Source: Mesostigma viride (taxonomy: Eukaryota; Streptophyta; Mesostigmatophyceae; Mesostigmatales; Mesostigmataceae). From it: DNA of 64,000 nucleotides. The stretch is from the NCBI GenBank assembly GCA_009746045.1, contig RPFO01000348.1:1034301-1098300 (forward strand). Reading direction: 5' to 3'. Positions 1-64,000 of this stretch are shown piece after piece (within the stretch, counting starts at the first letter, position 1; the number at the start of each line of letters is the position of its first letter). The notes under the pieces are model-generated. The model did not search any database. It worked only from the letters and a program-made list of their open reading frames with translations, and was not told the origin of the DNA. A program made the translations under genes and the position numbers.

Positions 1-1400
1 CACGCCTCACGCCCTCACGCCCTCACGCCCTCACGCCCTCACGCCCTCACGCCCTCACACCCTCCCTCACGCCCGCATGCCCGCCTGCCCTCCCTCCGCC
101 CGCCCTCCCGCCGCCCCGCCCGCCCGCCGCCCGCCCGCCCGCCCGCCGCCCGCCGCCGCGCCGCCCGCCCGCCCGCCCGCCGCCCGCGCCCCGCCCGCCG
201 CGCCGCCCGCCCGCCCGCCCGCCCGCCCTCCCGCCCTCCCGCCCGCCCGCCCTCCCGGCCGCCCCCCTCCCGCGCTCCCGCCCTCCCTCCCTCCCTCCCG
301 GCCGCCCTCCCTCCCTCCCTCCCTCCCTCCCTCCCTCCCTCCCTCCCTCCCTCCCTCCTCCCTCCCTCCCTCCCTCCCTCCCTCCCTCCTCCCTCCCTCC
401 CTCCCCCCTCCCTCCCTCCCTCCCTCCCTCCCTCCCTCCCTCCCTCCCTCCCTCCCTCCCGCCCGCCCCTCCCGCCCTCCCTCCCGCCCTCCGCCCCCCT
501 CCCGCCCTCCTCCCTCGCTCCCTCCCTCCCTCCCTCCCTCCCTCCCTCCCTCCCTCCCTCCCTCCCTCCCTCCCTCCCTCCCTCCCTCCCTCCCTCCCTC
601 CCTCCCTCCCTCCCTCCCTCCCTCCTCCCTCCTCCCTCCCTCCCTCCCTCCCTCCCTCCCTCCCTCCCTCCTCCCTCCCTCCCTCCCTCCCTCCCTCCCT
701 CCCTCCTCCCCCCTCCCTCCCTCCCTCCCTCCCTCCCTCCCTCCCTCCCTCCCTCCTCCCTCCTCCCTCCCTCCCTCCCTCCCTCCCTCCCTCCTCCCTC
801 CCTCCCTCCCTCCCTCCCTCCCTCCCTCCCTCCCTCCCTCCCTCCCTCCCTCCCTCCCTCCCTCCCTCCCTCCCTCCCTCCCTCCCTCCCTCCCTCACGC
901 CCTCACGCCCTCACGCCCTCACGCCCTCCCTCCCTCCCTCACGCCCTCCCTCCCTCCCTCCCTCCCTCACGCCCTCACGCCCTCCCTCCCTCCCTCACGC
1001 CCTCCCTCCCTCCCTCACGCCCTCACGCCCTCACGCCCTCCCTCCCTCCCTCCCTCCCTCCCTCCCTCCCTTCCTCACGCCCTCCCTCCCTCCCTCCCTC
1101 CCTCCCTCCTCCCCCTCCCTCCTCCCTCCCTCCCTCCCTCCCTCCCTCCCTCCCTCCCTCCCTCCCTCCCTCCCTCCCTCCCTCCCTCCCTCCCTCCCTC
1201 CCTCCCTCCCTCCCTCCCTCCCTCCCGCCCTCCCTCCCGCCCTCCCTCCCGCCCTCCCTCCCTCCGCCCGCCCTCCCGCCCGACCGCCCGCCCGCCGCCC
1301 TCCCGCCCTCCCGCCCCCTCCGCCCGCCCGCCGCCCGCCCGCCCGCCCTCCCGCCCGCCCGCCCGCCCGCCCGCCCGCCCTCCCGCCAGCCCGCCCGCCT
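1..1400. repeat. (CCCT)n / CCCTCACG / CCCGCC low-complexity tract
   Basis: About 1.4 kb of almost pure pyrimidine on the plus strand, made of CCCT units with blocks of CCCGCC and of the 8-mer CCCTCACG, ending in a short GTCT run near 1400. Long open frames in all phases (Pro/Ser/Leu or Arg/Glu/Gly only) are by-products of the tetranucleotide repeat. The unit does not match the green-algal telomere repeat TTTTAGGG or the plant TTTAGGG, so I do not call it telomeric. G-rich on the minus strand and able to form triplex or quadruplex structures. Confidence 0.95.
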
Positions 1401-1639
1401 GTCTGTCTGTCTCTCTGTCTCTATGTGTTGTGTGTGTTTTGTCTTTGTGCATGGGTACACGGGGCTCTGCACCTCCAACTCACTGCCCCCGTCTCCAACT
1501 CATAGTAACCTGGTTTCCAACCTAGCCCCTCCCGATTCCTTCATTAAATTTGGTGACAGGTTTCGTTTGCTATTCCCCTCCCCCCCCCCTGCCATTTACA
1601 GCATGCAATCCATCCCTTGTGTAATCTGCTTGCACACAT

Positions 1640-3131
1640 GCAGGTCACCTTCATGGTCTCCATTCTGCCGGTCATCATGTTCATCGCGTACAATGTAGGC
1701 GGTTTCATCCATGTCCACGAAACGTGCCTCGAAGCATGTCTATTCTTGTCCTGCCCTGCCATGCACCCGTATGGGCATGCTGTCACTACCCAGTCGGCAT
1801 CAACTTGGTGGAGTCCTATCATCTATAATATCTAGCTCGTTTGTGTGTCTCGCTGTCCTCATTTGGACTCTCACTGCTCCCACGCTGGCAGTCAATCTCG
1901 TACCGAGTGTGGTAGGCGATACCTGGCATCCAGTCTGGCATTCTTTTATTATATTGTAGGCGGTGTGGTGCTGCCCTGGCAGTGGCTATGGAGGGTCATC
2001 TCTCTGGCACATTTTGCTGCAGTCTTTGACAAGTTTTCACTTTTCGCAGGAGGGTTCATGGGAGGGAATAAGGCGAGGAATGGGTGGGTATATGGGCGGG
2101 TTGGGTGGGAGGGGAATGGAGGTCCTCACGGTACAGTTTCTCGCTCGAGTGTGCTATGCTGTCATGGCCGCACCATGTGCAGACCGTACTATGCTGTATT
2201 GTGTGTATACCACATTTCGCTGTCCCGTGCTGTAATGCTCTTGTTGTTAAAAGTTCTGGACAGGCTTACCGCCAAACGACCATGAATCGCAACGAGTGGG
2301 CTGCTGCTCTCTCACGTTCGCAAAGTCTTTTGCTGGCTCACGCTGTCAACATGATGGCGATGTGCTTGCGTGCTGGTTTTCGGTGTCTCGCCCCTGTGCA
2401 TCAGGAGGACTTTGGCAAGCTCAACCCTCTGTGGCCATCTCACTATTGGTCCATGCTGCGGAAGACACTGACCGCCATCAAGGATAATAACTGGAAGGTA
2501 TGCTTGCAGCTTGCCAGCGTGCCTGTCCTTTCTATTCTGTGCCTGTTGTTCACTTTGTCTGTCCGTGCATCCTCACCAGTGTTCATGCATATGTTGCTAC
2601 AGACATCCAGTCACTCATTTGGCTCACTCATTCAGCCACGTTCAGAATAGGGCCTAGTCACATTTATCTGGTCGTCTCATTAATATTTCCGTGGATGAAG
2701 GCTATATAACCATGATATCCGCGGCAGCCCGGCCATGTGTAAGAGCCGCGGGATGCACACCCTGCGGATATACCTCACCCTTGGGCGTCTCTGCTACTGA
2801 TGATGACCCCTGGTGGCCCCCTGTGTTGTGTCTGCACCCAGATTACTGGAAAGGACATATGAAGACACTGCGGCCGCACCGGTCACAAATGCCGAGGTTC
2901 AGGGTTAATGCCAAACATTGGCTGCCGAAATGGTCATGTCCCCTCATTTATAAAGAGAACCAGCGCAGGCCAGCAATCTGGAGAATCCGGACCATGATAG
3001 CTCGAGCCCGCCGTTATCCTACCCGCTTTTGTCGCGTCATTATGATGGAAAGGAAATGTGCTGCAGAAAGGGTCAGCCTATGGGCCCCACCCTTCAGCCA
3101 GTATTTCAGCAACATGGGACTCCTGGGTTGA
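1640..3131 (+). other. possible exons of an unrecognised gene
   Basis: Non-repetitive, moderate-GC DNA with several splice-like signals. The best candidate exon is 2264-2497: acceptor ...GGACAG before it, donor GTATGC after it, 78 codons, open in a single phase, containing the peptide WPSHYWSMLRKTLTAIKDNN. A second stretch follows a CACCCAG acceptor at 2841 and reads DYWKGHMKTLRPHRSQMPRF up to a stop at 3129-3131. A short hydrophobic stretch (about 1643-1693) also sits between an AG and a GT. The phases of the two main pieces do not join directly, so an exon would be missing between them. I recognise no family. It could be a host gene 3' part, a decayed transposon gene, or chance. Confidence 0.3.
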
Positions 3132-3628
3132 TGCTACGCAAGGGAGTACGTGAGAGCACTCATAGCGGCATGTTGCTGCGAGGGAGTGGATGCCATTGTG
3201 ATTGATAAGCAGTTCTTGCACGCGTAAGAGCAGGTCATTAGACTTGGATGGTGAGATAAGTGATATGGGGACAGCGACGCAGGTTGTCTGCCTGCCACCC
3301 CCACTCTCTCATCTTGTTAGACAACTATGATGTGTGCTCTTCACGCTCCAGTCTTCCATGACTTTCTGGTCGAGGCATGTGTTGGGCCGCTCGAAATACG
3401 TAGCTAATGGCTCAGACAGCTATGGAGCGACATGCAGCTGGATGTTATGCTAGCAAGTGTAGAGCTTCGTTAGGGGATTTTAATCTTGGCCATGCATGGA
3501 CAGTCGTGTACGGCTTCAATAAATTCATTAAATCAAGGAGACAACCAGTGCGCTTTGTCATATCATATAAGTAATTAATTCATTAGGAACATAACTCCGT
3601 TGGGAGTAAATGTAGAACATATCCCACA
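3132..3628. other. no gene seen; ends in an R4 repeat fragment
   Basis: I see no coding signal. The last part (about 3584-3624) is the end of the R4 interspersed repeat in minus orientation (ATAACTCCGTTGGGAG followed by the CACATATCCC-type block), joined directly to the SINE-like unit. Confidence 0.6.
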
Positions 3629-3790
3629 GTAACCGGAGACGTCCGTCCTATAGTCAGCGAAAGTTGGTGCGAGAGGTCCCCAGTTCGATTCTGGTCGGAT
3701 TCATTTGCAGATCGCGTTCTTCCGCGTTTTCCGCGGCCCGGCACTGAACGCAAATGGTTTTCACCTTTGCGGAGTGCCTGATCAGAATAT
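3629..3790 (+). repeat. tRNA-derived SINE-like unit, copy 1
   Basis: A ~160-bp unit repeated at 4022. It starts GTAACCGGAGACGTCCGTCC and contains CAGTTCGATTCTGGTCGGA, a tRNA B-box-like sequence (consensus GGTTCGANTCC). The 7-mer TCCGTCC before the A-box-like TATAGTCAGCGAAAG could pair with GGTCGGA after the B box at six of seven positions, like an acceptor stem. It lacks a 4-bp CAGT present in copy 2. The 3' part (TTTTCCGCGGCCCGGCACTG...) is unrelated to tRNA, as expected for a SINE body. Pol III activity is inferred only. Confidence 0.55.
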
Positions 3791-4021
3791 ACGCTTGGCT
3801 GATTTCGATAGTGCCGGCTACGCCCCCTTCTAAAGAAGGATTCAGCCGTGTTCAGCCCGTCTCACGTTGCGAGACTGAACAAGTCTCGCGTGCAGACACG
3901 TGTGTAGTACTCCTACACACAGATCTCGAGTGATTTATCTAGTACCAAATCCGAAAGGCTTGCATCACTCCCCGGACAGGAGAACTTTTGCGGATGACTG
4001 TAGGTGTAAGTTGGCGATGCC

Positions 4022-4190
4022 ATGGTAACCGGAGACGTCCGTCCTATAGTCAGCGAAAGTTCAGTGGTGCGAGAGGTCCCCAGTTCGATTCCGGTCGGAT
4101 TCATTTGCAGATCGCGTTTTTCCGCGTTTTCCGCGGCCCGGCACTGAACGCAAATGGTTTTCACCTTTGCGGAGTGCCTGATCAGAATAT
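4022..4190 (+). repeat. tRNA-derived SINE-like unit, copy 2
   Basis: Second copy of the unit at 3629, over 95% identical by eye, with the fuller D-arm-like block GTTCAGTGGT and B-box-like AGTTCGATTCCGG. The two copies are about 390 bp apart in the same orientation and both end at TGATCAGAATAT before diverging, so the 3' boundary is well defined. Non-coding; open frames across it on either strand are fortuitous. Confidence 0.55.
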
Positions 4191-4225
4191 CCCAGAGAAC
4201 GTAATGATTCAGGCGCGCAAGCTTT

Positions 4226-4716
4226 TTGCCCGCATCGTGGGTAGGGAACCAGGTGCAGGTTGACAACCGTTTCTGGCATGGCGGGGCGGAAACGGAGATT
4301 CGGCTGGCGGACATCATCTATGCAGACCACACCACCCTCTTCGAGAGGACACTGGGCACGTGCAGACGTGGCTTGACTGCCTGGCTATCGAGGCCCGCGC
4401 AGTGGGGCTTGAGGTCAGCAAGAAGACAGAGGCGCTGGCGATTGGGCTCACTCATCCACCGCCAGCCCTCTTTCTCCTTGACGGCTCTCGAGTCCTGTAT
4501 CGGGACCGTGTCAAGCTGCTGGGCAGCCTCCTTCCCAGCTGCGAGGCTGATGTGGACCACCGCATCTCCCTTGCCTGGCACGCTTTACGCCAATACCGGG
4601 CCCTGTGGCGCAAGCCCCTGGGCAAGATCGAGAAACAGGGCATGTTTAAGGTCCTCGTCCTGCCTGTTCTTACGTATGGGGCCGAGACGTGGACCCTCAC
4701 CCCCGACCTGGCCTAG
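4226..4716 (+). pseudogene. LINE reverse transcriptase C-terminal fragment
   Basis: Broken remnant of a non-LTR retrotransposon ORF2. One frame reads LADIIYADHTTLFERT (the YADD catalytic box, here YADH), the next reads EARAVGLEVSKKTEALAIG, LLDGSRVLYRDRVKLLGSLL and VLPVLTYGAETWTLT, the usual order after the RT palm. At least one frameshift separates them and the second YADD aspartate is lost, so it cannot be active. It ends at a stop just after TYGAETWTLTPDLA, and the LINE-3 tail array follows. Confidence 0.8.
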
Positions 4717-4739
4717 CTCCGCGAAACCGAGCTTTAGAA

Positions 4740-6240
4740 TCTAACTCTTAGCTAATCTAATCTAGAAAACCCTAGCTACTCTGCTCAGCAAAGCGCCCCT
4801 TCCTCTTGGGGGGAGGGGGCTTGCGCACAGGGGCTGGCGTGTGAGCCTGGACAATCGTCTTCCACCTCTTCTTGTGGGATGGAATGGATGATGTAAGCTA
4901 TCTAGGTCAGGCCTAGTGTTACGTCCCGGCCCTTTTGGACGGACGTAACAATGGAATAAATTATGTAGTTTGACTTGTTGTCATGGTCCGTAGGACTTTG
5001 GGACTCATTTCGGGACTTAATTTGGGAATTGTCCCTTGGTCAGGACTTTTGTATGGAACTATGACAGTTTGTGTCAGTGATTCGGACCAGTTATTTTGGG
5101 CCTAGGTTGTTGTATGCGTGTATCTTCTAGGGGCCGGTGCAGTCGCGCCGCGCTGCGTACTTGCAGTCGCGCCGCGCTGCGTATACTTTATAGCTAGTTG
5201 AGATATTGTACTCATGCGTGGATTCTGTCGGCGAGGGTCGATGTCGACCCGAGGATCTTGTGTGGACTGCATGCTTTGGAAGGTTGGCGCCATGTCGGCG
5301 CCGCTTGCCAGCGTAGTGGCAGACCTAGGTGAAATTGGTCCGAGGACGAGAGTCTCGTCCTCTTGGTTTGATGAATGATAAGTGCGAATACGCCTACACA
5401 TTGAGCCCGGGGCAATTATCCATTTGTAATTGGTCTTGCTAGCCAATATAAGTGTGTACAATTAGCTTGGCATCAAGCCGCGGTGCCAGATATCTCACGA
5501 CTCACGTCGTGAAGCGCAATCTACATTAGGCCACCTTGAATTATTCCTAATTCCGGCAAGCAGGATCTTTCGCTACGTAGCTCAGGCTAGGTGTGTCTGG
5601 GCCGGGACGTAACACCTAGTTACAGGATTGTGGGCACCACGGCCCGAATCGCTATGAATGCCATACGCCTATGTATGCAAGTGTCGTTTACATTCCCACC
5701 CTTGCAGGAAGTAGCTTAGAATGTATTAATTGCTAGCGCTATTAATTGTAGCGCTATTATTAACTAGCTACTCTGCTCAGCAAAGCGCCCCTCCCTCTTG
5801 GGGGGAGGGGGCTTGCGCACAGGGGCTGGCGTGTGAGCCTGGACAATCGTCTTCCACCTCTTCTTGTGGGATGGAATGGATGATGTAAGCTATCTAGGTC
5901 AGGCCTAGTTACAGGATTGTGGGCACCACGGCCCGAATCGCTATGAATGCCATACGCCTATATGTATGCAAGTGTCGTTTACATTCCCACCCTTGCAGGA
6001 AGTAGCTTAGAATGTATTAATTGCTAGCGCTATTAATTGTAGCGCTATTATTAACTAGCTACTCTGCTCAGCAAAGCGCCCCTCCCTCTTGGGGGGAGGG
6101 GGCTTGCGCACAGGGGCTGGCGTGTGAGCCTGGACAATCGTCTTCCACCTCTTCTTGTGGGATGGAATGGATGATGTAAGCTATCTAGGTCAGGCCTAGT
6201 TACAGGATTGTGGGCACCACGGCCCGAATCGCTATGAATG
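4740..6240 (-). repeat. tandem array of LINE-3 3' tails (unit ~290 bp, three copies)
   Basis: Three head-to-tail copies of a ~290-bp unit begin at about 4776, 5768 and 6059 on the plus strand. Read on the minus strand, each holds the end of LINE-3 (…TATGGCATTCATAGCGATTC…, also at 16.5 and 22.85 kb) followed by a segment that still reads KKRWKTIVQAHTPAP and a basic Pro/Lys tail. Copy 1 is split by the solo LTR at 4917; without the LTR the spacing is 289 bp, with 291 bp between copies 2 and 3. Confidence 0.85.
4917..5614. mobile_element. solo LTR with 5-bp target duplication
   Basis: A 698-bp insertion starting TGTTACGTCCCGGCCC and ending GGGCCGGGACGTAACA, the inverted 5'-TG...CA-3' ends of an LTR. 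It is flanked by a perfect CCTAG duplication (4912-4916 and 5615-5619). The uninterrupted target, GGCCTAGTTACAGG, is present in the two neighbouring tandem units near 5905 and 6198, so the empty site is known. No internal region, primer-binding site or gag-pol is present: this is a solo LTR left by LTR-LTR recombination. Superfamily (Gypsy or Copia) cannot be told. Confidence 0.93.
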
Positions 6241-6254
6241 CCATACGCCTATAT

Positions 6255-7497
6255 ATATATTAAAAATATAATTACTTACAGCAGAGTGAAATCACTCAAA
6301 CCAAAGCAAACGCCCAGCTATAAACCTATATACAGAGCCATGTCAAAGCTCTATACTACGATAAGACCAATGGAAACGCCTAACGGGAGGAACCTAATAG
6401 CCCTGCTGCACCGCAAAATCAGCCCGCGTACGGCGGAGCATGATGTCAGCCATGGCCCGAGTCAGCGCCACCGACAAGCGCTGACGCCAATATGACGTCC
6501 AGGTCCGCGCTGACCATGGGGCCCGCTGGCCCTCCAGGTCCAGCCGGTCCTCCCGGAGCCGGCAACACTCCTTGAAGAAGGCGGAGGTCAGGGGCCCCAT
6601 GGCACCAAACTCCTCCAGGACAAAGGGCACCACACGATGGTGCCCGACGTCGCCGTAGGCCAGGAGCTTGGCCCGCTCCGCCCGGTCCGCCGTGTAACCT
6701 GCCGTGAGGGAGGCCCCAGCCACGTGGCTAAGAGCCAAGGGCCGCGCCACCGAAACGTCGATAAGCAGATGCCGGCCACCCCCCTCAAAGTCCAGCACCA
6801 CGATGTCAGGCCGGTGGTTGGGGGAATAGAAGGCAGCGCCATCCGCATCCTCGGACCGGATGTTCGCGTGGGGGAAAACCGACCGAATCATGGCGAGCAC
6901 CACCGTCAGGAGGACAGTGTGCAAATACAAATACCAATTCTGATTCTGTTGGCCCCCCATGCAGGAAAGGTAGTGAGTCCCCGTGGGATCCAGCGGCTGC
7001 CCACAGCTACCACAAGGCCGCCCGGCCGGAACAAGAGGCTGCGGGGCAAATAGCTGGTGCCGGAGCGCCACCGAGTAGTGGCTGGGAGCCAAGGCGAATG
7101 GGGGGGCCATGGGAAGAGCACGAAGGTACGCCGAGCCCACACTCCGCAAGGAAAGCGAGAACAGCCACGCACGTCCCTGGGCGTTGAGGTCCGCGAAAAG
7201 AGCAATCCAATCAGCCGTGTGCAGAATACCCGCGTAGGTTTTCTGGTGTTTATCGATGACGCGAGCAGGGAATGCGGCGGGAGATTGAACGGAGGCGACC
7301 GAGGGAGTGCCGCGAGGGAGGTGGCGCTGTACCGCCTGAGCGGCACGGACGGGAGAACAGGCCTGCTGGATCTCAGCATAGGCCTCCTGGATGGCGGTGA
7401 CGAAGGGCAAGGGGCTGCTGGGGTCCAGGAGGTCAGGCGCTGCCGTTGCCAAAAGGGGCAGGAGCCGGCAGCTTTCCGCCCACGACTGAGCGACTCC
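6255..7497 (-). mobile_element. LINE-1 copy A, 5'-truncated (zinc finger + nuclease-like C-terminus)
   Basis: Minus-strand copy of the LINE family called LINE-1 here. An open frame of 352 residues from its first Met runs to a stop at 6394. It holds a CCHC finger CGSCGQPLDPTGTHYLSC and then a nuclease-like block RPDIVVLDFEGGGRHLLIDV. The RT domain is missing because the copy is cut at about 7497, where TATATATATT begins. The 3' untranslated tail (6255-6393) ends in TAAGTAATTATATTTTTAAT and (AT)n. Compared with copy D it lacks the AATTAA and GGCCGG insertions, so it represents the undisturbed sequence at those points. Confidence 0.88.
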
Positions 7498-7544
7498 GCC
7501 TATATATATTAAAAATATAATTACTTCCGCCTATATATATATTA

Positions 7545-9488
7545 ACCCACGCTGTCGTCAAGGTCGACTGCCACAACGCGTTCAACAGTCTGTCCCGCGC
7601 CAGCATGTTTGCGGCCGTCATGGAGTCCTTCGAGGACTTGTACGCTTGGACAGCCGTGTGCTACGGCCAGCCCGGCCAACTGGTTCACATCATGGAGGAC
7701 GGCACTCGCGGCGGCCTGCTGTCGCGGTCGGGCACCCAGCAAGGGGACCCCCTGGGACCCCTGTACTTTGCCGCCCCCCTCCAGGGTTGCCTCCAAGCGG
7801 TCCATGCTGCCCACCCGGCGGTCGCTATTCAGGCCTACTTGGATGATATCTACCTTCTGGGCCCTGTGCCGGACACCACCGCGGCTCTGCTGGCACTGCA
7901 GACTGCGGTGGCCGACATCAACCTCCAGTTGACCCTTGCCAAGTGCGCGGTGTACTCGCCCCAAGGTGATTGCTCCGGCTTTCCGCCCCAGCTCTTGGGC
8001 CGGGACGAGCGCCTCCATGGGTTGGATGTCCTCGGCGTTCCGGTTGGCGACCCCGCGTTTGTCATCGATGCTCTGCGGGCCGCCCTCGAGGCACGCACTG
8101 AGGTACTGCCCTTGATTGCGCGCCTTCATGATTCGCAGACCAAGGGTCTGCTTCTGTGGTTTTGCGCTCACCCTCGCGTCGTTCACTGGCTCCGGGGCGC
8201 TCTTCCGTCTCAGGTCCGGCTGGCCGCCGAGGGCCACGACGAGCGCATCCAGTCGGCCTTGGCGCAGCTGGTCCCGGGCCCCGACCTCCCGCCACATGCT
8301 ATTCGCATTGCCTCCCTGCCTGCACGGATGGGTGGCTGCGGTCTGACTCGTGCCGCCCGGCTGGCCCCAGCAGCCTTTTTGGGCTCCGTCGCTCAGTCGT
8401 GGGCGGAAAGCTGCCGGCTTCTGCCCCTTTTGGCAACGGCAGCGCCTGACCTCCTGGACCCCAGCAGCCCTTTGCCCTTCGTCACCGCCATCCAGGAGGC
8501 CTATGCTGAGATCCAGCAGGCCTGTTCTCCCGTCCGTGCCGCTCAGGCGGTACAGCGCCACCTCCCTCGCGGCACTCCCTCGGTCGCCTCCGTTCAATCT
8601 CCCGCCGCATTCCCTGCTCGCGTCATCGATAAACACCAGAAAACCTACGCGGGTATTCTGCACACGGCTGATTGGATTGCTCTTTTCGCGGACCTCAACG
8701 CCCAGGGACGTGCGTGGCTGTTCTCGCTTTCCTTGCGGAGTGTGGGCTCGGCGTACCTTCGTGCTCTTCCCATGGCCCCCCCATTCGCCTTGGCTCCCAG
8801 CCACTACTCGGTGGCGCTCCGGCACCAGCTATTTGCCCCGCAGCCTCTTGTTCCGGCCGGGCGGCCTTGTGGTAGCTGTGGGCAGCCGCTGGATCCCACG
8901 GGGACTCACTACCTTGCCTGCATGGGGGGCCAACAGAATCAGAATTGGTATTTGTATTTGCACACTGTCCTCCTGACAGTGGTGCTCGCCATGATTCGGT
9001 CGGTTTTCCCCCACGCGAACATCCGGTCCGAGGATGCGGATGGCGCTGCCTTCTATTCCCCCAACCACCGGCCTGACATCGTGGTGCTGGACTTTGAGGG
9101 GGGTGGCCGGCATCTGCTTATTGACGTTTCGGTGGCGCGGCCCTTGGCTCTTAGCCACGTGGCTGGGGCCTCCCTCACGGCAGGTTACACGGCGGACCGG
9201 GCGGAGCGGGCCAAGCTCCTGGCCTACGGCGACGTCGGGCACCATCGTGTGGTGCCCTTTGTCCTGGAGGAGTTTGGGGCCATGGGGCCCCTGACCTCCG
9301 CCTTCTTCAAGGAGTGTTGCCGGCTCCGGGAGGACCGGCTGGACCTGGAGGGCCAGCGGGCCCCATGGTCGGCGCGGACCTGGACGTCATATTGGCGTCA
9401 GCGCTTGTCGGTGGCGCTGACTCGGGCCATGGCTGACATCATGCTCCGCCGTACGCGGGCTGATTTTGCGGTGCAGCAGGGCTATTAG
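7545..9488 (+). CDS. LINE-1 ORF2: reverse transcriptase, CCHC finger, PD-(D/E)XK-like nuclease (5' partial)
   Basis: Polyprotein of a non-LTR retrotransposon; it would nick the target and reverse-transcribe its own RNA there. The first ATG is at 7605 (627 residues) but the frame is open further upstream, so the N-terminus is truncated rather than real. Counting from that Met: QGDPLGPLYFAAPLQG, then the palm motif YLDD at about 78-81; a long thumb region; a CCHC finger C422-x2-C425-x9-H435-x3-C439; then RPD (D491) and LLIDV (D507), resembling the PD-(D/E)XK restriction-like endonuclease of R2/R4/NeSL-type LINEs, although the canonical lysine after D507 is not obvious. No apurinic-endonuclease domain is seen. 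LINE clade is inferred, not searched. Confidence 0.85.
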   Translation, partial: THAVVKVDCHNAFNSLSRASMFAAVMESFEDLYAWTAVCYGQPGQLVHIMEDGTRGGLLSRSGTQQGDPLGPLYFAAPLQGCLQAVHAAHPAVAIQAYLDDIYLLGPVPDTTAALLALQTAVADINLQLTLAKCAVYSPQGDCSGFPPQLLGRDERLHGLDVLGVPVGDPAFVIDALRAALEARTEVLPLIARLHDSQTKGLLLWFCAHPRVVHWLRGALPSQVRLAAEGHDERIQSALAQLVPGPDLPPHAIRIASLPARMGGCGLTRAARLAPAAFLGSVAQSWAESCRLLPLLATAAPDLLDPSSPLPFVTAIQEAYAEIQQACSPVRAAQAVQRHLPRGTPSVASVQSPAAFPARVIDKHQKTYAGILHTADWIALFADLNAQGRAWLFSLSLRSVGSAYLRALPMAPPFALAPSHYSVALRHQLFAPQPLVPAGRPCGSCGQPLDPTGTHYLACMGGQQNQNWYLYLHTVLLTVVLAMIRSVFPHANIRSEDADGAAFYSPNHRPDIVVLDFEGGGRHLLIDVSVARPLALSHVAGASLTAGYTADRAERAKLLAYGDVGHHRVVPFVLEEFGAMGPLTSAFFKECCRLREDRLDLEGQRAPWSARTWTSYWRQRLSVALTRAMADIMLRRTRADFAVQQGY

Positions 9489-9630
9489 GTTCCTCCGTTA
9501 GGCGTTTCCATTGGTCTTATCGTAGTATAGAGCTTTGACATGGCTCTGTATATAGGTTTATAGCTGGGCGTTTGCTTTGGTTTGAGTGATTTCACTCTGC
9601 TGTAAGTAATTATATTTTTAATATATATTA
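7545..9630 (+). mobile_element. LINE-1 copy B, longest uninterrupted reading frame
   Basis: The best LINE-1 copy. It is open from 7545 (5' junction ATATATATTAA) to the stop at 9486-9488, followed by a ~140-bp 3' UTR ending TAATTATATTTTTAATATATA. The 5' part of the RT domain is absent; copy D at 14.5-15.2 kb supplies it. The tail abuts (AT)n, as in all other copies. One base is missing in the UTR (CCTCCGTT instead of CCTCCCGTT). Confidence 0.9.
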
Positions 9631-10362
9631 ACTCACTACCTTGCCTGCATGGGGGGCCAACAGAATCAGAATTGGTATTTGTATTTGCACACTGTCCTCC
9701 TGACGGTGGTGCTCGCCATGATTCGGTCGGTTTTCCCCCACGCGAACATCCGGTCCGAGGATGCGGATGGCGCTGCCTTCTATTCCCCGGCCCAACCACC
9801 GGCCTGACATCGTGGTGCTGGACTTTGAGGGGGGTGGCCGGCATCTGCTTATTGACGTTTCGGTGGCGCGGCCCTTGGCTCTTAGCCACGTGGCTGGGGC
9901 CTCCCTCACGGCAGGTTACACGGCGGACCGGGCGGAGCGGGCCAAGCTCCTGGCCTACGGCGACGTCGGGCACCATCGTGTGGTGCCCTTTGTCCTGGAG
10001 GAGTTTGGTGCCATGGGGCCCCTGACCTCCGCCTTCTTCAAGGAGTGTTGCCGGCTCCGGGAGGACCGGCTGGACCTGGAGGGCCAGCGGGCCCCATGGT
10101 CGGCGCGGACCTGGACGTCATATTGGCGTCAGCGCTTGTCGGTGGCGCTGACTCGGGCCATGGCTGACATCATGCTCCGCCGTACGCGGGCTGATTTTGC
10201 GGTGCAGCAGGGCTATTAGGTTCCTCCCGTTAGGCGTTTCCATTGGTCTTATCGTAGTATAGAGCTTTGACATGGCTCTGTATATAGGTTTATAGCTGGG
10301 CGTTTGCTTTGGTTTGAGTGATTTCACTCTGCTGTAAGTAATTATATTTTTAATATATATAT
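9628..10362 (+). mobile_element. LINE-1 copy C, 3' fragment with GGCC frameshift
   Basis: Contains only the C-terminal third (finger-nuclease) and the 3' UTR, following copy B in the same direction. It matches copy B except for a 4-bp insertion at 9787-9792, where CCAACC has become CCGGCCCAACC. The insertion breaks the frame just before the RPD motif. The 5' junction is in ATATATTAA and the 3' tail ends in (AT)n, immediately against the tail of the oppositely oriented copy D. Confidence 0.88.
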
Positions 10363-12260
10363 TAAAAATATAATTACTTACAGCAGAGTGAAATCACTCA
10401 AACCAAAGCAAACGCCCAGCTATAAACCTCTATACAGAGCCATGTCAAAGCTCTATACTACGATAAGACCAATGGAAACTCCTAACGGGAGGAACCTAAT
10501 AACCCTGCTGCACCGCAAAATCAGCCCGCGTACGGCGGAGCATGATGTCAGCCATGGCCCGAGTCAGCGCCACCGACAAGCGCTGACGCCAATATGACGT
10601 CCAGGTCCGCGCCGACCATGAGGCCCGCTGGCCCTCCAGGTCCAGCCGGTCCTCCCGGAGCCGGCAACACTCCTTGAAGAAGGCGGAGGTCAGGGGCCCC
10701 ATGGCCCCAAACTCCTCCAGGACAAAGGGCACCACACGATGGTGCCCGACGTCGCCGTAGGCCAGGAGCTTGGCCCGCTCCGCCCGGTCCGCCGTGTAAC
10801 CTGCCGTGAGGGAGGCCCCAGCCACGTGGCTAAGAGCCAAGGGCCGCGCCACCGAAACGTCGATAAGCAGATGCCGGCCACCCCCCTCAAAGTCCAGCAC
10901 CACGATGTCAGGCCGGTGGTTGGGGGAATAGAAGGCAGCGCCATCCGCATCCTCGGACCGGATGTTCGCGTGGGGGAAAACCGACCGAATCATGGCGAGC
11001 ACCACCGTCAGGAGGACAGTGTGCAAATACAAATACCAATTCTGATTCTGTTGGCCCCCCATGCAGGAAAGGTAGTGAGTCCCCGTGGGATCCAGCGGCT
11101 GCCCACAGCTACCACAAGGCCGCCCGGCCGGAACAAGAGGCTGCGGGGCAAATAGCTGGTGCCGGAGCGCCACCGAGTAGTGGCTGGGAGCCAAGGCGAA
11201 TGGGGGGGCCATGGGAAGAGCACGAAGGTACGCCGAGCCCACACTCCGCAAGGAAAGCGAGAACAGCCACGCACGTCCCTGGGCGTTGAGGTCCGCGAAT
11301 TAAAAGAGCAATCCAATCAGCCGTGTGCAGAATACCCGCGTAGGTTTTCTGGTGTTTATCGATGACGCGAGCAGGGAATGCGGCGGGAGATTGAACGGAG
11401 GCCGGCGACCGAGGGAGTGCCGCGAGGGAGGTGGCGCTGTACCGCCTGAGCGGCACGGACGGGAGAACAGGCCTGCTGGATCTCAGCATAGGCCTCCTGG
11501 ATGGCAGTGACGAAGGGCAAGGGGTTGCTGGGGTCCAGGAGGTCAGGCGCTGCCGTTGCCAAAAGGGGCAGGAGCCGGCAGCTTTCCGCCCACGACTGAG
11601 CGACGGAGCCCAAAAATGCTGCTGGGGCCAGCCGGGCGGCACGAGTCAGACCACAGCCACCCATCCGTGCAGGCAGGGAGGCAATGCGAATAGCATGTGG
11701 CGGGAGGTCGGGGCCCGGGACCAGCTGCGTCAAGGCCGACTGGATGCGTTCGTCGTGGCCCTCGGCGGCCAGCCGGACCTGAGCCGGAAGAGCGCCCCGG
11801 AGCCAGTGAACGACGCGAGGGTGAGCGCAAAACCACAGAAGCAGACCCTTGGTCTGCGAATCATGAAGGCGCGCAATCAAGGGCAGTACCTCAGTGCGTG
11901 CCTCGAGGGCGGCCCGCAGAGCATCGATGACAAACGCGGGGTCGCCAACCGGAACGCCGAGGACATCCAACCCATGGAGGCGCTCGTCCCGGCCCAAGAG
12001 CTGGGGCGGAAAGCCGGAGCAATCACCTTGGGGCGAGTACACCGCGCACTTGACCAGGGTCAACTGGAGGTTGATGTCGGCCACCGCGGTCTGCAGTGCC
12101 AGCAGAGCCGCGGCGGTGTCCGGCACAGGGCCCAGAAGGTAGATATCATCCAAGTAGGCCTGAATAGCGACCGCCGGGTGGGCAGCATGGACCGCTTGGA
12201 GGCAACCCTGGAGGGGGGCGGCAAAGTACAGGGGTCCCAGGGGGTCCCCTTGCTGGGTGC
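10363..12260 (-). mobile_element. LINE-1 copy D, 3' part
   Basis: Minus-strand LINE-1 that extends to about 15,180 once two foldback insertions (12,261-13,348 and 13,413-14,500) are removed. This part covers the RT from QGDPLGP and YMDD/YLDD through finger, nuclease and 3' UTR. The frame is broken by two 4-bp insertions absent from copies A and B: AATTAA at 11,298-11,303 and GGCCGG at 11,400-11,405. It is tail-to-tail with copy C at 10,362/10,363, giving a palindromic junction. Confidence 0.88.
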
Positions 12261-13348
12261 AGTTAGGTTAATATTGTGCGGAAACCTTTTTGCCACTTGG
12301 GCTTCTCAGGTTCCGCACAATATTACCGGCGATAACCACTCGCCGGACACTCAAGTTCACACCGGTGTGAACTTGAGTGTCCGGCGAGTGGTTATCGCCG
12401 GTAATATTGTGCGGAACCTGAGAAGCCCAAGTGGCAAAAAGGTTTCCGCACAATATTAACCTAACTAAAACCTAGCCTCTTGGGGCGAGGACGAATCACT
12501 AGGCTCGGAACACCCGTATGCATGAATATGATCGAATATAAGCATCTCGTTGGTGCAAATATCGATATGAATATGATCGAATATGAGCATCTCCTTGGTG
12601 CGCATATGATTAGAGCCGGGTGCCAAATCGGAACGAATTATTCCCCAAATAATCCGCTTCCGAGTGGATTCGAACCTGCGCCCCGCAAGGATCCAGGTCT
12701 TAGTTAGGTTAATATTGTGCGGAAACCTTTTTGCCACTTGGGCTTCTCAGGTTCCGCACAATATTACCGGCGATAACCACTCGCCGGACACTCAAGTTCA
12801 CACCGGTGTGAACTTGAGTGTCCGGCGAGTGGTTATCGCCGGTAATATTGTGCGGAACCTGAGAAGCCCAAGTGGCAAAAAGGTTTCCGCACAATATTAA
12901 CCTAACTAAGACCTGGATCCTTGCGGGGCGCAGGTTCGAATCCACTCGGAAGCGGATTATTTGGGGAATAATTCGTTCCGATTTGGCACCCGGCTCTAAT
13001 CATATGCGCACCAAGGAGATGCTCATATTCGATCATATTCATATCGATATTTGCACCAACGAGATGCTTATATTCGATCATATTCATGCATACGGGTGTT
13101 CCGAGCCTAGTGATTCGTCCTCGCCCCAAGAGGCTAGGTTTTAGTTAGGTTAATATTGTGCGGAAACCTTTTTGCCACTTGGGCTTCTCAGGTTCCGCAC
13201 AATATTACCGGCGATAACCACTCGCCGGACACTCAAGTTCACACCGGTGTGAACTTGAGTGTCCGGCGAGTGGTTATCGCCGGTAATATTGTGCGGAACC
13301 TGAGAAGCCCAAGTGGCAAAAAGGTTTCCGCACAATATTAACCTAACT
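12261..13348. mobile_element. 1,088-bp fully palindromic foldback element, copy 1
   Basis: Structure P-A-P-A'-P: P is a 206-bp perfect palindrome (12261-12466, 12702-12907, 13143-13348), A is 235 bp (12467-12701) and A' (12908-13142) is its exact reverse complement, so the whole element reads the same on both strands. It starts AGTTAGGTTAATATTG and ends CAATATTAACCTAACT. It is flanked by a 5-bp GGTGC duplication (12256-12260 and 13349-13353) and interrupts LINE-1 copy D; copy B shows the empty site. Open frames of 61-90 codons occur on both strands but mirror each other and are not credible genes. No transposase: presumed non-autonomous. Confidence 0.93.
12467..12701. repeat. A module of the foldback element, with B-box-like sequence
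   Basis: A 235-bp unit present four times: here, inverted at 12908-13142, and again at 13619-13853 and 14060-14294. It contains a ~44-bp direct duplication (GAATATGATCGAATATAAGC and GAATATGATCGAATATGAGC blocks). On the minus strand it has GCAGGTTCGAATCCACTCGG, an exact tRNA B-box core (GGTTCGAATCC). The T-stem around it pairs poorly, so it is not a functional tRNA; it may be tRNA-derived. Confidence 0.75.
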
Positions 13349-13412
13349 GGTGCCCGTCCGCGACAGCAGGCCGCCGCGAGTGCCGTCCTCCATGATGTGA
13401 ACCAGTTGGCCG
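13349..13412 (-). mobile_element. 64-bp piece of LINE-1 copy D between two foldback elements
   Basis: Short LINE-1 RT segment coding (minus strand) GQLVHIMEDGTRGGLLSRTG, identical in content to 7673-7736 of copy B. It begins with the GGTGC duplication of foldback copy 1 and ends with the GGCCG duplication of copy 2, which proves two independent insertions into one LINE. Confidence 0.9.
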
Positions 13413-14500
13413 AGTTAGGTTAATATTGTGCGGAAACCTTTTTGCCACTTGGGCTTCTCAGGTTCCGCACAATATTACCGGCGATAACCACTCGCCGGAC
13501 ACTCAAGTTCACACCGGTGTGAACTTGAGTGTCCGGCGAGTGGTTATCGCCGGTAATATTGTGCGGAACCTGAGAAGCCCAAGTGGCAAAAAGGTTTCCG
13601 CACAATATTAACCTAACTAAAACCTAGCCTCTTGGGGCGAGGACGAATCACTAGGCTCGGAACACCCGTATGCATGAATATGATCGAATATAAGCATCTC
13701 GTTGGTGCAAATATCGATATGAATATGATCGAATATGAGCATCTCCTTGGTGCGCATATGATTAGAGCCGGGTGCCAAATCGGAACGAATTATTCCCCAA
13801 ATAATCCGCTTCCGAGTGGATTCGAACCTGCGCCCCGCAAGGATCCAGGTCTTAGTTAGGTTAATATTGTGCGGAAACCTTTTTGCCACTTGGGCTTCTC
13901 AGGTTCCGCACAATATTACCGGCGATAACCACTCGCCGGACACTCAAGTTCACACCGGTGTGAACTTGAGTGTCCGGCGAGTGGTTATCGCCGGTAATAT
14001 TGTGCGGAACCTGAGAAGCCCAAGTGGCAAAAAGGTTTCCGCACAATATTAACCTAACTAAGACCTGGATCCTTGCGGGGCGCAGGTTCGAATCCACTCG
14101 GAAGCGGATTATTTGGGGAATAATTCGTTCCGATTTGGCACCCGGCTCTAATCATATGCGCACCAAGGAGATGCTCATATTCGATCATATTCATATCGAT
14201 ATTTGCACCAACGAGATGCTTATATTCGATCATATTCATGCATACGGGTGTTCCGAGCCTAGTGATTCGTCCTCGCCCCAAGAGGCTAGGTTTTAGTTAG
14301 GTTAATATTGTGCGGAAACCTTTTTGCCACTTGGGCTTCTCAGGTTCCGCACAATATTACCGGCGATAACCACTCGCCGGACACTCAAGTTCACACCGGT
14401 GTGAACTTGAGTGTCCGGCGAGTGGTTATCGCCGGTAATATTGTGCGGAACCTGAGAAGCCCAAGTGGCAAAAAGGTTTCCGCACAATATTAACCTAACT
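13413..14500. mobile_element. 1,088-bp fully palindromic foldback element, copy 2
   Basis: Appears identical to copy 1 (P 13413-13618, A 13619-13853, P 13854-14059, A' 14060-14294, P 14295-14500). It is flanked by a different 5-bp duplication, GGCCG (13408-13412 and 14501-14505), so it is a separate transposition event rather than a segmental duplication. The two copies lie only 64 bp apart. Confidence 0.93.
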
Positions 14501-15180
14501 GGCCGGGCTGGCCGTAGCACACGGCTGTCCAAGCGTACAAGTCCTCGAAGGACTCCATGACGGCCGCAAACATGCTGGCGCGGGACAGACTGTTGAACGC
14601 GTTGTGGCAGTCGACCTTGACGACAGCGTGGGTGGGGTGGGCCTCGAGGTAGGCCTGCACCGAATGGATGAGGATATCCGCCCCGCCTGGAGTCGTCACC
14701 CCCAGCTGGGCCGCCACCGAGGTCTCACCCGCTGCGAGGGGCGGGCAGAAAAAGGCACGGAGCTCGGGCGCCTTTTGGCGGCAGATCACTTTGCCCACGA
14801 GCTTGCGGAGCACCTCACCGCAGGCGATCGGGCGCACCTTGCCCTCGGGGGGGGGCAAGACACCCTTGAGCAGAGCGAGGAGGCGAGCGCCCGCTAACCA
14901 CTCGCGCGCAGCGGGAGGAACGCGACCAGCCGCCAGGTCAATGAGGGTGTCAAAGAGAATGTCCTCGCCCCCATGCCCCACCAGGACCTCCAAGTGCTCG
15001 TAGCGCCAGCCCGACGGCCCGGTAGAGGAAGCCCGCGGGACCGCACGCATCACCTCCAGGAAGCAGTCGCGGTCCAGCCGGAGGGGGGCCGGCAGGGGGT
15101 CCAGCACGGGCAGCTGGAAGCCGGGCTCCGCAGGGTGAAGAGCCTCCAAGGCCGCCAGGGTAGCCGCATTGGCGTATATA
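14501..15180 (-). mobile_element. LINE-1 copy D, 5' part (RT fingers)
   Basis: Minus-strand frame of about 219 residues with the upstream RT motifs missing from copy B: TGPSGWRYEHLE, LLALLKG...GKVRPIACGEVL, the block GVTTPGGADILIHSVQAYLE, and VKVDCHNAFNSLSRASMF with the first catalytic Asp. It is truncated at about 15,170-15,190 in a short duplicated GTAGCCGCATTGGC(C/G)TATATATA. Together with 10,363-12,260 this gives a nearly complete LINE-1 RT-finger-nuclease protein. Confidence 0.87.
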
Positions 15181-15217
15181 TACAGGGTAGCCGCATTGGC
15201 CTATATATATGCAAGTC

Positions 15218-16643
15218 TGCAACCTGGTGAGTTTCCCGCCACCGCCTGATCTTCGTTGCATGACTTCATCAAGGCTTTTGATTCTGTCCTCTGGGACGCT
15301 CTATGGGCTGTACTTGCTCGCGCTCGCGTCCCCACTCCCCTGATTACCGTCATCCGCACGCTGTATGAGGGGTCGACCACTTCGGTACGTGCGCACTCAC
15401 ACGGCTAGCTTTACCCCGCCATGCCCACTGCAGACCTGCGTCTGGCAGGGATGCGTCCTGTCGCCGTACCTGTATATTATTGTAGTGGATTATGTTATCA
15501 CGGCGCCAGTGACGTGCTCGCTTTGCTAGCATGCATTGCAGGCCGTGCCCCTGGCCTAGCGATCACGAACGAGCTTGGAGAAGGGGGGCCGACTAACAAG
15601 CAGAATTTACTAGCTGACCTCATTTATGCCGATGACATCACGCTCGAATCGAGAAGCCAGAGTCTGCCCAACTTTGGCTGGAATGCCTGGCGCTCGAGGC
15701 TTGGGCGGTCGGTCTAGCTAGAAATCAGCCCCAAAACGGAGGACCTGGCCCTCGGCATGGCTGCCAGGGCCCCTACCCACGCTCCGCCTCTTAGACGATG
15801 CCGAGGTCAACTACCCTCCTTCAGGCCGCTTCAAGCTGCACGGCAGTTGGCTTCCCGACTGCGACGACGACATGACGACACGGGTCGGCATGGCGTGGCC
15901 GGGCGCAACTCCATGACCACCGCCGCTCAGTGGTGGAGCAACCCCGCCCTACCCCGGATCGTCAAGCGTGACCTCTTCAAGGTCGTCATTCTGACGATGC
16001 TGACCTACGGCGCCGAGACCTGGACACTGACGCAGGAGCTGGAGCAACGACTCGACGGCAACGTCACCAAGAAGATGCTGCGCAAGGCCCTTACCATCCC
16101 CTTCGGTTTGCACATTAGTAATGAGGATTTGTACGCTGATTTGCCCTATGTTTCCCACATTATTAGGCACTGTCAGGCGCCTGGGCCTTGCCGGGCACCT
16201 GGCCCGCACAGATCAGGTAGACACACGATCAGATAGACTAGCTGGCACCAAGCCCGCCCAGCCTGGGCGATATGTCCTCACCTGGCGTGCCCCACGCCGC
16301 GCGCGGCAGGGCCGCCACCCGCGTGGACTTTTCGTACGTGATAGACTCGGCATGGACATGTGCTACACTAGCTAGACGTGACGGGCTCACACCCGGGCAG
16401 CCTCCTGGTTTGTCTGTAATATGGAGGCAGATGGTACGCAAGGATAGATGGCAAGTAACTTGATGAAGGAGACCACCCCCACGTCTGTGGGGGCTCCGCG
16501 TGTGACCAAGTATGGCATTCATAGCGATTCAGGCCGCGGTGCCCACAATTACACTGTAACTTGGACCTAGATAGCTTACACCATCCATCCATCCCATGTT
16601 CCCCTCCCACTGAGGACTTATGCTCACGTGACGCAGTCACGTG
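15218..16643 (+). mobile_element. LINE-3 copy 1, 5'-truncated and frameshifted
   Basis: RT remnant: DFIKAFDSVLWDALW, CVWQG-like block, LADLIYADDITLESR (YADD), LTMLTYGAETWTLTQELEQR, then a C-terminal DKLAGHLARTDQVDT-type segment. Several frameshifts versus the 21.3-kb copy, three caused by 4-bp self-complementary insertions (TGCATG 15257-15262, GTACGT 15385-15390, CTAGCT 15405-15410). The segment 15218-15255 is the empty site for the LINE-2 insertion found in the 21.3-kb copy. The 3' end carries the frame KETTPKP...THC.PCNYRT and finishes at the palindrome CACGTGACGCAGTCACGTG (16625-16643). Confidence 0.85.
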
Positions 16644-17296
16644 TCTATTAATTCATTAATTAATTCATTAATCCATTCCATCCGGCCCATGTTCCCCTCC
16701 CACTGAGGACTTATGCTCACATGACGCAGTCACGTGTCTATTAATTCATTAATTAATTAATAGGCGCCGAACTTACAATAGACTTATAATTTGTTATAAT
16801 ATCCTTATATTGTGTTCTATTGCATTCACTCCCTCGATCTCTCTTCTTTGGACTGCTATGCAGAACAAGAAGAGGTGGCAGAAGATTGTCCAGGCTCACA
16901 CGCCAGCCCCTGTGGGCAAGCCCCCTCCCCCCAAGCGGAAGGGGCGTTTTGCTGAGTAGTGTAGTTAGGATTTTCTATAGACTTGTAGATAGCTTAGAGT
17001 TAGCTTAGTTCAATCACGCGGCTTCGCCCACCTCCACCCATCCAGCAAGGAATATGTGCTACGTGATCTCCCCACGGAGTCATGTTATAACTTTATTTAT
17101 TTATTTTTTTTTTGTGTGTGTGTACTACTATCCTTTTCAGTTGACGCAGTCACGTGTCCGTATTAATTAATTATGCACCCCGAGTAGGTGGCAGTTTACA
17201 CCCCCTACCTGCAGGTTGTCGCCTATTGAATTGAGTTGAATTGAATTGTAATGTTGTTCATAACTCCGTTGGGAGTATATGTAGCACATATCCCTG
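16644..17296 (+). repeat. LINE-tail duplications, KKRWQKIV tail, R4 end
   Basis: A partial repeat of the LINE-3 terminus (about 16674-16740) with an extra GGCC (CCGGCC at 16682-16687) and a second CACATGACGCAGTCACGTG. Then 16,820-17,010, a LINE-4-type 3' end still reading MQNKKRWQKIVQAHTPAPV and a basic tail to a stop, then a TA-rich 3' UTR with TTTATTTATTTTTTTTTTG. 17260-17296 is an R4 repeat end cut by the LTR at 17297. Confidence 0.7.
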
Positions 17297-19419
17297 TGTT
17301 ACGGCCCTAACCCGTGTTTGGGGGTAACAATTCCTAAAATAAATTAGTTTGGTCAGTCGAAAGTCATTTTGATATTGTTTGAGACTTTCGATAGTTATTA
17401 TGTTAGATTCGGGGAAATCTTCTTCTTTGGCCGAGTTATTCCATCAGTCGGCCCAGGTAGTAAGTTACCCGTGGCTTTGCTTTCGGTTTGGTGTGTTACT
17501 GGTCTGTACCCGGGACTGCCTGGTACCGGGTGCCAGACTGGCGGATACTATGTACATCTACGGCTGATATTAATTGCAGCGCTAGAGATTCGGCCCCCGG
17601 CCGACCCGCTGGCATGCACGCCGTCTTGGACAAATGTCGTATGTGACAATGGCTTCCTATCTTTGGTTTGGAATGAAATCGACTTGAGAAAAACTCGTCT
17701 GCCGAACCAGGGGTCAAATCTGGGCTGCACTAACGCCCTTCGTGCATTCCATGTACATGCATAATTTATCTAGTTGTGCATTCAGGGCCTAGCTATAGTA
17801 ATTCCGCGTACTAGCTAGAATTCAGGGCTACATTCACGTAGTCCTGGCCAGTGTTCAATTATACGGCGTATTATACGGTATAATACGGTATAATACGCGT
17901 TATACAAGGTCGAGCGTATAATTTTTATCCGTTTTATACGATTTGCGTATTTTTACGTATAATACGGCGAATAACACGTATCAGCGCGCGTATAATGGGG
18001 TTTTCGCGCTCATCCGAGGTCCGGCAGCCAAATTTTTCGTGCGGGAACCAAGGCGGGAAAGCAAGGGAACTTAGAAACACTACGGAAACCATCCACTGGT
18101 TGACATTTGGCGACCGTGAGACACAAGGATCTTACTGTACAAGCAAGCTACACGGTAGCATGGCAACCCTCGATGCTGTTTAGGTCTCTGCCCTTGCCTC
18201 TCGGGCAGCCATGCACCGAATATTCAAGTCATACAGAAAACTGACTGGTACGAGAGCATGGCCGCTTTACATTTTAGGCATGATCCTTAGGTCTTGAAAA
18301 GCTTATATCCTTGGCCAGGCAGCGTTGGGATGTGCGCGGATGTGTCTCGACCTTCTGCTCGATGCGGCAACCTCGTTTCAGCAACCAGGTGGCGACCGTG
18401 CATGTGCAAACTGTTGATAGGCGGGAAATGCCCCTACATTTGAACGCGGATAGCTGTTTCACGTTATTCCTTACATGATTTATAAGCGACGACGGCCAGG
18501 AAAGGCTCGCAGCTACGTCCATCAGGTGGGCATGCTGGCTCCGTCAAGAAAGGTAATATGCGGTTTTGATCTGGTACGTGCTATCCTGTTCACGTGTTCA
18601 TTGTACTGTATCAAGTTGTTGGGTGGATTGTAAAATAATCGTAGACGTGTAATGGAGGTTTTCTGCTTGTCTTTTGGTTGCTTTACTGCCTCTACGCATT
18701 GTTGGCTTGTGATGGTTGGGGAATACCACTACGACATGCAGATTTTGGACCAGATTTGTCTGCTATTAGCTTATGCTTCATCGAAAGCAGTGACGTAGTG
18801 CTTGGCATTGTTTATAAATATGATAAGCTTGATAACGCGATGTTTTTTCTTGCTAAAAGCATCTCGAAACAAGTGGTTTTCTGGCCAGATCTAGCCACTA
18901 TTTCTTGTTTTGCTCGCCAAAGTCAGCCTTCTTCTTGTGTGCTCCTCATGCATACAAGAAACATGGAGATGCCCAGGACCTGCTTGCATGGAAGCATAGC
19001 CATCTTACTTCTTTTGCTTTTTTCATCTTTCCATTTCATTTGGCGTTGTTTTTTAGGGTATAATGCATAGGTAATCTAGCTCCTCGGGAACCCCGGTTTA
19101 CACGTCCAGTGTTCCCAAGCACTGCTGAGCAGTGGCAACCCATGTATCATGTGTAATTTAGTGTCAGAAACATGTGGACTGCTTGAAATGATATCAAAAT
19201 GCATGAAACAACCCCAAAAAAGACGAAATCCAGTATTTGCGTATAATTTCCGGATAATACCGTATTATACCGTATTATCCATTATACGGACCCCGCACGT
19301 ATAACCGCGTATTGCGTATAATTGAACTCTGGTCCTGGCGGATAGCAGATTCCGGGTCCATTCAGGCGTAGCCCACGCTAGACTAGGATCTTTCGGAGTC
19401 GCTGGTGCGGCTCGTAACA
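17297..19419. mobile_element. solo LTR (~632 bp) split by a hAT element
   Basis: Starts TGTTACGGCCCTAACCC and ends GCGGCTCGTAACA. It is flanked by CCCTG duplications (17292-17296 and 19420-19424). The empty target, CATATCCCTGAGAAGGGG, is seen in the R4 copy near 48090. After removing the hAT element at 17849 the LTR is about 632 bp. Its first 45 bp form the same GTTACG...CGTAACAAT hairpin-like start as the 4917 LTR, so they are related families. No internal coding region. Confidence 0.88.
17849..19331. mobile_element. non-autonomous hAT-like DNA transposon
   Basis: 1,483 bp with terminal inverted repeats CAGTGTTCAATTATACG and (reverse complement of the right end) CAGAGTTCAATTATACG, flanked by a perfect 8-bp duplication GTCCTGGC (17841-17848 and 19332-19339). 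An 8-bp duplication with CAG-type ends is the hAT hallmark. Subterminal regions (17865-17995 and 19236-19320) are packed with TATACGG/CGTATAATAC repeats, typical transposase-binding arrays. The interior has short frames only (longest about 130 codons, 18678-19070) with no recognisable transposase, so it must be mobilised in trans. Confidence 0.92.
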
Positions 19420-20945
<1,526 letters not shown>

Positions 20946-20969
20946 AGTAGTGTTGTATCCGTATGTATA

Positions 20970-21140
20970 TGTAGGTTTCACTCTGCTGTAAGTAATTATA
21001 TTTTTAATATATATTCATGGCTCTTATCGTAGTATAGAGCTTTGACATGGCTCTGTATATAGGTTTATAGCTGGGCGTTTGCTTTGGTTTGAGTGATTTC
21101 ACTCTGCTGTAAGTAATTATATTTTTAATATGTATATGTA
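20970..21140 (+). repeat. two LINE-1 3' tail fragments
   Basis: 20,975-21,010 and 21,020-21,130 both carry the LINE-1 terminus (TTCACTCTGCTGTAAGTAAT TATATTTTT...). The second includes TCTTATCGTAGTATAGAGC. Both end in AATATATA/AATATGTATA. The region from 21,141 to about 21,285 is AT-rich with no gene. Confidence 0.85.
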
Positions 21141-21284
21141 GGCCTAATTATTAATGTATATGTAGGCCCAAAATACTGAAATTAAAAACTCTTTGCCGGT
21201 AATGATCGGTGCAGTGCCATTATAATTCGGCAATCATAAAAATAAAATTAAATTAAAAATTAAAAATTTAATTATAATTATAGC

Positions 21285-22990
21285 ATGCCATCTTCGTCGC
21301 GCGTCGCCTCTTCGAGGAAATCACTCTCCTGCAACCTGGTGAGTTTCCCGCCATCCTCCGTCCTGAGGATAGCCGCTACACTACCGCCTCGTCTGCCATT
21401 ACAGTAGAGGACAGCTCGGATGAGGATTACATCCCCATCTATAGTGCTTAACGGTTGGGGGATGATGCAGACGATATTTGTTTAAACTTTTGTGTCATTA
21501 TTTTTCTAATGAGATTAGCATAGTACTCCGTGGCATGCCTTTGCGCATGACACGCAAGTACTTACTTACTTACTTACTTACTTCCCGCCATCCTGATCTT
21601 CGTCGACTTCATCAAGGCTTTTGATTCTGTCCTCTGGGACGCTCTATGGGCTGTACTTGCTCGCGCTCGCGTCCCCACTCCCCTGATTACCGTCATCCGC
21701 ACGCTGTATGAGGGGTCGACCACTTCAGTGCGCACTCAACACGGCATTACCCCGCCACCATGCCCACTGCAGACCGGCGTCTGGCAGGGTTGCGTCCTGT
21801 CGCCGTACCTGTATATTATTGTAGTGGATTATGTTATCACGGCGCCAGTGACGTGCTCGCTTTGCTAGCATGCATTGCAGGTCGTGCCCCTGGCCTAGCG
21901 ATCACGAACAAGCTTGGAGAATGGGGGGCCGACTAACAAGCAGAATTTACTAGCTGACCTCATTTATGCCGATGACATCACGCTCGAATCGAGAAGCCAG
22001 AGTCTGCCCAACTTTGGCTGGAATGCCTGGCGCTCGAGGCTTGGGCGGTCGGTCTAGCTAGAAATCAGCCCCAAAACGGAGGACCTGGCCCTCGGCATGG
22101 CTGCCAGGGCCCCTACCCACGCTCCGCCTCTTAGACGATGCCGAGGTCAACTACCCTCCTTCAGGCCGCTTCAAGCTGCACGGCAGTTGGCTTCCCGACT
22201 GCGACGACGACATGACGACACGGGTCGGCATGGCGTGGCCGGGCGCAACTCCATGACCACCGCCGCTGGTGGAGCAACCCCGCCCTACCCCGGATCGTCA
22301 AGCGTGACCTCTTCAAGGTCGTCATTCTGACGATCCTGACCTACGGCGCCGAGACCTGGACACTGACGCAGGAGCTGGAGCAACGACTCGACGGCAACGT
22401 CACCAAGAAGATGCTGCGCAAGGCCCTTACCATCCCCTTCGGTTTGCACATTAGTAATGAGGATTTGTACGCTGATTTGCCCTATGTTTCCCACATTATT
22501 AGGCACTGTCAGGCGCCTGGGCCTTGCCGGGCACCTGGCCCGCACAGATCAGGTAGACACACGATCAGATAGACTAGCTGGCACCAAGCCCGCCCAGCCT
22601 GGGCGATATGTCCTCACCTGGCGTGCCCCACGCCGCGCGCGGCAGGGCCGCCACCCGCGTGGACTTTTCGTACGTGATAGACTCGGCATGGACATGTGCT
22701 ACACTAGCTAGACGTGACGGGCTCGTGAACACCCGGGCAGCCTCCTGGTTTGTCTGTAATATGGAGGCATGCAGATGATGCGCAAGGACAGATGGCAAGT
22801 AGTGATGAAGGAGACCACCCCCAAGCCTGTGGGGGCTCCGTGTGTGACCAAGTATGGCATTCATAGCGATTCGGGCCGCGGTACCCACTGTCACCCCTGT
22901 AACTATAGGACCTAGATAGCTTACACCATCCATCCATCCCATGTTCCCCTCCCACTGAAGACTTATGCTCACGTGACGCAGTCACGTGTC
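21285..22990 (+). mobile_element. LINE-3 copy 2, with a nested LINE-2 3' end
   Basis: 5'-truncated RT remnant. Upstream part: FVARRLFEEITLLQPGEFPA, interrupted at 21358-21581. After removal, it reads on as ILIFVDFIKAFDSVLWDALW, ARVPTPLITVIRTLYEGS, TGVWQGCVLSPYLYIIVVDY, then (frameshifted) LADLIYADDITLES, LTYGAETWTLTQELEQRLDG. Ends with LINE-3 terminal blocks and CACGTGACGCAGTCACGTG at 22970-22988. It carries a CATGCA insertion (22768-22773) absent from the 16.4-kb copy. Confidence 0.87.
21358..21581 (+). mobile_element. LINE-2 3'-end insertion with 13-bp target duplication
   Basis: 224 bp of the LINE-2 terminus (last codons ...EDSSDEDYIPIYSA, UTR, tail ACTTACTTACTTACTTAC), flanked by perfect TTCCCGCCATCCT (21345-21357 and 21582-21594). 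The LINE-3 copy at 15.23 kb shows the intact target. Heavily 5'-truncated, as usual in target-primed reverse transcription. Confidence 0.92.
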
Positions 22991-23019
22991 TATTAATTAA
23001 TTAATTCTTTATAACATGA

Positions 23020-23900
23020 CTCCGTCGGGAGATCATGTGGCACGTGTTCCCTTGCTTGATGGATGGGGGTGAGCGAAGCCGCGAATTTTCGCTTAGTTAC
23101 TAAGGTTGAACTAACTAAGCTAGCTCTAAACTAGAATCTATAAAATCCTCACGGAGTTGGGCTACTCCGTAATCAGCAAGGAACCCCTTCCTCCTTGGGG
23201 GGGGGGGGCTTGTCCACAGTGGCGGGCGTGTGGCCGGCCTGGACAATTGTCTTCTACCTCTTCTTAATTCTGCATAGCAGTCCAAGCAAGAGAGAGGAAG
23301 GAAATGCGCGGTGTTCAAACTGGGCTGGGACCATTAAATCTAAGTCGGCCAGCAACTGATCGGTATTAACTACTATTAGTTCATAACAGCGGTCTACCAA
23401 CCCTCTGGGGATGTCCCTGGGGCCAGGCCGGGTCAGGATATATATTCATTGAGAATGATAAATTACGGAGGTGAGATGGGCATGCAACATAATAAGGAAA
23501 ATCCCGAAAAGAAGAAGAACCCTGCAGAAATCAGGATATATATTCATTGAGAATGATATATTACGGAGGTGAGATGGGCATGCAACATAAGGAAACTGAC
23601 CCGATAACTGGGAGAATAACCCTGAAGAAATTAATAGTATAATCTGACACGGACATCCAAGGATCACGCCAGCTGCACAAGGATATATAAGCCGCCCCGG
23701 CTGGCCAAGCCGCTGCATGGGGGCCGGCCGGCCGGCCAGACCGAGGTCGGTGTCTACCCAATCAGTGACTGGTGCGAGCAAGATGTCCTGCAAATGCTAT
23801 CCTACGCTGTCTAAACTCGTCCATGTTGCGAGGCATACCCTTATACAAAGACTCTAATGTCAGACCTATTATGCGTAGATGGGTGGTGGAATGCCTAGAG
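23020..23900 (-). repeat. LINE-4 3' end, tandem duplication and RT C-terminal fragment
   Basis: 23,020-23,330 is a LINE-4 tail on the minus strand. 23,435-23,500 and 23,531-23,592 are a tandem duplication (CAGGATATATATTCATTGAG, spacing 96 bp). 23,690-23,850 on the minus strand encodes a decayed HLART...DTDLGLAGRPAP...RLGQPGR segment of a LINE RT C-terminus; it has TGCATG (23714-23719) and two extra CCGG relative to 49.18 and 51.47 kb. No intact gene. Confidence 0.65.
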
Positions 23901-23904
23901 CCAA

Positions 23905-24071
23905 AAATGGCTGACCGCGGTATGGCTGACGGCGGAGTTCAGATCTTTTGCATCTGAGCCCCAAATTCGGTCAGACCACTCGCATTCGATGCGCCTTGTT
24001 GAGACGCACCCGCCAGTATAATCGGTTACGGCTGCAACGCAGTATTGCCAAAGTTACGCACGTGACCAGCT
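23905..24071 (+). other. 5' UTR of the LINE ORF1 gene
   Basis: Conserved with 20,757-20,940 (reverse strand) and, more weakly, 28,770-28,930. It begins at about GGCTGACGGCGGAGTTC and includes CCAGTATAATCGGTTACGGC. Its conservation upstream of three ORF1 starts suggests it is the element's 5' end and internal promoter; promoter activity is inferred. Confidence 0.6.
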
Positions 24072-25427
24072 ATGACGACTACCAAAGCAAAACGAGGGCT
24101 GGAAAAGGAGCTGGCACAGCTTCCCAGCGCCCAGCCCAACCCTCTCGCCCTCGCCATTGTTCAGCCGACAGGCTTACCCGCCAAACCCTCGCCAAGCGCC
24201 TCGCCTGAACCCAAGAAACCATGCCACGATCGCCACAAATGGAGCCAATACTTGCCCGGCGACGGAATGTTCTCCCTCGTCGAGTGGCAGAAACTGTCGC
24301 CGCAGGAATGCGTCGAGGTTCTCGAGTTCCTCGTACAGGAATGGAAGCTCTTCGTGGCCATGAAGGGGGGGGCGGCTATCGACTACCGCGACACGTCCTG
24401 GCTCTACCAGATTGACGAACCAAGCCAACGCCTGTTTATCTTGACCAGCCACTACCAGCGCAGCGTCGGCGACATCGGCCGAGCGATCAACGCCAGCCTC
24501 GCCCAGCCGGCTGCCCCATCGGCTCCCTCCCTCTGCAAGGATGACCTCCGCGCAGTGCTGGAGGAGCACGTGACCTGGCCGCTGGCCGAGCAGCTGACAT
24601 CGCTGAACACCACGCTCAACAAGGTCGAGGCCCGGGTCTCCAACGTGGAAACCAAGGTCGTCCACAAGCTCCAACCCCAGTTCACGGCGCTACACACCGC
24701 GGAGCAGGCTTCGGAAAAGCATGCTACACTTGTCTCTCGCCTTAACCAGGTGGAGGGAAAGTGTGGCGTGCTCCTGAAGAAGCTTGAGGCCATCACCGCC
24801 CACACCGAGGCCCTGGCCACACAGGTCCCCAAGATAGCGGAGCAGACGGCCACCATTGCATCCCAGCCACCCCGGCAGGATGCTGGCGACCTCCCGCCGC
24901 TCTCCTACGCGGACCTGCTGCGGTCAGCGACCGCCTCCACCACCGACGCCATCGCCACAAAGCTCCAGGAGCTGGAGAACCACCGCCAGGCCCAGCAACG
25001 GGAGGTCACCGACCGCGCTCGCCGCGAGTGCCGAGTGCTTCGCTTCCCCCAGAAGCCAGGTGAGACGTCAACCTCTCTTGCTGACGAGCTCAAGAACCAG
25101 CTTCTTACCCTCATGGGCCTGGTAGGTGAGGTAGCACTGAGCGGGTGCCACCGCCTTCCCCACTCACGGGACAAGGCGGCTCCCCCACCAGTCCTCCTCA
25201 CCTTCCCCTCCCCTGAGGATAAGCAGCGGTTCCTCTCTCGTCGCAAGCGGTTGCACGACCTCACCTGGACGCTGGATGACGACCTCACCCCCGCTCAGCA
25301 ACAGCAGCGACGCGACCTGTGGCCGGAATACCTCCGCCATAAGCAGGACCCCCAGAAGCCCAAGGTGTACTGGAGGGGCGGGGACCTGATGATCAACCAC
25401 AAGATGTGGACGCCCCCAGCGGGCTAG
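24072..25427 (+). CDS. LINE ORF1 protein (coiled coil + RRM-like RNA-binding region)
   Basis: Intact 451-residue ORF1 of a LINE-2-type retrotransposon, expected to coat the element RNA as a chaperone. The Met start (MTTTKAKRGLEKELAQ) matches the start of the 20.3-kb copy. Residues 1-60 are basic/Pro-rich with PSPSASPEPKKPC. About 170-290 is heptad-rich (SLNTTLNKVEARVSNVETKV, LNQVEGKCGVLLKKLEAI), a probable coiled coil. From about 318 (RECRVLRFPQKPGETSTSL) to 440 there is an L1-ORF1/jockey-like RNA-binding region: CHRLPHSRDKAAPPPVLLTF, KQRFLSRRKRL, VYWRGGDLMINHKMW. No CCHC knuckles. No ORF2 follows; the sequence passes into an ORF1-associated 3' region shared with 47.7 kb. Other copies are at 29.06, 40.5 and 46.7 kb, all broken. 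Confidence 0.82.
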   Translation: MTTTKAKRGLEKELAQLPSAQPNPLALAIVQPTGLPAKPSPSASPEPKKPCHDRHKWSQYLPGDGMFSLVEWQKLSPQECVEVLEFLVQEWKLFVAMKGGAAIDYRDTSWLYQIDEPSQRLFILTSHYQRSVGDIGRAINASLAQPAAPSAPSLCKDDLRAVLEEHVTWPLAEQLTSLNTTLNKVEARVSNVETKVVHKLQPQFTALHTAEQASEKHATLVSRLNQVEGKCGVLLKKLEAITAHTEALATQVPKIAEQTATIASQPPRQDAGDLPPLSYADLLRSATASTTDAIATKLQELENHRQAQQREVTDRARRECRVLRFPQKPGETSTSLADELKNQLLTLMGLVGEVALSGCHRLPHSRDKAAPPPVLLTFPSPEDKQRFLSRRKRLHDLTWTLDDDLTPAQQQQRRDLWPEYLRHKQDPQKPKVYWRGGDLMINHKMWTPPAG

Positions 25428-25930
25428 AATAGCAATAGCCCTAGATTGTAACCATTGGCGTCACTGCCGCTAAGGCAGCCATGCCTAGACTGTTTGCCTA
25501 GCTGTGCCAACACACCTAGTCACGTGCCGCCAACGCACGGTCCACAACCAGCCATAGCCTAGTACAGCCATGCTACGCCCTGGCTATGTTTAGCCAAGCC
25601 ATGCCTATAATGGGACCCCCCCATGGATGTTGCATTAAGAATTTAGCCACGCTATGCCATGCAGAGAGATGCTCTCTGTCGAGAAGCCATGTCCTAGCTC
25701 TTGTATAGCCATGCTGATCTTCCTCCCTCACAGGCATGCTCCCCCCTTACCCGGGCATAGCGTGATAGACCATGAGGGTGCAGGTGCCCTGGTGCACCTA
25801 GAGCAAGGGTAGCTTACATTCCCACCCTTGCATGAAGTAGCCTAGGATGTATTAAAAGCCATATGCCCCTTCTCAGGGATATGCGCTACATTGACTCCCA
25901 ACGGAGCGATGTTGATAATAATAATAATAA
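25428..25930 (+). repeat. ORF1-element 3' region and R4 repeat
   Basis: 25,428-25,600 matches 47,725-47,990 (…GCCACTGCCGC..GGCAGCCATGC). 25,640-25,915 is an R4 copy in plus orientation, ending CAGGGATATGCGCTACATTG ACTCCCAACGGAG and then (ATA)n. R4 recurs at 27.6, 46.2, 52.0/53.3 kb (plus) and 3.58, 17.26, 19.8, 48.06, 56.27 kb (minus). Confidence 0.7.
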
Positions 25931-25939
25931 TAATATAAT

Positions 25940-26220
25940 TATGCGTGGAGAACCGTACGTTCAGGACCTGTCGGAGCATCATGTTAACCGTGCCGTCCAG
26001 CCGCCGGGGTGGCCAGCTTGTCCGCGCATGAGCGTCCATGCATGCATGCCTCGATCGGCGCCATAGCTAGATGCGCACCGTCAGAGGACCGGCAGGACCT
26101 TGAAGAGCACTCGATCGCTTGCTGTCCTCGCTCAGGTCCTTCGAGTGCCAGTAGGTGTTGAGCGAGCGGACGGGAGCCTGGCCCAGGCCATGCAGGCCGA
26201 ATGCCGATAGCAATCCTATA
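25940..26220 (-). pseudogene. LINE RT C-terminal fragment
   Basis: Minus strand. Matches 49,335-49,560 (TTCAGGACCTGTCGGAGCAT, GGCGCCATA, GCCAGTAGGTGTTGAGCGA) and encodes decayed pieces around the YGAETWT region. Carries several self-complementary insertions relative to that copy: repeated CATGCATGCATG at ~26037-26048, TCGATC 26051-26056, AGCTAG 26065-26070 and TCGATC 26111-26116. Confidence 0.7.
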
Positions 26221-26239
26221 ATAAGTAAGTAAGTGTATA

Positions 26240-26545
26240 TATAATAGTTGTCTCCTCGATCACCTTTGGCACCATGGCGGATAAGCTGGAGTTCCTCAAG
26301 CGTCGCCAGGGGCTTGGGGGGACCTCCTTTACGCTGGACGACGGTCGACGACTTGACCCTGGCCCAGCAACAAACGGCGACGGGAGCTAATAATGGCCGA
26401 CCTACCTCCAGCTCTGGCAGACGTCGGCGGGGAAGAAGCCTGTATACTGGAAGGGGCCGGGCGGTCATCTACGTTGACCACAAGCCAGGTGGCAGGCGAC
26501 CCCTGCCCCAGCGACCCCAGCACCTACTAGCCTATTGGGGGATAG
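26240..26545 (+). pseudogene. LINE ORF1 C-terminal fragment
   Basis: Encodes broken TFGTMADKLEFLKRRQGLGG, SFTLDDG and DLTLAQQQTATG, matching the RNA-binding end of ORF1 (compare 40,690 and 25,200). Frames are broken by TCGATC (26256-26261) and a 7-bp insertion near 26,343. Confidence 0.75.
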
Positions 26546-26609
26546 CGCCCCAGCCTAGGGGAATATATCATGGAGACAACCACGGAATATATCAAGGAAT
26601 ATAACAGTA

Positions 26610-27575
26610 GTCAACCTATGTACCTATGGTATTGCAAGTGCTGGTTGTATTGCACCCACAGTGTTGCGCCCCCGGCCGCATGCACCATGCTGTGGAGAGA
26701 GCGCTCTGTGATTAATAACGCCAAGCGCATTGGCGTGTTCCTGATTTGGCATATCTCTACGATTCCAGCGGCACCGGAAGAATTCATTCCGACAAGTATA
26801 TCAAGAAAGTTATGGTGTTCCGACTTCCCGGTCGCGCGCGAGCGCGAGCCGGCTGTTCTTCTAAGTCGTGCGTGAATATGTGCCGACGGCATATGGGGTC
26901 GACAGTAATTCCTGGGCTGACAGGAATTAGGTGCTAAACCTACGACGGTATTGGATTAATACGTCGTACGCAGGAAAAAGGAACCTTAACCTGTGGTCTG
27001 TTGGTACCGCAGGCTTAGTCCTGGACTATTGGGTGCAGACGCAATAATCACTGTGGACTGTACTCTGTGGTCACTGTGCCTGTATGGCAGACCTACTGTA
27101 ATAATATAGGATCTGGACGCTGTACAGGTTGTTAATACTGTACCGGGGGTGTTAATACTGAGCAGGCCCTACAAGGCTGCTCAGGCCTAGCAAAGCACAG
27201 TGCACAAGTATGTATATGATGAATAGGCCAGTGCCAATTGGTCATCTCTTGCGAGCCCGCCTCACGTGTGTTGCCTTGACTTGGCAAACTCGTGTCTAAG
27301 CCTCAAGTGTCTGAGTGCTGTAACATTATCCAATTTTAACAAAGCTCCGTTCCAACCACATTCACACATACATTGCTGCATTGCAACCATGTCCTTATAC
27401 ATTGCGTTTAAAAACGTTAACTCTGTGGCCTGCCCACTTGCGGCAGTGAGAGAAGCTAGGGCGCCCTTCCTCCTTCTCGTAATGTGTATATATAGGGTTG
27501 AAGGTTCCTTTACTCTGTATTAATTGGCACCCACGAGACGCAGTCACGTGCTTATTAATTAATTAACAGTAGTGT
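26610..27575 (-). repeat. R5 retroposon-like repeat split by a 710-bp insertion
   Basis: 26,610-26,710 and 27,421-27,575 together are the reverse complement of the R5 repeat at 48,701-49,028 (…GCTGTGGAGAGAGCGCTCTGTG | GGCCTGCCCACTTGCGGCAG…). The intervening 26,711-27,420 is foreign and flanked by a 7-bp direct repeat CTCTGTG (26704-26710 and 27421-27427). The insert has no gene and no clear inverted repeat ends that I can see; class unknown. Confidence 0.7.
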
Positions 27576-27599
27576 AGAAAATATTAGAAAGGCTTAGCC

Positions 27600-27965
27600 G
27601 ACGTGGCTCACGCACATGTGCATGTATGCCTATGATGGGACCCACTGTCACCACGCATTAGCTTATTTGATCATCCTTTGCCCAATGATGCAGAGAGGTG
27701 TACTCTCTGCTGAAATGTCATGCCCTAGCTATTGGCCTATCGCCTAGCCACAATCATCTTCCACCCCACCATGTTCGCACCTTAGCTGCTGGAATACATG
27801 GCAGCCTGCAGGTGCACCTTGTGCACCCAGAAGTAGGTGGCTGTACGTTTACATCCTCCACCAGCATGCAGGTTGTAGCCCTGGCAGCATATGTACTAAA
27901 AACCATAGCCCCCCCGTTCTCAGGGCCATGTGTTACGTATATACTCCCAACGGACTTATGACAGT
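27600..27965 (+). repeat. R4 repeat, most complete copy
   Basis: ~365 bp from GCACATGTGCATG... through GCAGAGAGGTGTACTCTCTGC, CACCTTAGCTGCTGGAATAC, GTGCACC and TCCACCAGCATGCAGG to CTCAGGGCCATGTG and CTCCCAACGGACTTATGAC. Non-coding. It serves as the reference for AGCTAG at 46437-46442 (here AG only). Confidence 0.75.
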
Positions 27966-28769
27966 TCTTAATCAATTGAATAACTATTGTCTCACGCAAG
28001 AAACTTAACAGCGTGAACATGCACTGAAGGCATGCATGCCACGGAATCAGTACCCGATATGAGGTATTTAATTTCTATATGCGGATACATCACCCGCTTG
28101 GGCAAGTGGCGCGACTCACTCGCCCATGGGTGTGGAGTCGCAGATAGCAACTCCGCGTCATCCGGACTATCCAATTGACGACTGTACACCCGCGGCCATG
28201 ATGACGGGAGTGGGGGTAGCTATAGGTTGCATGCTATTAACCCCTGCGCGCCCGATATGTGCAGCCCAGGAGCTAGAGTATAAAGGCTACCATGCTCGAC
28301 AATCATGCTACATGCAGTAAATAAATGACTGTGATCTCGAGTAATTATGTGGTGTGTAAGACTCAGCTAGTACTACTATACACATATGATGCAGACAATA
28401 TTAATTGTAATTTCCGTGCATGTTATCACTTTTCTAATGATGACGGATTAGCATAAATATACTCCGTGGCATGTACATGCACACGCAAGTACTTACACAC
28501 ACTGTCATTGATAATGCAGTCCAATTAAGCCTCACTGTGTTTGCCATAATGTACCAGCATTTTAACAGAGCATAACTTCAGCAACTGCAAAGGCCTTTTC
28601 GTCATGCACAGTAATGAATGAGCATCAACGTCGGAAATGTTCTCCTTTATGTACCTCTTTGAGACAGTCTTTATCTATAAATATCTGGACAAGGTGGCAA
28701 TAATCACTGCACAATGCCCTTGACTTACTGTTTAGCCTTTATAATGCACCACGACTGCCACGAGGTAGC
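27966..28769. other. no gene seen; contains a LINE-2 3' end relic
   Basis: Mostly unique-looking DNA without credible open frames. 28,385-28,505 is a degenerate LINE-2 terminus (TTTTCTAATGATGACGGATT AGC...CTCCGTGGCATG...ACGCAAGTACTTAC). Confidence 0.5.
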
Positions 28770-30146
28770 CATCGCTGACGGCGGAGCTCATAACTTTTCG
28801 TTTCCTGCATGGCTCGAAATTTTGCCACGACTATCACCACATTATCGCTTCGTCTTTCTAAGACGCACACGCTGATATATTTTCCCGATCGAGGCTATTA
28901 CGCAAAATTATGACGAGCCAATTGTGCTCCACGGTGCAACGCAGTTTGGAGGCTGCGAGCAGCATGAGTCCTGAAAATACGTCGATCTGCAGCTCGGCCG
29001 GCTGCAGCTTCGCCCTCATGCAGGCCCGGAAGGCAGCGGTGCCACTAGTAGTCAAGCACTAGTGGTCGCTCATCAGGCCCCTCCCGGGCTCGCCTCGCAA
29101 TTCGGGCATCGCCTGAACCCTAACGCCGAGTCGCGCCCAGATGCGGAATCGCCTGCCATGCATGCAGAACCGCCACCTGCATGGAAACCAGTCGTCTTTG
29201 ATGCCACCTCCGACGTGTGCCGGCACCTGGCAAGAAGGTCACGCCAATATGCCATGCAGCAAGTTCGACCTGTACGGACCTGGAATCTGGATGACAGTTT
29301 CATGGGTCACATGCACGCCTCACTTGTGGAACTGTGCCGCGGGTGCATGCACCTGCACGCGCCCAACAAGTTACGACTCGATCATTTGTGCCGGGAGCTA
29401 GGCCACAAGCTTTACGCTGAAAGCGGCGCAAGCCTGCACCATGCATGCAATTCACTGGCCCCCGCCTCCAGACCGGCCTTACCCTCTGTTCCCTCCTTAA
29501 TTGGACGCTCTCACCGCCAAGATCTGGATCGACCCCCGGCCCGTCTCCACGATCGCCTTTCCGTCAAGGAGGCCTTCGAGCAGCACGTGACACCCGGCGC
29601 CCCTTGCGGCGCAGATGTGGCGGCCATAGGCGGCACGCTGACTGCATGCATGCTGAGCTTCCCATCCTCTCCTCCACCATCTCCACGACCACCTCCAAGC
29701 TCCTCGCCTCCACCGGCGGCCACCATCGCCACCACCGACGCCATCACCGCCCTGCATGGCAGCTCCTCGACATTGACAAGCGCCTCCAGGACATGCGATG
29801 ACATCGCCATCGAGTGCCTATATATTATTAGCTGCAAAACATCGCAGGCCTCACTGCCAGCCCAGCTAGACGGAGGACCGATCGCCGCCCGGCCAGCCCC
29901 TGCTGGCCCAGCCGAGCCGGCGCGATGCCCCTTCCACCCAGACCTGGGCAGTGAGCGATGGCAGCCGGATGAACCACGCCAATATCCCACCAGGCCACCT
30001 CCGCCATCGCCGCCCACTGAGCTCAAGCAGCAGATGCTGGACCTCCGTGATCGAGGAGGCCGCAAGCTCGACAAGCGCAGCCTTAACGTCATCGTCAAGC
30101 ACTCACTCATTCGACCAGCCGCAGGCTGAGACCTCCACGACCCTTG
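28770..30146 (+). pseudogene. LINE ORF1 copy 3, 5' part, interrupted by a DNA transposon
   Basis: Begins with an ORF1-type 5' UTR (GCTGACGGCGGAGCTC at about 28,771). A 355-codon frame at 29,062-30,129 and overlapping frames encode a diverged ORF1 (Pro-rich middle, PSPRPPPSSS). At the end, a second frame reads SFDQPQAETSTTLG, aligning with PGETSTSL of the 24-kb ORF1. At 30,146 the frame is cut by the 10.4-kb element and resumes at 40,514 as LAQATLRIESLSGPMALTG. The element's target duplication TTG is at 30144-30146. Confidence 0.75.
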
Positions 30147-30176
30147 GGGTGGTTTGTTTGGGTTAGGACAGATTTG
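30147..30176 (+). repeat. left terminal inverted repeat of the 10.4-kb transposon
   Basis: 30-bp perfect match to the reverse complement of 40481-40510; starts GGGTGGTTTG and ends GGACAGATTTG. Confidence 0.95.
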
Positions 30177-30636
30177 TCCATTTAGGACAGTCCTGCAGCC
30201 AAAGCGTGAAAACATTAGCTTATTGGTGCCTTACGCATGCTTGCTTCTGCATGATAATTTTTTGAATGGGATTCAACTGTTTTTATGTGTATATAACTGC
30301 CGTCTTGTTTCACGTGTATGTATGTGAATACACAAATGTTCTCAGCATTGAGTTATGCACAATGCACATCAATTAATTTATTAAAAGTAATTAGTAATCA
30401 TGTAGACTGCGTCACGTGAGCATAGATTAAGTGAGACAACTATTCCTTGACGCAAGGCGGTCCAACGTCGTGTAAGTACAAGCCGTTACTAGTTGTCTGA
30501 GAAATAAATCGTTGTCCTGATTAGCCAAGATGTTGCACTACCACAATACCCATGATGTTGCTCTTAATAATAATGCCATGTCCTATAATGCATGAATGGG
30601 CGGTGATCTAAGCATGTCATAAAACATCCTATTCCA

Positions 30637-31291
30637 GCGAGCAGCGGGCAGCGCGCAGCGGGCAGCGGGCAACGCGCAGCGGGCAACGCGCAGCGGGCAG
30701 CGGGCAGCGGGCAGCGCGCAGCGGGCAGCGGGCAACGCGCAGCGGGCAGCGGGCAGCGGGCAACGCGCAGCGGGCAGCGGGCAGCGGGCAACGCGCAGCG
30801 GGCAGCGGGCAGCGGGCAGCGCGCAGCGGGCAGCGGGCAACGCGCAGCGGGCAACGCGCAGCGGGCAGCGGGCAGCGGGCAGCGGGCAGCGGGCAGCGGG
30901 CAGTGGGCAGCGGGCAGCGGGCAGCGGGCAGCGGGCAGCGGGCAGCGGGCAGCGGGCAGCGGGCAACGCGCAGCGGGCAGCGGGCAGCGGGCAGCGGGCA
31001 GCGGGCAGCGGGCAGCGGGCAGCGGGCAGCGGGCAGCGGGCAGCGGGCAGCGGGCAGCGGGCAGCGGGCAGCGAGCAGCGGGCAGCGGGCAGCGCGCAGC
31101 GGGCAGCGGGCAGCGGGCAGCGGGCAGCGGGCAGCGGGCAGCGGGCAGCGGGCAGCGGGCAGCGGGCAGCGGGCAGCGGGCAGCGGGCAGCGGGCAGCGG
31201 GCAGCGCGCAGCGGGCAGCGGGCAGCGGGCAGCGGGCAGCGGGCAGCGGGCAGCGGGCAGCGGGCAGCGGGCAGCGGGCTGCGGGCAGCGG
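30637..31291. repeat. GCGGGCA minisatellite inside the transposon
   Basis: About 650 bp of a 7-bp unit (GCGGGCA with GCGCGCA, GCGGGCAAC variants). Because 7 is not a multiple of 3, all six phases stay open, giving artefactual Arg/Cys/Pro/Leu or Gly/Ser/Gln proteins. Lies between the left end and the 3' end of the accessory gene. Confidence 0.95.
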
Positions 31292-31386
31292 GACAAATTA
31301 CTGCCAAAAAAAGGGACCCTGCTTTGGGCTGGGCGGAGCCAGCGGGTTATTCTAGTAATAATTAGTCACAAGGTCCTGTTGGGACG

Positions 31387-32267
31387 CTAACGCGGTGGCG
31401 CAAATTCGTATGGCACATACATGCGCGGCGCCTCGCGTGGCGCAGATTCACATGGCACATACATGCGCGGCGCCTCGCGTGGCGCAGATTCACATGGCAC
31501 ATACATGCGCGGCGCCTCGCGTGGCGCAGATTCACATGGCACATACATGCGCGGCGCCTCGCGTGGCGCAGATTCGTATTGCACATACATGCGCGGCGCC
31601 TCGCGTGGCGTAGATTCGTACGGCACATACATGCGCGGTGCCTCGCGTGGCGCAGATTCGCATGGCACATACATGCGCGGTGCCTCGCGTGGCGCAGATT
31701 CGCATGGCACATACATGGGCGGCGCCTCGCGTGGCGCAGATTCACATGGCACATACATGCGCGGCGCCTCGCGTGGCGCAGATTCGTACGGCACATACAT
31801 GCGCGGTGCCTCGCGTGGCGCAGATTCGCTTGGCACATACATGCGCGGCGCCTCGCGTGGCGCAGATTCGCATGGCACATACATGCGCGGCGCAGATTCG
31901 CATGGCACATACATGCGCGGCGCCTCGCGTGGCGCAGATTCGTATGGCACATACATGCGCGGCGCCTCGCGTGGCGCAGATTCGCGTGGCACATACATGC
32001 GCGGCGCCTCGCGTGGCGCAGATTCGTATGGCACATACATGCGCGGCGCCTCGCGTGGCGCATAGTCTGGTGCCGGCACCGCTGCCGCTGTTGCCGCAGG
32101 GGGCGCACTGGCTGCCGGCACCGCTGCCGCCGCTGCCACCGCTGCCGCCGCTGCCGCCGCTGCCGTGGTGGGCACACCGGCTGCCGCCACCGCTGCTTTG
32201 GTGGGTGCGGCGGCTGCCGCCCCCGCTGCCACTGCCGCCGCCGCCTCTTTATGCTTCTGCAGCAGTC

Positions 32268-32298
<31 letters not shown>

Positions 32299-34139
32299 CT
32301 GCTGCAGCTTTGTCATCATGGCATTAAATTGCTGCAGTTGCTGTTGCTGTTGCTGCTTCATCATGCTGTCGAATTGCTGCAGCAGCGCTGCCATCCCCTT
32401 CGAATTTTCAGCCGGGGCGTCAGGCTGCTTGGCAGGCGCTGAGCCGTTTTCTGAGCGGCGCTGGCGCTTGACTGGTTTCGTCGCCGCAGCTTCTTTGGCA
32501 GGCTGCTTGCTCACGATGCGCTTGCCGCGCCCATGCAGGTTGGTGACCTCCTGCAACGCGGGCAGCCCTGCAATTTGTGGGTCGGGCATGTCAGAGTCTT
32601 GTGTTATGCAAGCTGGCAGACGTGGCAGCGTAGCCGGGTATTTCGCCAAGAGGGCCGATCCTGGAAACTGCTCAGCGGACATGATGAATGGCGGTGGGCC
32701 AGCACTCAATATCTGGGGCAGCAGGTCCGCCTTGTTCTTGATGGCCCAACTCATCACCGCCTGCATGTCCTCATTCCAAGCGGATGATGGGAGAACGCCC
32801 TTGTGCTCCAACCCCAGGGTAGTGGGAAACGTGGTGGCATTCTTGTCGTTGACAACGATGACCACTGCGTCGAAAAATCCGATCGCGGACGGTCGCCTGG
32901 TTGGGCTGCCTTTGAGTCGGTCGAGCAAGTTTTTAAATTTCTTGTAGCGGCTCTGCCTCACAAAATGCGCGCAGATTGACGAGCTCGCGATTGCCCCCAC
33001 TACCACCCCCACATGAGGCCATTCGGGGATTGCAAGGGCCACGATATCATCCTCGCTGTCGCTGGTGGAAGCACCGCCTGGTGTTTTGTGCATCCCCGGC
33101 CCTGCCGGTGGAGGAGAAAAAGCTAGTTCTTTTCTTGTGTCGCCGACATCGAAATGACGCGACGCCGAAGCCCGAAAGGTACCAGCTGCAGGGCCCGGGG
33201 TGTTCTCCTTCTTGGAGGCGTCGCGCTCAACCACGGGAATGTGCGCGCCGCCAACAGCATGCTTGCCAACCGTGGGGCCCATCGCAGCACGCAAAGCTGC
33301 ATCACCTTGGCCGCTCTTGTCCTGATTGCCATCACCCATCGCACCCTTGCCGCCTGCGCCGTTCTTTTCCTCCTCGCCATCACCCATCGCACCCTTGCCG
33401 CCTGCGCCGTTCTTTTCCTCCTCGCCATCACCCATCGCACCCTTGCCGCCTGCGCCGTTCTTTTCCTCCTCGCCATCACCCATCGCACCATTGCCGCCTG
33501 CGCCGTTCTTTTCCTCCTCGCCATCACCCATCGCACCATTGCCGCCTGGGCCGTTCTTCTCCTCCTCGCCATCACCCATCGCACCATTGCCGCCTGCGCC
33601 GCTCTCCCCTCGACGCCACCACCAAGCGCAACACCGCCTGGGCCGTTCTTCTCCTCGACGCCACCACCCGTTGCATCATCATCGACATGACCCTCGTCAA
33701 TATTATCTCCAGAACCCAGCTCACCATCGTCGACCCTTCCATCCACGACTTTGGCTAGCTTAACGAGTTTCCGTGATGGAACCTTAACGACCTTGCCCTT
33801 GCCGCCCAGCGAATAAAGAGCACCAAGGCCGGCCAGTTGGGCGTCGACCACCTTTTCCTTAAAATCGACAGGCGAGGCCTGCTTGGTGATGGCGGTAGGC
33901 GGCCAAGGGCCGCCACACTCCTGGCAAGTCCACTCTGTGCCATCCTCACCCGCCGATGCATCCCTAAACATCCCGGTGCACAGCCCATGCAAGTGCTTGC
34001 CACACTGGCCTGAGCATGGGTGGTTGGCTCCGCCCAGCAGCTCATTTTTGTCGACACTATCAAATCCGGCTGCATGATCAGCGCCGGGCAATTTCTTGCA
34101 TCTATTCCCTGCATAGCAGGGGCCGCTTGACCCCTGCAT
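31387..34139 (-). pseudogene. transposon accessory protein: Cys-rich N-terminus, repeat-rich body (one frameshift)
   Basis: Minus-strand gene of about 917 codons in two overlapping frames. N-terminal part from Met at 34139: a Cys/His-rich zinc-binding module, C8-x5-C14...HPCSGQCGKHLHGLC...WTCQECGG, PHD-like. Then an acidic repeat GDGEEEKNGAGGKGAM (six units), a conserved-looking middle (VVVGAIASSSICAHFVRQ, SAIGFFDAVVIVVNDKNATT), a bipartite basic block KPVKRQRRS, Gln-rich and Ala-rich stretches, and about 16 copies of a 14-residue repeat APREAPRMYVPYES ending at 31387. The frame changes near 33,605, where one repeat unit is 1 nt shorter than its neighbour; this is a mutation, a sequence error or, less likely, programmed shifting. 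Role unknown; DNA or chromatin binding is inferred from the finger. Confidence 0.7.
31395..32062. repeat. 42-bp coding minisatellite
   Basis: About 16 tandem 42-bp units (GGCACATACATGCGCGGCGC... on plus strand) encoding the 14-residue repeat at the C-terminus of the accessory protein. Variation is mostly in the codon for the residue before Glu-Ser (Tyr, Cys, Arg, Ser). One unit near 31,890 is shortened. Confidence 0.92.
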
Positions 34140-34320
34140 TCGCTTGCTACAGATTTAACGACCGGAAAATAGACAAAGATTGCACGCAACCTTCCAATGG
34201 TGCCGGCTGCGATTTAACCTTCGTTTGCTGGGCGCTGCACGCTGCAATGTATCGAGTCAATTTGCGCGGGATCTGGAACTTTGAATATAACTTACGTTTA
34301 GGCAAGAGGCTGCGGCGTCA

Positions 34321-34862
34321 TTTGGCTGCAGCTGGGTAACTACTTGCGTCTTGCGGCCAAGATACGCAGCCTGCCTCGAGAGGGCTGCGTATCTTTGCCG
34401 CAGCCTGCCTCACCAGCTAAAAACCTTGCGGCCAAGATACGCAGCCTGCCTCCTCGAGAATGAGGAGGTCATTCTCGAGGAGGCAGGCTGCGTATCTTGG
34501 CCGCAAGGTTTTTAGCTGGTCATTTGGCTGCCAGGGTAACTACTTGCGTCTTGCGGCCAAGATACGCAGCCTGCCTCGAGAGTCGAGGCAGGCTGCGTAT
34601 CTTGGCCGCAAGACGCAAGTAGTTACTTCCCCAGCTGCCGAGGCAGGCTGCGTATCTTGGCCGCAGCCTGCCTCACCAGCTAATTCTCGAGGAGGCAGGC
34701 TGCGTATCTTGGCCGCAAGGTTTTTAGCTGGTGAGGCAGGCTGCGGCAAAGATACGCAGCCCTCTCGAGGCAGGCTGCGTATCTTGGCCGCAAGACGCAA
34801 GTAGTTACTTCCCCAGCTGCCGAGGCAGGCTGCGTACATTTTGGCGGCAAGTTCCCCAGCTG
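34321..34862. repeat. palindromic cluster between the two transposon genes
   Basis: About 540 bp assembled from roughly ten copies, in both orientations, of a ~30-bp block (TTGCGGCCAAGATACGCAGC CTGCCTCGAG), with inverted joints such as CTCCTCGAGAATGAGGAGG and flanking blocks ACTACTTGCGTCTTGCGGCC and TTTTTAGCTGG. It sits in the ~1.1-kb divergent promoter region (34,140-35,262). Likely roles: shared regulatory region or internal transposase-binding sites; both are inference. Confidence 0.85.
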
Positions 34863-35262
34863 TTCGCTGCTTAGGCAAGTTGTTGCAACGACTTCGCCAC
34901 GTGACTGCCAACAGGGGCGCCTGCGTTCAAGTCTTCAGTGCGTGCCCTGGCGGCACATCATTATTACGTAAATAGCCGTGAAGCTTTCGGTACCTTCGCA
35001 GTTTATAGTTGGATTTATGGCAGACAAGGCTGACTGCAGGATATTATTTTGTGGTTTAACAAGTGACGCCGAAATGAATAGGCACGGAGCCGAAAAATAG
35101 CCGACGTAGTTGATTTGGAGACGAGTTGTTAGCATTGATGACAAAAATGGGATTAGGTTTACACAGGACAGTAATAGGCATCCATTCAGCGCCGGGGGAG
35201 TCCTGCTTTTGGTTTAGGTTGAAACTTTTATAAACGTTAGAGATAAAGGCTAGGATAGCAAA

Positions 35263-38200
35263 ATGGCCGAACATGTCGAGTGGGACGGAGGTATTGTCTC
35301 CGACTCGGACGACGATGATGATTTTGCGTACCATGACGGAGACCCGATGCACCCATCTGCAGACGCGCCATCTCGGCCGAAGCGTCCTGGCAAGCAGACG
35401 GGAAGCGAGCTTAAAAAGAAGAAGGTGGCTGCCGTTAATGCTGATTGGCACAACGACCGCAGCTGCAAGTGCAGCAACCACTGCCTCACGACGTACGACA
35501 GTCTTCTCGCGAACCCGGACGTGTGGACAGCCGTGCGCGAGGACTTTTACAGTCTCTCAGACAAGGCACGCACTCAACGACTTAACAGCATCATCCGCTC
35601 TGTAGGTGTGGGCAACATTCGGGTGAAGCCCTCAGAGGTGGGTGGGCACTGCACCATCACGATCACGGGTCAAGTGCATGTGGACGTCAAGCTCGGCGAC
35701 GGGCCTCGCCGTCAAACCGTCACCCTCAGTGCGTGCGCAACTGCGATGCGCAAACTCCTTGGCATTGACTCTTCAGGCTGGAACAAGGTGGTAAAGTGCA
35801 TCGCACATTCGACCCAGTTTTTCGATGCCCGTGATGACGTCGGCCAATACCAGCTGCTGCGTGCGCGTGCGGATGCTGAGCGACGTGAGCGGGTCAAGGG
35901 GCGCTCCGATGCCACGGAGTATGCAGCAAGGTGGATCAGCAACCTGGTGAGGGATCTAGGTGACTGTGACCCTGCGCGGCCCGACGTGGTGTACATGGAC
36001 GCCATGCCGATAACTCACATGCATAGCATGTACGTGGAGGATGCGGAGCGCGACTTCCCTGGGAATGACAACGCCGCGCGGTCGATGATCCTGGGCTACC
36101 ACGGTTTCTACGCCGTGTGGCATCGCTACCGCGAGGGAAATTATTACGAGGGATCGCCCAAGGTGTGTGTAAATCCACACAGCCGGAACACGGGCGAGTG
36201 CGAGACATGCGCCGAGCTGCGACAGCTGTTGAGGTACGCCGCGACTGAAGGTGAGCGTGCGCTGATCAAGCATCTCATCCAGCTTCACGTCGCGCTGGTG
36301 CGCTTTGCGCGCCAGAATTACTGGACGAGACGGGATCTGGCGCTGGTGTGGGAGTTCATCTCCATGAATATTGACAAACTGGACCACGCCAAGACATTCT
36401 GGCCGAAGCTCCTCCAAGCCTCGAAGAACTGGGATGGCAAAGACATGGTGCAGTTCTCCCTCTTCTGCGCGCCCGTGCATGGCTACAAGGCCTTTTGGTT
36501 TGTGGTCCTCCCCTGGGTGCTGATGTGCGACAACCTATCCGGAAGCCTGACCGTGACGATGCTCATGCATTGCTTGGCATGTGTGATGCGTGACCGTCCC
36601 TGGAGCAAGTCCGGGAAGCCCAGGCCACGCTGCTTGGTGCTGCAGGCTGACGGTGGCAGTGAGAACAGGAATTACACCGTCCTGCTCTTTGCGTGGTACC
36701 TCGTCCACATCGGTGTCTTCGATGTGGTCGAGATGCACCGGATGCGCCGGGGGCACACCCACGCGGACACCGATCAGAAGTTTGGTGTCCTACTCGGGTC
36801 CATGTCACATGGTGTCGATGGCGCATCCGGGCAGGCGCACGCGTATGGGACCCTGGAGAGCTGGGTGGACGCAATCCGCGCCGCATTCCACTCCAGCAGC
36901 CTCGCCGGTAGCTGCAATGTCACAGTGCCAATGGGCACGGAGGTCAAGGTGCTCGGGAAGGCATGGGACTGCCGCCCATTCCTCCTCATCCTAAAAAGCC
37001 TCAAGCTGCTGCGATGGTGCAGCTCACGCGACTGGTGCGCCAAGGTGGGGGAGGAGGTGCCTGAGAAGGTCGGTCAGTCAATGAAGCCGCATCATGTGGC
37101 ATTTTTCAGGGTGGAGGGCAGCGATGAAGAGTGGTTTGTCTATCGTACCACGGAGGCAACGGTGACGCCGTGGCTGCCAGAAGGTATGCGAGAGGAGAAG
37201 GCGCCACGCAGCGGCAAGGTCAAGGTCGCCCCATACAAACATGATGCTAAGGGGAGGCCTCTGTACGGGGTGCGTGCTGTCGACCCTGACCTGCTGGCCA
37301 AGCATGGCCTGGCCGATGCTCCTCCTCCCGCTCCCATCGACATGCAGTTCATCACCACCAAGCTCATGAAGGGCATCAAGAAGAAGGTTCTCGACCTACC
37401 CAGCGGCCAAGGGCGAATCTTTTTTAAACCTGACGTGCCCGGCTGCGAGGACATGCAGAAGCGCAACGAGGAGTTCTTTGCAAAGGTCCCGCGCTCCGTG
37501 GATGACGTGCCGGAAGAGTGGTGCCCACTGCCGTGGCGGTATGCCATTGAAATGGCGGCAGCCGCTGACCGTGCCGCCCCTGCAGGGCCGCAGCCTGCCG
37601 TGGCGCCGGACAACATGGCGCTCGTCAACGAGGCTGCACTGCGAGTGGTGCCACACGTGGACCCTGTCTGCCATGAAGGCCGCACGCTTGATGAGTGGCG
37701 GCAGGAAGATGCCGCCTATGCCGCCAAGGTGGCGCATGACCGGCGTATGGAGGGGCTGAAGGAGGGCTCGGTCGTGCTATACTGGCATCCCACGTGCCAA
37801 ATGCTCTGCAACACCGACGTCCCCTGGCCCCCCATATTGGTGGGGGTGGTGAAGAAGGTAGAGCAGCCTGCCGATGAGGGGGGCAGCGAGCCTCACCTGG
37901 TCCTCTCTGTATACCGTGCCAGGAGCATGACCGATGCTTGGCATCAGTGGGACCCGAACAGCGCCACATGGCCTCTGCCGAGCAAGTCGTCCGTAAACTC
38001 CCACACAGTCACCATCGCAGCATCCGAGGTCATCCTCACCCATTGGATCCCGGCGAAGAAGCCCGCCTCGCGCCACTTGGTGTCTTTGGATGCCAAGAAA
38101 AAGCTGTCTGCTGCGTGCCTGACCGCGCTCAAGCAGGTGCCAAGGGACGCAGGTCACCCGACGATTGACTGGCAACTAGCTTCAACTCCCAAGGGTGTGG

Positions 38201-39717
38201 TGCGCATGGCTGAACGTTGCTGGCAAACGATCTTGGAGCAGGTGATGGGTGGCAAGCTCTGCCTGGTAGGACAACTTGTGTGCAGCTATGAGATTGTGCA
38301 CGAGTCCGTCGGCGGCCGCACAGTGAACCGTCCTAGAAGATTCCATGGTCAAGTGGCAGCTGTGGACACGGAACATGGCAAGGTGGCTATGTTTTGGGGT
38401 GCTCAATGGGAAGAGCTGGCGGTGACGTGTGTGGACCTCCCAGAATTGGGGAAGAAAATCTGTGGATGCCCCGGTGTGTCCGTCCCTCCTCTGCAAGCGT
38501 CTGAGATCGCCGTTGCCGAGTCCCGCTTACGTGCGGAGGTGCACGCTGCGCTGACCAGCGCAACTGCGCGCAGCTCGCCTGAGGCAGCGCGCGGCACGGC
38601 CGACACAACTAAGCGCAAGCCGCCTGCGCCTGCAGCAACCGGCACAGCCACGCGCAACCCACGTGCGGTGGCGACCAACTTGCGCGCAGCAGTGCGCGCC
38701 CTGAATGATAAGGCTGCAAGTGACTTGCGTGCGCCCGCGTGTGCGGCCACCGGCGCGGCTGCACCTGCCAACTCGCCTGCGCCTGCACTCACGACCACCG
38801 GCGCGGCTGCACCTAGCAAGTCGCCTACGCCCGCGCCTGCGGCCACCGGCGCGGCTGCACCTGCCAACTCGCTTGCGCCTGCGCGCGCGGCAGCACCTGC
38901 CAACTCGCCTGCGCCTGCGCGCGCGGCCACCGGCGTGGCTGCACCTGCCAACTCGCCTACGCCCGCGCCTGCGGCCACCGGCGCGGCTGCACCTGCCAAC
39001 TCGCTTGCGCCTGCGCGCGCGGCAGCACCTGCCAACTCGCCTGCGCCTGCGCGCGCGGCAGCCGGCGTGGCTGCACCTGCCAACTCGCTTGCGCCTGCAC
39101 GCGCGGCAGCACCTGCCAACTCGCCTGCGGCCACCTGCGCGGCTGCACCTGCCAACTCGCTTGCGCCTGCGCGCGCAGCAGCACCTGCCAACTCGCCTGC
39201 GCCTGCGCGCGCGGCAGCCGGCGTGGCTGCACCTGCCAACTCGCCTACGCCCGCACCTGCGGCCACCGGCGCGGCTGCACCTGCCAACTCGCTTGCACCT
39301 GCGCGCGCGGCGGCACCTGCCAACTCGCCTGCGGCCACCTGCGCGGCTGCACCTGCCAACTCGCTTGCGCCTGCGCGCGCAGCAGCACCTGCCAACTCGC
39401 CTGCGCCTGCGCGCGCGGCCACCGGCGTGGCTGCACCTGCCAACTCGCCTACGCCCGTGCCTGCGGCCACCGGCGCTGCTGCCGCACCTGCCAACTCGCT
39501 TGCGCCTGCGCGCGCGGCAGCACCTGCCAACTCGCCTGCGCCTGCGCGCGCGGCCACCTGCGCGGCTGCACCTGCCGACTCGCCTGCGCCCGCGCGCGCG
39601 GCAGCCGGCGCGGCTGAAGAAGATATGTTGTCTGATTCCCGTCGTCGCCGGGCACGCCGTTACATAGTGTGTCCGGACAGCGATAGCGATGGAGCCCCGG
39701 AGGCTATGGAAACATGA
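35263..39717 (+). CDS. large DDE-type (DUF7869-like) transposase candidate
   Basis: Uninterrupted 1,484-residue protein, the largest gene of the 10.4-kb element and presumably its transposase. Acidic N-terminus (SDSDDDDD) and a basic KKKK patch, then CKCSNHC at about 68-74. C302...C313-x2-C316 (VNPHSRNTGECETC) looks zinc-binding. The core has the order typical of the DUF7869 group: MNIDKLDHAKT (D371, D374), FCAPVHGYKAFWFV, VLQADGGSENRNY (D463, E467), MRRGHTHADTDQKFG (H498, D502, D504). These acidic residues are candidates for an RNase H-like active site. Residues ~1156-1451 are an Ala/Pro repeat (APANSPAPARAAT type), then a basic-acidic tail. Met at 35263 is the first in-frame and gives a charged start. 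Other possibility: a captured host protein, but position between the inverted repeats argues for transposase. Confidence 0.78.
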   Translation: MAEHVEWDGGIVSDSDDDDDFAYHDGDPMHPSADAPSRPKRPGKQTGSELKKKKVAAVNADWHNDRSCKCSNHCLTTYDSLLANPDVWTAVREDFYSLSDKARTQRLNSIIRSVGVGNIRVKPSEVGGHCTITITGQVHVDVKLGDGPRRQTVTLSACATAMRKLLGIDSSGWNKVVKCIAHSTQFFDARDDVGQYQLLRARADAERRERVKGRSDATEYAARWISNLVRDLGDCDPARPDVVYMDAMPITHMHSMYVEDAERDFPGNDNAARSMILGYHGFYAVWHRYREGNYYEGSPKVCVNPHSRNTGECETCAELRQLLRYAATEGERALIKHLIQLHVALVRFARQNYWTRRDLALVWEFISMNIDKLDHAKTFWPKLLQASKNWDGKDMVQFSLFCAPVHGYKAFWFVVLPWVLMCDNLSGSLTVTMLMHCLACVMRDRPWSKSGKPRPRCLVLQADGGSENRNYTVLLFAWYLVHIGVFDVVEMHRMRRGHTHADTDQKFGVLLGSMSHGVDGASGQAHAYGTLESWVDAIRAAFHSSSLAGSCNVTVPMGTEVKVLGKAWDCRPFLLILKSLKLLRWCSSRDWCAKVGEEVPEKVGQSMKPHHVAFFRVEGSDEEWFVYRTTEATVTPWLPEGMREEKAPRSGKVKVAPYKHDAKGRPLYGVRAVDPDLLAKHGLADAPPPAPIDMQFITTKLMKGIKKKVLDLPSGQGRIFFKPDVPGCEDMQKRNEEFFAKVPRSVDDVPEEWCPLPWRYAIEMAAAADRAAPAGPQPAVAPDNMALVNEAALRVVPHVDPVCHEGRTLDEWRQEDAAYAAKVAHDRRMEGLKEGSVVLYWHPTCQMLCNTDVPWPPILVGVVKKVEQPADEGGSEPHLVLSVYRARSMTDAWHQWDPNSATWPLPSKSSVNSHTVTIAASEVILTHWIPAKKPASRHLVSLDAKKKLSAACLTALKQVPRDAGHPTIDWQLASTPKGVVRMAERCWQTILEQVMGGKLCLVGQLVCSYEIVHESVGGRTVNRPRRFHGQVAAVDTEHGKVAMFWGAQWEELAVTCVDLPELGKKICGCPGVSVPPLQASEIAVAESRLRAEVHAALTSATARSSPEAARGTADTTKRKPPAPAATGTATRNPRAVATNLRAAVRALNDKAASDLRAPACAATGAAAPANSPAPALTTTGAAAPSKSPTPAPAATGAAAPANSLAPARAAAPANSPAPARAATGVAAPANSPTPAPAATGAAAPANSLAPARAAAPANSPAPARAAAGVAAPANSLAPARAAAPANSPAATCAAAPANSLAPARAAAPANSPAPARAAAGVAAPANSPTPAPAATGAAAPANSLAPARAAAPANSPAATCAAAPANSLAPARAAAPANSPAPARAATGVAAPANSPTPVPAATGAAAAPANSLAPARAAAPANSPAPARAATCAAAPADSPAPARAAAGAAEEDMLSDSRRRRARRYIVCPDSDSDGAPEAMET
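38730..39615 (+). repeat. Ala/Pro coding repeat array in the transposase
   Basis: About 20 imperfect units of 33-45 bp (GCACCTGCCAACTCGCCTGC) coding APANSPAPARAA variants, in frame throughout. Open on both strands, which gives a spurious 384-codon antisense frame. Confidence 0.92.
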
Positions 39718-40480
39718 AGTCGCGGTTGCATGCTACCATTGTTGCTACCAATGATTGCTATGTGTGCACCATGGCTGCCAACATTGCTGCTTCCTTTGCT
39801 GCTTCTCCGCTGATATGCCGTGCTTTTGATTCACTCTCTGCCATGCATGCCAGTATAGTGCTGCCACCATTGTCATGATGTAACTTGTCAACACCAATGC
39901 ATGTTCTGATTCTGATGTGATTAATTATATTCCTGGCCTGCATGAGTCTGTTGAGGTTGTTTGTCGCTGCTGCGGCTGCTATGACCATTACTAGTGTGCT
40001 CATGTGAGTTTTTTGCCATGTCCATTTGCGCAGTCATGGAGCATTTCAAGGTTTGCCCGAGATTTACGAGACCCAACCAAGTGTCAGTCATTTTCCGCGA
40101 AGCCGCGATATAATCCCTGACAGAAACTGGCAAAAACCACATGGAACATGCGCAGCATCCTCCTTGATAATGTCTCATGTAGTAGATACATTCCAGCCTT
40201 TGCAATTACAATCACGTCACTAAATTTTAAAGTATGCAAAATTACAAGCTGTGAGTGCAATTGTCTCTACTCATCATAAGATACCAGCTTGACAATCATG
40301 AATGCCCATTTGGTTACAGCATATAAGGCAACTTGTCATTATATAACACAATTATTGACTTGAAACTCCTCGACCAATGCAAAAATTTGCCCAAACCTTC
40401 TATCAAACTATTTTGGGAAGTCCACAGCATTCAAAAAACACAGATTTCAAATTTTCATTTAGGACAGACCTGCAGCCTCC

Positions 40481-40510
40481 CAAATCTGTCCTAACCCAAA
40501 CAAACCACCC
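40481..40510 (-). repeat. right terminal inverted repeat of the 10.4-kb transposon
   Basis: Reverse complement of 30147-30176 over 30 bp; ends CAAACAAACCACCC, followed by the TTG duplication at 40511-40513. Confidence 0.95.
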
Positions 40511-40513
40511 TTG

Positions 40514-41012
40514 CCCAGGCGACTTTGAGAATAGAATCCTTGTCCGGCCCCATGGCTCTCACTGGTGAGGGCATCAGCGGGCAAGCCGGGGGTGACCCGC
40601 CTCAATTCACTACGCCCCGCGGGCCGCGGGGTAAGGCTCATCCGTGGCGGGCATCCGGCTGCGGTCCCCCACTGCTCCTCACCTTTGACACCATGGCGGA
40701 TAAGATGGAGTTCCTCAAGTGCCGCAAGCGGCTTGGTGGGACATCCTACACACTGGACGACGACTTGACCCTGCATGGCGCAGCAACAACGGCCGGCGGC
40801 GGATCGAGCTATGGCCGACCTACCTCCAACTCCGGCAGACTCTGTCTGCGCAGGGCAGAAGCTAGCCGCGGTGTACTGTTCAGAGGCGGGGGCGGTAGGT
40901 CACCTACGTTGCCCACAAGCCCTTGCAGGCGCGCCCCCTCCGGCCGACTCCTGCCGCCCCAGCAACCCCAGCATGCAACACAAGCTTATAGGCGGGAAAG
41001 CCCCTTAAGCTT
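40514..41012 (+). pseudogene. LINE ORF1 copy 3, 3' part
   Basis: Continuation of the ORF1 cut at 30146. Reads LAQATLRIESLSGPMALTG, PLLLTFDTMADKMEFLKCRKRL and SYTLDDDLTL, then loses frame. Breaks include TGCATG 40772-40777, GGCCGG 40791-40796 and GATCGA 40802-40807, each absent from the 26.3 and/or 50.1-kb copies. 41,020-41,310 is the ORF1-element 3' region, shared with 47.87-48.01 and 51.77-51.86 kb. Confidence 0.82.
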
Positions 41013-41325
41013 ATAGCCTTTGTACAGCCATGCTACGTCAGTCCTGGCTATACTGTATGATCAGATAATACTTGCCCACGCTCGTTTTTATGATATGCTC
41101 ACATGGGTCTTATTGCGCCCACAGAACTTGCCGGATCGTCTATCGTGTCCGATTAATTGCTGCTCAGTGACAGTGGCATGCCTCAGGCATGAAGGAGAAA
41201 GGGGGTTTCTGCCCTTTCTTCCTGTTGTGCACATACAGGGATTAAAAGCACGCTGGTGCTCCGTGACTCCCCAATGGGAGCACGAGTTTACTTACTTAAT
41301 TATAGGGGAATCTACATAGCCAGTA

Positions 41326-41475
41326 GAGGACAGCTCGGATGAGGATTACATCCGGCCCATCTATAGTGCAGTGGTTGGGGATCGATTTTGTGCAGTTATT
41401 TTTTCTAATGAGATTAGCATAGTACTCCTATAATTGGCATGCCTTTGCGCATGACACGCAAGTACTTACTTACTT
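41326..41475 (+). mobile_element. LINE-2 3'-end insertion with ~12-bp target duplication
   Basis: 150 bp of the LINE-2 terminus ending ACTTACTTACTT, flanked by ACATAGCCAGTA (41314-41325 and 41476-41487; the last bases may belong to the element). It contains CCGGCC at 41352-41357, where the other three copies have CC, and GATCGA at 41380-41385. Confidence 0.85.
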
Positions 41476-41551
41476 ACATAGCCAGTACGTAGTGTAGAAT
41501 ATAGGATTGTAGAATAGATGGCCGGCTTAGCTAGCTGCATATGGCGTGGCC

Positions 41552-44500
41552 AACACCGCACCAAGCTACCACGAGGCTTGGGTTGGTTGGAGTCTCGACG
41601 ACGATCTGACCCCGGCGCAGCTTCGCGCCCGCAGGGACCGGCTGGCACAAGAGGACGCGAAGAAGGCCCTCGCTGACCGCACGAAGAAGGTGCGGCTGCG
41701 GTGGAAGGACGACGCATGGCACATGGAGGTTACCTCGCGGGAGGTTACCACGCCGAGGGGAGACGCGCGGGGGCCGGGTAGGGAGTAGGCCCTCCCCGCC
41801 CCCTCACACCGCGAGCAGCTACCGGGGGGTTAGCTAGAACCCACCCCCCACACCCGTCGTCCGATGGCCGAGCGTGTCTTGGACTGATAGTCCAATCTCA
41901 CGGACGACGCAACGGAGTCAAAGCCGCGACCTTCATCGCCAACTTCGCAACAAGGAGCGCCTGCTGGCTTTCGCAACCCGGCACTCCCAACGGTATGCTG
42001 CATTCTTTGACCCCAAGACCAGGCGAGCAAGTCGCGCCGCCCGCCTGGAGGGTGCCCTATGCGCGTTGAAAAGTACTATGTTATCTCACGCCGCACACAC
42101 GTCCCCGCCAGCCTCCCCCCAACCCCCTGCCGACACCGCGGGTCCCCGGCGCCCCCTGCTGGGCCAACGCCGGCACCACTCGCTGCGCATCGCTACCTAC
42201 AATGTCCGCACCCTGCCCGGGGGAGATGCCCCCCCGCGGGCCAACGAGCTTGTCCACTACTGCCGCCAATATGGCATTGATGTGCTTGGGGTCCAAGAGC
42301 ACCGACGCTCCTTTGAGGGCCCCGTTCAGCGTGTCACCCTCACACTACAATGGCAATTGCTGTGCGGCCCGGCGCATGCACCGGGTCAGGGAGGAGTGGG
42401 CCTGCTGTGCTCCCCCACCGCTGCCGCCCAGCTCGTGGACCACAAACTTTGCTCGAATCGGATCCTTCAGTGCACTTTCCGCTCCCTTGAAGGACGGACC
42501 CCCATTATGCTCTCGGTAATTGTCGGATATGCCCCACATGCTGGGCACCCGGCCGAGGACCGCGCAGCGTTCTTCAACCAGTTGCTCGACATAGAGAAAC
42601 AGATCCCACGTCAATACATCGTTGCCATCTTGGTGGATGCCAACGCGACCCTGCCCGTGGGCCGCGGGGGCTGCATGTATGCGCCGCGCCTAACCGATAG
42701 CAATGCCAACACCCCCCTACTTGAGCAACTGCTCACTGAGGGGGACTTGACTGCTGCCAATACGCTGTTTGCTAAACCGCCTGATGCACTAGTGACCTTT
42801 GTGGGCCCCATGCGCAGGGCGGCTGGCTCGATGCTCCCTCGGCGGCGATGTGTATGCTTGGACTACATACTTGTGCGCAAGTGCTGGCGCTCTTCCGTCA
42901 TCGATGCCCGTACGCTGACCACCCCCAGTGTCGCATCGGATCACGCATGGTCACCGCAACCTTGCGCCTACGTCTTCAGGCCCCTGCGCGCCGCCCCCCG
43001 GCCCCGCCCTGACTGGACCTGCTTACGCCCCGTCCGTGGGCGCAGGGAGAAGTGGTCAGCGGATGAGATACGCCGCGATGCAATCAGGTCTGCCTTCGTG
43101 GACGCGCAACCTTTGATGTACCTGGACGCAGATCGCGGTGTAGATCTCACGCCACCCTACGAACTGTTCATGCGATCGGTGGAGCTTGGCTCTAAGCTTC
43201 TCCCCGAGCAACCCCGCGCCCGACCAGCCCCGCTCTACCTGCGCGACGCCCGGGTGGTTGCCGCCCGGCTGGCGCTAGCGCAGGCCCGCCGCCGCGGGGA
43301 GGACCTGTACCCGTACCAGGAACGGCTTACTCAAGCATATACTGCCGCACATGCGGAGGAGGTGGAGACACTTGCCGCCGAAATCAATCGCCACACGGCC
43401 GCCAACCAGCACAAGGCGGCCTGGCGCTCTCTCGACCGTCTCACCGGACGCCGGGAAACGCAACGGGCTGACATCCCAGGCACCCCCAGTGAACGCCTTG
43501 AGATTTGGTTCAGCTCCCAGGCCAAACTATCAGGGGCCCCTGGCCCGCCCCCCCCGCTTGACCCCGCTGCAGCTGCACGCCCTGCGGCCAGCCGAGGCGG
43601 CCCCATTGAGCCCCCGCAGGCGCCCACCAGCGAGACGGACTACCTGGTCCCACCGCTCTCCGGCCCCTGGTGGACGGCCCCCACGACGAGTGGACTCCCC
43701 AGGAATGGGCTGCTGCCATCTCCACCCTCCGCAATGATGCTGCCATGGGAGTGGACAATATTTCACCGGAGGTGGTTAAGATGCCTGAGCTTGAGCCTTT
43801 CCTCCGGGGTGTTTGCAACGGGATTCTACGAGATGGCCTCCCCCCGCCGACGTATTGGAAGACCGCTGTCCGGGTCATGCTCTACAAGGGCAAGGGGTCC
43901 GCCGCGGATACCGGCAACTACCGCAGCGTATGCCTCCAAAGCTGCGTGCTGAAAGTCTTCATGCGTCTCCTGCTGAACCGCATGCGTGCCAGCCTCGATC
44001 CCCACCTAGGTGAGTCCCAGACGGGCTTCCGTGTTGGTCGCAATTGTGTTATGGTCACTATTACCGCGCGCCGCCTGATCGAGGAAGTGGGCCGCCTGGC
44101 CCCTGGCCTCTTGCCATTGCTATTGATCGTGGGTTTAACACCATGCAAGGCATTCGATACGGTTATATGGGACGCCCTGTGGGTGGTCCTTCACCTGTTC
44201 CGTGTCCCATCGTACATCGTTGAGATCATCCGCCAGTTCTATGAAGGGTCCCAAGCCCAGGTCCGTACCGCCGACGGCGTCACTCCGGCGTTCCCCCTGC
44301 ACACCGGGGTGTGGCAGGGCTGTGTGCTCTCCCCATATCTATTCATCATTATGGTGGACCATATTATGCGGCGTGCACAAGCCCGCTTCGCCCGGGTGGA
44401 GGGGCGCCCGCCGGGGATCGAGGTCACGGACTTACGCCAGCTACGGCGGGGTTGACCCACCCTACCGCCTGAGCGATCTGATCTACGCTGATGACAGGAC

Positions 44501-45630
44501 ACTCGTGGAAACTGAACCCCGGAGTCAGCCCAACTCTGGCTAGACAGCTTATCACTGGAAGCGCGGGCGGTGGGGCTTATGATCAGCAAGATCGAAAACG
44601 GCCATCGGCTTCCCTGCTGGGATAGCCCCACCCACCCTCCTCTTGCTGGACGGCAGCCCCGTCCCCCCGGCGACTCGCTTCAAGCTCCTTGGCAGCTGGC
44701 TTCCCTCCACGGCCGACGACATCAACACCCGCATTGGCCAGGTCTGGGCGGCCCTCCGCCGCCTCGACAGGTTCTGGACCTGTCGCTACCTGAGTGAGCG
44801 GCGCAAGCGCATTCTGTTCAAGGCCCTTGTCCTCAGCATCCTCCTTTATGGCTGCGAGGCGTGGACCCTGGACCAGGCGCTGAGCCAGCAGCTTGACGGC
44901 ACCGTCACTCGAATGCTCCGTCATATCCTCGGCGTCCGCTACCAAGAACGCCGCACCCGGGCCGAGCTCTACTGCGAGCTCCCTCTTGTCGCCCATACCA
45001 TCCGACACCGCCGCCTCCTCTTTGCCGGCCATCTTGCCCGCACAGACCAGGTGAATACCGATGTGGGCCCTGCCGGGGGGCTTAAGACGGGCCAACCAGG
45101 TAGACACCTCCTCCTATGGCAGGGTCCCCTTGTCCCATCACAACCCACTGGCAAACTTGCGCGCGCCGCCGGGCACCGGCGCGGCGCGACCCGGACCTAT
45201 GTGACACAACTGCTTGAAGATGCAGGGCTTCTTCTGGGACTATCCGTACTCCGCGCCCGCATGATTGACAAGGAGAAATGGGCTGCCATCTGCGATAAGC
45301 ACCTTCCCGAGGGGTATGCTCCTGTTTTCTCCCCACGGGCCCCGCGGCCCGTTGCTAGCCAGGGTAGAAGTCGGCAGGTGGAGGTTATTGGTCCTGAGGA
45401 TAGCCGCTACACTACCGCCTCGTCTGCCATTACAGTAGAGGACAGCTCGGATGAGGATTACATCCCCATCTATAGTGCTTAACGGTTGGGGGATGATGCA
45501 GACGATATTTGTGTAATTATTTTGATGCAGACGACTTTTGTGTAATTATTTTTCTAATGAGATTAGCATAGCACTGCGTGGCATGCCTTTGCGCATGACA
45601 CGCAAGTACTTACTTACTACTTACTTATAT
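41552..45630 (+). mobile_element. LINE-2, longest copy (4.1 kb) with target duplication
   Basis: Flanked by a perfect 12-bp duplication TATGGCGTGGCC (41540-41551 and 45631-45642). It begins inside the ORF1 C-terminus, so it is 5'-truncated, and ends with UTR and an (ACTT)n-type tail. ORF1 end: 41,552-41,788 (SLDDDLTPAQLRARRD ... stop). ORF2: 41,874-45,482 in several frames. Confidence 0.92.
41874..45482 (+). pseudogene. LINE-2 ORF2: apurinic endonuclease + reverse transcriptase (frameshifted)
   Basis: Would nick target DNA and copy the element RNA. An exonuclease-endonuclease-phosphatase domain lies in the first frame (41,874-about 43,660): LRIATYNVRTLPGG, DVLGVQEHR, VDANATLPVG, CLDYILVR, SDHAW, the usual order with catalytic Asn, Glu, Asp and His. 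The RT follows in a second frame (43,670-44,455): NYRSVCLQSC, ESQTGFRVGRNC, KAFDTVIWDALW, TGVWQGCVLSPYLFIIMVDH. A third frame has LSDLIYADDRTLVET (44,463 on). The C-terminus (44,643-45,482) has FKLLGSWLPS, LLYGCEAWTLDQALSQQLDG, LFAGHLARTDQVNTD and ends EDSSDEDYIPIYSA. At least three frame breaks; one is a GATCGA insertion at 44590-44595 that the 53.2-kb copy lacks. RTE/CR1-like by arrangement; clade not tested. Confidence 0.88.
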
Positions 45631-45649
45631 TATGGCGTGGCCCACGCCC

Positions 45650-46160
45650 ATATACATTATAAAAATATAATTACTTACAGCAGAGTGAAATCACTCAAAC
45701 CAAAGCAAACGCCCAGCTATAAACCTATATACAGAGCCATGTCAAAGCTCTATACTACGATAAGACCAATGGAAACGCCTAACGGGAGGAACCTAATAGC
45801 CCTGCTGCACCGCAAAATCAGCCCGCGTACGGCGGAGCATGATGTCAGCCATGGCCCGAGTCAGCGCCACCGACAAGCGCTGACGCCAATATGACGTCCA
45901 GGTCCGCGCCGACCATGGGGCCCGCTGGCCCTCCAGGTCCAGCCGGTCCTCCCGGAGCCGGCAACACTCCTTGAAGAAGGCGGAGGTCAGGGGCCCCATG
46001 GCCCCAAACTCCTCCAGGACAAAGGGCACCACACGATGGTGCCCGACGTCGCCGTAGGCCAGGAGCTTGGCCCGCTCCGCCCGGTCCGCCGTGTAACCTG
46101 CCGTGAGGGAGGCCCCAGCCACGTGGCTAAGAGCCAAGGGCCGCGCCACCGAAACGTCAA
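45650..46160 (-). mobile_element. LINE-1 copy F, 3' fragment
   Basis: Minus-strand nuclease-like end (LLIDVSVARPLALSHVAGAS... to the stop at about 45,793) and 3' UTR, 5'-truncated at about 46,160. The tail abuts ATATACATTATAAAAATATA. Confidence 0.9.
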
Positions 46161-46169
46161 TAATATACA

Positions 46170-46620
46170 TGTGCCTGTATGCCTATGATTATAGTATTAA
46201 TAATTCCCACCAGATGACGCACCGGTGTTTATTATGTAGTTAGCCGTGCTTTGCCCATGCAGAGAGTTATATATATATATTTAAAATAGAATTACTTGCA
46301 GCAGAGTGAAATCACTCAAACCAAAGCAAATATATACTCTCGGCTGAGACACCATGCATATGCACATCATGCCGTACATGTATAGACCTTGCCTACTAGC
46401 CATAATCATCTTCCACCTCATGTGAACTCGCACCTTAGCTAGCTGCTGGAATACATATAGGTGCAGGTGCACGGTCCTTGCACACCCAATGTAGGTGGCA
46501 GTTTGGACCATCCACTTGCGGGAACTGTATAGTCCAGAATGTATCAAAAACCATAGCCCCCCTCTCATGCAGGGATATGTGTTGTAAACATATGCTCCCA
46601 ACGGAGATATGTCTTTAATC
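46170..46620 (+). repeat. R4 repeat split by a LINE-1 tail
   Basis: R4 (GCAGAGAG...CTCTCGGCTGAGAC, CACCTTAGCTAGCTGCTGGA) interrupted at 46,268-46,332 by a ~60-bp minus-strand LINE-1 3' terminus inserted in TATATATATAT. It contains AGCTAG at 46437-46442, where the 27.78-kb copy has AG. Confidence 0.75.
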
Positions 46621-46744
46621 AATTAATATAATTTCTGGGCTGCTAATTTATCCTAATTTCTGCGCTGGCTGTTTCATTGATAATTTACCATATGATCAGA
46701 ATATGCGTCCAGGCATAGTTGTCTCCGTCAGGCGGCACGTCTGA

Positions 46745-47724
46745 CACCTGGCCGTTGGCCCAGAAGCTGACCTCGCTGAACACGACGCTCAACACGCCGT
46801 GGAGGCCCGCCAATGGGGTCCGTCGCCAAGTTACGGGGTCCGTCCAATGTGGAAACCAAGGTCGTCCACAAGCTCCAACCTCAGTTCACGGCGCTGCACA
46901 CGGTCCGCGGTGCAGGCAGGCATCTGCATGAGACGCACGCTGCACTTGTCTCTCCCCTATTTACCAGGTTGAGGGCAAGTGCGGCGTGCTGATGAAGAAG
47001 CTTGAAGTCATCACCGCCCACATGCACCGAGGCCCTGGCCACACAGGTCCCAAAGATAGCGGAGCAGACGGCCACCATCGCATCCCAGCCTCCAGCCGGC
47101 AGGATCGATGCTGGGCGACCTCCCGCGGCGCTCTCCTATGCGGACCTGTTGCGGACAGCGACCGCCTCAACCACGTTGACGCCATCGCCGCGAAACTCCA
47201 GGAGCGGTTGAAGACCTCATCGCCAAGCGCAACATCAGGACCTCGGCACCGATCGACCGCGCTTGCCGCGACTGCCGGGTGGTGCTGCGTCGCTTTGCCC
47301 AGAAGCCAGGTGAGACGTCAACCACCCTTGCCGACGAGCTCGATCAAGGAGCAGCTCCTTACCCTCATGGGCCTGGTAGGTGAGGTAGAACTGCGTGCGT
47401 GCCGCCACCGGCCCACCGCCTTCCCCACTCACGGGACAAGGCGGCTCCCCCACCAGTCGATCCTGCTCACCTAAGTTCCCCTCGACCCCCGAGAACAAGC
47501 AGTTAGCAGCGGTTCCTTTCTTGTCGCAAGAGGTTGCACAACCTCACCTGGACGCTGGACGACGACCTGACCCCCGCTCAGCAGCAGCAGCGACGCGTCG
47601 GACCCGGTCGGGCCGGAATACCTCCGCCATGCACAAGCGTGACCCCCAGAAGCCCAAGGTACGGTACTGGAGGGGCGGGGACCTGATGATCAACCACAAG
47701 ATGTGGACGCCCCCTGCAGGCTAG
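46745..47724 (+). pseudogene. LINE ORF1 copy riddled with 4-bp insertions
   Basis: Aligns with 24,580-25,430 (coiled coil through C-terminus, last line DLMINHKMWTPPAG* intact), but no frame stays open. Insertions relative to the intact ORF1 include CATGCA 47021-47026, GATCGA 47103-47108, GATCGA 47251-47256, TCGATC 47340-47345, TCGATC 47457-47462 and CATGCA 47628-47633, plus other small indels and a scrambled stretch at 46,790-46,860. 47,725-48,050 is the shared ORF1-element 3' region, with no gene. Confidence 0.85.
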
Positions 47725-48054
47725 AATAGCTTGTTTGTATAATATAGCCCTAGCTTGTATCCATTTGTAGCCACTGCCGCCATGGCAGCCATGCTTAGAA
47801 TGTTTGCCAAGCTGTGCCACCATACCTAGTCACGCGTGCACCCCTAAACCACGGTACACAACCAGCCTTAGCCGTAGCTTAGCCCTTGTACAGCCATGCT
47901 ACGTCCTGGCTATGATCAGATTCCTTGCCCACGCCGCTCCTTGCCATGATATGCTCGCATGGGTCTTATTGCACCCACAGAGCTTGCCTGATCGTCTATC
48001 GTGTCCCATTGCAGCTGCACGTGGCATTAATTAATTAATTAATTAATTAATTAG

Positions 48055-48400
48055 GAACATAACTCCGTTGGGAGTATATGTAGCACATATCCCTGAGAAG
48101 GGGCATATATGGCTTTTGATACATTCTGGGCTACTTCCTGCAAGGGTAGGGTGTAAACTACGCGTGCTCTGGGTGCACAAAGTGCACCTGCACACCACAA
48201 TGTATTCCAGCACAAGTCTATATATTGGGGGCGCAGACATGAGGGGTCAGTGGAAGATCATCATGCAGCTATACAAAGGCTAGGGCATGGCTTCTCATTG
48301 AAGAGAGTGACTCTCTGCATAGGCAGAGCTTGGCTAAATTCATAATGCATCATCCATGGTAGGTCCCATTATAGGCAGAGCGTGGCTAAATTCTTAATCA
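48055..48400 (-). repeat. R4 repeat, minus orientation
   Basis: ATAACTCCGTTGGGAGTATA ... CATATCCCTGAGAAGGGGCA ... CTGCAAGGGTAGGGTGTAAAC ... CTTCTCATTGAAGAGAGTGAC. Provides the uninterrupted target (CCCTG) for the LTR at 17297. Confidence 0.78.
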
Positions 48401-48429
48401 AGGCATCACCCATTAAATTAAATTAAAGT

Positions 48430-49890
48430 AAATTAAATTATAACATGCCTCCGTTGGGAGATCATGTAGCACGTATTCCTTGGATGGGTGGAGGTGGGAG
48501 AAGCCGCGTAATCGACCTAATCCTAATGGCTAAGCAATCTAGTCTAGAAAATTCCAACTACACTACTCAGATGAACGCCCCTTCCTCTTGTGTGGGGGTG
48601 GCTTGCTCACATGCAGCTGGGCTGGCGTGTGAGCCTGGACAATCTTCTGCCACCTCTTCTTGTTCTGCATGGCAGACCAAAGAAGGGAGAGGGAGTGGAT
48701 TAATTAATTCATTAATAAGCACGTGACTGCGTCACGTGGGTGCCAATACAGAGTAAAGGAACCTTCAACCCTATATACACAGCGAGAAGGAGGGAGGGCG
48801 CCCTATAGCTTCTCTCACTGCCGCAAGTGGGCAGGCCACAGAGCGCTCTCTCCACAGCATGGTGCATCATGCCGGGGCGCAACACTGTGGGTGCAATACA
48901 ACCAGTGCAATACCATAGGTAGGCTGACGCATAGCTTATGCTACACATTTGTGAGGTGGGCTCAAGACGTCGGCTAATTATGTAAGGCGCATTGAAGCTG
49001 ATGACCACAAGGTGCCAGAGCTAATTGAAGGGAGTGGATGCGGTGCTCAAACTGGGCTGGGGCCACTAGGTCGGCCAGCAATTAACATCTGGGTGTAGTT
49101 CATGGCAGGTTTACCTAGCTTCCTGGGAATGTCCTTGGGGCCAGGCCAGGTCAAGATATGCCGCCCTGGTTGGCCAAGCCGCTGGGGGCCGGCCAGACCA
49201 AGGGCGGTGTCGAGACCTGGCTGGTGCGAGCAAGATGTCCTACAAATGCTATCCTACGCAGCCTGCCTAATCTCGTCCGAAATACGAGGCATACCCTGAT
49301 ACAAAGACTCTATATAATGACCTACGCTTGGAAAACCCTACATTCAGGACCTGTCGGAGCATCCTGTAAACCGTGCCTTCTAGCTAAGCTGCCAGTGTGT
49401 CCGTGATCGAGTGCATGTCCACACCTTGGCGCCATACGTAAGCACCGTGATGAGGACGAGGATCGACCTTGAAGAGCATGCGGTTGCGGTGCTCGCCCAG
49501 GCCCTTCGAGCGCCAGTAGGTGTTGAGCGATCCGGCGAACGGAGCCTGGCCCAGCTAGGCCAGGCCGATGCGGATGTCCACATCGTCAGCGGTGTCAGGG
49601 AGCATGCTTCCCAACAGTTTGAAGCGGTCACGGAACGGGACCTCCGTCCCGTCGAGCAGGTGCGGCAGCGGTGGGCGACTGGAGGCCCCAATCACCATCG
49701 CCTCAGTTTTGACACTAATAATCTCCAACCCCACCGCCCTGGCCCGTCCAAGCCCAGACAGTCCAGCCAGGTCTGAATGTGCTCGGGGTGCGCGACGAGG
49801 GCCGGTGGTGTCATCCGCATAAATCAGGTCGGCCAGACAGTAGCTAGTGCCAACCCCGCCGTGCTCGCGCTCGTTAAGGATGTCCACGCA
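48430..49890 (-). mobile_element. LINE-4 RT C-terminal part and tail, with nested R5
   Basis: Minus strand, from LADLIYADDTT at about 49,830 (YADD), through EAMVIGASSRPPLPHLLDGT, RFKLLGSMLPDTADDVDIRI, VLTYGAKVWT and a decayed HLART..DTALGLAGP segment (49,140-49,330), to the KKRWQKIV-type end and 3' UTR at 48,430-48,690. Interrupted by R5 at 48,701-49,028. Multiple frame breaks. Confidence 0.82.
48701..49028 (+). mobile_element. R5 retroposon-like element with 11-bp target duplication
   Basis: 328 bp flanked by AGGGAGTGGAT (48690-48700 and 49029-49039) inside LINE-4; the 51.32-kb LINE-4 copy shows the empty site (GAGAGTGGATGCGG). Near its 5' side is CACGTGACTGCGTCACGTG, then AAAGGAACCTTCAACCC. 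Non-coding. Other copies: 26.61/27.42 kb (minus) and about 59,740-59,930 (intron 1 of the RMD1 gene). Duplication length fits LINE-mobilised retroposition. Confidence 0.82.
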
Positions 49891-49984
49891 TCATCCATGG
49901 GGGGGCCATTGTGGGCGCACATGCGACCAGGCCGCGTGCTAGGCTAAGCATTACTAATCTACACTACTGCTATATTCCCTGGAC

Positions 49985-50340
49985 TGGAAGTGCTGGGGTG
50001 GCAGGGGGTGCCTGCCAGGGCTTGTGGTCGACGTGGATGACGTCCCCCCTCCAGTATACCGGTTTCCCCCCTGCGCTCTGCTGGAGCTGGATCAGGTAGG
50101 TCGGCCATAGCTCCCGTCGCCGCTGCATGTTGCTGTGCCAGGGTCAAGTCGTCGTCCAGTGTGTAGGAAGTTCCCGAGAGTTTCTTCAATGCGGCATTTA
50201 AGGAACGACAGCTTATCCACCATGTACTTAAAGGTGAGGACTGACGAGCAGGGGAGCCGTGCCAGGCTTACCCCGCGCGCAGGGAAGGTGGACAGCCGAC
50301 ATCCGCAGCTCACCAATGATGCAGTGAGTTGCATGGGGTA
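49985..50340 (-). pseudogene. LINE ORF1 C-terminal fragment
   Basis: Minus strand: TFKYMVDKLSFLKCRIEETL, SYTLDDDLTLAQQ and the block before the C-terminus (AYLIQLQQSAGGKPVYWRGG type, in broken frames). It has a CATGCA insertion (TGCATG on plus, 50124-50129) absent from the 26.37-kb copy. Confidence 0.78.
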
Positions 50341-50458
50341 AAGAATGTCGCGCTTAAATACTATGAGAAGAGTCTCGGAGCAGTCTCACCTGCCGGCTGA
50401 TCGAAGTGCTTGACGATGACATTGTGCTGTGGCATGCCTCTGGCATAAAGGAGAAAGG

Positions 50459-51026
50459 TGTTACGTCCAAGCCTCTTTATTTAGGGTTCGTTAGTGGACA
50501 TATTGGCCGTAACAATATACATACTGTCGTCAGATTTGTGTAACTAGTTATACGCACCCTTTTTCCAAGGGGTTGACCTACGTTGCTTGTAATACCACAT
50601 TATGTGTAGGTCAGGGCCCGGCGCTGTGGTGTAGCGCCGGCTAGCTAGGCCGGCGAGCCACGTGTACGTGGGCTGAGCCTTAGTCTAGGGCATTTTTCAG
50701 TGTACGCCCATTCGTAGCTAGTCCGGTGGCTTTCAGGTTTACAACACATTCCAGTGTTTTATCATTCGTGGCTAGTCGGGAGAGTGGGTTTCAACCCACT
50801 GCTATTCCGAAACAGTCCGCGATCGTGAGTATCATTGTTGGGCCGGTAGTGGGTCCGACCCACAATCGGCGATCATCTATGCATCATGCATGCTCACGTT
50901 GTGCATCGTCTTCCAACGATGCACGACGGGGGGCATATAGGTGTTGGTGTTTTATTTACCTACTCTCTCTCGGTTAATTGCAATGGCATAAAGTGACCCA
51001 CGTCTACTTTCCGAGGGGGCAACACC
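50459..51026. mobile_element. LTR-like fragment, third family member
   Basis: Begins TGTTACGTCCAAGCCTC and soon has GGCCGTAACAATATACATAC, the same hairpin-like start as the LTRs at 4917 and 17297. The left flank GAGAAAGG is the ORF1 3' region (compare 41,197). The right end is uncertain: GGGGGCAACA near 51,022 resembles an LTR end, but I see no matching 5-bp duplication, so it is probably rearranged. No genes inside. Confidence 0.4.
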
Positions 51027-51064
51027 CGCGGACTAGGATTTAACATGGATTCTGGTTAAAAATT

Positions 51065-51640
51065 AAATTAAATTATAACATGCCTCCGTTGGGAGATCAT
51101 GTAGCACATATTCCTTGATGGGTGGTGGAAAGGAGAGAGCCGCGTAATCTAACAATCCTAACGCTAATCTACCTAGTCTAGAAAAATCCTAACTGCCCTA
51201 CTCATCAAAACGCCTCCTCCTCTTTGGGGGAGGGCCGGGCTTGCCCACAGGGTCGGGCGTGTGAGCCTTGACAATCTTCTGCCACCGCGTCTTGTTCTGC
51301 ATGGCAGTCCAAAGAAGGGAGAGAGAGTGGATGCGGTATTCAAACTGGGCTGGGACCAGTAGGTCATCCAGCAACATCTGTACGTAGTTCGTGGCATGTT
51401 TCCCTACCCTTTTGGGAATGCATGCCCTTGGGGTCAGGCCAGGTCAGAATGTGCTGCCCTGGCTGCATGGCCAAGCCGCTGGGGGCCTGCCAGACCAAGG
51501 GCGGTGTCGACCTGGCTGGTGCGAGCAAGGTGTCCTACAAATGCTATCCTACGCTGTCTAATCTCGTCCGAAATACGAGGCATGCTGGTTCTGGTCGATA
51601 AAAGCTACATGTCAATATCCGGATGCAGAACGCCGTGATA
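51065..51640 (-). repeat. LINE-4 3' end, uninterrupted copy
   Basis: Minus strand. Same order as 48.43-49.33 kb without R5. Includes TGCATG insertions at 51419-51424 and 51464-51469 relative to 49.13 and 49.16 kb. Followed to about 51,940 by ORF1-element 3' region relics and AT-rich DNA without genes. Confidence 0.75.
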
Positions 51641-51949
51641 TTTGTATGAGTATTCCGTTCCAATTAATTAATTAATTAGTCCAGCCGACCATCGTCCACG
51701 ACATTCAGTCGTGGATCAGGTGTAGGTCTTTCGCAGCCGGCAGTCCGCCGGATGTAAAAAAAGGGGGTCTCTGCCCTTTCTTCCTGTTGTGCACATACAG
51801 TAGGGATTAAAAGCACTTCGCCTGCTCCGTGACTCCCCAACAGGAGCACGAGTTCAATTAATTAATTAAGAGTTGTCTCACTTTTAAGAATGACGCATCA
51901 ACGATCACCGCTCTAGGGAATATATAGCAGTAGTGTAGATTAATTAGTC

Positions 51950-53530
51950 CGGCTTAGTTAGCTTAGCATGTGGCTCACCAGCTTTGCGCATGCACGCGCC
52001 TCTAATGGGACTCCCCACGGATCGATGATGCATTAAGAATTTAGCCAAGCTTTGCCTATGCAGAGAGCTACTCTCTGCTGAGAAGCCATATGCCCTAGCT
52101 AGCCATTGTTTAGCCATGATGATCTTCCCCGCTATGTCCGCGCCCTAGGTGCTGGAATACATAGTGGTGTAAGTAAGTAAGTAAGTACTTGCGTGTCATG
52201 CGCAAAGGCATGCCACGGAGTACTATGCTAATCTCATTAGAAAAATAATTACACAAAAGTTTAAACAAATATCGTCTGCATCATCCCCCAACCGTTTTAA
52301 GCACTAGATGGGGATGTTATCCTCATCCGAGCTGTCCTCTACTGTAATGGCAGACGAGGCAGTAGTGTAGCGGCTATCCTCAGGACCAATAACCTCCACC
52401 TGCGGACTTCTACCCTGGCTAGCAACGGGCTGCGGGGCCCGTGGGGAGAAAACAGGAGCATACCCCTCGGGAAGGTGCTTATCGCAGATGGCAGCCCATT
52501 TCTCCTTGTCAATCATGCGGGCGCGGAGTACGGATAGTCCCAGAAGCCCTGCATCTTCAAGCAGTTGTGTCACATAGGTCCGGGTCGTGCCGCGCCGGTG
52601 CCCGGCGCGCGCAAGTTTGACAGTGGGTTGCGATGGGACAAGGGGACCCTGCCATAGGAGGAGGTGTCTACCTGGTTGGCCCGTCTTAAGCCCCCCGGCA
52701 GGGCCCACATCGGTATTCACCTGGTCTGTGCGGGCAAGATGGCCGGCAAAGAGGAGGCGGCGGTGTCGGATGGTATGGGTGACAAGAGGGAGCTCGCGGT
52801 AGAGCTCGGCCCGGGTGCGGCGTTCTTGGTAGCGGACGCCGAGGATATGACGGAGCATTCGAGTGACGGTGCCGTCAAGCTGCTGGCTCAGCGCCTGGTC
52901 CAGGGTCCACGCCTCGCAGCCATAAAGGAGGATGCTGAGGACAAGGGCCTTGAACAGAATGCGCTTGCGTCGCTCACTCAGGTAGCGACAGGTCCAGAAC
53001 CTGTCGAGGCGGCGGAGGGCCGCCCAGACCTGGCCAATGCGGGTGTTGATGTCGTCGGCCGTGGAGGGAAGCCAGCTGCCAAGGAGCTTGAAGCGAGTCG
53101 CCGGGGGGACGGGGCTGCCGTCCAGCAAGAGGAGGGTGGGTGGGGCTATCCCAGCAGGGAAGCCGATGGCCATGACCTCCGTTTTCTTGCTGATCATAAG
53201 CCCCACCGCCCGCGCTTCCAGTGATAAGCTGTCTAGCCAGAGCTGGGCTGACTCCGGGGTTTCCACGAGTGTCACATAGTGGTGTGCAGGTGCACTTTGT
53301 GCACCCAGAGCAGGTATAGCTTACGCCCTACTCAGGTGTAGCTTACACCCTGTGTAGTGGTGTGCGGGTGCCCTTTGTGCACCCAGAGCAGGTGTAGCTT
53401 ACACCCTACTCAGACCTGTGTAGCTTACACCCTTCCCTTGCAGGAAGCAGCCTAGAATGCCATACGCCCCTTCTCAGGGATATGTGCTACATGTACTCCC
53501 AACGGAGATATGTTACAATTCTAATTTAAT
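51950..53530 (+). repeat. R4 repeat split by a LINE-2 insertion
   Basis: R4 5' part 51,950-52,170 and 3' part 53,286-53,530, the latter with an internal duplication of the GTGTAGCTTACACCCT block. GATCGA at 52020-52025 is an insertion relative to 25,620. Confidence 0.75.
52171..53273 (-). mobile_element. LINE-2 copy, 5'-truncated, with 12-bp target duplication
   Basis: 1,103 bp flanked by perfect ACATAGTGGTGT (52159-52170 and 53274-53285) within R4. Minus-strand frame of 323 residues (53,275 to 52,304) from LDSLSLEARAVGLMISKKTE through LLYGCEAWTLDQALSQQLDG, YQERRTRAELYRELPLVTHT to EDSSDEDNIPI and a stop; tail (ACTT)n at 52171-52187. It is the intact-frame comparator for 44,540-45,480. Confidence 0.92.
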
Positions 53531-53643
53531 TTAATTTAATTTAATGTAATCAACGATCACCAAGCATGGTACTTTAACGTACTAATTGAGGCGGCCAGAA
53601 GTCTTCCGAGCTTGTGAGCACCTCTCTGTACATTTGCATTAAT

Positions 53644-53648
53644 TTACA
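53644..53648 (-). terminator. candidate poly(A) signal TGTAA of the RMD1 gene
   Basis: TGTAA on the minus strand about 160 nt past the stop codon. TGTAA is the usual chlorophyte polyadenylation signal. No transcript evidence. Confidence 0.45.
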
Positions 53649-53806
53649 GGCCACGGTCAGAGCACGTCATGGCATGACGCAATGCACAAGTACGTCGTCT
53701 GCGCACTTGCATCGATTCCCCCCCACCCAAAGCATGTACACGCTTCTCCCCTGCTGCACTCCAGCTTAATTGTTGAAACACGTCCGCCCTAATCATCCAA
53801 GGCCAA

Positions 53807-56800
53807 TTAATGGTGCAGAAATGCCGCATAACTGGTCCATAGACCGATGACAATCTCCACTGCAATGAGGACGATAATGATCCACTCCAGCTTGGTGGCA
53901 TGCCGGGAGTTGAGCTCATCTCTCAACATCTCCAGCATGTCATGAAGAACGACCATCCTGTTGAAACCACCAAAGAACGCCATGATAAAAGCAATTATCA
54001 CTACCACGGTCAGAAATAGGGACATAACAACCTGCATTGGGTGCGACAACGGCTGCATTCACACCCACTTACTTCACAAAGGATGCCCAAGGCAGGCGAC
54101 ATTCAGCGAGCACGCACAATCGAAGCGGGTGCAGCGCCCTGCCATGCTAAGGCACAGCCTGCCGGTGCAGACACACATCTCCCCGCAGCGAGCTGAGAGC
54201 GGGCAGTATATGTGTGCCAGTTTGATGCAGGGACTGATCAGTACGGGGTGGGTGTCCAGGCAACTTGTGCGGGGCATGCATGCATTAATTAATTACAATG
54301 GCATGCATGACCTGCCACGTACCGTGCGTTAACCACCTCAACACGTTGGGAGAGCTCCAAATACTCAGCGACACCGTTGTACCTGAGGCCACGGGAAGCA
54401 TGTAGAGGTCAAAAGAAAAATGTTAGGAGACTAGCCAGCATCTGCGCTCATCCGTTCAGCATCCGTCCAGGTCCGGCCGGAATAAGAAAACCAGTTGAAT
54501 GCCCGCCAGATAACACGCGGCCTCAAAACGCTGCTGATTGATGGCCAGCACCAGCTAGGCAAGCCCTTCGGTGCAAGGTCTGAAAGACCGACTCTACAAC
54601 AAGAAACAATGCGGCAGGGCAAACCCTGGACAGCCGCACAGGGCGTACTGGGCAGGTACCAGGGGAGCACACATGGGTGCTGTGGGCTTGCAGTCATGAC
54701 GAGCTAGGCCTGCACAACGTCTGGATGCTGAACAAGATGACACGCAAACCGTTCACACGACGGAGCGCCAACCAACGCCCATCCAGGGGTCCTAAGGCAG
54801 GGGTTGGAGCAGCTTGTTCGGGTACCACGTGGCGGGCTGCTGGAGAGATCTACCCCCCCGCCATGACCTCAAAATCCAGTGACAGATGCCAGTGGTGACA
54901 GGCTCACGCACAGAATGCGCGTTCATCCAAGCGTACGTGGGGATGGGGTCCGAGTGCTGGCAGCCGCATGAGGCACGAGCAGCCGATGGGAAGCCTGGGC
55001 AGGTATTCGTGTCTGCAATGCGGAGCCGCGAGCATCCTAGCGGCAGCAGCTAGTGCCCGTGTGCCACTCTAAACCGCGCTATGCGACACCTGTACCGGGT
55101 AGGTACCTGGTTTTTGTTCTGGAGCGAAACTGCTAGCGTTCCTGTGGGTGTGGGCCCCTCACCCCCTAGGACAGATACTTCCCTTCAGTGGTTGTGCAGC
55201 CACCCAGCCACCGATAGATATTGGTATAGGGGGCACATCAGACATGCAGCGACAAGGGTGGGCCATGCACAGGCTCGGCGTGCAACTAGCTTAATAACTA
55301 ACAATACACTACAATAATAACTATTAATATGCTACCATACTAACTAATAATATATTACTATAAGAACTAATAGAGTGAGTGAGAGGCCGCTGGGCCACAC
55401 AGCTCCATGGGCGGGCCTACACATGCACTGGCTCCAATTATACTCTAGCAGGCCAACCACCCGGTACTACTAGCAGGCAAAGGGCCACGCGTTGCCAGAA
55501 AGCAAGGATCAGAGCACGCACAGGCTCTGCAGCGAGTCGGCCGCCGACCAGAAGAACTCGGGCGTGCCCAGCACGTTGGACAGCAGGTTGATGGCGCTCT
55601 TGTGAAGGAACAGCCGGCCTGGGGGTGGGGGTGGGGTGGGTGGGGGGGGGTGGGGGTGGGGGTGGGGGTGGGGGAGCGGGCAGGTGTGCGGGTGGGGGAG
55701 CGGCGGATGCACTTTGTATGAAAGTAGGGGTGCAAGCGCAACGTGTGCTGGTGTAGGGGCCGATCCGAGTTGAGCAAGTATGCATGCAGACGCATGGAGG
55801 GGGGGGAGCCAGCATGCCAGCGCGCGCGGATTATCAGGACGGAGCGGTTTATCCTGGGGTTGGGAGGTGGTGAGGCATGCTACCATGATAGCATAGTACG
55901 TGTACATGCCATTTATTTTTGGAGGGGACCGTTGACCATAACGCCCAGAGACATACCCATCAGTAGAGGGATAGACAACAGTACGCAAACACTCCTAGCT
56001 TCACAGCACAGTTGTATGCCTCCCACCGACGTGCTGCGTGCTATCCCTGTGAACGAATATACTGTAAGCGCACTGCTCTAGTATGCTGTAAGCGCACCCA
56101 CAACTCTATCCATGCGTGGCCACCCAAGTGCTGTGTGGTTCCTTGCACAATCCAGACACCACAACCAAGGTGAGCCCACCACCACTTCATCAATCCACTC
56201 ACCGATCTGCTGCGCAATCTCCTGCGCACAGTACACTTCAGGCTATGAATGAATGAATGAATTCATTAATTAATGACATATCTCCGTTGGGAGCATATGT
56301 AAGACATATCCCTGAGAGGGGGAATATGGTATTTAGTACATTCTGGGCTACAACCTGCAGGTGGAGGGTGTAAACTCGCACCTACTCTGGGTGCACTAGG
56401 TGCACCTGCACCTCCATGTATTCCAGCAGCTAAGGTGCGGACATGGGGTGGAAGATGATTATGGCTAGGCAAGGGCTAAGGCATGGCTGTCAAGAGTATG
56501 TGCCCGTAGCTAGTGTTTGGATTAATTACGGCCTATTTTTATTCCTAAATATGGCCGGAATAGTTCTAGTGTAGGCGTGGGCCACTTGCTCGTGTTTGCA
56601 TTACCGTTTATTTTGACGCCGGGACATTTACGGAATTATTACGTAGGATGTGCCGTGATTTACCTTGCCGGCACTGTCAATTCTGTGTGAGCTACGCCAG
56701 TGCAAATTTGAATTCGCCTGGAAGTGACATTCGATCTTGAGATTTTCACCGAGGCTAAAGACCAGTGGTTTCCTCCGATACCTGTCAGCAAAGATTTGGT

Positions 56801-57818
56801 TAGAGGAGAACCTTTGAGTGCCCAATATTTTGACATGGTATCGGAGGAAACCACTGGTCTTTTGCCTCAGTGAAAATCTCAAGATAGAATGTCACTTCCA
56901 GGCGAATTAAAATTTATTATCCGCTTGTTTAATTAACCATAAGCATAATTACAGCGACCAAGTGATGGCCAGCTGCCATAGCTTCCATTTGAGATGATAG
57001 ACAACAAGGAGCAACATTTTTCTCTAAGTGCTACGTCCACCCAAAGGGGCAAAACCACAACAACGCATTGTAGCCGTCGATTAGTGGCGGCGCCAGGGCG
57101 GCGCATACAAAATTGTGGGATGCACAAACAGTCATGCACACGTATCTCTATTCTTTTTTCCTTCAACAATGTCGTCTCAGCAGAGAGTAACTCTCTGCAT
57201 GGGCAAAGCTATACATACTTCAGGCTATACATACAGCACACTTCAGGCTATACATGCAGGGCACTTCAGGCTATACATACAGTACACTTCAGGCTATACA
57301 TACAGTACACTTCAGGCTATACATACAGCACACTTCAGGCTATACATACAGTACACTTCAGGCTATACATACAGTACACTTCAGGCTATACATACAGCAC
57401 ACTTCAGGCTATACATGCATGCTAGTAGCACATATACAACCCACCAATGTGATGTGCGAGCTTCTAGCGCACCAGCACCGTGTGCGTGCACCCCCCTCTT
57501 CATCCATGCATGCGCAGCCACCCACCGATGTGCTGCGCAATCTCCTTGCGCGTGAGCTTGACCATGCCCGTCGATGCCAGCTCAGCCGGCAGGTGAATGA
57601 CCGTGTCGATCTGGCCCTGGATCATCTTCTCATACACCGACAGCTTGGTGGACTGGGACAGCGCGTGGGAGATGGCGATCTTGATGGAGCGGTCGTAGCG
57701 GCTGGCGTCGGAGATGGTGATCACGTCGTTGTGCATGTTGGGCTGGCGCGTGCTGCTGTAGCGGACGGCGATGTCATCCTTCTCGTAGAACGTGGGGGGG
57801 AGGGGCGAGATCTGGTTG

Positions 57819-57875
<57 letters not shown>

Positions 57876-60800
57876 TGTGTGTTGGAGGTGGGCAGGGGTG
57901 TGTGGGTAGACAGAATGAGACAAAATGGGAGTGGGGGGAGACACGGTGCGGTGCGTCGGGGTGGTGCGGGGGAGGATGTTGCATGGGTATGGATAAGGAA
58001 AGTATAGGGGGAACGCCCGAGGGGTACAACACAACAGAAAAGCATCCACGAGTACACAAGTAGTACCAGTATTGCGCGGGGACGGCACGGTGGCGGGATC
58101 CCAAGATGTGAGGTGTGTGGGACCCAACAGCATGGCTTTTTTAAGAAACCAGGCCCAGGAATAAGAGAGCACGCCTTACATTGAGGGGGCAGCTGAGGAA
58201 GTCAGTATCTCTATTACCCGCATAGCACTGCTTGGCGCGCGAGCATATCATGTCCACTCACAGGGCACGGCTTGAAGAGAAACCAGGCCCAGCGCTCACA
58301 TGGCTACCAGTGACACCATATCTAGGAGGGGGGACGTCTCAGCTAAACAGCCCACTCCAGATTAGATCCGACGGGGCTCTGGCAGACGTGGAGCGAGCTC
58401 CAAAATCGCCCCGGCGCCAGAACTTTTTTAAAGGTGTGCGCTCAAGTTGGCTTTCTGAAGACGTCGCAAGGAAAATAGAACCGGAGTGCGCTCGACGAAC
58501 ACACTCGGCGCCTGGTTTTCAGGAAAGGTGCGCGCTCACCGTGAGACTGGGGATACATAGATATTGGTCCAGCGCTTTGGCTTACATCCCGGAGTGAGGT
58601 ACTGGTGGACGTACTAATACACATATACGTACTACCGTGATTATGCGGTACACAAATACGACACGTGGCGCAACTGGGAGTGAGCTAGGTGGCGTCAGTT
58701 ACAAGTCCTGATTGTCCCGACAACCTCCCCTAGCGTTTAGTGCCACGTGTCACACATCAAGCGTGCATTCCGTTTCGCCTCGACGGACCCATTTTGGCCA
58801 AAGTGTGCGCTCGGCCATTTTTTACATCGGCTGGTGACGGACGGCGCTGGACGGCAAAAAGAGGTGTGCGCACAAGCACCAAAGTAGGGGGCGATGCCCC
58901 CCCCGCTCCATATCTACTCACATGGCACGGCTTGGCGAGCGTTTGAGTGAAACCTTGACAGGGTGAACATGTATGTTCCCACACTCACATGGCACGGCTT
59001 GGCGAGCGGTTGAGTGAAACCTTGACAGGCCAGGGGTGGGTGGGTGGGGACTAGTACTATTTACCCTGTTACTATTACTTGTTCCCACTCACATAGCAGG
59101 GCTTGGCGAGCGAGCGAATCACATCGGCCTCCGCAGCATCCGTCAAACCCCAGAAGGCCACCACGCCGTATTCGAAGAAAATGATCGCGCTGTCCTCCGG
59201 CTGCCGGTTGCCCGCGCTGTCGACGTACGACGTGTACAGTGCCTCGTACTTCCACTGGACGTAGTCCTGCCCCGTGCGCAGCCGGACCAGCTCCTTGAGC
59301 CTGGCCTTGTCGAACTTCTCACACAGGGCATGGACGGTGACGCGACCGTGCAGGGGGGTAGGGGACGCCTCCACCATCCATGAATCCATGTCGTCGTCCT
59401 GAGTGGCAGCCCCGGCTTCCGTGGGCTCCGGCTGCTTGGGTGGTGGAAGTTTCACAAATCGTTCCTTGCGCTGGAGCCCGACGGTGTCCTTGCTGCCCAG
59501 GGTGGCGCCGAGGCCCATCGAGGCGGGCAGGCGCGACTTCATGGCCCCGGGGGGGGGGCGGTTGGTAGTCCCGGGGACCACGCGACCTAGGGGGGGGAGC
59601 ATGCTCGCTTTGTTGGCCTGCGGGGGGAGGGGGGGGAGGGAGGGCGAGGGGGCCAGGGTTGGTGCATGGGACGTCAGCTGGTGGTGTGGTGTGGATGGCA
59701 TGGGGTGGGGGAAGTAAGACGCCAGCCGATTTAGTAACTTAAGCACGTGACAGCGTCATGTGGGTACCAAGAAAGGAACCTTCAACCCCTGTACACAACG
59801 AGGAGGGAGGGCACCCTAGCTTCTCTCGTACTGCCTCAAATGGGCTGGCCACAGAGGACTCTCAATGCATCATGGTGCAGGCCCAACTGTGGCTGCGATA
59901 CAGCAAGAAGTGGGCTGCATGACACAACAGCGGATGCTAAGCGTGCCGCCTCATATACAGGTTTGGGAGAACATAAAGGACCTCTCGAGGGGCGCCAGCC
60001 GATACTGTTGACTCCGAAATTCCCGGCAAAACAACAAAGGAGGCGCAATGCGAGACATGCGGTTCAGCAAAGGTCTATCGTGGGCAGCATCATGAGGAAA
60101 CGAGCGGATGCAAGTTTAAACGACATGTGCGCGAGCGTGCGCCAAACGTCAATTGGCTGCAAATTGATCCTGGTGGGCTCATCGATCATGATTGTAAGCG
60201 GTGAGCTGGTGGAAGAGGTGTGCAGGTGATTGTAAGCGGTGAGCTGGTGGAAGAGGTGTGCAGGCGGTTGTCAGGCGGTGGGACGGGCCGCGGATATGGG
60301 CAGCTCTAGCGGAATTCGCTTGCGTCCATCACAAAACCCATGAGCGCGCGGCCGACATGAGTGGCGGGTGGAGGGCACTGGCCACAGGCAAGGCGCCCTG
60401 CATCATTGCAGTCGAAACATGTCCTAAATTGAGGCATTTGCTAGACGCTTTGAGGAAGAAATTACAAGAAAGGGCTCATGCGGGGCCAAGGACGAAAGAG
60501 CGGGGACATTCTATGAACAAATATTGCTGAGTAAATGGTAAAGATACAGTGAGAAAAGTTGCGCACTTTTCACGGGTGCCCGGCAGCCAAGTTGAAATTT
60601 AAAACCACCTAAAGGGGACATGACTTCCAGGAGAAATTTGATTGGATATTAAGAAGAACGCATACCAGTGACACGCGATTTCCGTCCGATCTCGACGTCC
60701 CCGTCTTCACAGGAGCTAATTGAGCTACCGGATCAGGAAAGGCGGGCGTCTGCGGGAACTGCACCGCGAAAGGGGAATCATAGTCATTGGCAGGCGAGGT

Positions 60801-60932
60801 TACGGCATGGGTAGGCGAAGTTGCATCATGACTGTCAACATGCGTTCGAACAGCGAGATCGGGGTTTTGTTCCATTCCTGCCGTCGGCGACAGCAATGGC
60901 TCCCGTAAATCGGATGTCTCGCTAGATGCCAT
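53807..60932 (-). CDS. RMD1: RMD1/RMND1 (DUF155) family protein, six exons
   Basis: Host gene. Joined exons: 60932-60666, 59617-59093, 57811-57526, 55618-55522, 54382-54323, 53957-53807, giving 1,386 nt, 461 residues and a stop. All five introns are GT-AG and all phases match (0, 0, 1, 2, 2). Start MASSETSDLREPLLSPTAG; low-complexity N-terminus to about 170; the DUF155 region has FFEYGVVAFWGLTDAAEADV (~236-255), QPNMHNDVITISD, SHALSQSTKLSVYEKMI, LTRKEIAQHIG-RLFLHKSAIN, LGTPEFFWSAADSLQSL-YNG, VAEYLELSQRVEVVNAR, and a C-terminal helix HATKLEWIIIVLIAVEIVIG (~432-451) that should span a membrane. Yeast and animal members are mitochondrial inner-membrane factors for mitochondrial translation; RMD1-type paralogues are also known. 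Which function applies here is not decided. Exon 1 is the least certain (no conserved motif, but phase fits). Confidence 0.88.
55619..55690. repeat. G-rich tract at an intron 3 acceptor
   Basis: GGGGGTGGGGGTGGGG runs on the plus strand; on the gene strand this is the C-rich pyrimidine tract directly before the AG acceptor of exon 4. Potential quadruplex. Confidence 0.8.
56265..56500 (-). repeat. R4 copy in RMD1 intron 3
   Basis: TCTCCGTTGGGAGCATATG ... CATATCCCTGAGAGGGGGAA ... GGGTGCACTAGGTGCACC; the same repeat as at 48.06 kb. Confidence 0.75.
56711..56908. repeat. MITE-like inverted repeat in RMD1 intron 3
   Basis: Arms of about 75 bp with few mismatches (AATTCGCCTGGAAGTGACAT on the left, its complement at 56889-56908), separated by a ~50-bp loop. 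Would form a long hairpin in the pre-mRNA. No clear target duplication beyond AAATTT-like flanks. Confidence 0.8.
57206..57418. repeat. 23-bp minisatellite in RMD1 intron 3
   Basis: Nine units of ACTTCAGGCTATACATACAG-type sequence. Its open frames are repeat artefacts. A single diverged unit occurs at 56,229-56,246. Confidence 0.93.
57820..57883. repeat. (TG)n microsatellite at an RMD1 intron 2 acceptor
   Basis: About 30 TG units, i.e. (CA)n on the gene strand, immediately before the acceptor of exon 3 (CAACCAG at 57812). Confidence 0.93.
58917..59022 (-). repeat. duplicated copies of an RMD1 exon 2 / donor junction
   Basis: The exon 2 end and donor (plus-strand ACTCACATAGCAGGGCTTGGC GAGCG at 59087-59112) is repeated at about 58,919-58,955 and 58,985-59,022, and in weaker form at 58,222-58,270, each with a GTGAGT-type donor. 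The copies diverge from the exon after ~25 bp. Confidence 0.75.
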
Positions 60933-61710
60933 AACTAGCCTGCAGCGGCGTCGGACAAGCCTAGAAGATAGGGGTACAAATTGAACGAAGGCCGGGCAAG
61001 CGTGTAACATTCGCTGCCCTAAGCACCTCACTTCGCAACCGGGTCAAAGCGCGATGGTGCTCGTATAACCCGAGGCTTCGAAAATCTGCTCCAAGTTTTT
61101 GCGCTGTCTACGTAATTTAGGTGCCCGATCCCCCCACCGCTTTTGTATACGCAACCAAAAAGGTTGCACGGCCTGTACTCATTCGTACATCCCGAGGACA
61201 CGTGGAACCTATCAAAGAACCCTATTGCGATATTTCACCCCCTTCACTCCTAGTAAAGCTCTGACTCTTGGCGTGACCGCTTTCTAACCGCCGAGAGATC
61301 TTCCTCCCTTGCGTGGCTGTTGTTGTTGTGTGGGCGGTTCCGCTGTTGTTGTTGTTGTTGTGGCTGAGGTGGCTGAAGCTGCGCCTTTGGCCAAGTAGCG
61401 CCAGAGGTGCGGCCGCCGAACTAGTACTTGCTCGTAGTCGCCCGCGCAGGACGGTGGGCCGGGTTCGGCTCTCGGGCCCCGGCTGTGCAGCCAGTGCAGG
61501 GTGCTCGCTTGCCCCTGTCCTGAGGAGAGCCTCGCTGCCTCCGTGCCTTCAGCCCTTCACCCCTCATGCGCTGCCCTGGCTCATGAGAGACTTCATGACT
61601 CGCCCACTTGCGCCAGCGTGAAGCACGCGCAGTTTAACTGGCGGTGGGGGAGTGCAGCCGTGCAGGATAGACGGGAAATGGCAGCGGATGAGTGTTTTTG
61701 ACGCCCGGGC
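60933..61710. promoter_or_regulatory. divergent promoter region, RMD1 / NST1-like
   Basis: 778 bp between two head-to-head start codons. I see no certain TATA box. An upstream 102-codon open frame (61,313-61,621, hydrophobic then Arg-rich) precedes the NST1-like start; it may be a leader frame or chance. (GTT)n at 61,318-61,358. Confidence 0.5.
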
Positions 61711-63351
61711 ATGGAACTGCCGATGGATTTGCGGGCAGGGAGAGATTATCGTGGCATGCCCCGCGAGCCATCCATGTATAGTGCCGTCGATCGGCTGAGC
61801 ATGCCGCCCAACCTCAAGGGGCTAGATGGATATGGCTATGCAACGGAATCCCGCGAAGGACGCTTTGATGGCCCGAGCTCTGGGGCGGGCTCGTGGGAGG
61901 GGAGCGATGGGGATGAGCGGTCGGAGCTGCGAGAATTCTGGGTGAATCTGCCAGGCAAACAGAAGCGTGAACTGCTGACAGTAGAAAAGGAGACTTTCTT
62001 AAGGGGACTAAGGGAGCACCAACCGCACGTGTGCTCGTGCCCCTCGTGCGGATGGCGTCGCCCTGCTTTAGAGAAGGAAATATACGATGCATATTGTCAG
62101 GAGTTGCAGCACTTCGAGGGTAATGGTGACGATTCCGGGGGCGGCGTCCTCGGCGTCGCGGACGAGCTGCTCCGGGGAAACGGTCGCAAATTCGGCATGT
62201 GGAAGGACGAGTTGGCAAAGCTCCGGGGAAAGCGTTTGAGAAATCGGCCAGGGGATCCCGGAGACACCGGCGACATTTTCACCAGCGCATCCGGCGGGGA
62301 CGGGCCTTGCCCCCAGGGCGACCCCGAGTTGGAGCGGGACAGCGTGGATGAGGCCCGCCGGACGTACCAAATCTCGTTGGCGAGGATGTTTGAGCGGCGG
62401 ATGCTCTCCGTGTACCGGGAGCGTTCCGGCCGCGACCGAGGGGCCGCCGGCGAGGACGCAGAGGCGGACAGGGCGTCCCTGGAGCGCCGGGAGAACCGCC
62501 TGCGCAAGGAGAAGGAGAAGAAGCAGCGCAAGAAGGTGCAGCGGCAGCAGGTGGAGCTCAAACGCAAGGAGGCCGAGGAAGGGGAGGGCGTCGGGGACCG
62601 GGGCGGGGACAAGGGGCGGCCGCATGGGGGTGCCGACCGCAAGCTGGATGAGGCGGAGCGGCGGCGAATGGAGGAGGATGAGAGGCGCCGGCGGGGCCGC
62701 AAGGATGACGGCGAGGGGTCGCGGGAGGCGAGCGAGCTGCCGAGGAAACGCAACGCCAGCTGTCCGCAGCTTGCGGATGGGAACGGGGACGTGGGGCCGG
62801 GGGGTGCATTTGGGGGCCACCTCGGGTACCGCGGCCATGGGGACATGCCCGTGGGTGGCGGTCAGGTTTTCCACGACCCGCTGGGCATGGGCCAGGGTCC
62901 CATGAAAATGCTGGGCCAGGAGTACGGGGTGGACGCGGGGGGGAGCATGGCAGGGGACTTGCCCAGGGGGGCCCTGGGGAACATGAGGGCGGCGCCGGCG
63001 GGCCCCTCGGGCGGGGTGGACGATGGGTCGCTGCGTGGCCATCTGATGGGGGATGTCGGCGGGCAGCATGGGTCAGCAGGGGACCGGCATGGTGGGGGTG
63101 GTCACGGGCAGGTGGGCGCAAGGCTGGCGCTGGCAGGCCTTGATTCTATGGCAACATTGGGTCTGGCTTTGCTGTGGGATTGTGGGACCGATGAGGCGTG
63201 GGAGATGGCAGTGGCTCACTCGTGTCTTGGGTTAGGGGCACAGCGGGGTAGGACCTGTGACGCATTCAGACTAGAACAAGGTGGGAGTGCCGTTGTGAAT
63301 GAAGTATGTGCGTACACGAATTGGAAGCGAGGAGCTAGCAGATCCATTTGA
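61711..63351 (+). CDS. NST1: NST1-like protein (salt tolerance down-regulator domain)
   Basis: 546 residues; an in-frame TGA lies 12 nt upstream of the ATG, supporting this start. Residues 71-125 (ELREFWVNLPGKQKRELLTV EKETFL..., HVCSCPSCGWRRPALEKEIY) match the conserved NST1 domain of fungal proteins (EFW-sL....L..VEK, CSC..CG.KR), with Cys108, Cys110 and Cys113 in place. Residues ~235-330 are highly charged (RRENRLRKEKEKKQRKKVQR), as in the family; the rest is Gly/Met-rich. In yeast Nst1 affects salt tolerance and RNA granules; function in algae is not known to me. After about residue 470 composition changes and a GTGGGC donor-like site occurs near 63,112, so the last ~70 residues could be read-through into an intron. 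Candidate TGTAA signals are at 63595-63599 and 63615-63619. Confidence 0.8.
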   Translation: MELPMDLRAGRDYRGMPREPSMYSAVDRLSMPPNLKGLDGYGYATESREGRFDGPSSGAGSWEGSDGDERSELREFWVNLPGKQKRELLTVEKETFLRGLREHQPHVCSCPSCGWRRPALEKEIYDAYCQELQHFEGNGDDSGGGVLGVADELLRGNGRKFGMWKDELAKLRGKRLRNRPGDPGDTGDIFTSASGGDGPCPQGDPELERDSVDEARRTYQISLARMFERRMLSVYRERSGRDRGAAGEDAEADRASLERRENRLRKEKEKKQRKKVQRQQVELKRKEAEEGEGVGDRGGDKGRPHGGADRKLDEAERRRMEEDERRRRGRKDDGEGSREASELPRKRNASCPQLADGNGDVGPGGAFGGHLGYRGHGDMPVGGGQVFHDPLGMGQGPMKMLGQEYGVDAGGSMAGDLPRGALGNMRAAPAGPSGGVDDGSLRGHLMGDVGGQHGSAGDRHGGGGHGQVGARLALAGLDSMATLGLALLWDCGTDEAWEMAVAHSCLGLGAQRGRTCDAFRLEQGGSAVVNEVCAYTNWKRGASRSI

Positions 63352-63870
63352 TGTAGATTTGGAACGTAGGGGCACATAGTTTGAGGCGCTTTGTTGACAA
63401 TTTTGACTGGCCACCGCGGGTGATGGGATTTTATTCATCCCCCGCGGTGCGCCATGGGTCACAGGGCAGTTCCCCATGCATGCTGATGTATGGTCCCCAC
63501 ATGTACAGGGTGGGGGGCAGTTGCCGCTCTGCCACTGCCAAGGATTGTCAGCTGGATGCGTGTGGGGAGCCATGGTTCTACATGCCGAGGGGCATGTAAT
63601 CTGCTTGGGAAGCTTGTAAACCCAACGGTTGCCACAGTCTCGGGTTCCGTTGCGCTGATGTGTTCATGGCCAACAGCGTTCTTGTTGGTTGGGGAGTCGT
63701 CAGGATTGGGCATGGCTAGGTGGTCCTGGGGCCCATGGTGCACTGCTCCATAGTGGCCCACTGTAGATTGTATCAACAGGGTCGCTTTTTTTGATTTCAT
63801 GAGCAGCTCATATATATTACTGTTCGATTAGGCTTGAAGCGTTCTTGAGATGTGAGCAGCAGCTGACGGT
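63352..63870. other. 3' flank of the NST1-like gene, no further gene seen
   Basis: Unique DNA with short frames only; it contains the two TGTAA motifs noted above and ACGCGTGTGG-type spacer. If the gene is spliced near 63,112, a further exon could lie here. Confidence 0.5.
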
Positions 63871-63874
63871 GGTT

Positions 63875-64000
63875 TGTGAATAGGGCTTGGTGATGTCTTT
63901 GCCCTGTGAATAGAGCATCTGTGTCCTTGCCCTGTGAATAGAGCATGTGTCTCTTTGCCCTGTGAATAGAGCATGTGTCTCGTTGCCCTGTGAATAGAGC
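63875..64000. repeat. 28-bp tandem repeat at the window end
   Basis: Four or more units of TTGCCCTGTGAATAGAGCAT followed by STGTSTC; first unit diverged, last cut by the window edge. Confidence 0.93.

Follow-up and report, generated by a model that had tools for sequence, protein, structure and literature searches.

Repeat copies in a 64,000-nucleotide stretch of the genome of the freshwater streptophyte alga Mesostigma viride (hereafter the window) differ by 4-bp insertions that convert a dinucleotide XY into a self-complementary hexamer, in which XY is followed by its reverse complement and by XY again (XYY'X'XY). This raises the question of what rule such insertions obey and which process produces them.

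Insertion scars in the window

A sequence-only reading had listed 24 of these hexamers. All of them are present in the window where it placed them, and the insertion signature that it reported is real. In comparisons with aligned copies, 17 of the 24 sites appear as exact 4-bp gaps (every class 1 site listed below except 16834, 46566 and 49080), two of them (16682 and 47628) only against copies outside the window. The other seven do not: 40791, 40802 and 41352 correspond to 3-bp gaps in weak alignments, 23714 sits at a 10-bp gap, and 26256, 44590 and 47251 have no gap meeting the flank filter. The description of each hexamer as absent from a near-identical copy was overstated, as several comparison copies are just 70–85% identical. 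A frame shift is the consequence of any such insertion in a reading frame.

The sequence searched was the M. viride assembly (G000, 440 Mb), and derived insertions, defined as those present in one copy and absent from at least three aligned copies, were counted in a genome sample of ~360 kb. The main 4-bp counts are limited to a placement slip below 4, which gives 108 derived insertions and excludes 14 others with a slip of 4 or more. Based on the length n of the target T, we designated scars with n = 2, 3 and 4 bp as classes 1, 2 and 3, respectively. The scars in the window, with the alignments that lack the insertion, are as follows.

9787–9792: class 1, CC to CCGGCC, inside a LINE copy; without the insertion in 7 alignments
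11298–11303: class 1, AA to AATTAA, in a LINE copy ~98–99% identical to its neighbours; absent in 3
11400–11405: class 1, GG to GGCCGG, in the LINE copy that also holds the 11298 scar; absent in 3
15257–15262: class 1, TG; absent in 2
15385–15390: class 1, GT; missing from a 96% identical copy at 21730
15405–15410: class 1, CT; missing from the copy at 21747
16682–16687: class 1, CC; absent in 3, those listed being loci outside the window
16834–16839: class 1, TC, in a SINE-like family; absent in 29
22768–22773: class 1, CA; absent in 2
40772–40777: class 1, TG; absent in 7
46437–46442: class 1, AG; from the window self-alignment, placement slip 5
46566–46571: class 1, CA, additional to the earlier list; absent in 3
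47021–47026: class 1, CA; absent in 3
47103–47108: class 1, GA; single alignment, 78% identity
47340–47345: class 1, TC; absent in 3
47457–47462: class 1, TC; absent in 4
47628–47633: class 1, CA; exact against locus L011
49080–49085: class 1, AA, additional to the earlier list; absent in 25
51419–51424: class 1, TG; absent in 2, placement slip 4
51464–51469: class 1, TG; absent in 6
15926–15932: class 2, CTG to CT-CAG-TG; absent in 5
16169–16175: class 2, ACA to AC-TGT-CA; absent in 3, common to the duplicate at 22505
22887–22893: class 2, ACA to AC-TGT-CA; absent in 4
46900–46906: class 2, ACC to AC-GGT-CC; absent in 3
49258–49264: class 2, GCT to GC-AGC-CT; absent in 15
22723–22730: class 3, TCAC to TC-GTGA-AC; absent in 3
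46582–46589: class 3, TTAC to TT-GTAA-AC; absent in 4
53412–53419: class 3, AGGT to AG-ACCT-GT; single alignment
22904–22907: 2-bp version at a self-complementary target, C-TA-G to C-TATA-G; absent in 2
48804–48807: 2-bp version, C-TA-G to C-TATA-G; absent in 5
52088–52091: 2-bp version, C-AT-G to C-ATAT-G; absent in 4

The +4 product rule and its exception

Four bp is the largest size class among derived insertions in the ~360-kb sample (122/321). The product consists of the left dinucleotide, the reverse complement of a 2–4 bp target and the right dinucleotide, with a net gain of 4 bp. This rule is obeyed by 80 of the 108 derived 4-bp insertions (52 with n = 2, 11 with n = 3 and 17 with n = 4), in all of which the inserted bases are complementary to the adjoining flank; the remaining 28 fail the exact rule. 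When the inserts were permuted 500 times, a mean of 9.9 and a maximum of 20 fitted. For class 1 alone, the 52 derived cases compare with 7.9 by permutation, which bears out the suggested enrichment of XYY'X'XY over other 4-bp insertions, and within the window this form is seen in all 12 of the 4-bp gaps whose placement slip is exactly 2. The sequence-only reading had described the signature as the duplication of a 2-bp target with two palindromic nucleotides added. That description holds for one of the three classes and is not the general rule, because 3-bp and 4-bp targets also give net +4; the bases duplicated beside the templated insert number two in class 1, one in class 2 and zero in class 3. 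A model-free dependency table of the insertions with slip 0 (n = 90) shows insert bases 1–4 to be complementary to R2, R1, L1 and L2, with z values of 3.7, 5.7, 5.1 and 2.7, respectively. The 6-bp and 8-bp analogues account for 0/10 and 0/7 derived insertions (1/47 and 0/18 over all contexts). A +3 relative exists, since 13 of the 26 derived 3-bp insertions (slip <3) are the class 1 product minus one base, mostly GG. An alignment-free word test for n = 3 and n = 4 gave no clear excess, and some controls were equal or higher.

Other routes were tried and set aside. Seven other geometries explained none of the 108 derived cases beyond the three classes, and their matches nearly all belong to classes 1–3 too. 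Tandem duplication of 4 nt by fill-in is rejected as the main route, as 108 of the 122 derived 4-bp insertions have a slip below 4. Loss of a pre-existing palindrome is likewise rejected, with only one of five likely-deletion sites fitting the rule.

Scar targets favour a context with C before and G after the target. C or G occupies 70/160 flanking ends in class 1, 30/50 in class 2 and 26/52 in class 3, compared with a background of ~30%. Self-complementary dinucleotides mostly yield XYXY (+2) instead of the +4 product: among the 18 derived 2-bp duplications with slip 2, the duplicated dinucleotide is self-complementary in 16 (p = 1e-6), and in 21 TA or AT cases C precedes in 18 and G follows in 13 (p = 4e-9). 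GC and CG duplications are without this preference (2/18 ends). The exception is not absolute, since AT or TA is found at 4 of the 52 derived class 1 sites, and 69 of the 87 derived 2-bp insertions are something other than XYXY with slip 2.

Class 1 hexamers are 3.2-fold in excess in old non-coding DNA (275 versus 85 expected) and show no excess in ORFs, young elements and genic DNA (68 versus 70 expected). The confinement of the excess to old non-coding DNA argues against a sequencing, consensus or assembly artefact. All evidence here comes from assembled sequence, and an artefact could be suspected; the published NIES-296 assembly, if it is the same one, was described as PacBio sequence polished with Illumina reads (PMC6947507), and we regard this explanation as very improbable, assembly error being rejected on the contrast between the two kinds of DNA. 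Chance palindromes picked out as examples by an earlier reader have a negligible probability: such hexamers are indeed common (618 in the window over all 16 kinds), but the permutation test and the uniform slip-2 cases rule chance out.

Candidate source elements

The window contains a young DNA transposon whose features are as follows.

30147–40510: 10.4-kb element with perfect 30-bp terminal inverted repeats (30147–30176 and 40481–40510)
30144–30146: left copy of the target-site duplication TTG; right copy at 40511–40513
35254–39717, forward strand: open frame of 1487 codons with Pfam DUF7869 (E = 7.7e-14), the presumed transposase

The terminal repeat has 100 genome-wide matches at no more than three mismatches, 50 per strand and many in facing pairs. 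A 3-bp duplication flanks 18 of the 21 copies read, and the matching flank is exactly 3 bp in all 18. C or G occupies 21/36 ends of these duplications (p = 3e-4), compared with the 30/50 of class 2 scars, and the duplication has the length of the class 2 target. Because the element strictly duplicates 3 bp, it can explain only n = 3, the smallest class; it fails to account for the n = 2 and n = 4 classes and is rejected as the sole source of the scars on this ground. A protein search with the DUF7869 region gave 0 matches among 7994 scored, and there was no match in PDB sequences or in NCBIfam. The single-sequence structure prediction had a mean pLDDT of 34 and was set aside. Viral-contig scans with two LINE proteins revealed no relative.

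Weak screens of the ~360 kb established no element that duplicates 2 bp or 4 bp, and no filled counterpart of any scar was recognised there by interrupted-copy and weak terminal-repeat screens. The terminal-repeat screens are weak because their low-complexity filter masked the 10.4-kb element itself; for 2-bp duplications, in the window and across all loci, they gave no established case, with few of the short low-scoring candidates followed up. Outside the window, the leading 2-bp candidate (L031, 8016–8634) was rejected as inverted LINE-related repeats. Interrupted repeat copies mostly have longer duplications, many with retroelement-like tails, and include no clear 2-bp case. CACTA (EnSpm) transposases are present, with at least 150 matches (150 of 239 candidates scored, those listed exceeding the cut-off), many of the same score. 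Searches with 26-base words upstream of one CACTA copy did not reach the element ends. Those taken 2400 and 2000 bases upstream lie in a different high-copy repeat, with 271 and 550 occurrences, respectively, and the one at 1600 bases has 8 occurrences, most of them sharing their contig with a CACTA match within ~13 kb.

Proposed mechanism and comparison with known systems

We consider it probable that the insertions are DNA-transposon excision footprints formed through flanking hairpins. This proposal builds on the observed product rule, C/G preference and self-complementary exception, and on a young 3-bp element with a like preference. DNA transposons would cut each target strand just after C, duplicating 2, 3 or 4 bp (T). 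Excision would leave the flanks as hairpins, in which a 3' end that retains two bases of T is linked to the opposite strand carrying all of T, and a hairpin-opening nuclease would cut at the distal side of T. The resulting 3' overhangs, with T and its complement, could then anneal and be filled in to give XY, the reverse complement of T and ZW, at net +4. With a self-complementary dinucleotide as T, the overhangs could pair over four bases and produce XYXY (+2), so that annealing of opened hairpin ends predicts the exception. We infer the transposon origin, the hairpins, the nuclease and the other families that would supply 2-bp and 4-bp targets, as well as the role of the DUF7869 frame as transposase. 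The interpretation offered by the sequence-only reading is thus partly supported. Its hairpin-excision idea is the best fit, as it predicts the exception and agrees with the Ac/Ds hairpin model, and its alternative, a snap-back polymerase error, is disfavoured by a length that is nearly always +4 and by the missing 6-bp and 8-bp analogues.

The evidence for excision consists of sequence footprints, and no excision event was seen directly. A mixture of families alone leaves the constant net +4 across n unexplained, which counts against the element model. A host break-and-repair process appears rather unlikely, but it would supply one product rule and one C/G preference across staggers of 2, 3 and 4: both strands would be nicked after C with a 2–4 nt 5' stagger, and the 3' ends filled by two bases, hairpin-closed and reopened. 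The lack of any established 2-bp-duplication element in the weak screens also favours it, whereas the same flank preference at DUF7869 insertions speaks against it. To our knowledge, eukaryotic DNA ends closed as hairpins arise mainly where a transposase or RAG has cut, which weighs against a host process as well. Replication template switching, in which a nascent strand copies 2–4 nt of the opposite strand and returns, is improbable. The product can be represented as a switch with two jumps, and great ape genomes are reported to contain short-range switches (PMC7954356), but it would not be expected to give a net length nearly fixed at +4, without 6-bp or 8-bp analogues, a C/G preference that is symmetric or an exception for self-complementary targets. 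Beyond the excision reading, we tentatively suggest, as a possibility that we rate below even, that short insertions in Mesostigma come mainly from one genome-wide process of fixed geometry. This process would cut after C on both strands, 2–4 nt apart, and add a net 4 bp by copying the target in inverted form, being either one flexible-stagger, hairpin-forming transposase lineage or a host activity without a resident element; the opened hairpins would anneal via their own templated bases, with a near-deterministic product.

Scars of transposons tend to be irregular and difficult to identify, whereas those of Mesostigma follow an almost exact rule. Therefore, past activity in old sequence could be tallied at base resolution, and genome data could reveal the geometry with which DNA is cut and hairpins are opened. 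This offers a natural test bed for the opening and joining of hairpin ends in an early-branching relative of land plants.

In V(D)J recombination, P nucleotides arise when Artemis opens the hairpin 2 nt past its tip. The likeness lies in two templated nucleotides from hairpin opening; the Mesostigma scars differ in that both ends are joined through templated bases, and they imply no RAG system. Short template-switch mutations also carry an inverted copy of adjoining bases, but their lengths vary, whereas the Mesostigma scars are nearly fixed at +4. Judged by its listings, the literature searched, mainly freely accessible papers, showed no description of the +4 rule.

The footprints of maize Ac/Ds (hAT) are likewise palindromic insertions templated by the flank, for which a hairpin model with opening by the Artemis-related Pso2 is described (PMC5873905). 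They are mixed, with short deletions and 28 kinds among 128 revertants in that account, and the targets of hAT elements are 8 bp long (PMC4423477, Table 1), in contrast to the unusually uniform Mesostigma scars with one dominant net length and 2–4 bp targets. The soybean CACTA element Tgm9 is reported to leave 4-bp and 0-bp footprints in two lines (PMC4015899), and transposase matches to this superfamily abound in Mesostigma. The CACTA target size is given as 3 bp (PMC4423477, Table 1), differing from the dominant 2-bp class here, and the evidence for CACTA in Mesostigma consists of transposase matches. In rice, 8 of 94 putative DNA-transposon excisions are given as perfect, with deletions of ~18 bp and fillers of 13 bp on average (PMC4423477); these are likewise a source of small indels, whereas the Mesostigma scars are uniform and short.

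Four-base-pair insertions in the window and in a wider sample

The sequence-only reading had listed 24 hexamers in the window as 4-bp insertions converting a dinucleotide XY into XY-Y'X'-XY (the prime indicates the complement). All 24 hexamers are present, and 17 of them are exact 4-bp insertions; three of the remainder are 3-bp gaps in weak alignments, one lies at a 10-bp gap, and three were not seen as insertions. The window was aligned with itself, with long simple repeats excluded and only gaps with good flanks counted. Among the 177 distinct gaps obtained, 4 bp is the largest size class (44), and every 4-bp gap with a slip (the number of bases by which gap placement can shift) of exactly 2 bases has the XY-Y'X'-XY form (12 of 12).

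The comparison was extended within the same assembly (439.9 Mb, 2243 contigs; the published NIES-296 assembly is described in PMC6947507 as 2363 scaffolds from PacBio data polished with Illumina reads). The additional 298 kb, of which 17.7 kb is N, is a non-random sample, as 30 of the 50 loci were picked around one SINE-like family and the other 20 are 10-kb stretches of a single contig. An all-against-all comparison of these loci and the window, without locus L001, gave 1483 inserted-state sites in 1027 clusters, and gaps of 4 bp once more outnumbered those of any other length (351 sites, 290 clusters).

Three product forms and their target

Many insertion geometries were tried, and three forms stood out, each with a net gain of 4 bp, in which a short target T of n bp is copied in inverse. 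We designated insertions as derived when present in one copy and absent in at least three, with polarity taken from copy counts and no outgroup.

Product forms: fits among 262 clustered 4-bp sites (slip <4), with control inserts (complement/reverse/same-sense) at the same sites; fits among 108 derived insertions (slip <4); and ends with C before T or G after T (symmetric count, against a 29.5% background)
Class 1 (n = 2), XY to XY-Y'X'-XY: 80 (27/5/6); 52; 70 of 160 ends, p = 9e-5
Class 2 (n = 3), XYZ to XY-Z'Y'X'-YZ: 25 (10/2/1); 11; 30 of 50 ends, p = 7e-6
Class 3 (n = 4), XYZW to XY-W'Z'Y'X'-ZW: 26 (0/0/2); 17; 26 of 52 ends, p = 1.5e-3
No class: 131; 28

The complement-control count is probably due in part to words that meet both rules, such as TA and AT. 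Random genomic 4-mers treated as insertions fitted in 208 of 6000 cases (3.5%), and 500 permutations of the inserts among the 108 derived sites gave a mean of 9.9 fits and a maximum of 20; 14 further derived insertions with a slip of at least 4 lie outside this count. A model-free table of insert against flank bases recovered the same complementarities. Other geometries that scored nearly always described the same sites as classes 1–3, and none of the 108 derived sites fitted solely one of seven alternatives. The preference for flanking C/G in all three classes indicates that T is a genuine unit, with each strand cut after a C.

There are departures from the +4 rule: among the 26 derived 3-bp insertions with slip <3, 13 fit the class 1 product minus one base, mostly GG to GCCGG. 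Simple XYZXYZ duplications make up 11 of 43 derived 3-bp insertions in the window and loci.

In counts from non-independent pairs, classes 1–3 account for all 30 4-bp gaps where identity is 96% or higher, and there are about 3–12 such events per 100 substitutions at 75% identity or more, with fewer at greater divergence.

Within the old non-coding DNA of the window, alignment-free counting of the 12 non-self-complementary class 1 hexamers gave 275 where trimer frequencies predict 85 (1.17-fold for the 15 other fillers); the ORF, young-element and genic portions gave 68, with 70 predicted. The window regions were grouped after their individual ratios had been seen, and 1411–5600 (ratio 1.80), 12261–14504 (no separate ratio) and 24000–25600 (0.47) were omitted. 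Flanks of 29 SINE loci contained 531 against 260 expected, and the evenly stepped stretches showed a weaker excess (640 against 449), uneven among stretches. In these counts, the n = 3 and n = 4 words showed no excess above controls.

Proposed hairpin-closed flanks and self-complementary targets

The best-supported account of the +4 insertions is excision through hairpin-closed flanks, although it leaves the net gain of 4 bp for every n unexplained. The flanks would be closed as hairpins on excision and then opened, so that the overhangs would carry T and its complement; retention of two bases of T per side would give +4 whatever n. A host break-repair process of the same geometry, instead of transposon excision, is a possible source of the same products.

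Under excision through hairpins, both ends would carry XYY'X' overhangs, which for a self-complementary XY could anneal along four bases, with XYXY as the product. A self-complementary XY was found in 16 of 18 derived 2-bp duplications with a slip of 2, and in 30 of 37 when all duplications with that slip are counted (32% expected). TA/AT duplications (n = 21) are preceded by C in 18 cases and followed by G in 13; GC/CG duplications (n = 9) show no such preference (2 and 0, respectively). The exception is incomplete, as AT or TA occurs at 4 of the 52 derived class 1 sites, and 69 of 87 derived 2-bp insertions lack a slip of 2 and are left unexplained by the XYXY route.

Resident elements and known excision footprints

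The following repeats lie in the window.
4917–5614: solo-LTR-like insertion (TG...CA) with an apparent 5-bp duplication, CCTAG; missing from copies at 5909 and 6200
7521–9488: LINE frame, 86, 70 and 100% identical to predicted M. viride proteins (jgi Mesvir1) over 65, 59 and 31% of the frame's length
12261–13349 and 13413–14500: two copies of an almost fully palindromic element of ~1.09 kb with AGTTAGGTTAATAT termini and 5-bp duplications
16822–17105: SINE-like family, tail of the AATTT type (genome candidates at first look: 4420, of which 40 scored)
26711–27420: insertion of 710 bp with CTCTGTG duplicated (7 bp); missing from the copy at 48837
30147–40510: DUF7869 element, 10.4 kb, with perfect 30-bp inverted termini

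Two Mesvir1 gene models (P0001 and P0003) join LINE sequence to parts of host genes, and these fusions are probably annotation errors.

The DUF7869 element is a young DNA transposon. It has a 1487-codon frame carrying DUF7869, further long minus-strand frames and a central complex palindrome (34328–34849). Its terminus has 50 matches per strand genome-wide with at most 3 mismatches, including many facing pairs of terminal inverted repeats. Of the 21 copies whose flanks were read, 18 have a duplication of exactly 3 bp and three have none; the duplications are preceded by C in 9 cases and followed by G in 12. They match class 2 in length as well as in flank preference. CACTA transposases are abundant in the assembly, with at least 150 matches (150 of 239 first-look candidates scored), many with equal scores; several groups of identical score suggest recent amplification. 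Screens of the window and loci, which were weak, did not establish any element that duplicates 2 or 4 bp.

In yeast, plants and Candida, Ac/Ds footprints and their palindromic insertions are attributed to hairpins (PMC5873905). For a soybean CACTA element, one line is described as carrying a 4-bp footprint and a second line no footprint (PMC4015899). A rice study reported 8 perfect cases among 94 putative excisions, with a mean deletion of ~18 bp and a mean filler of 13 bp (PMC4423477). Compared with these rice excisions, the Mesostigma insertions are unusually uniform.
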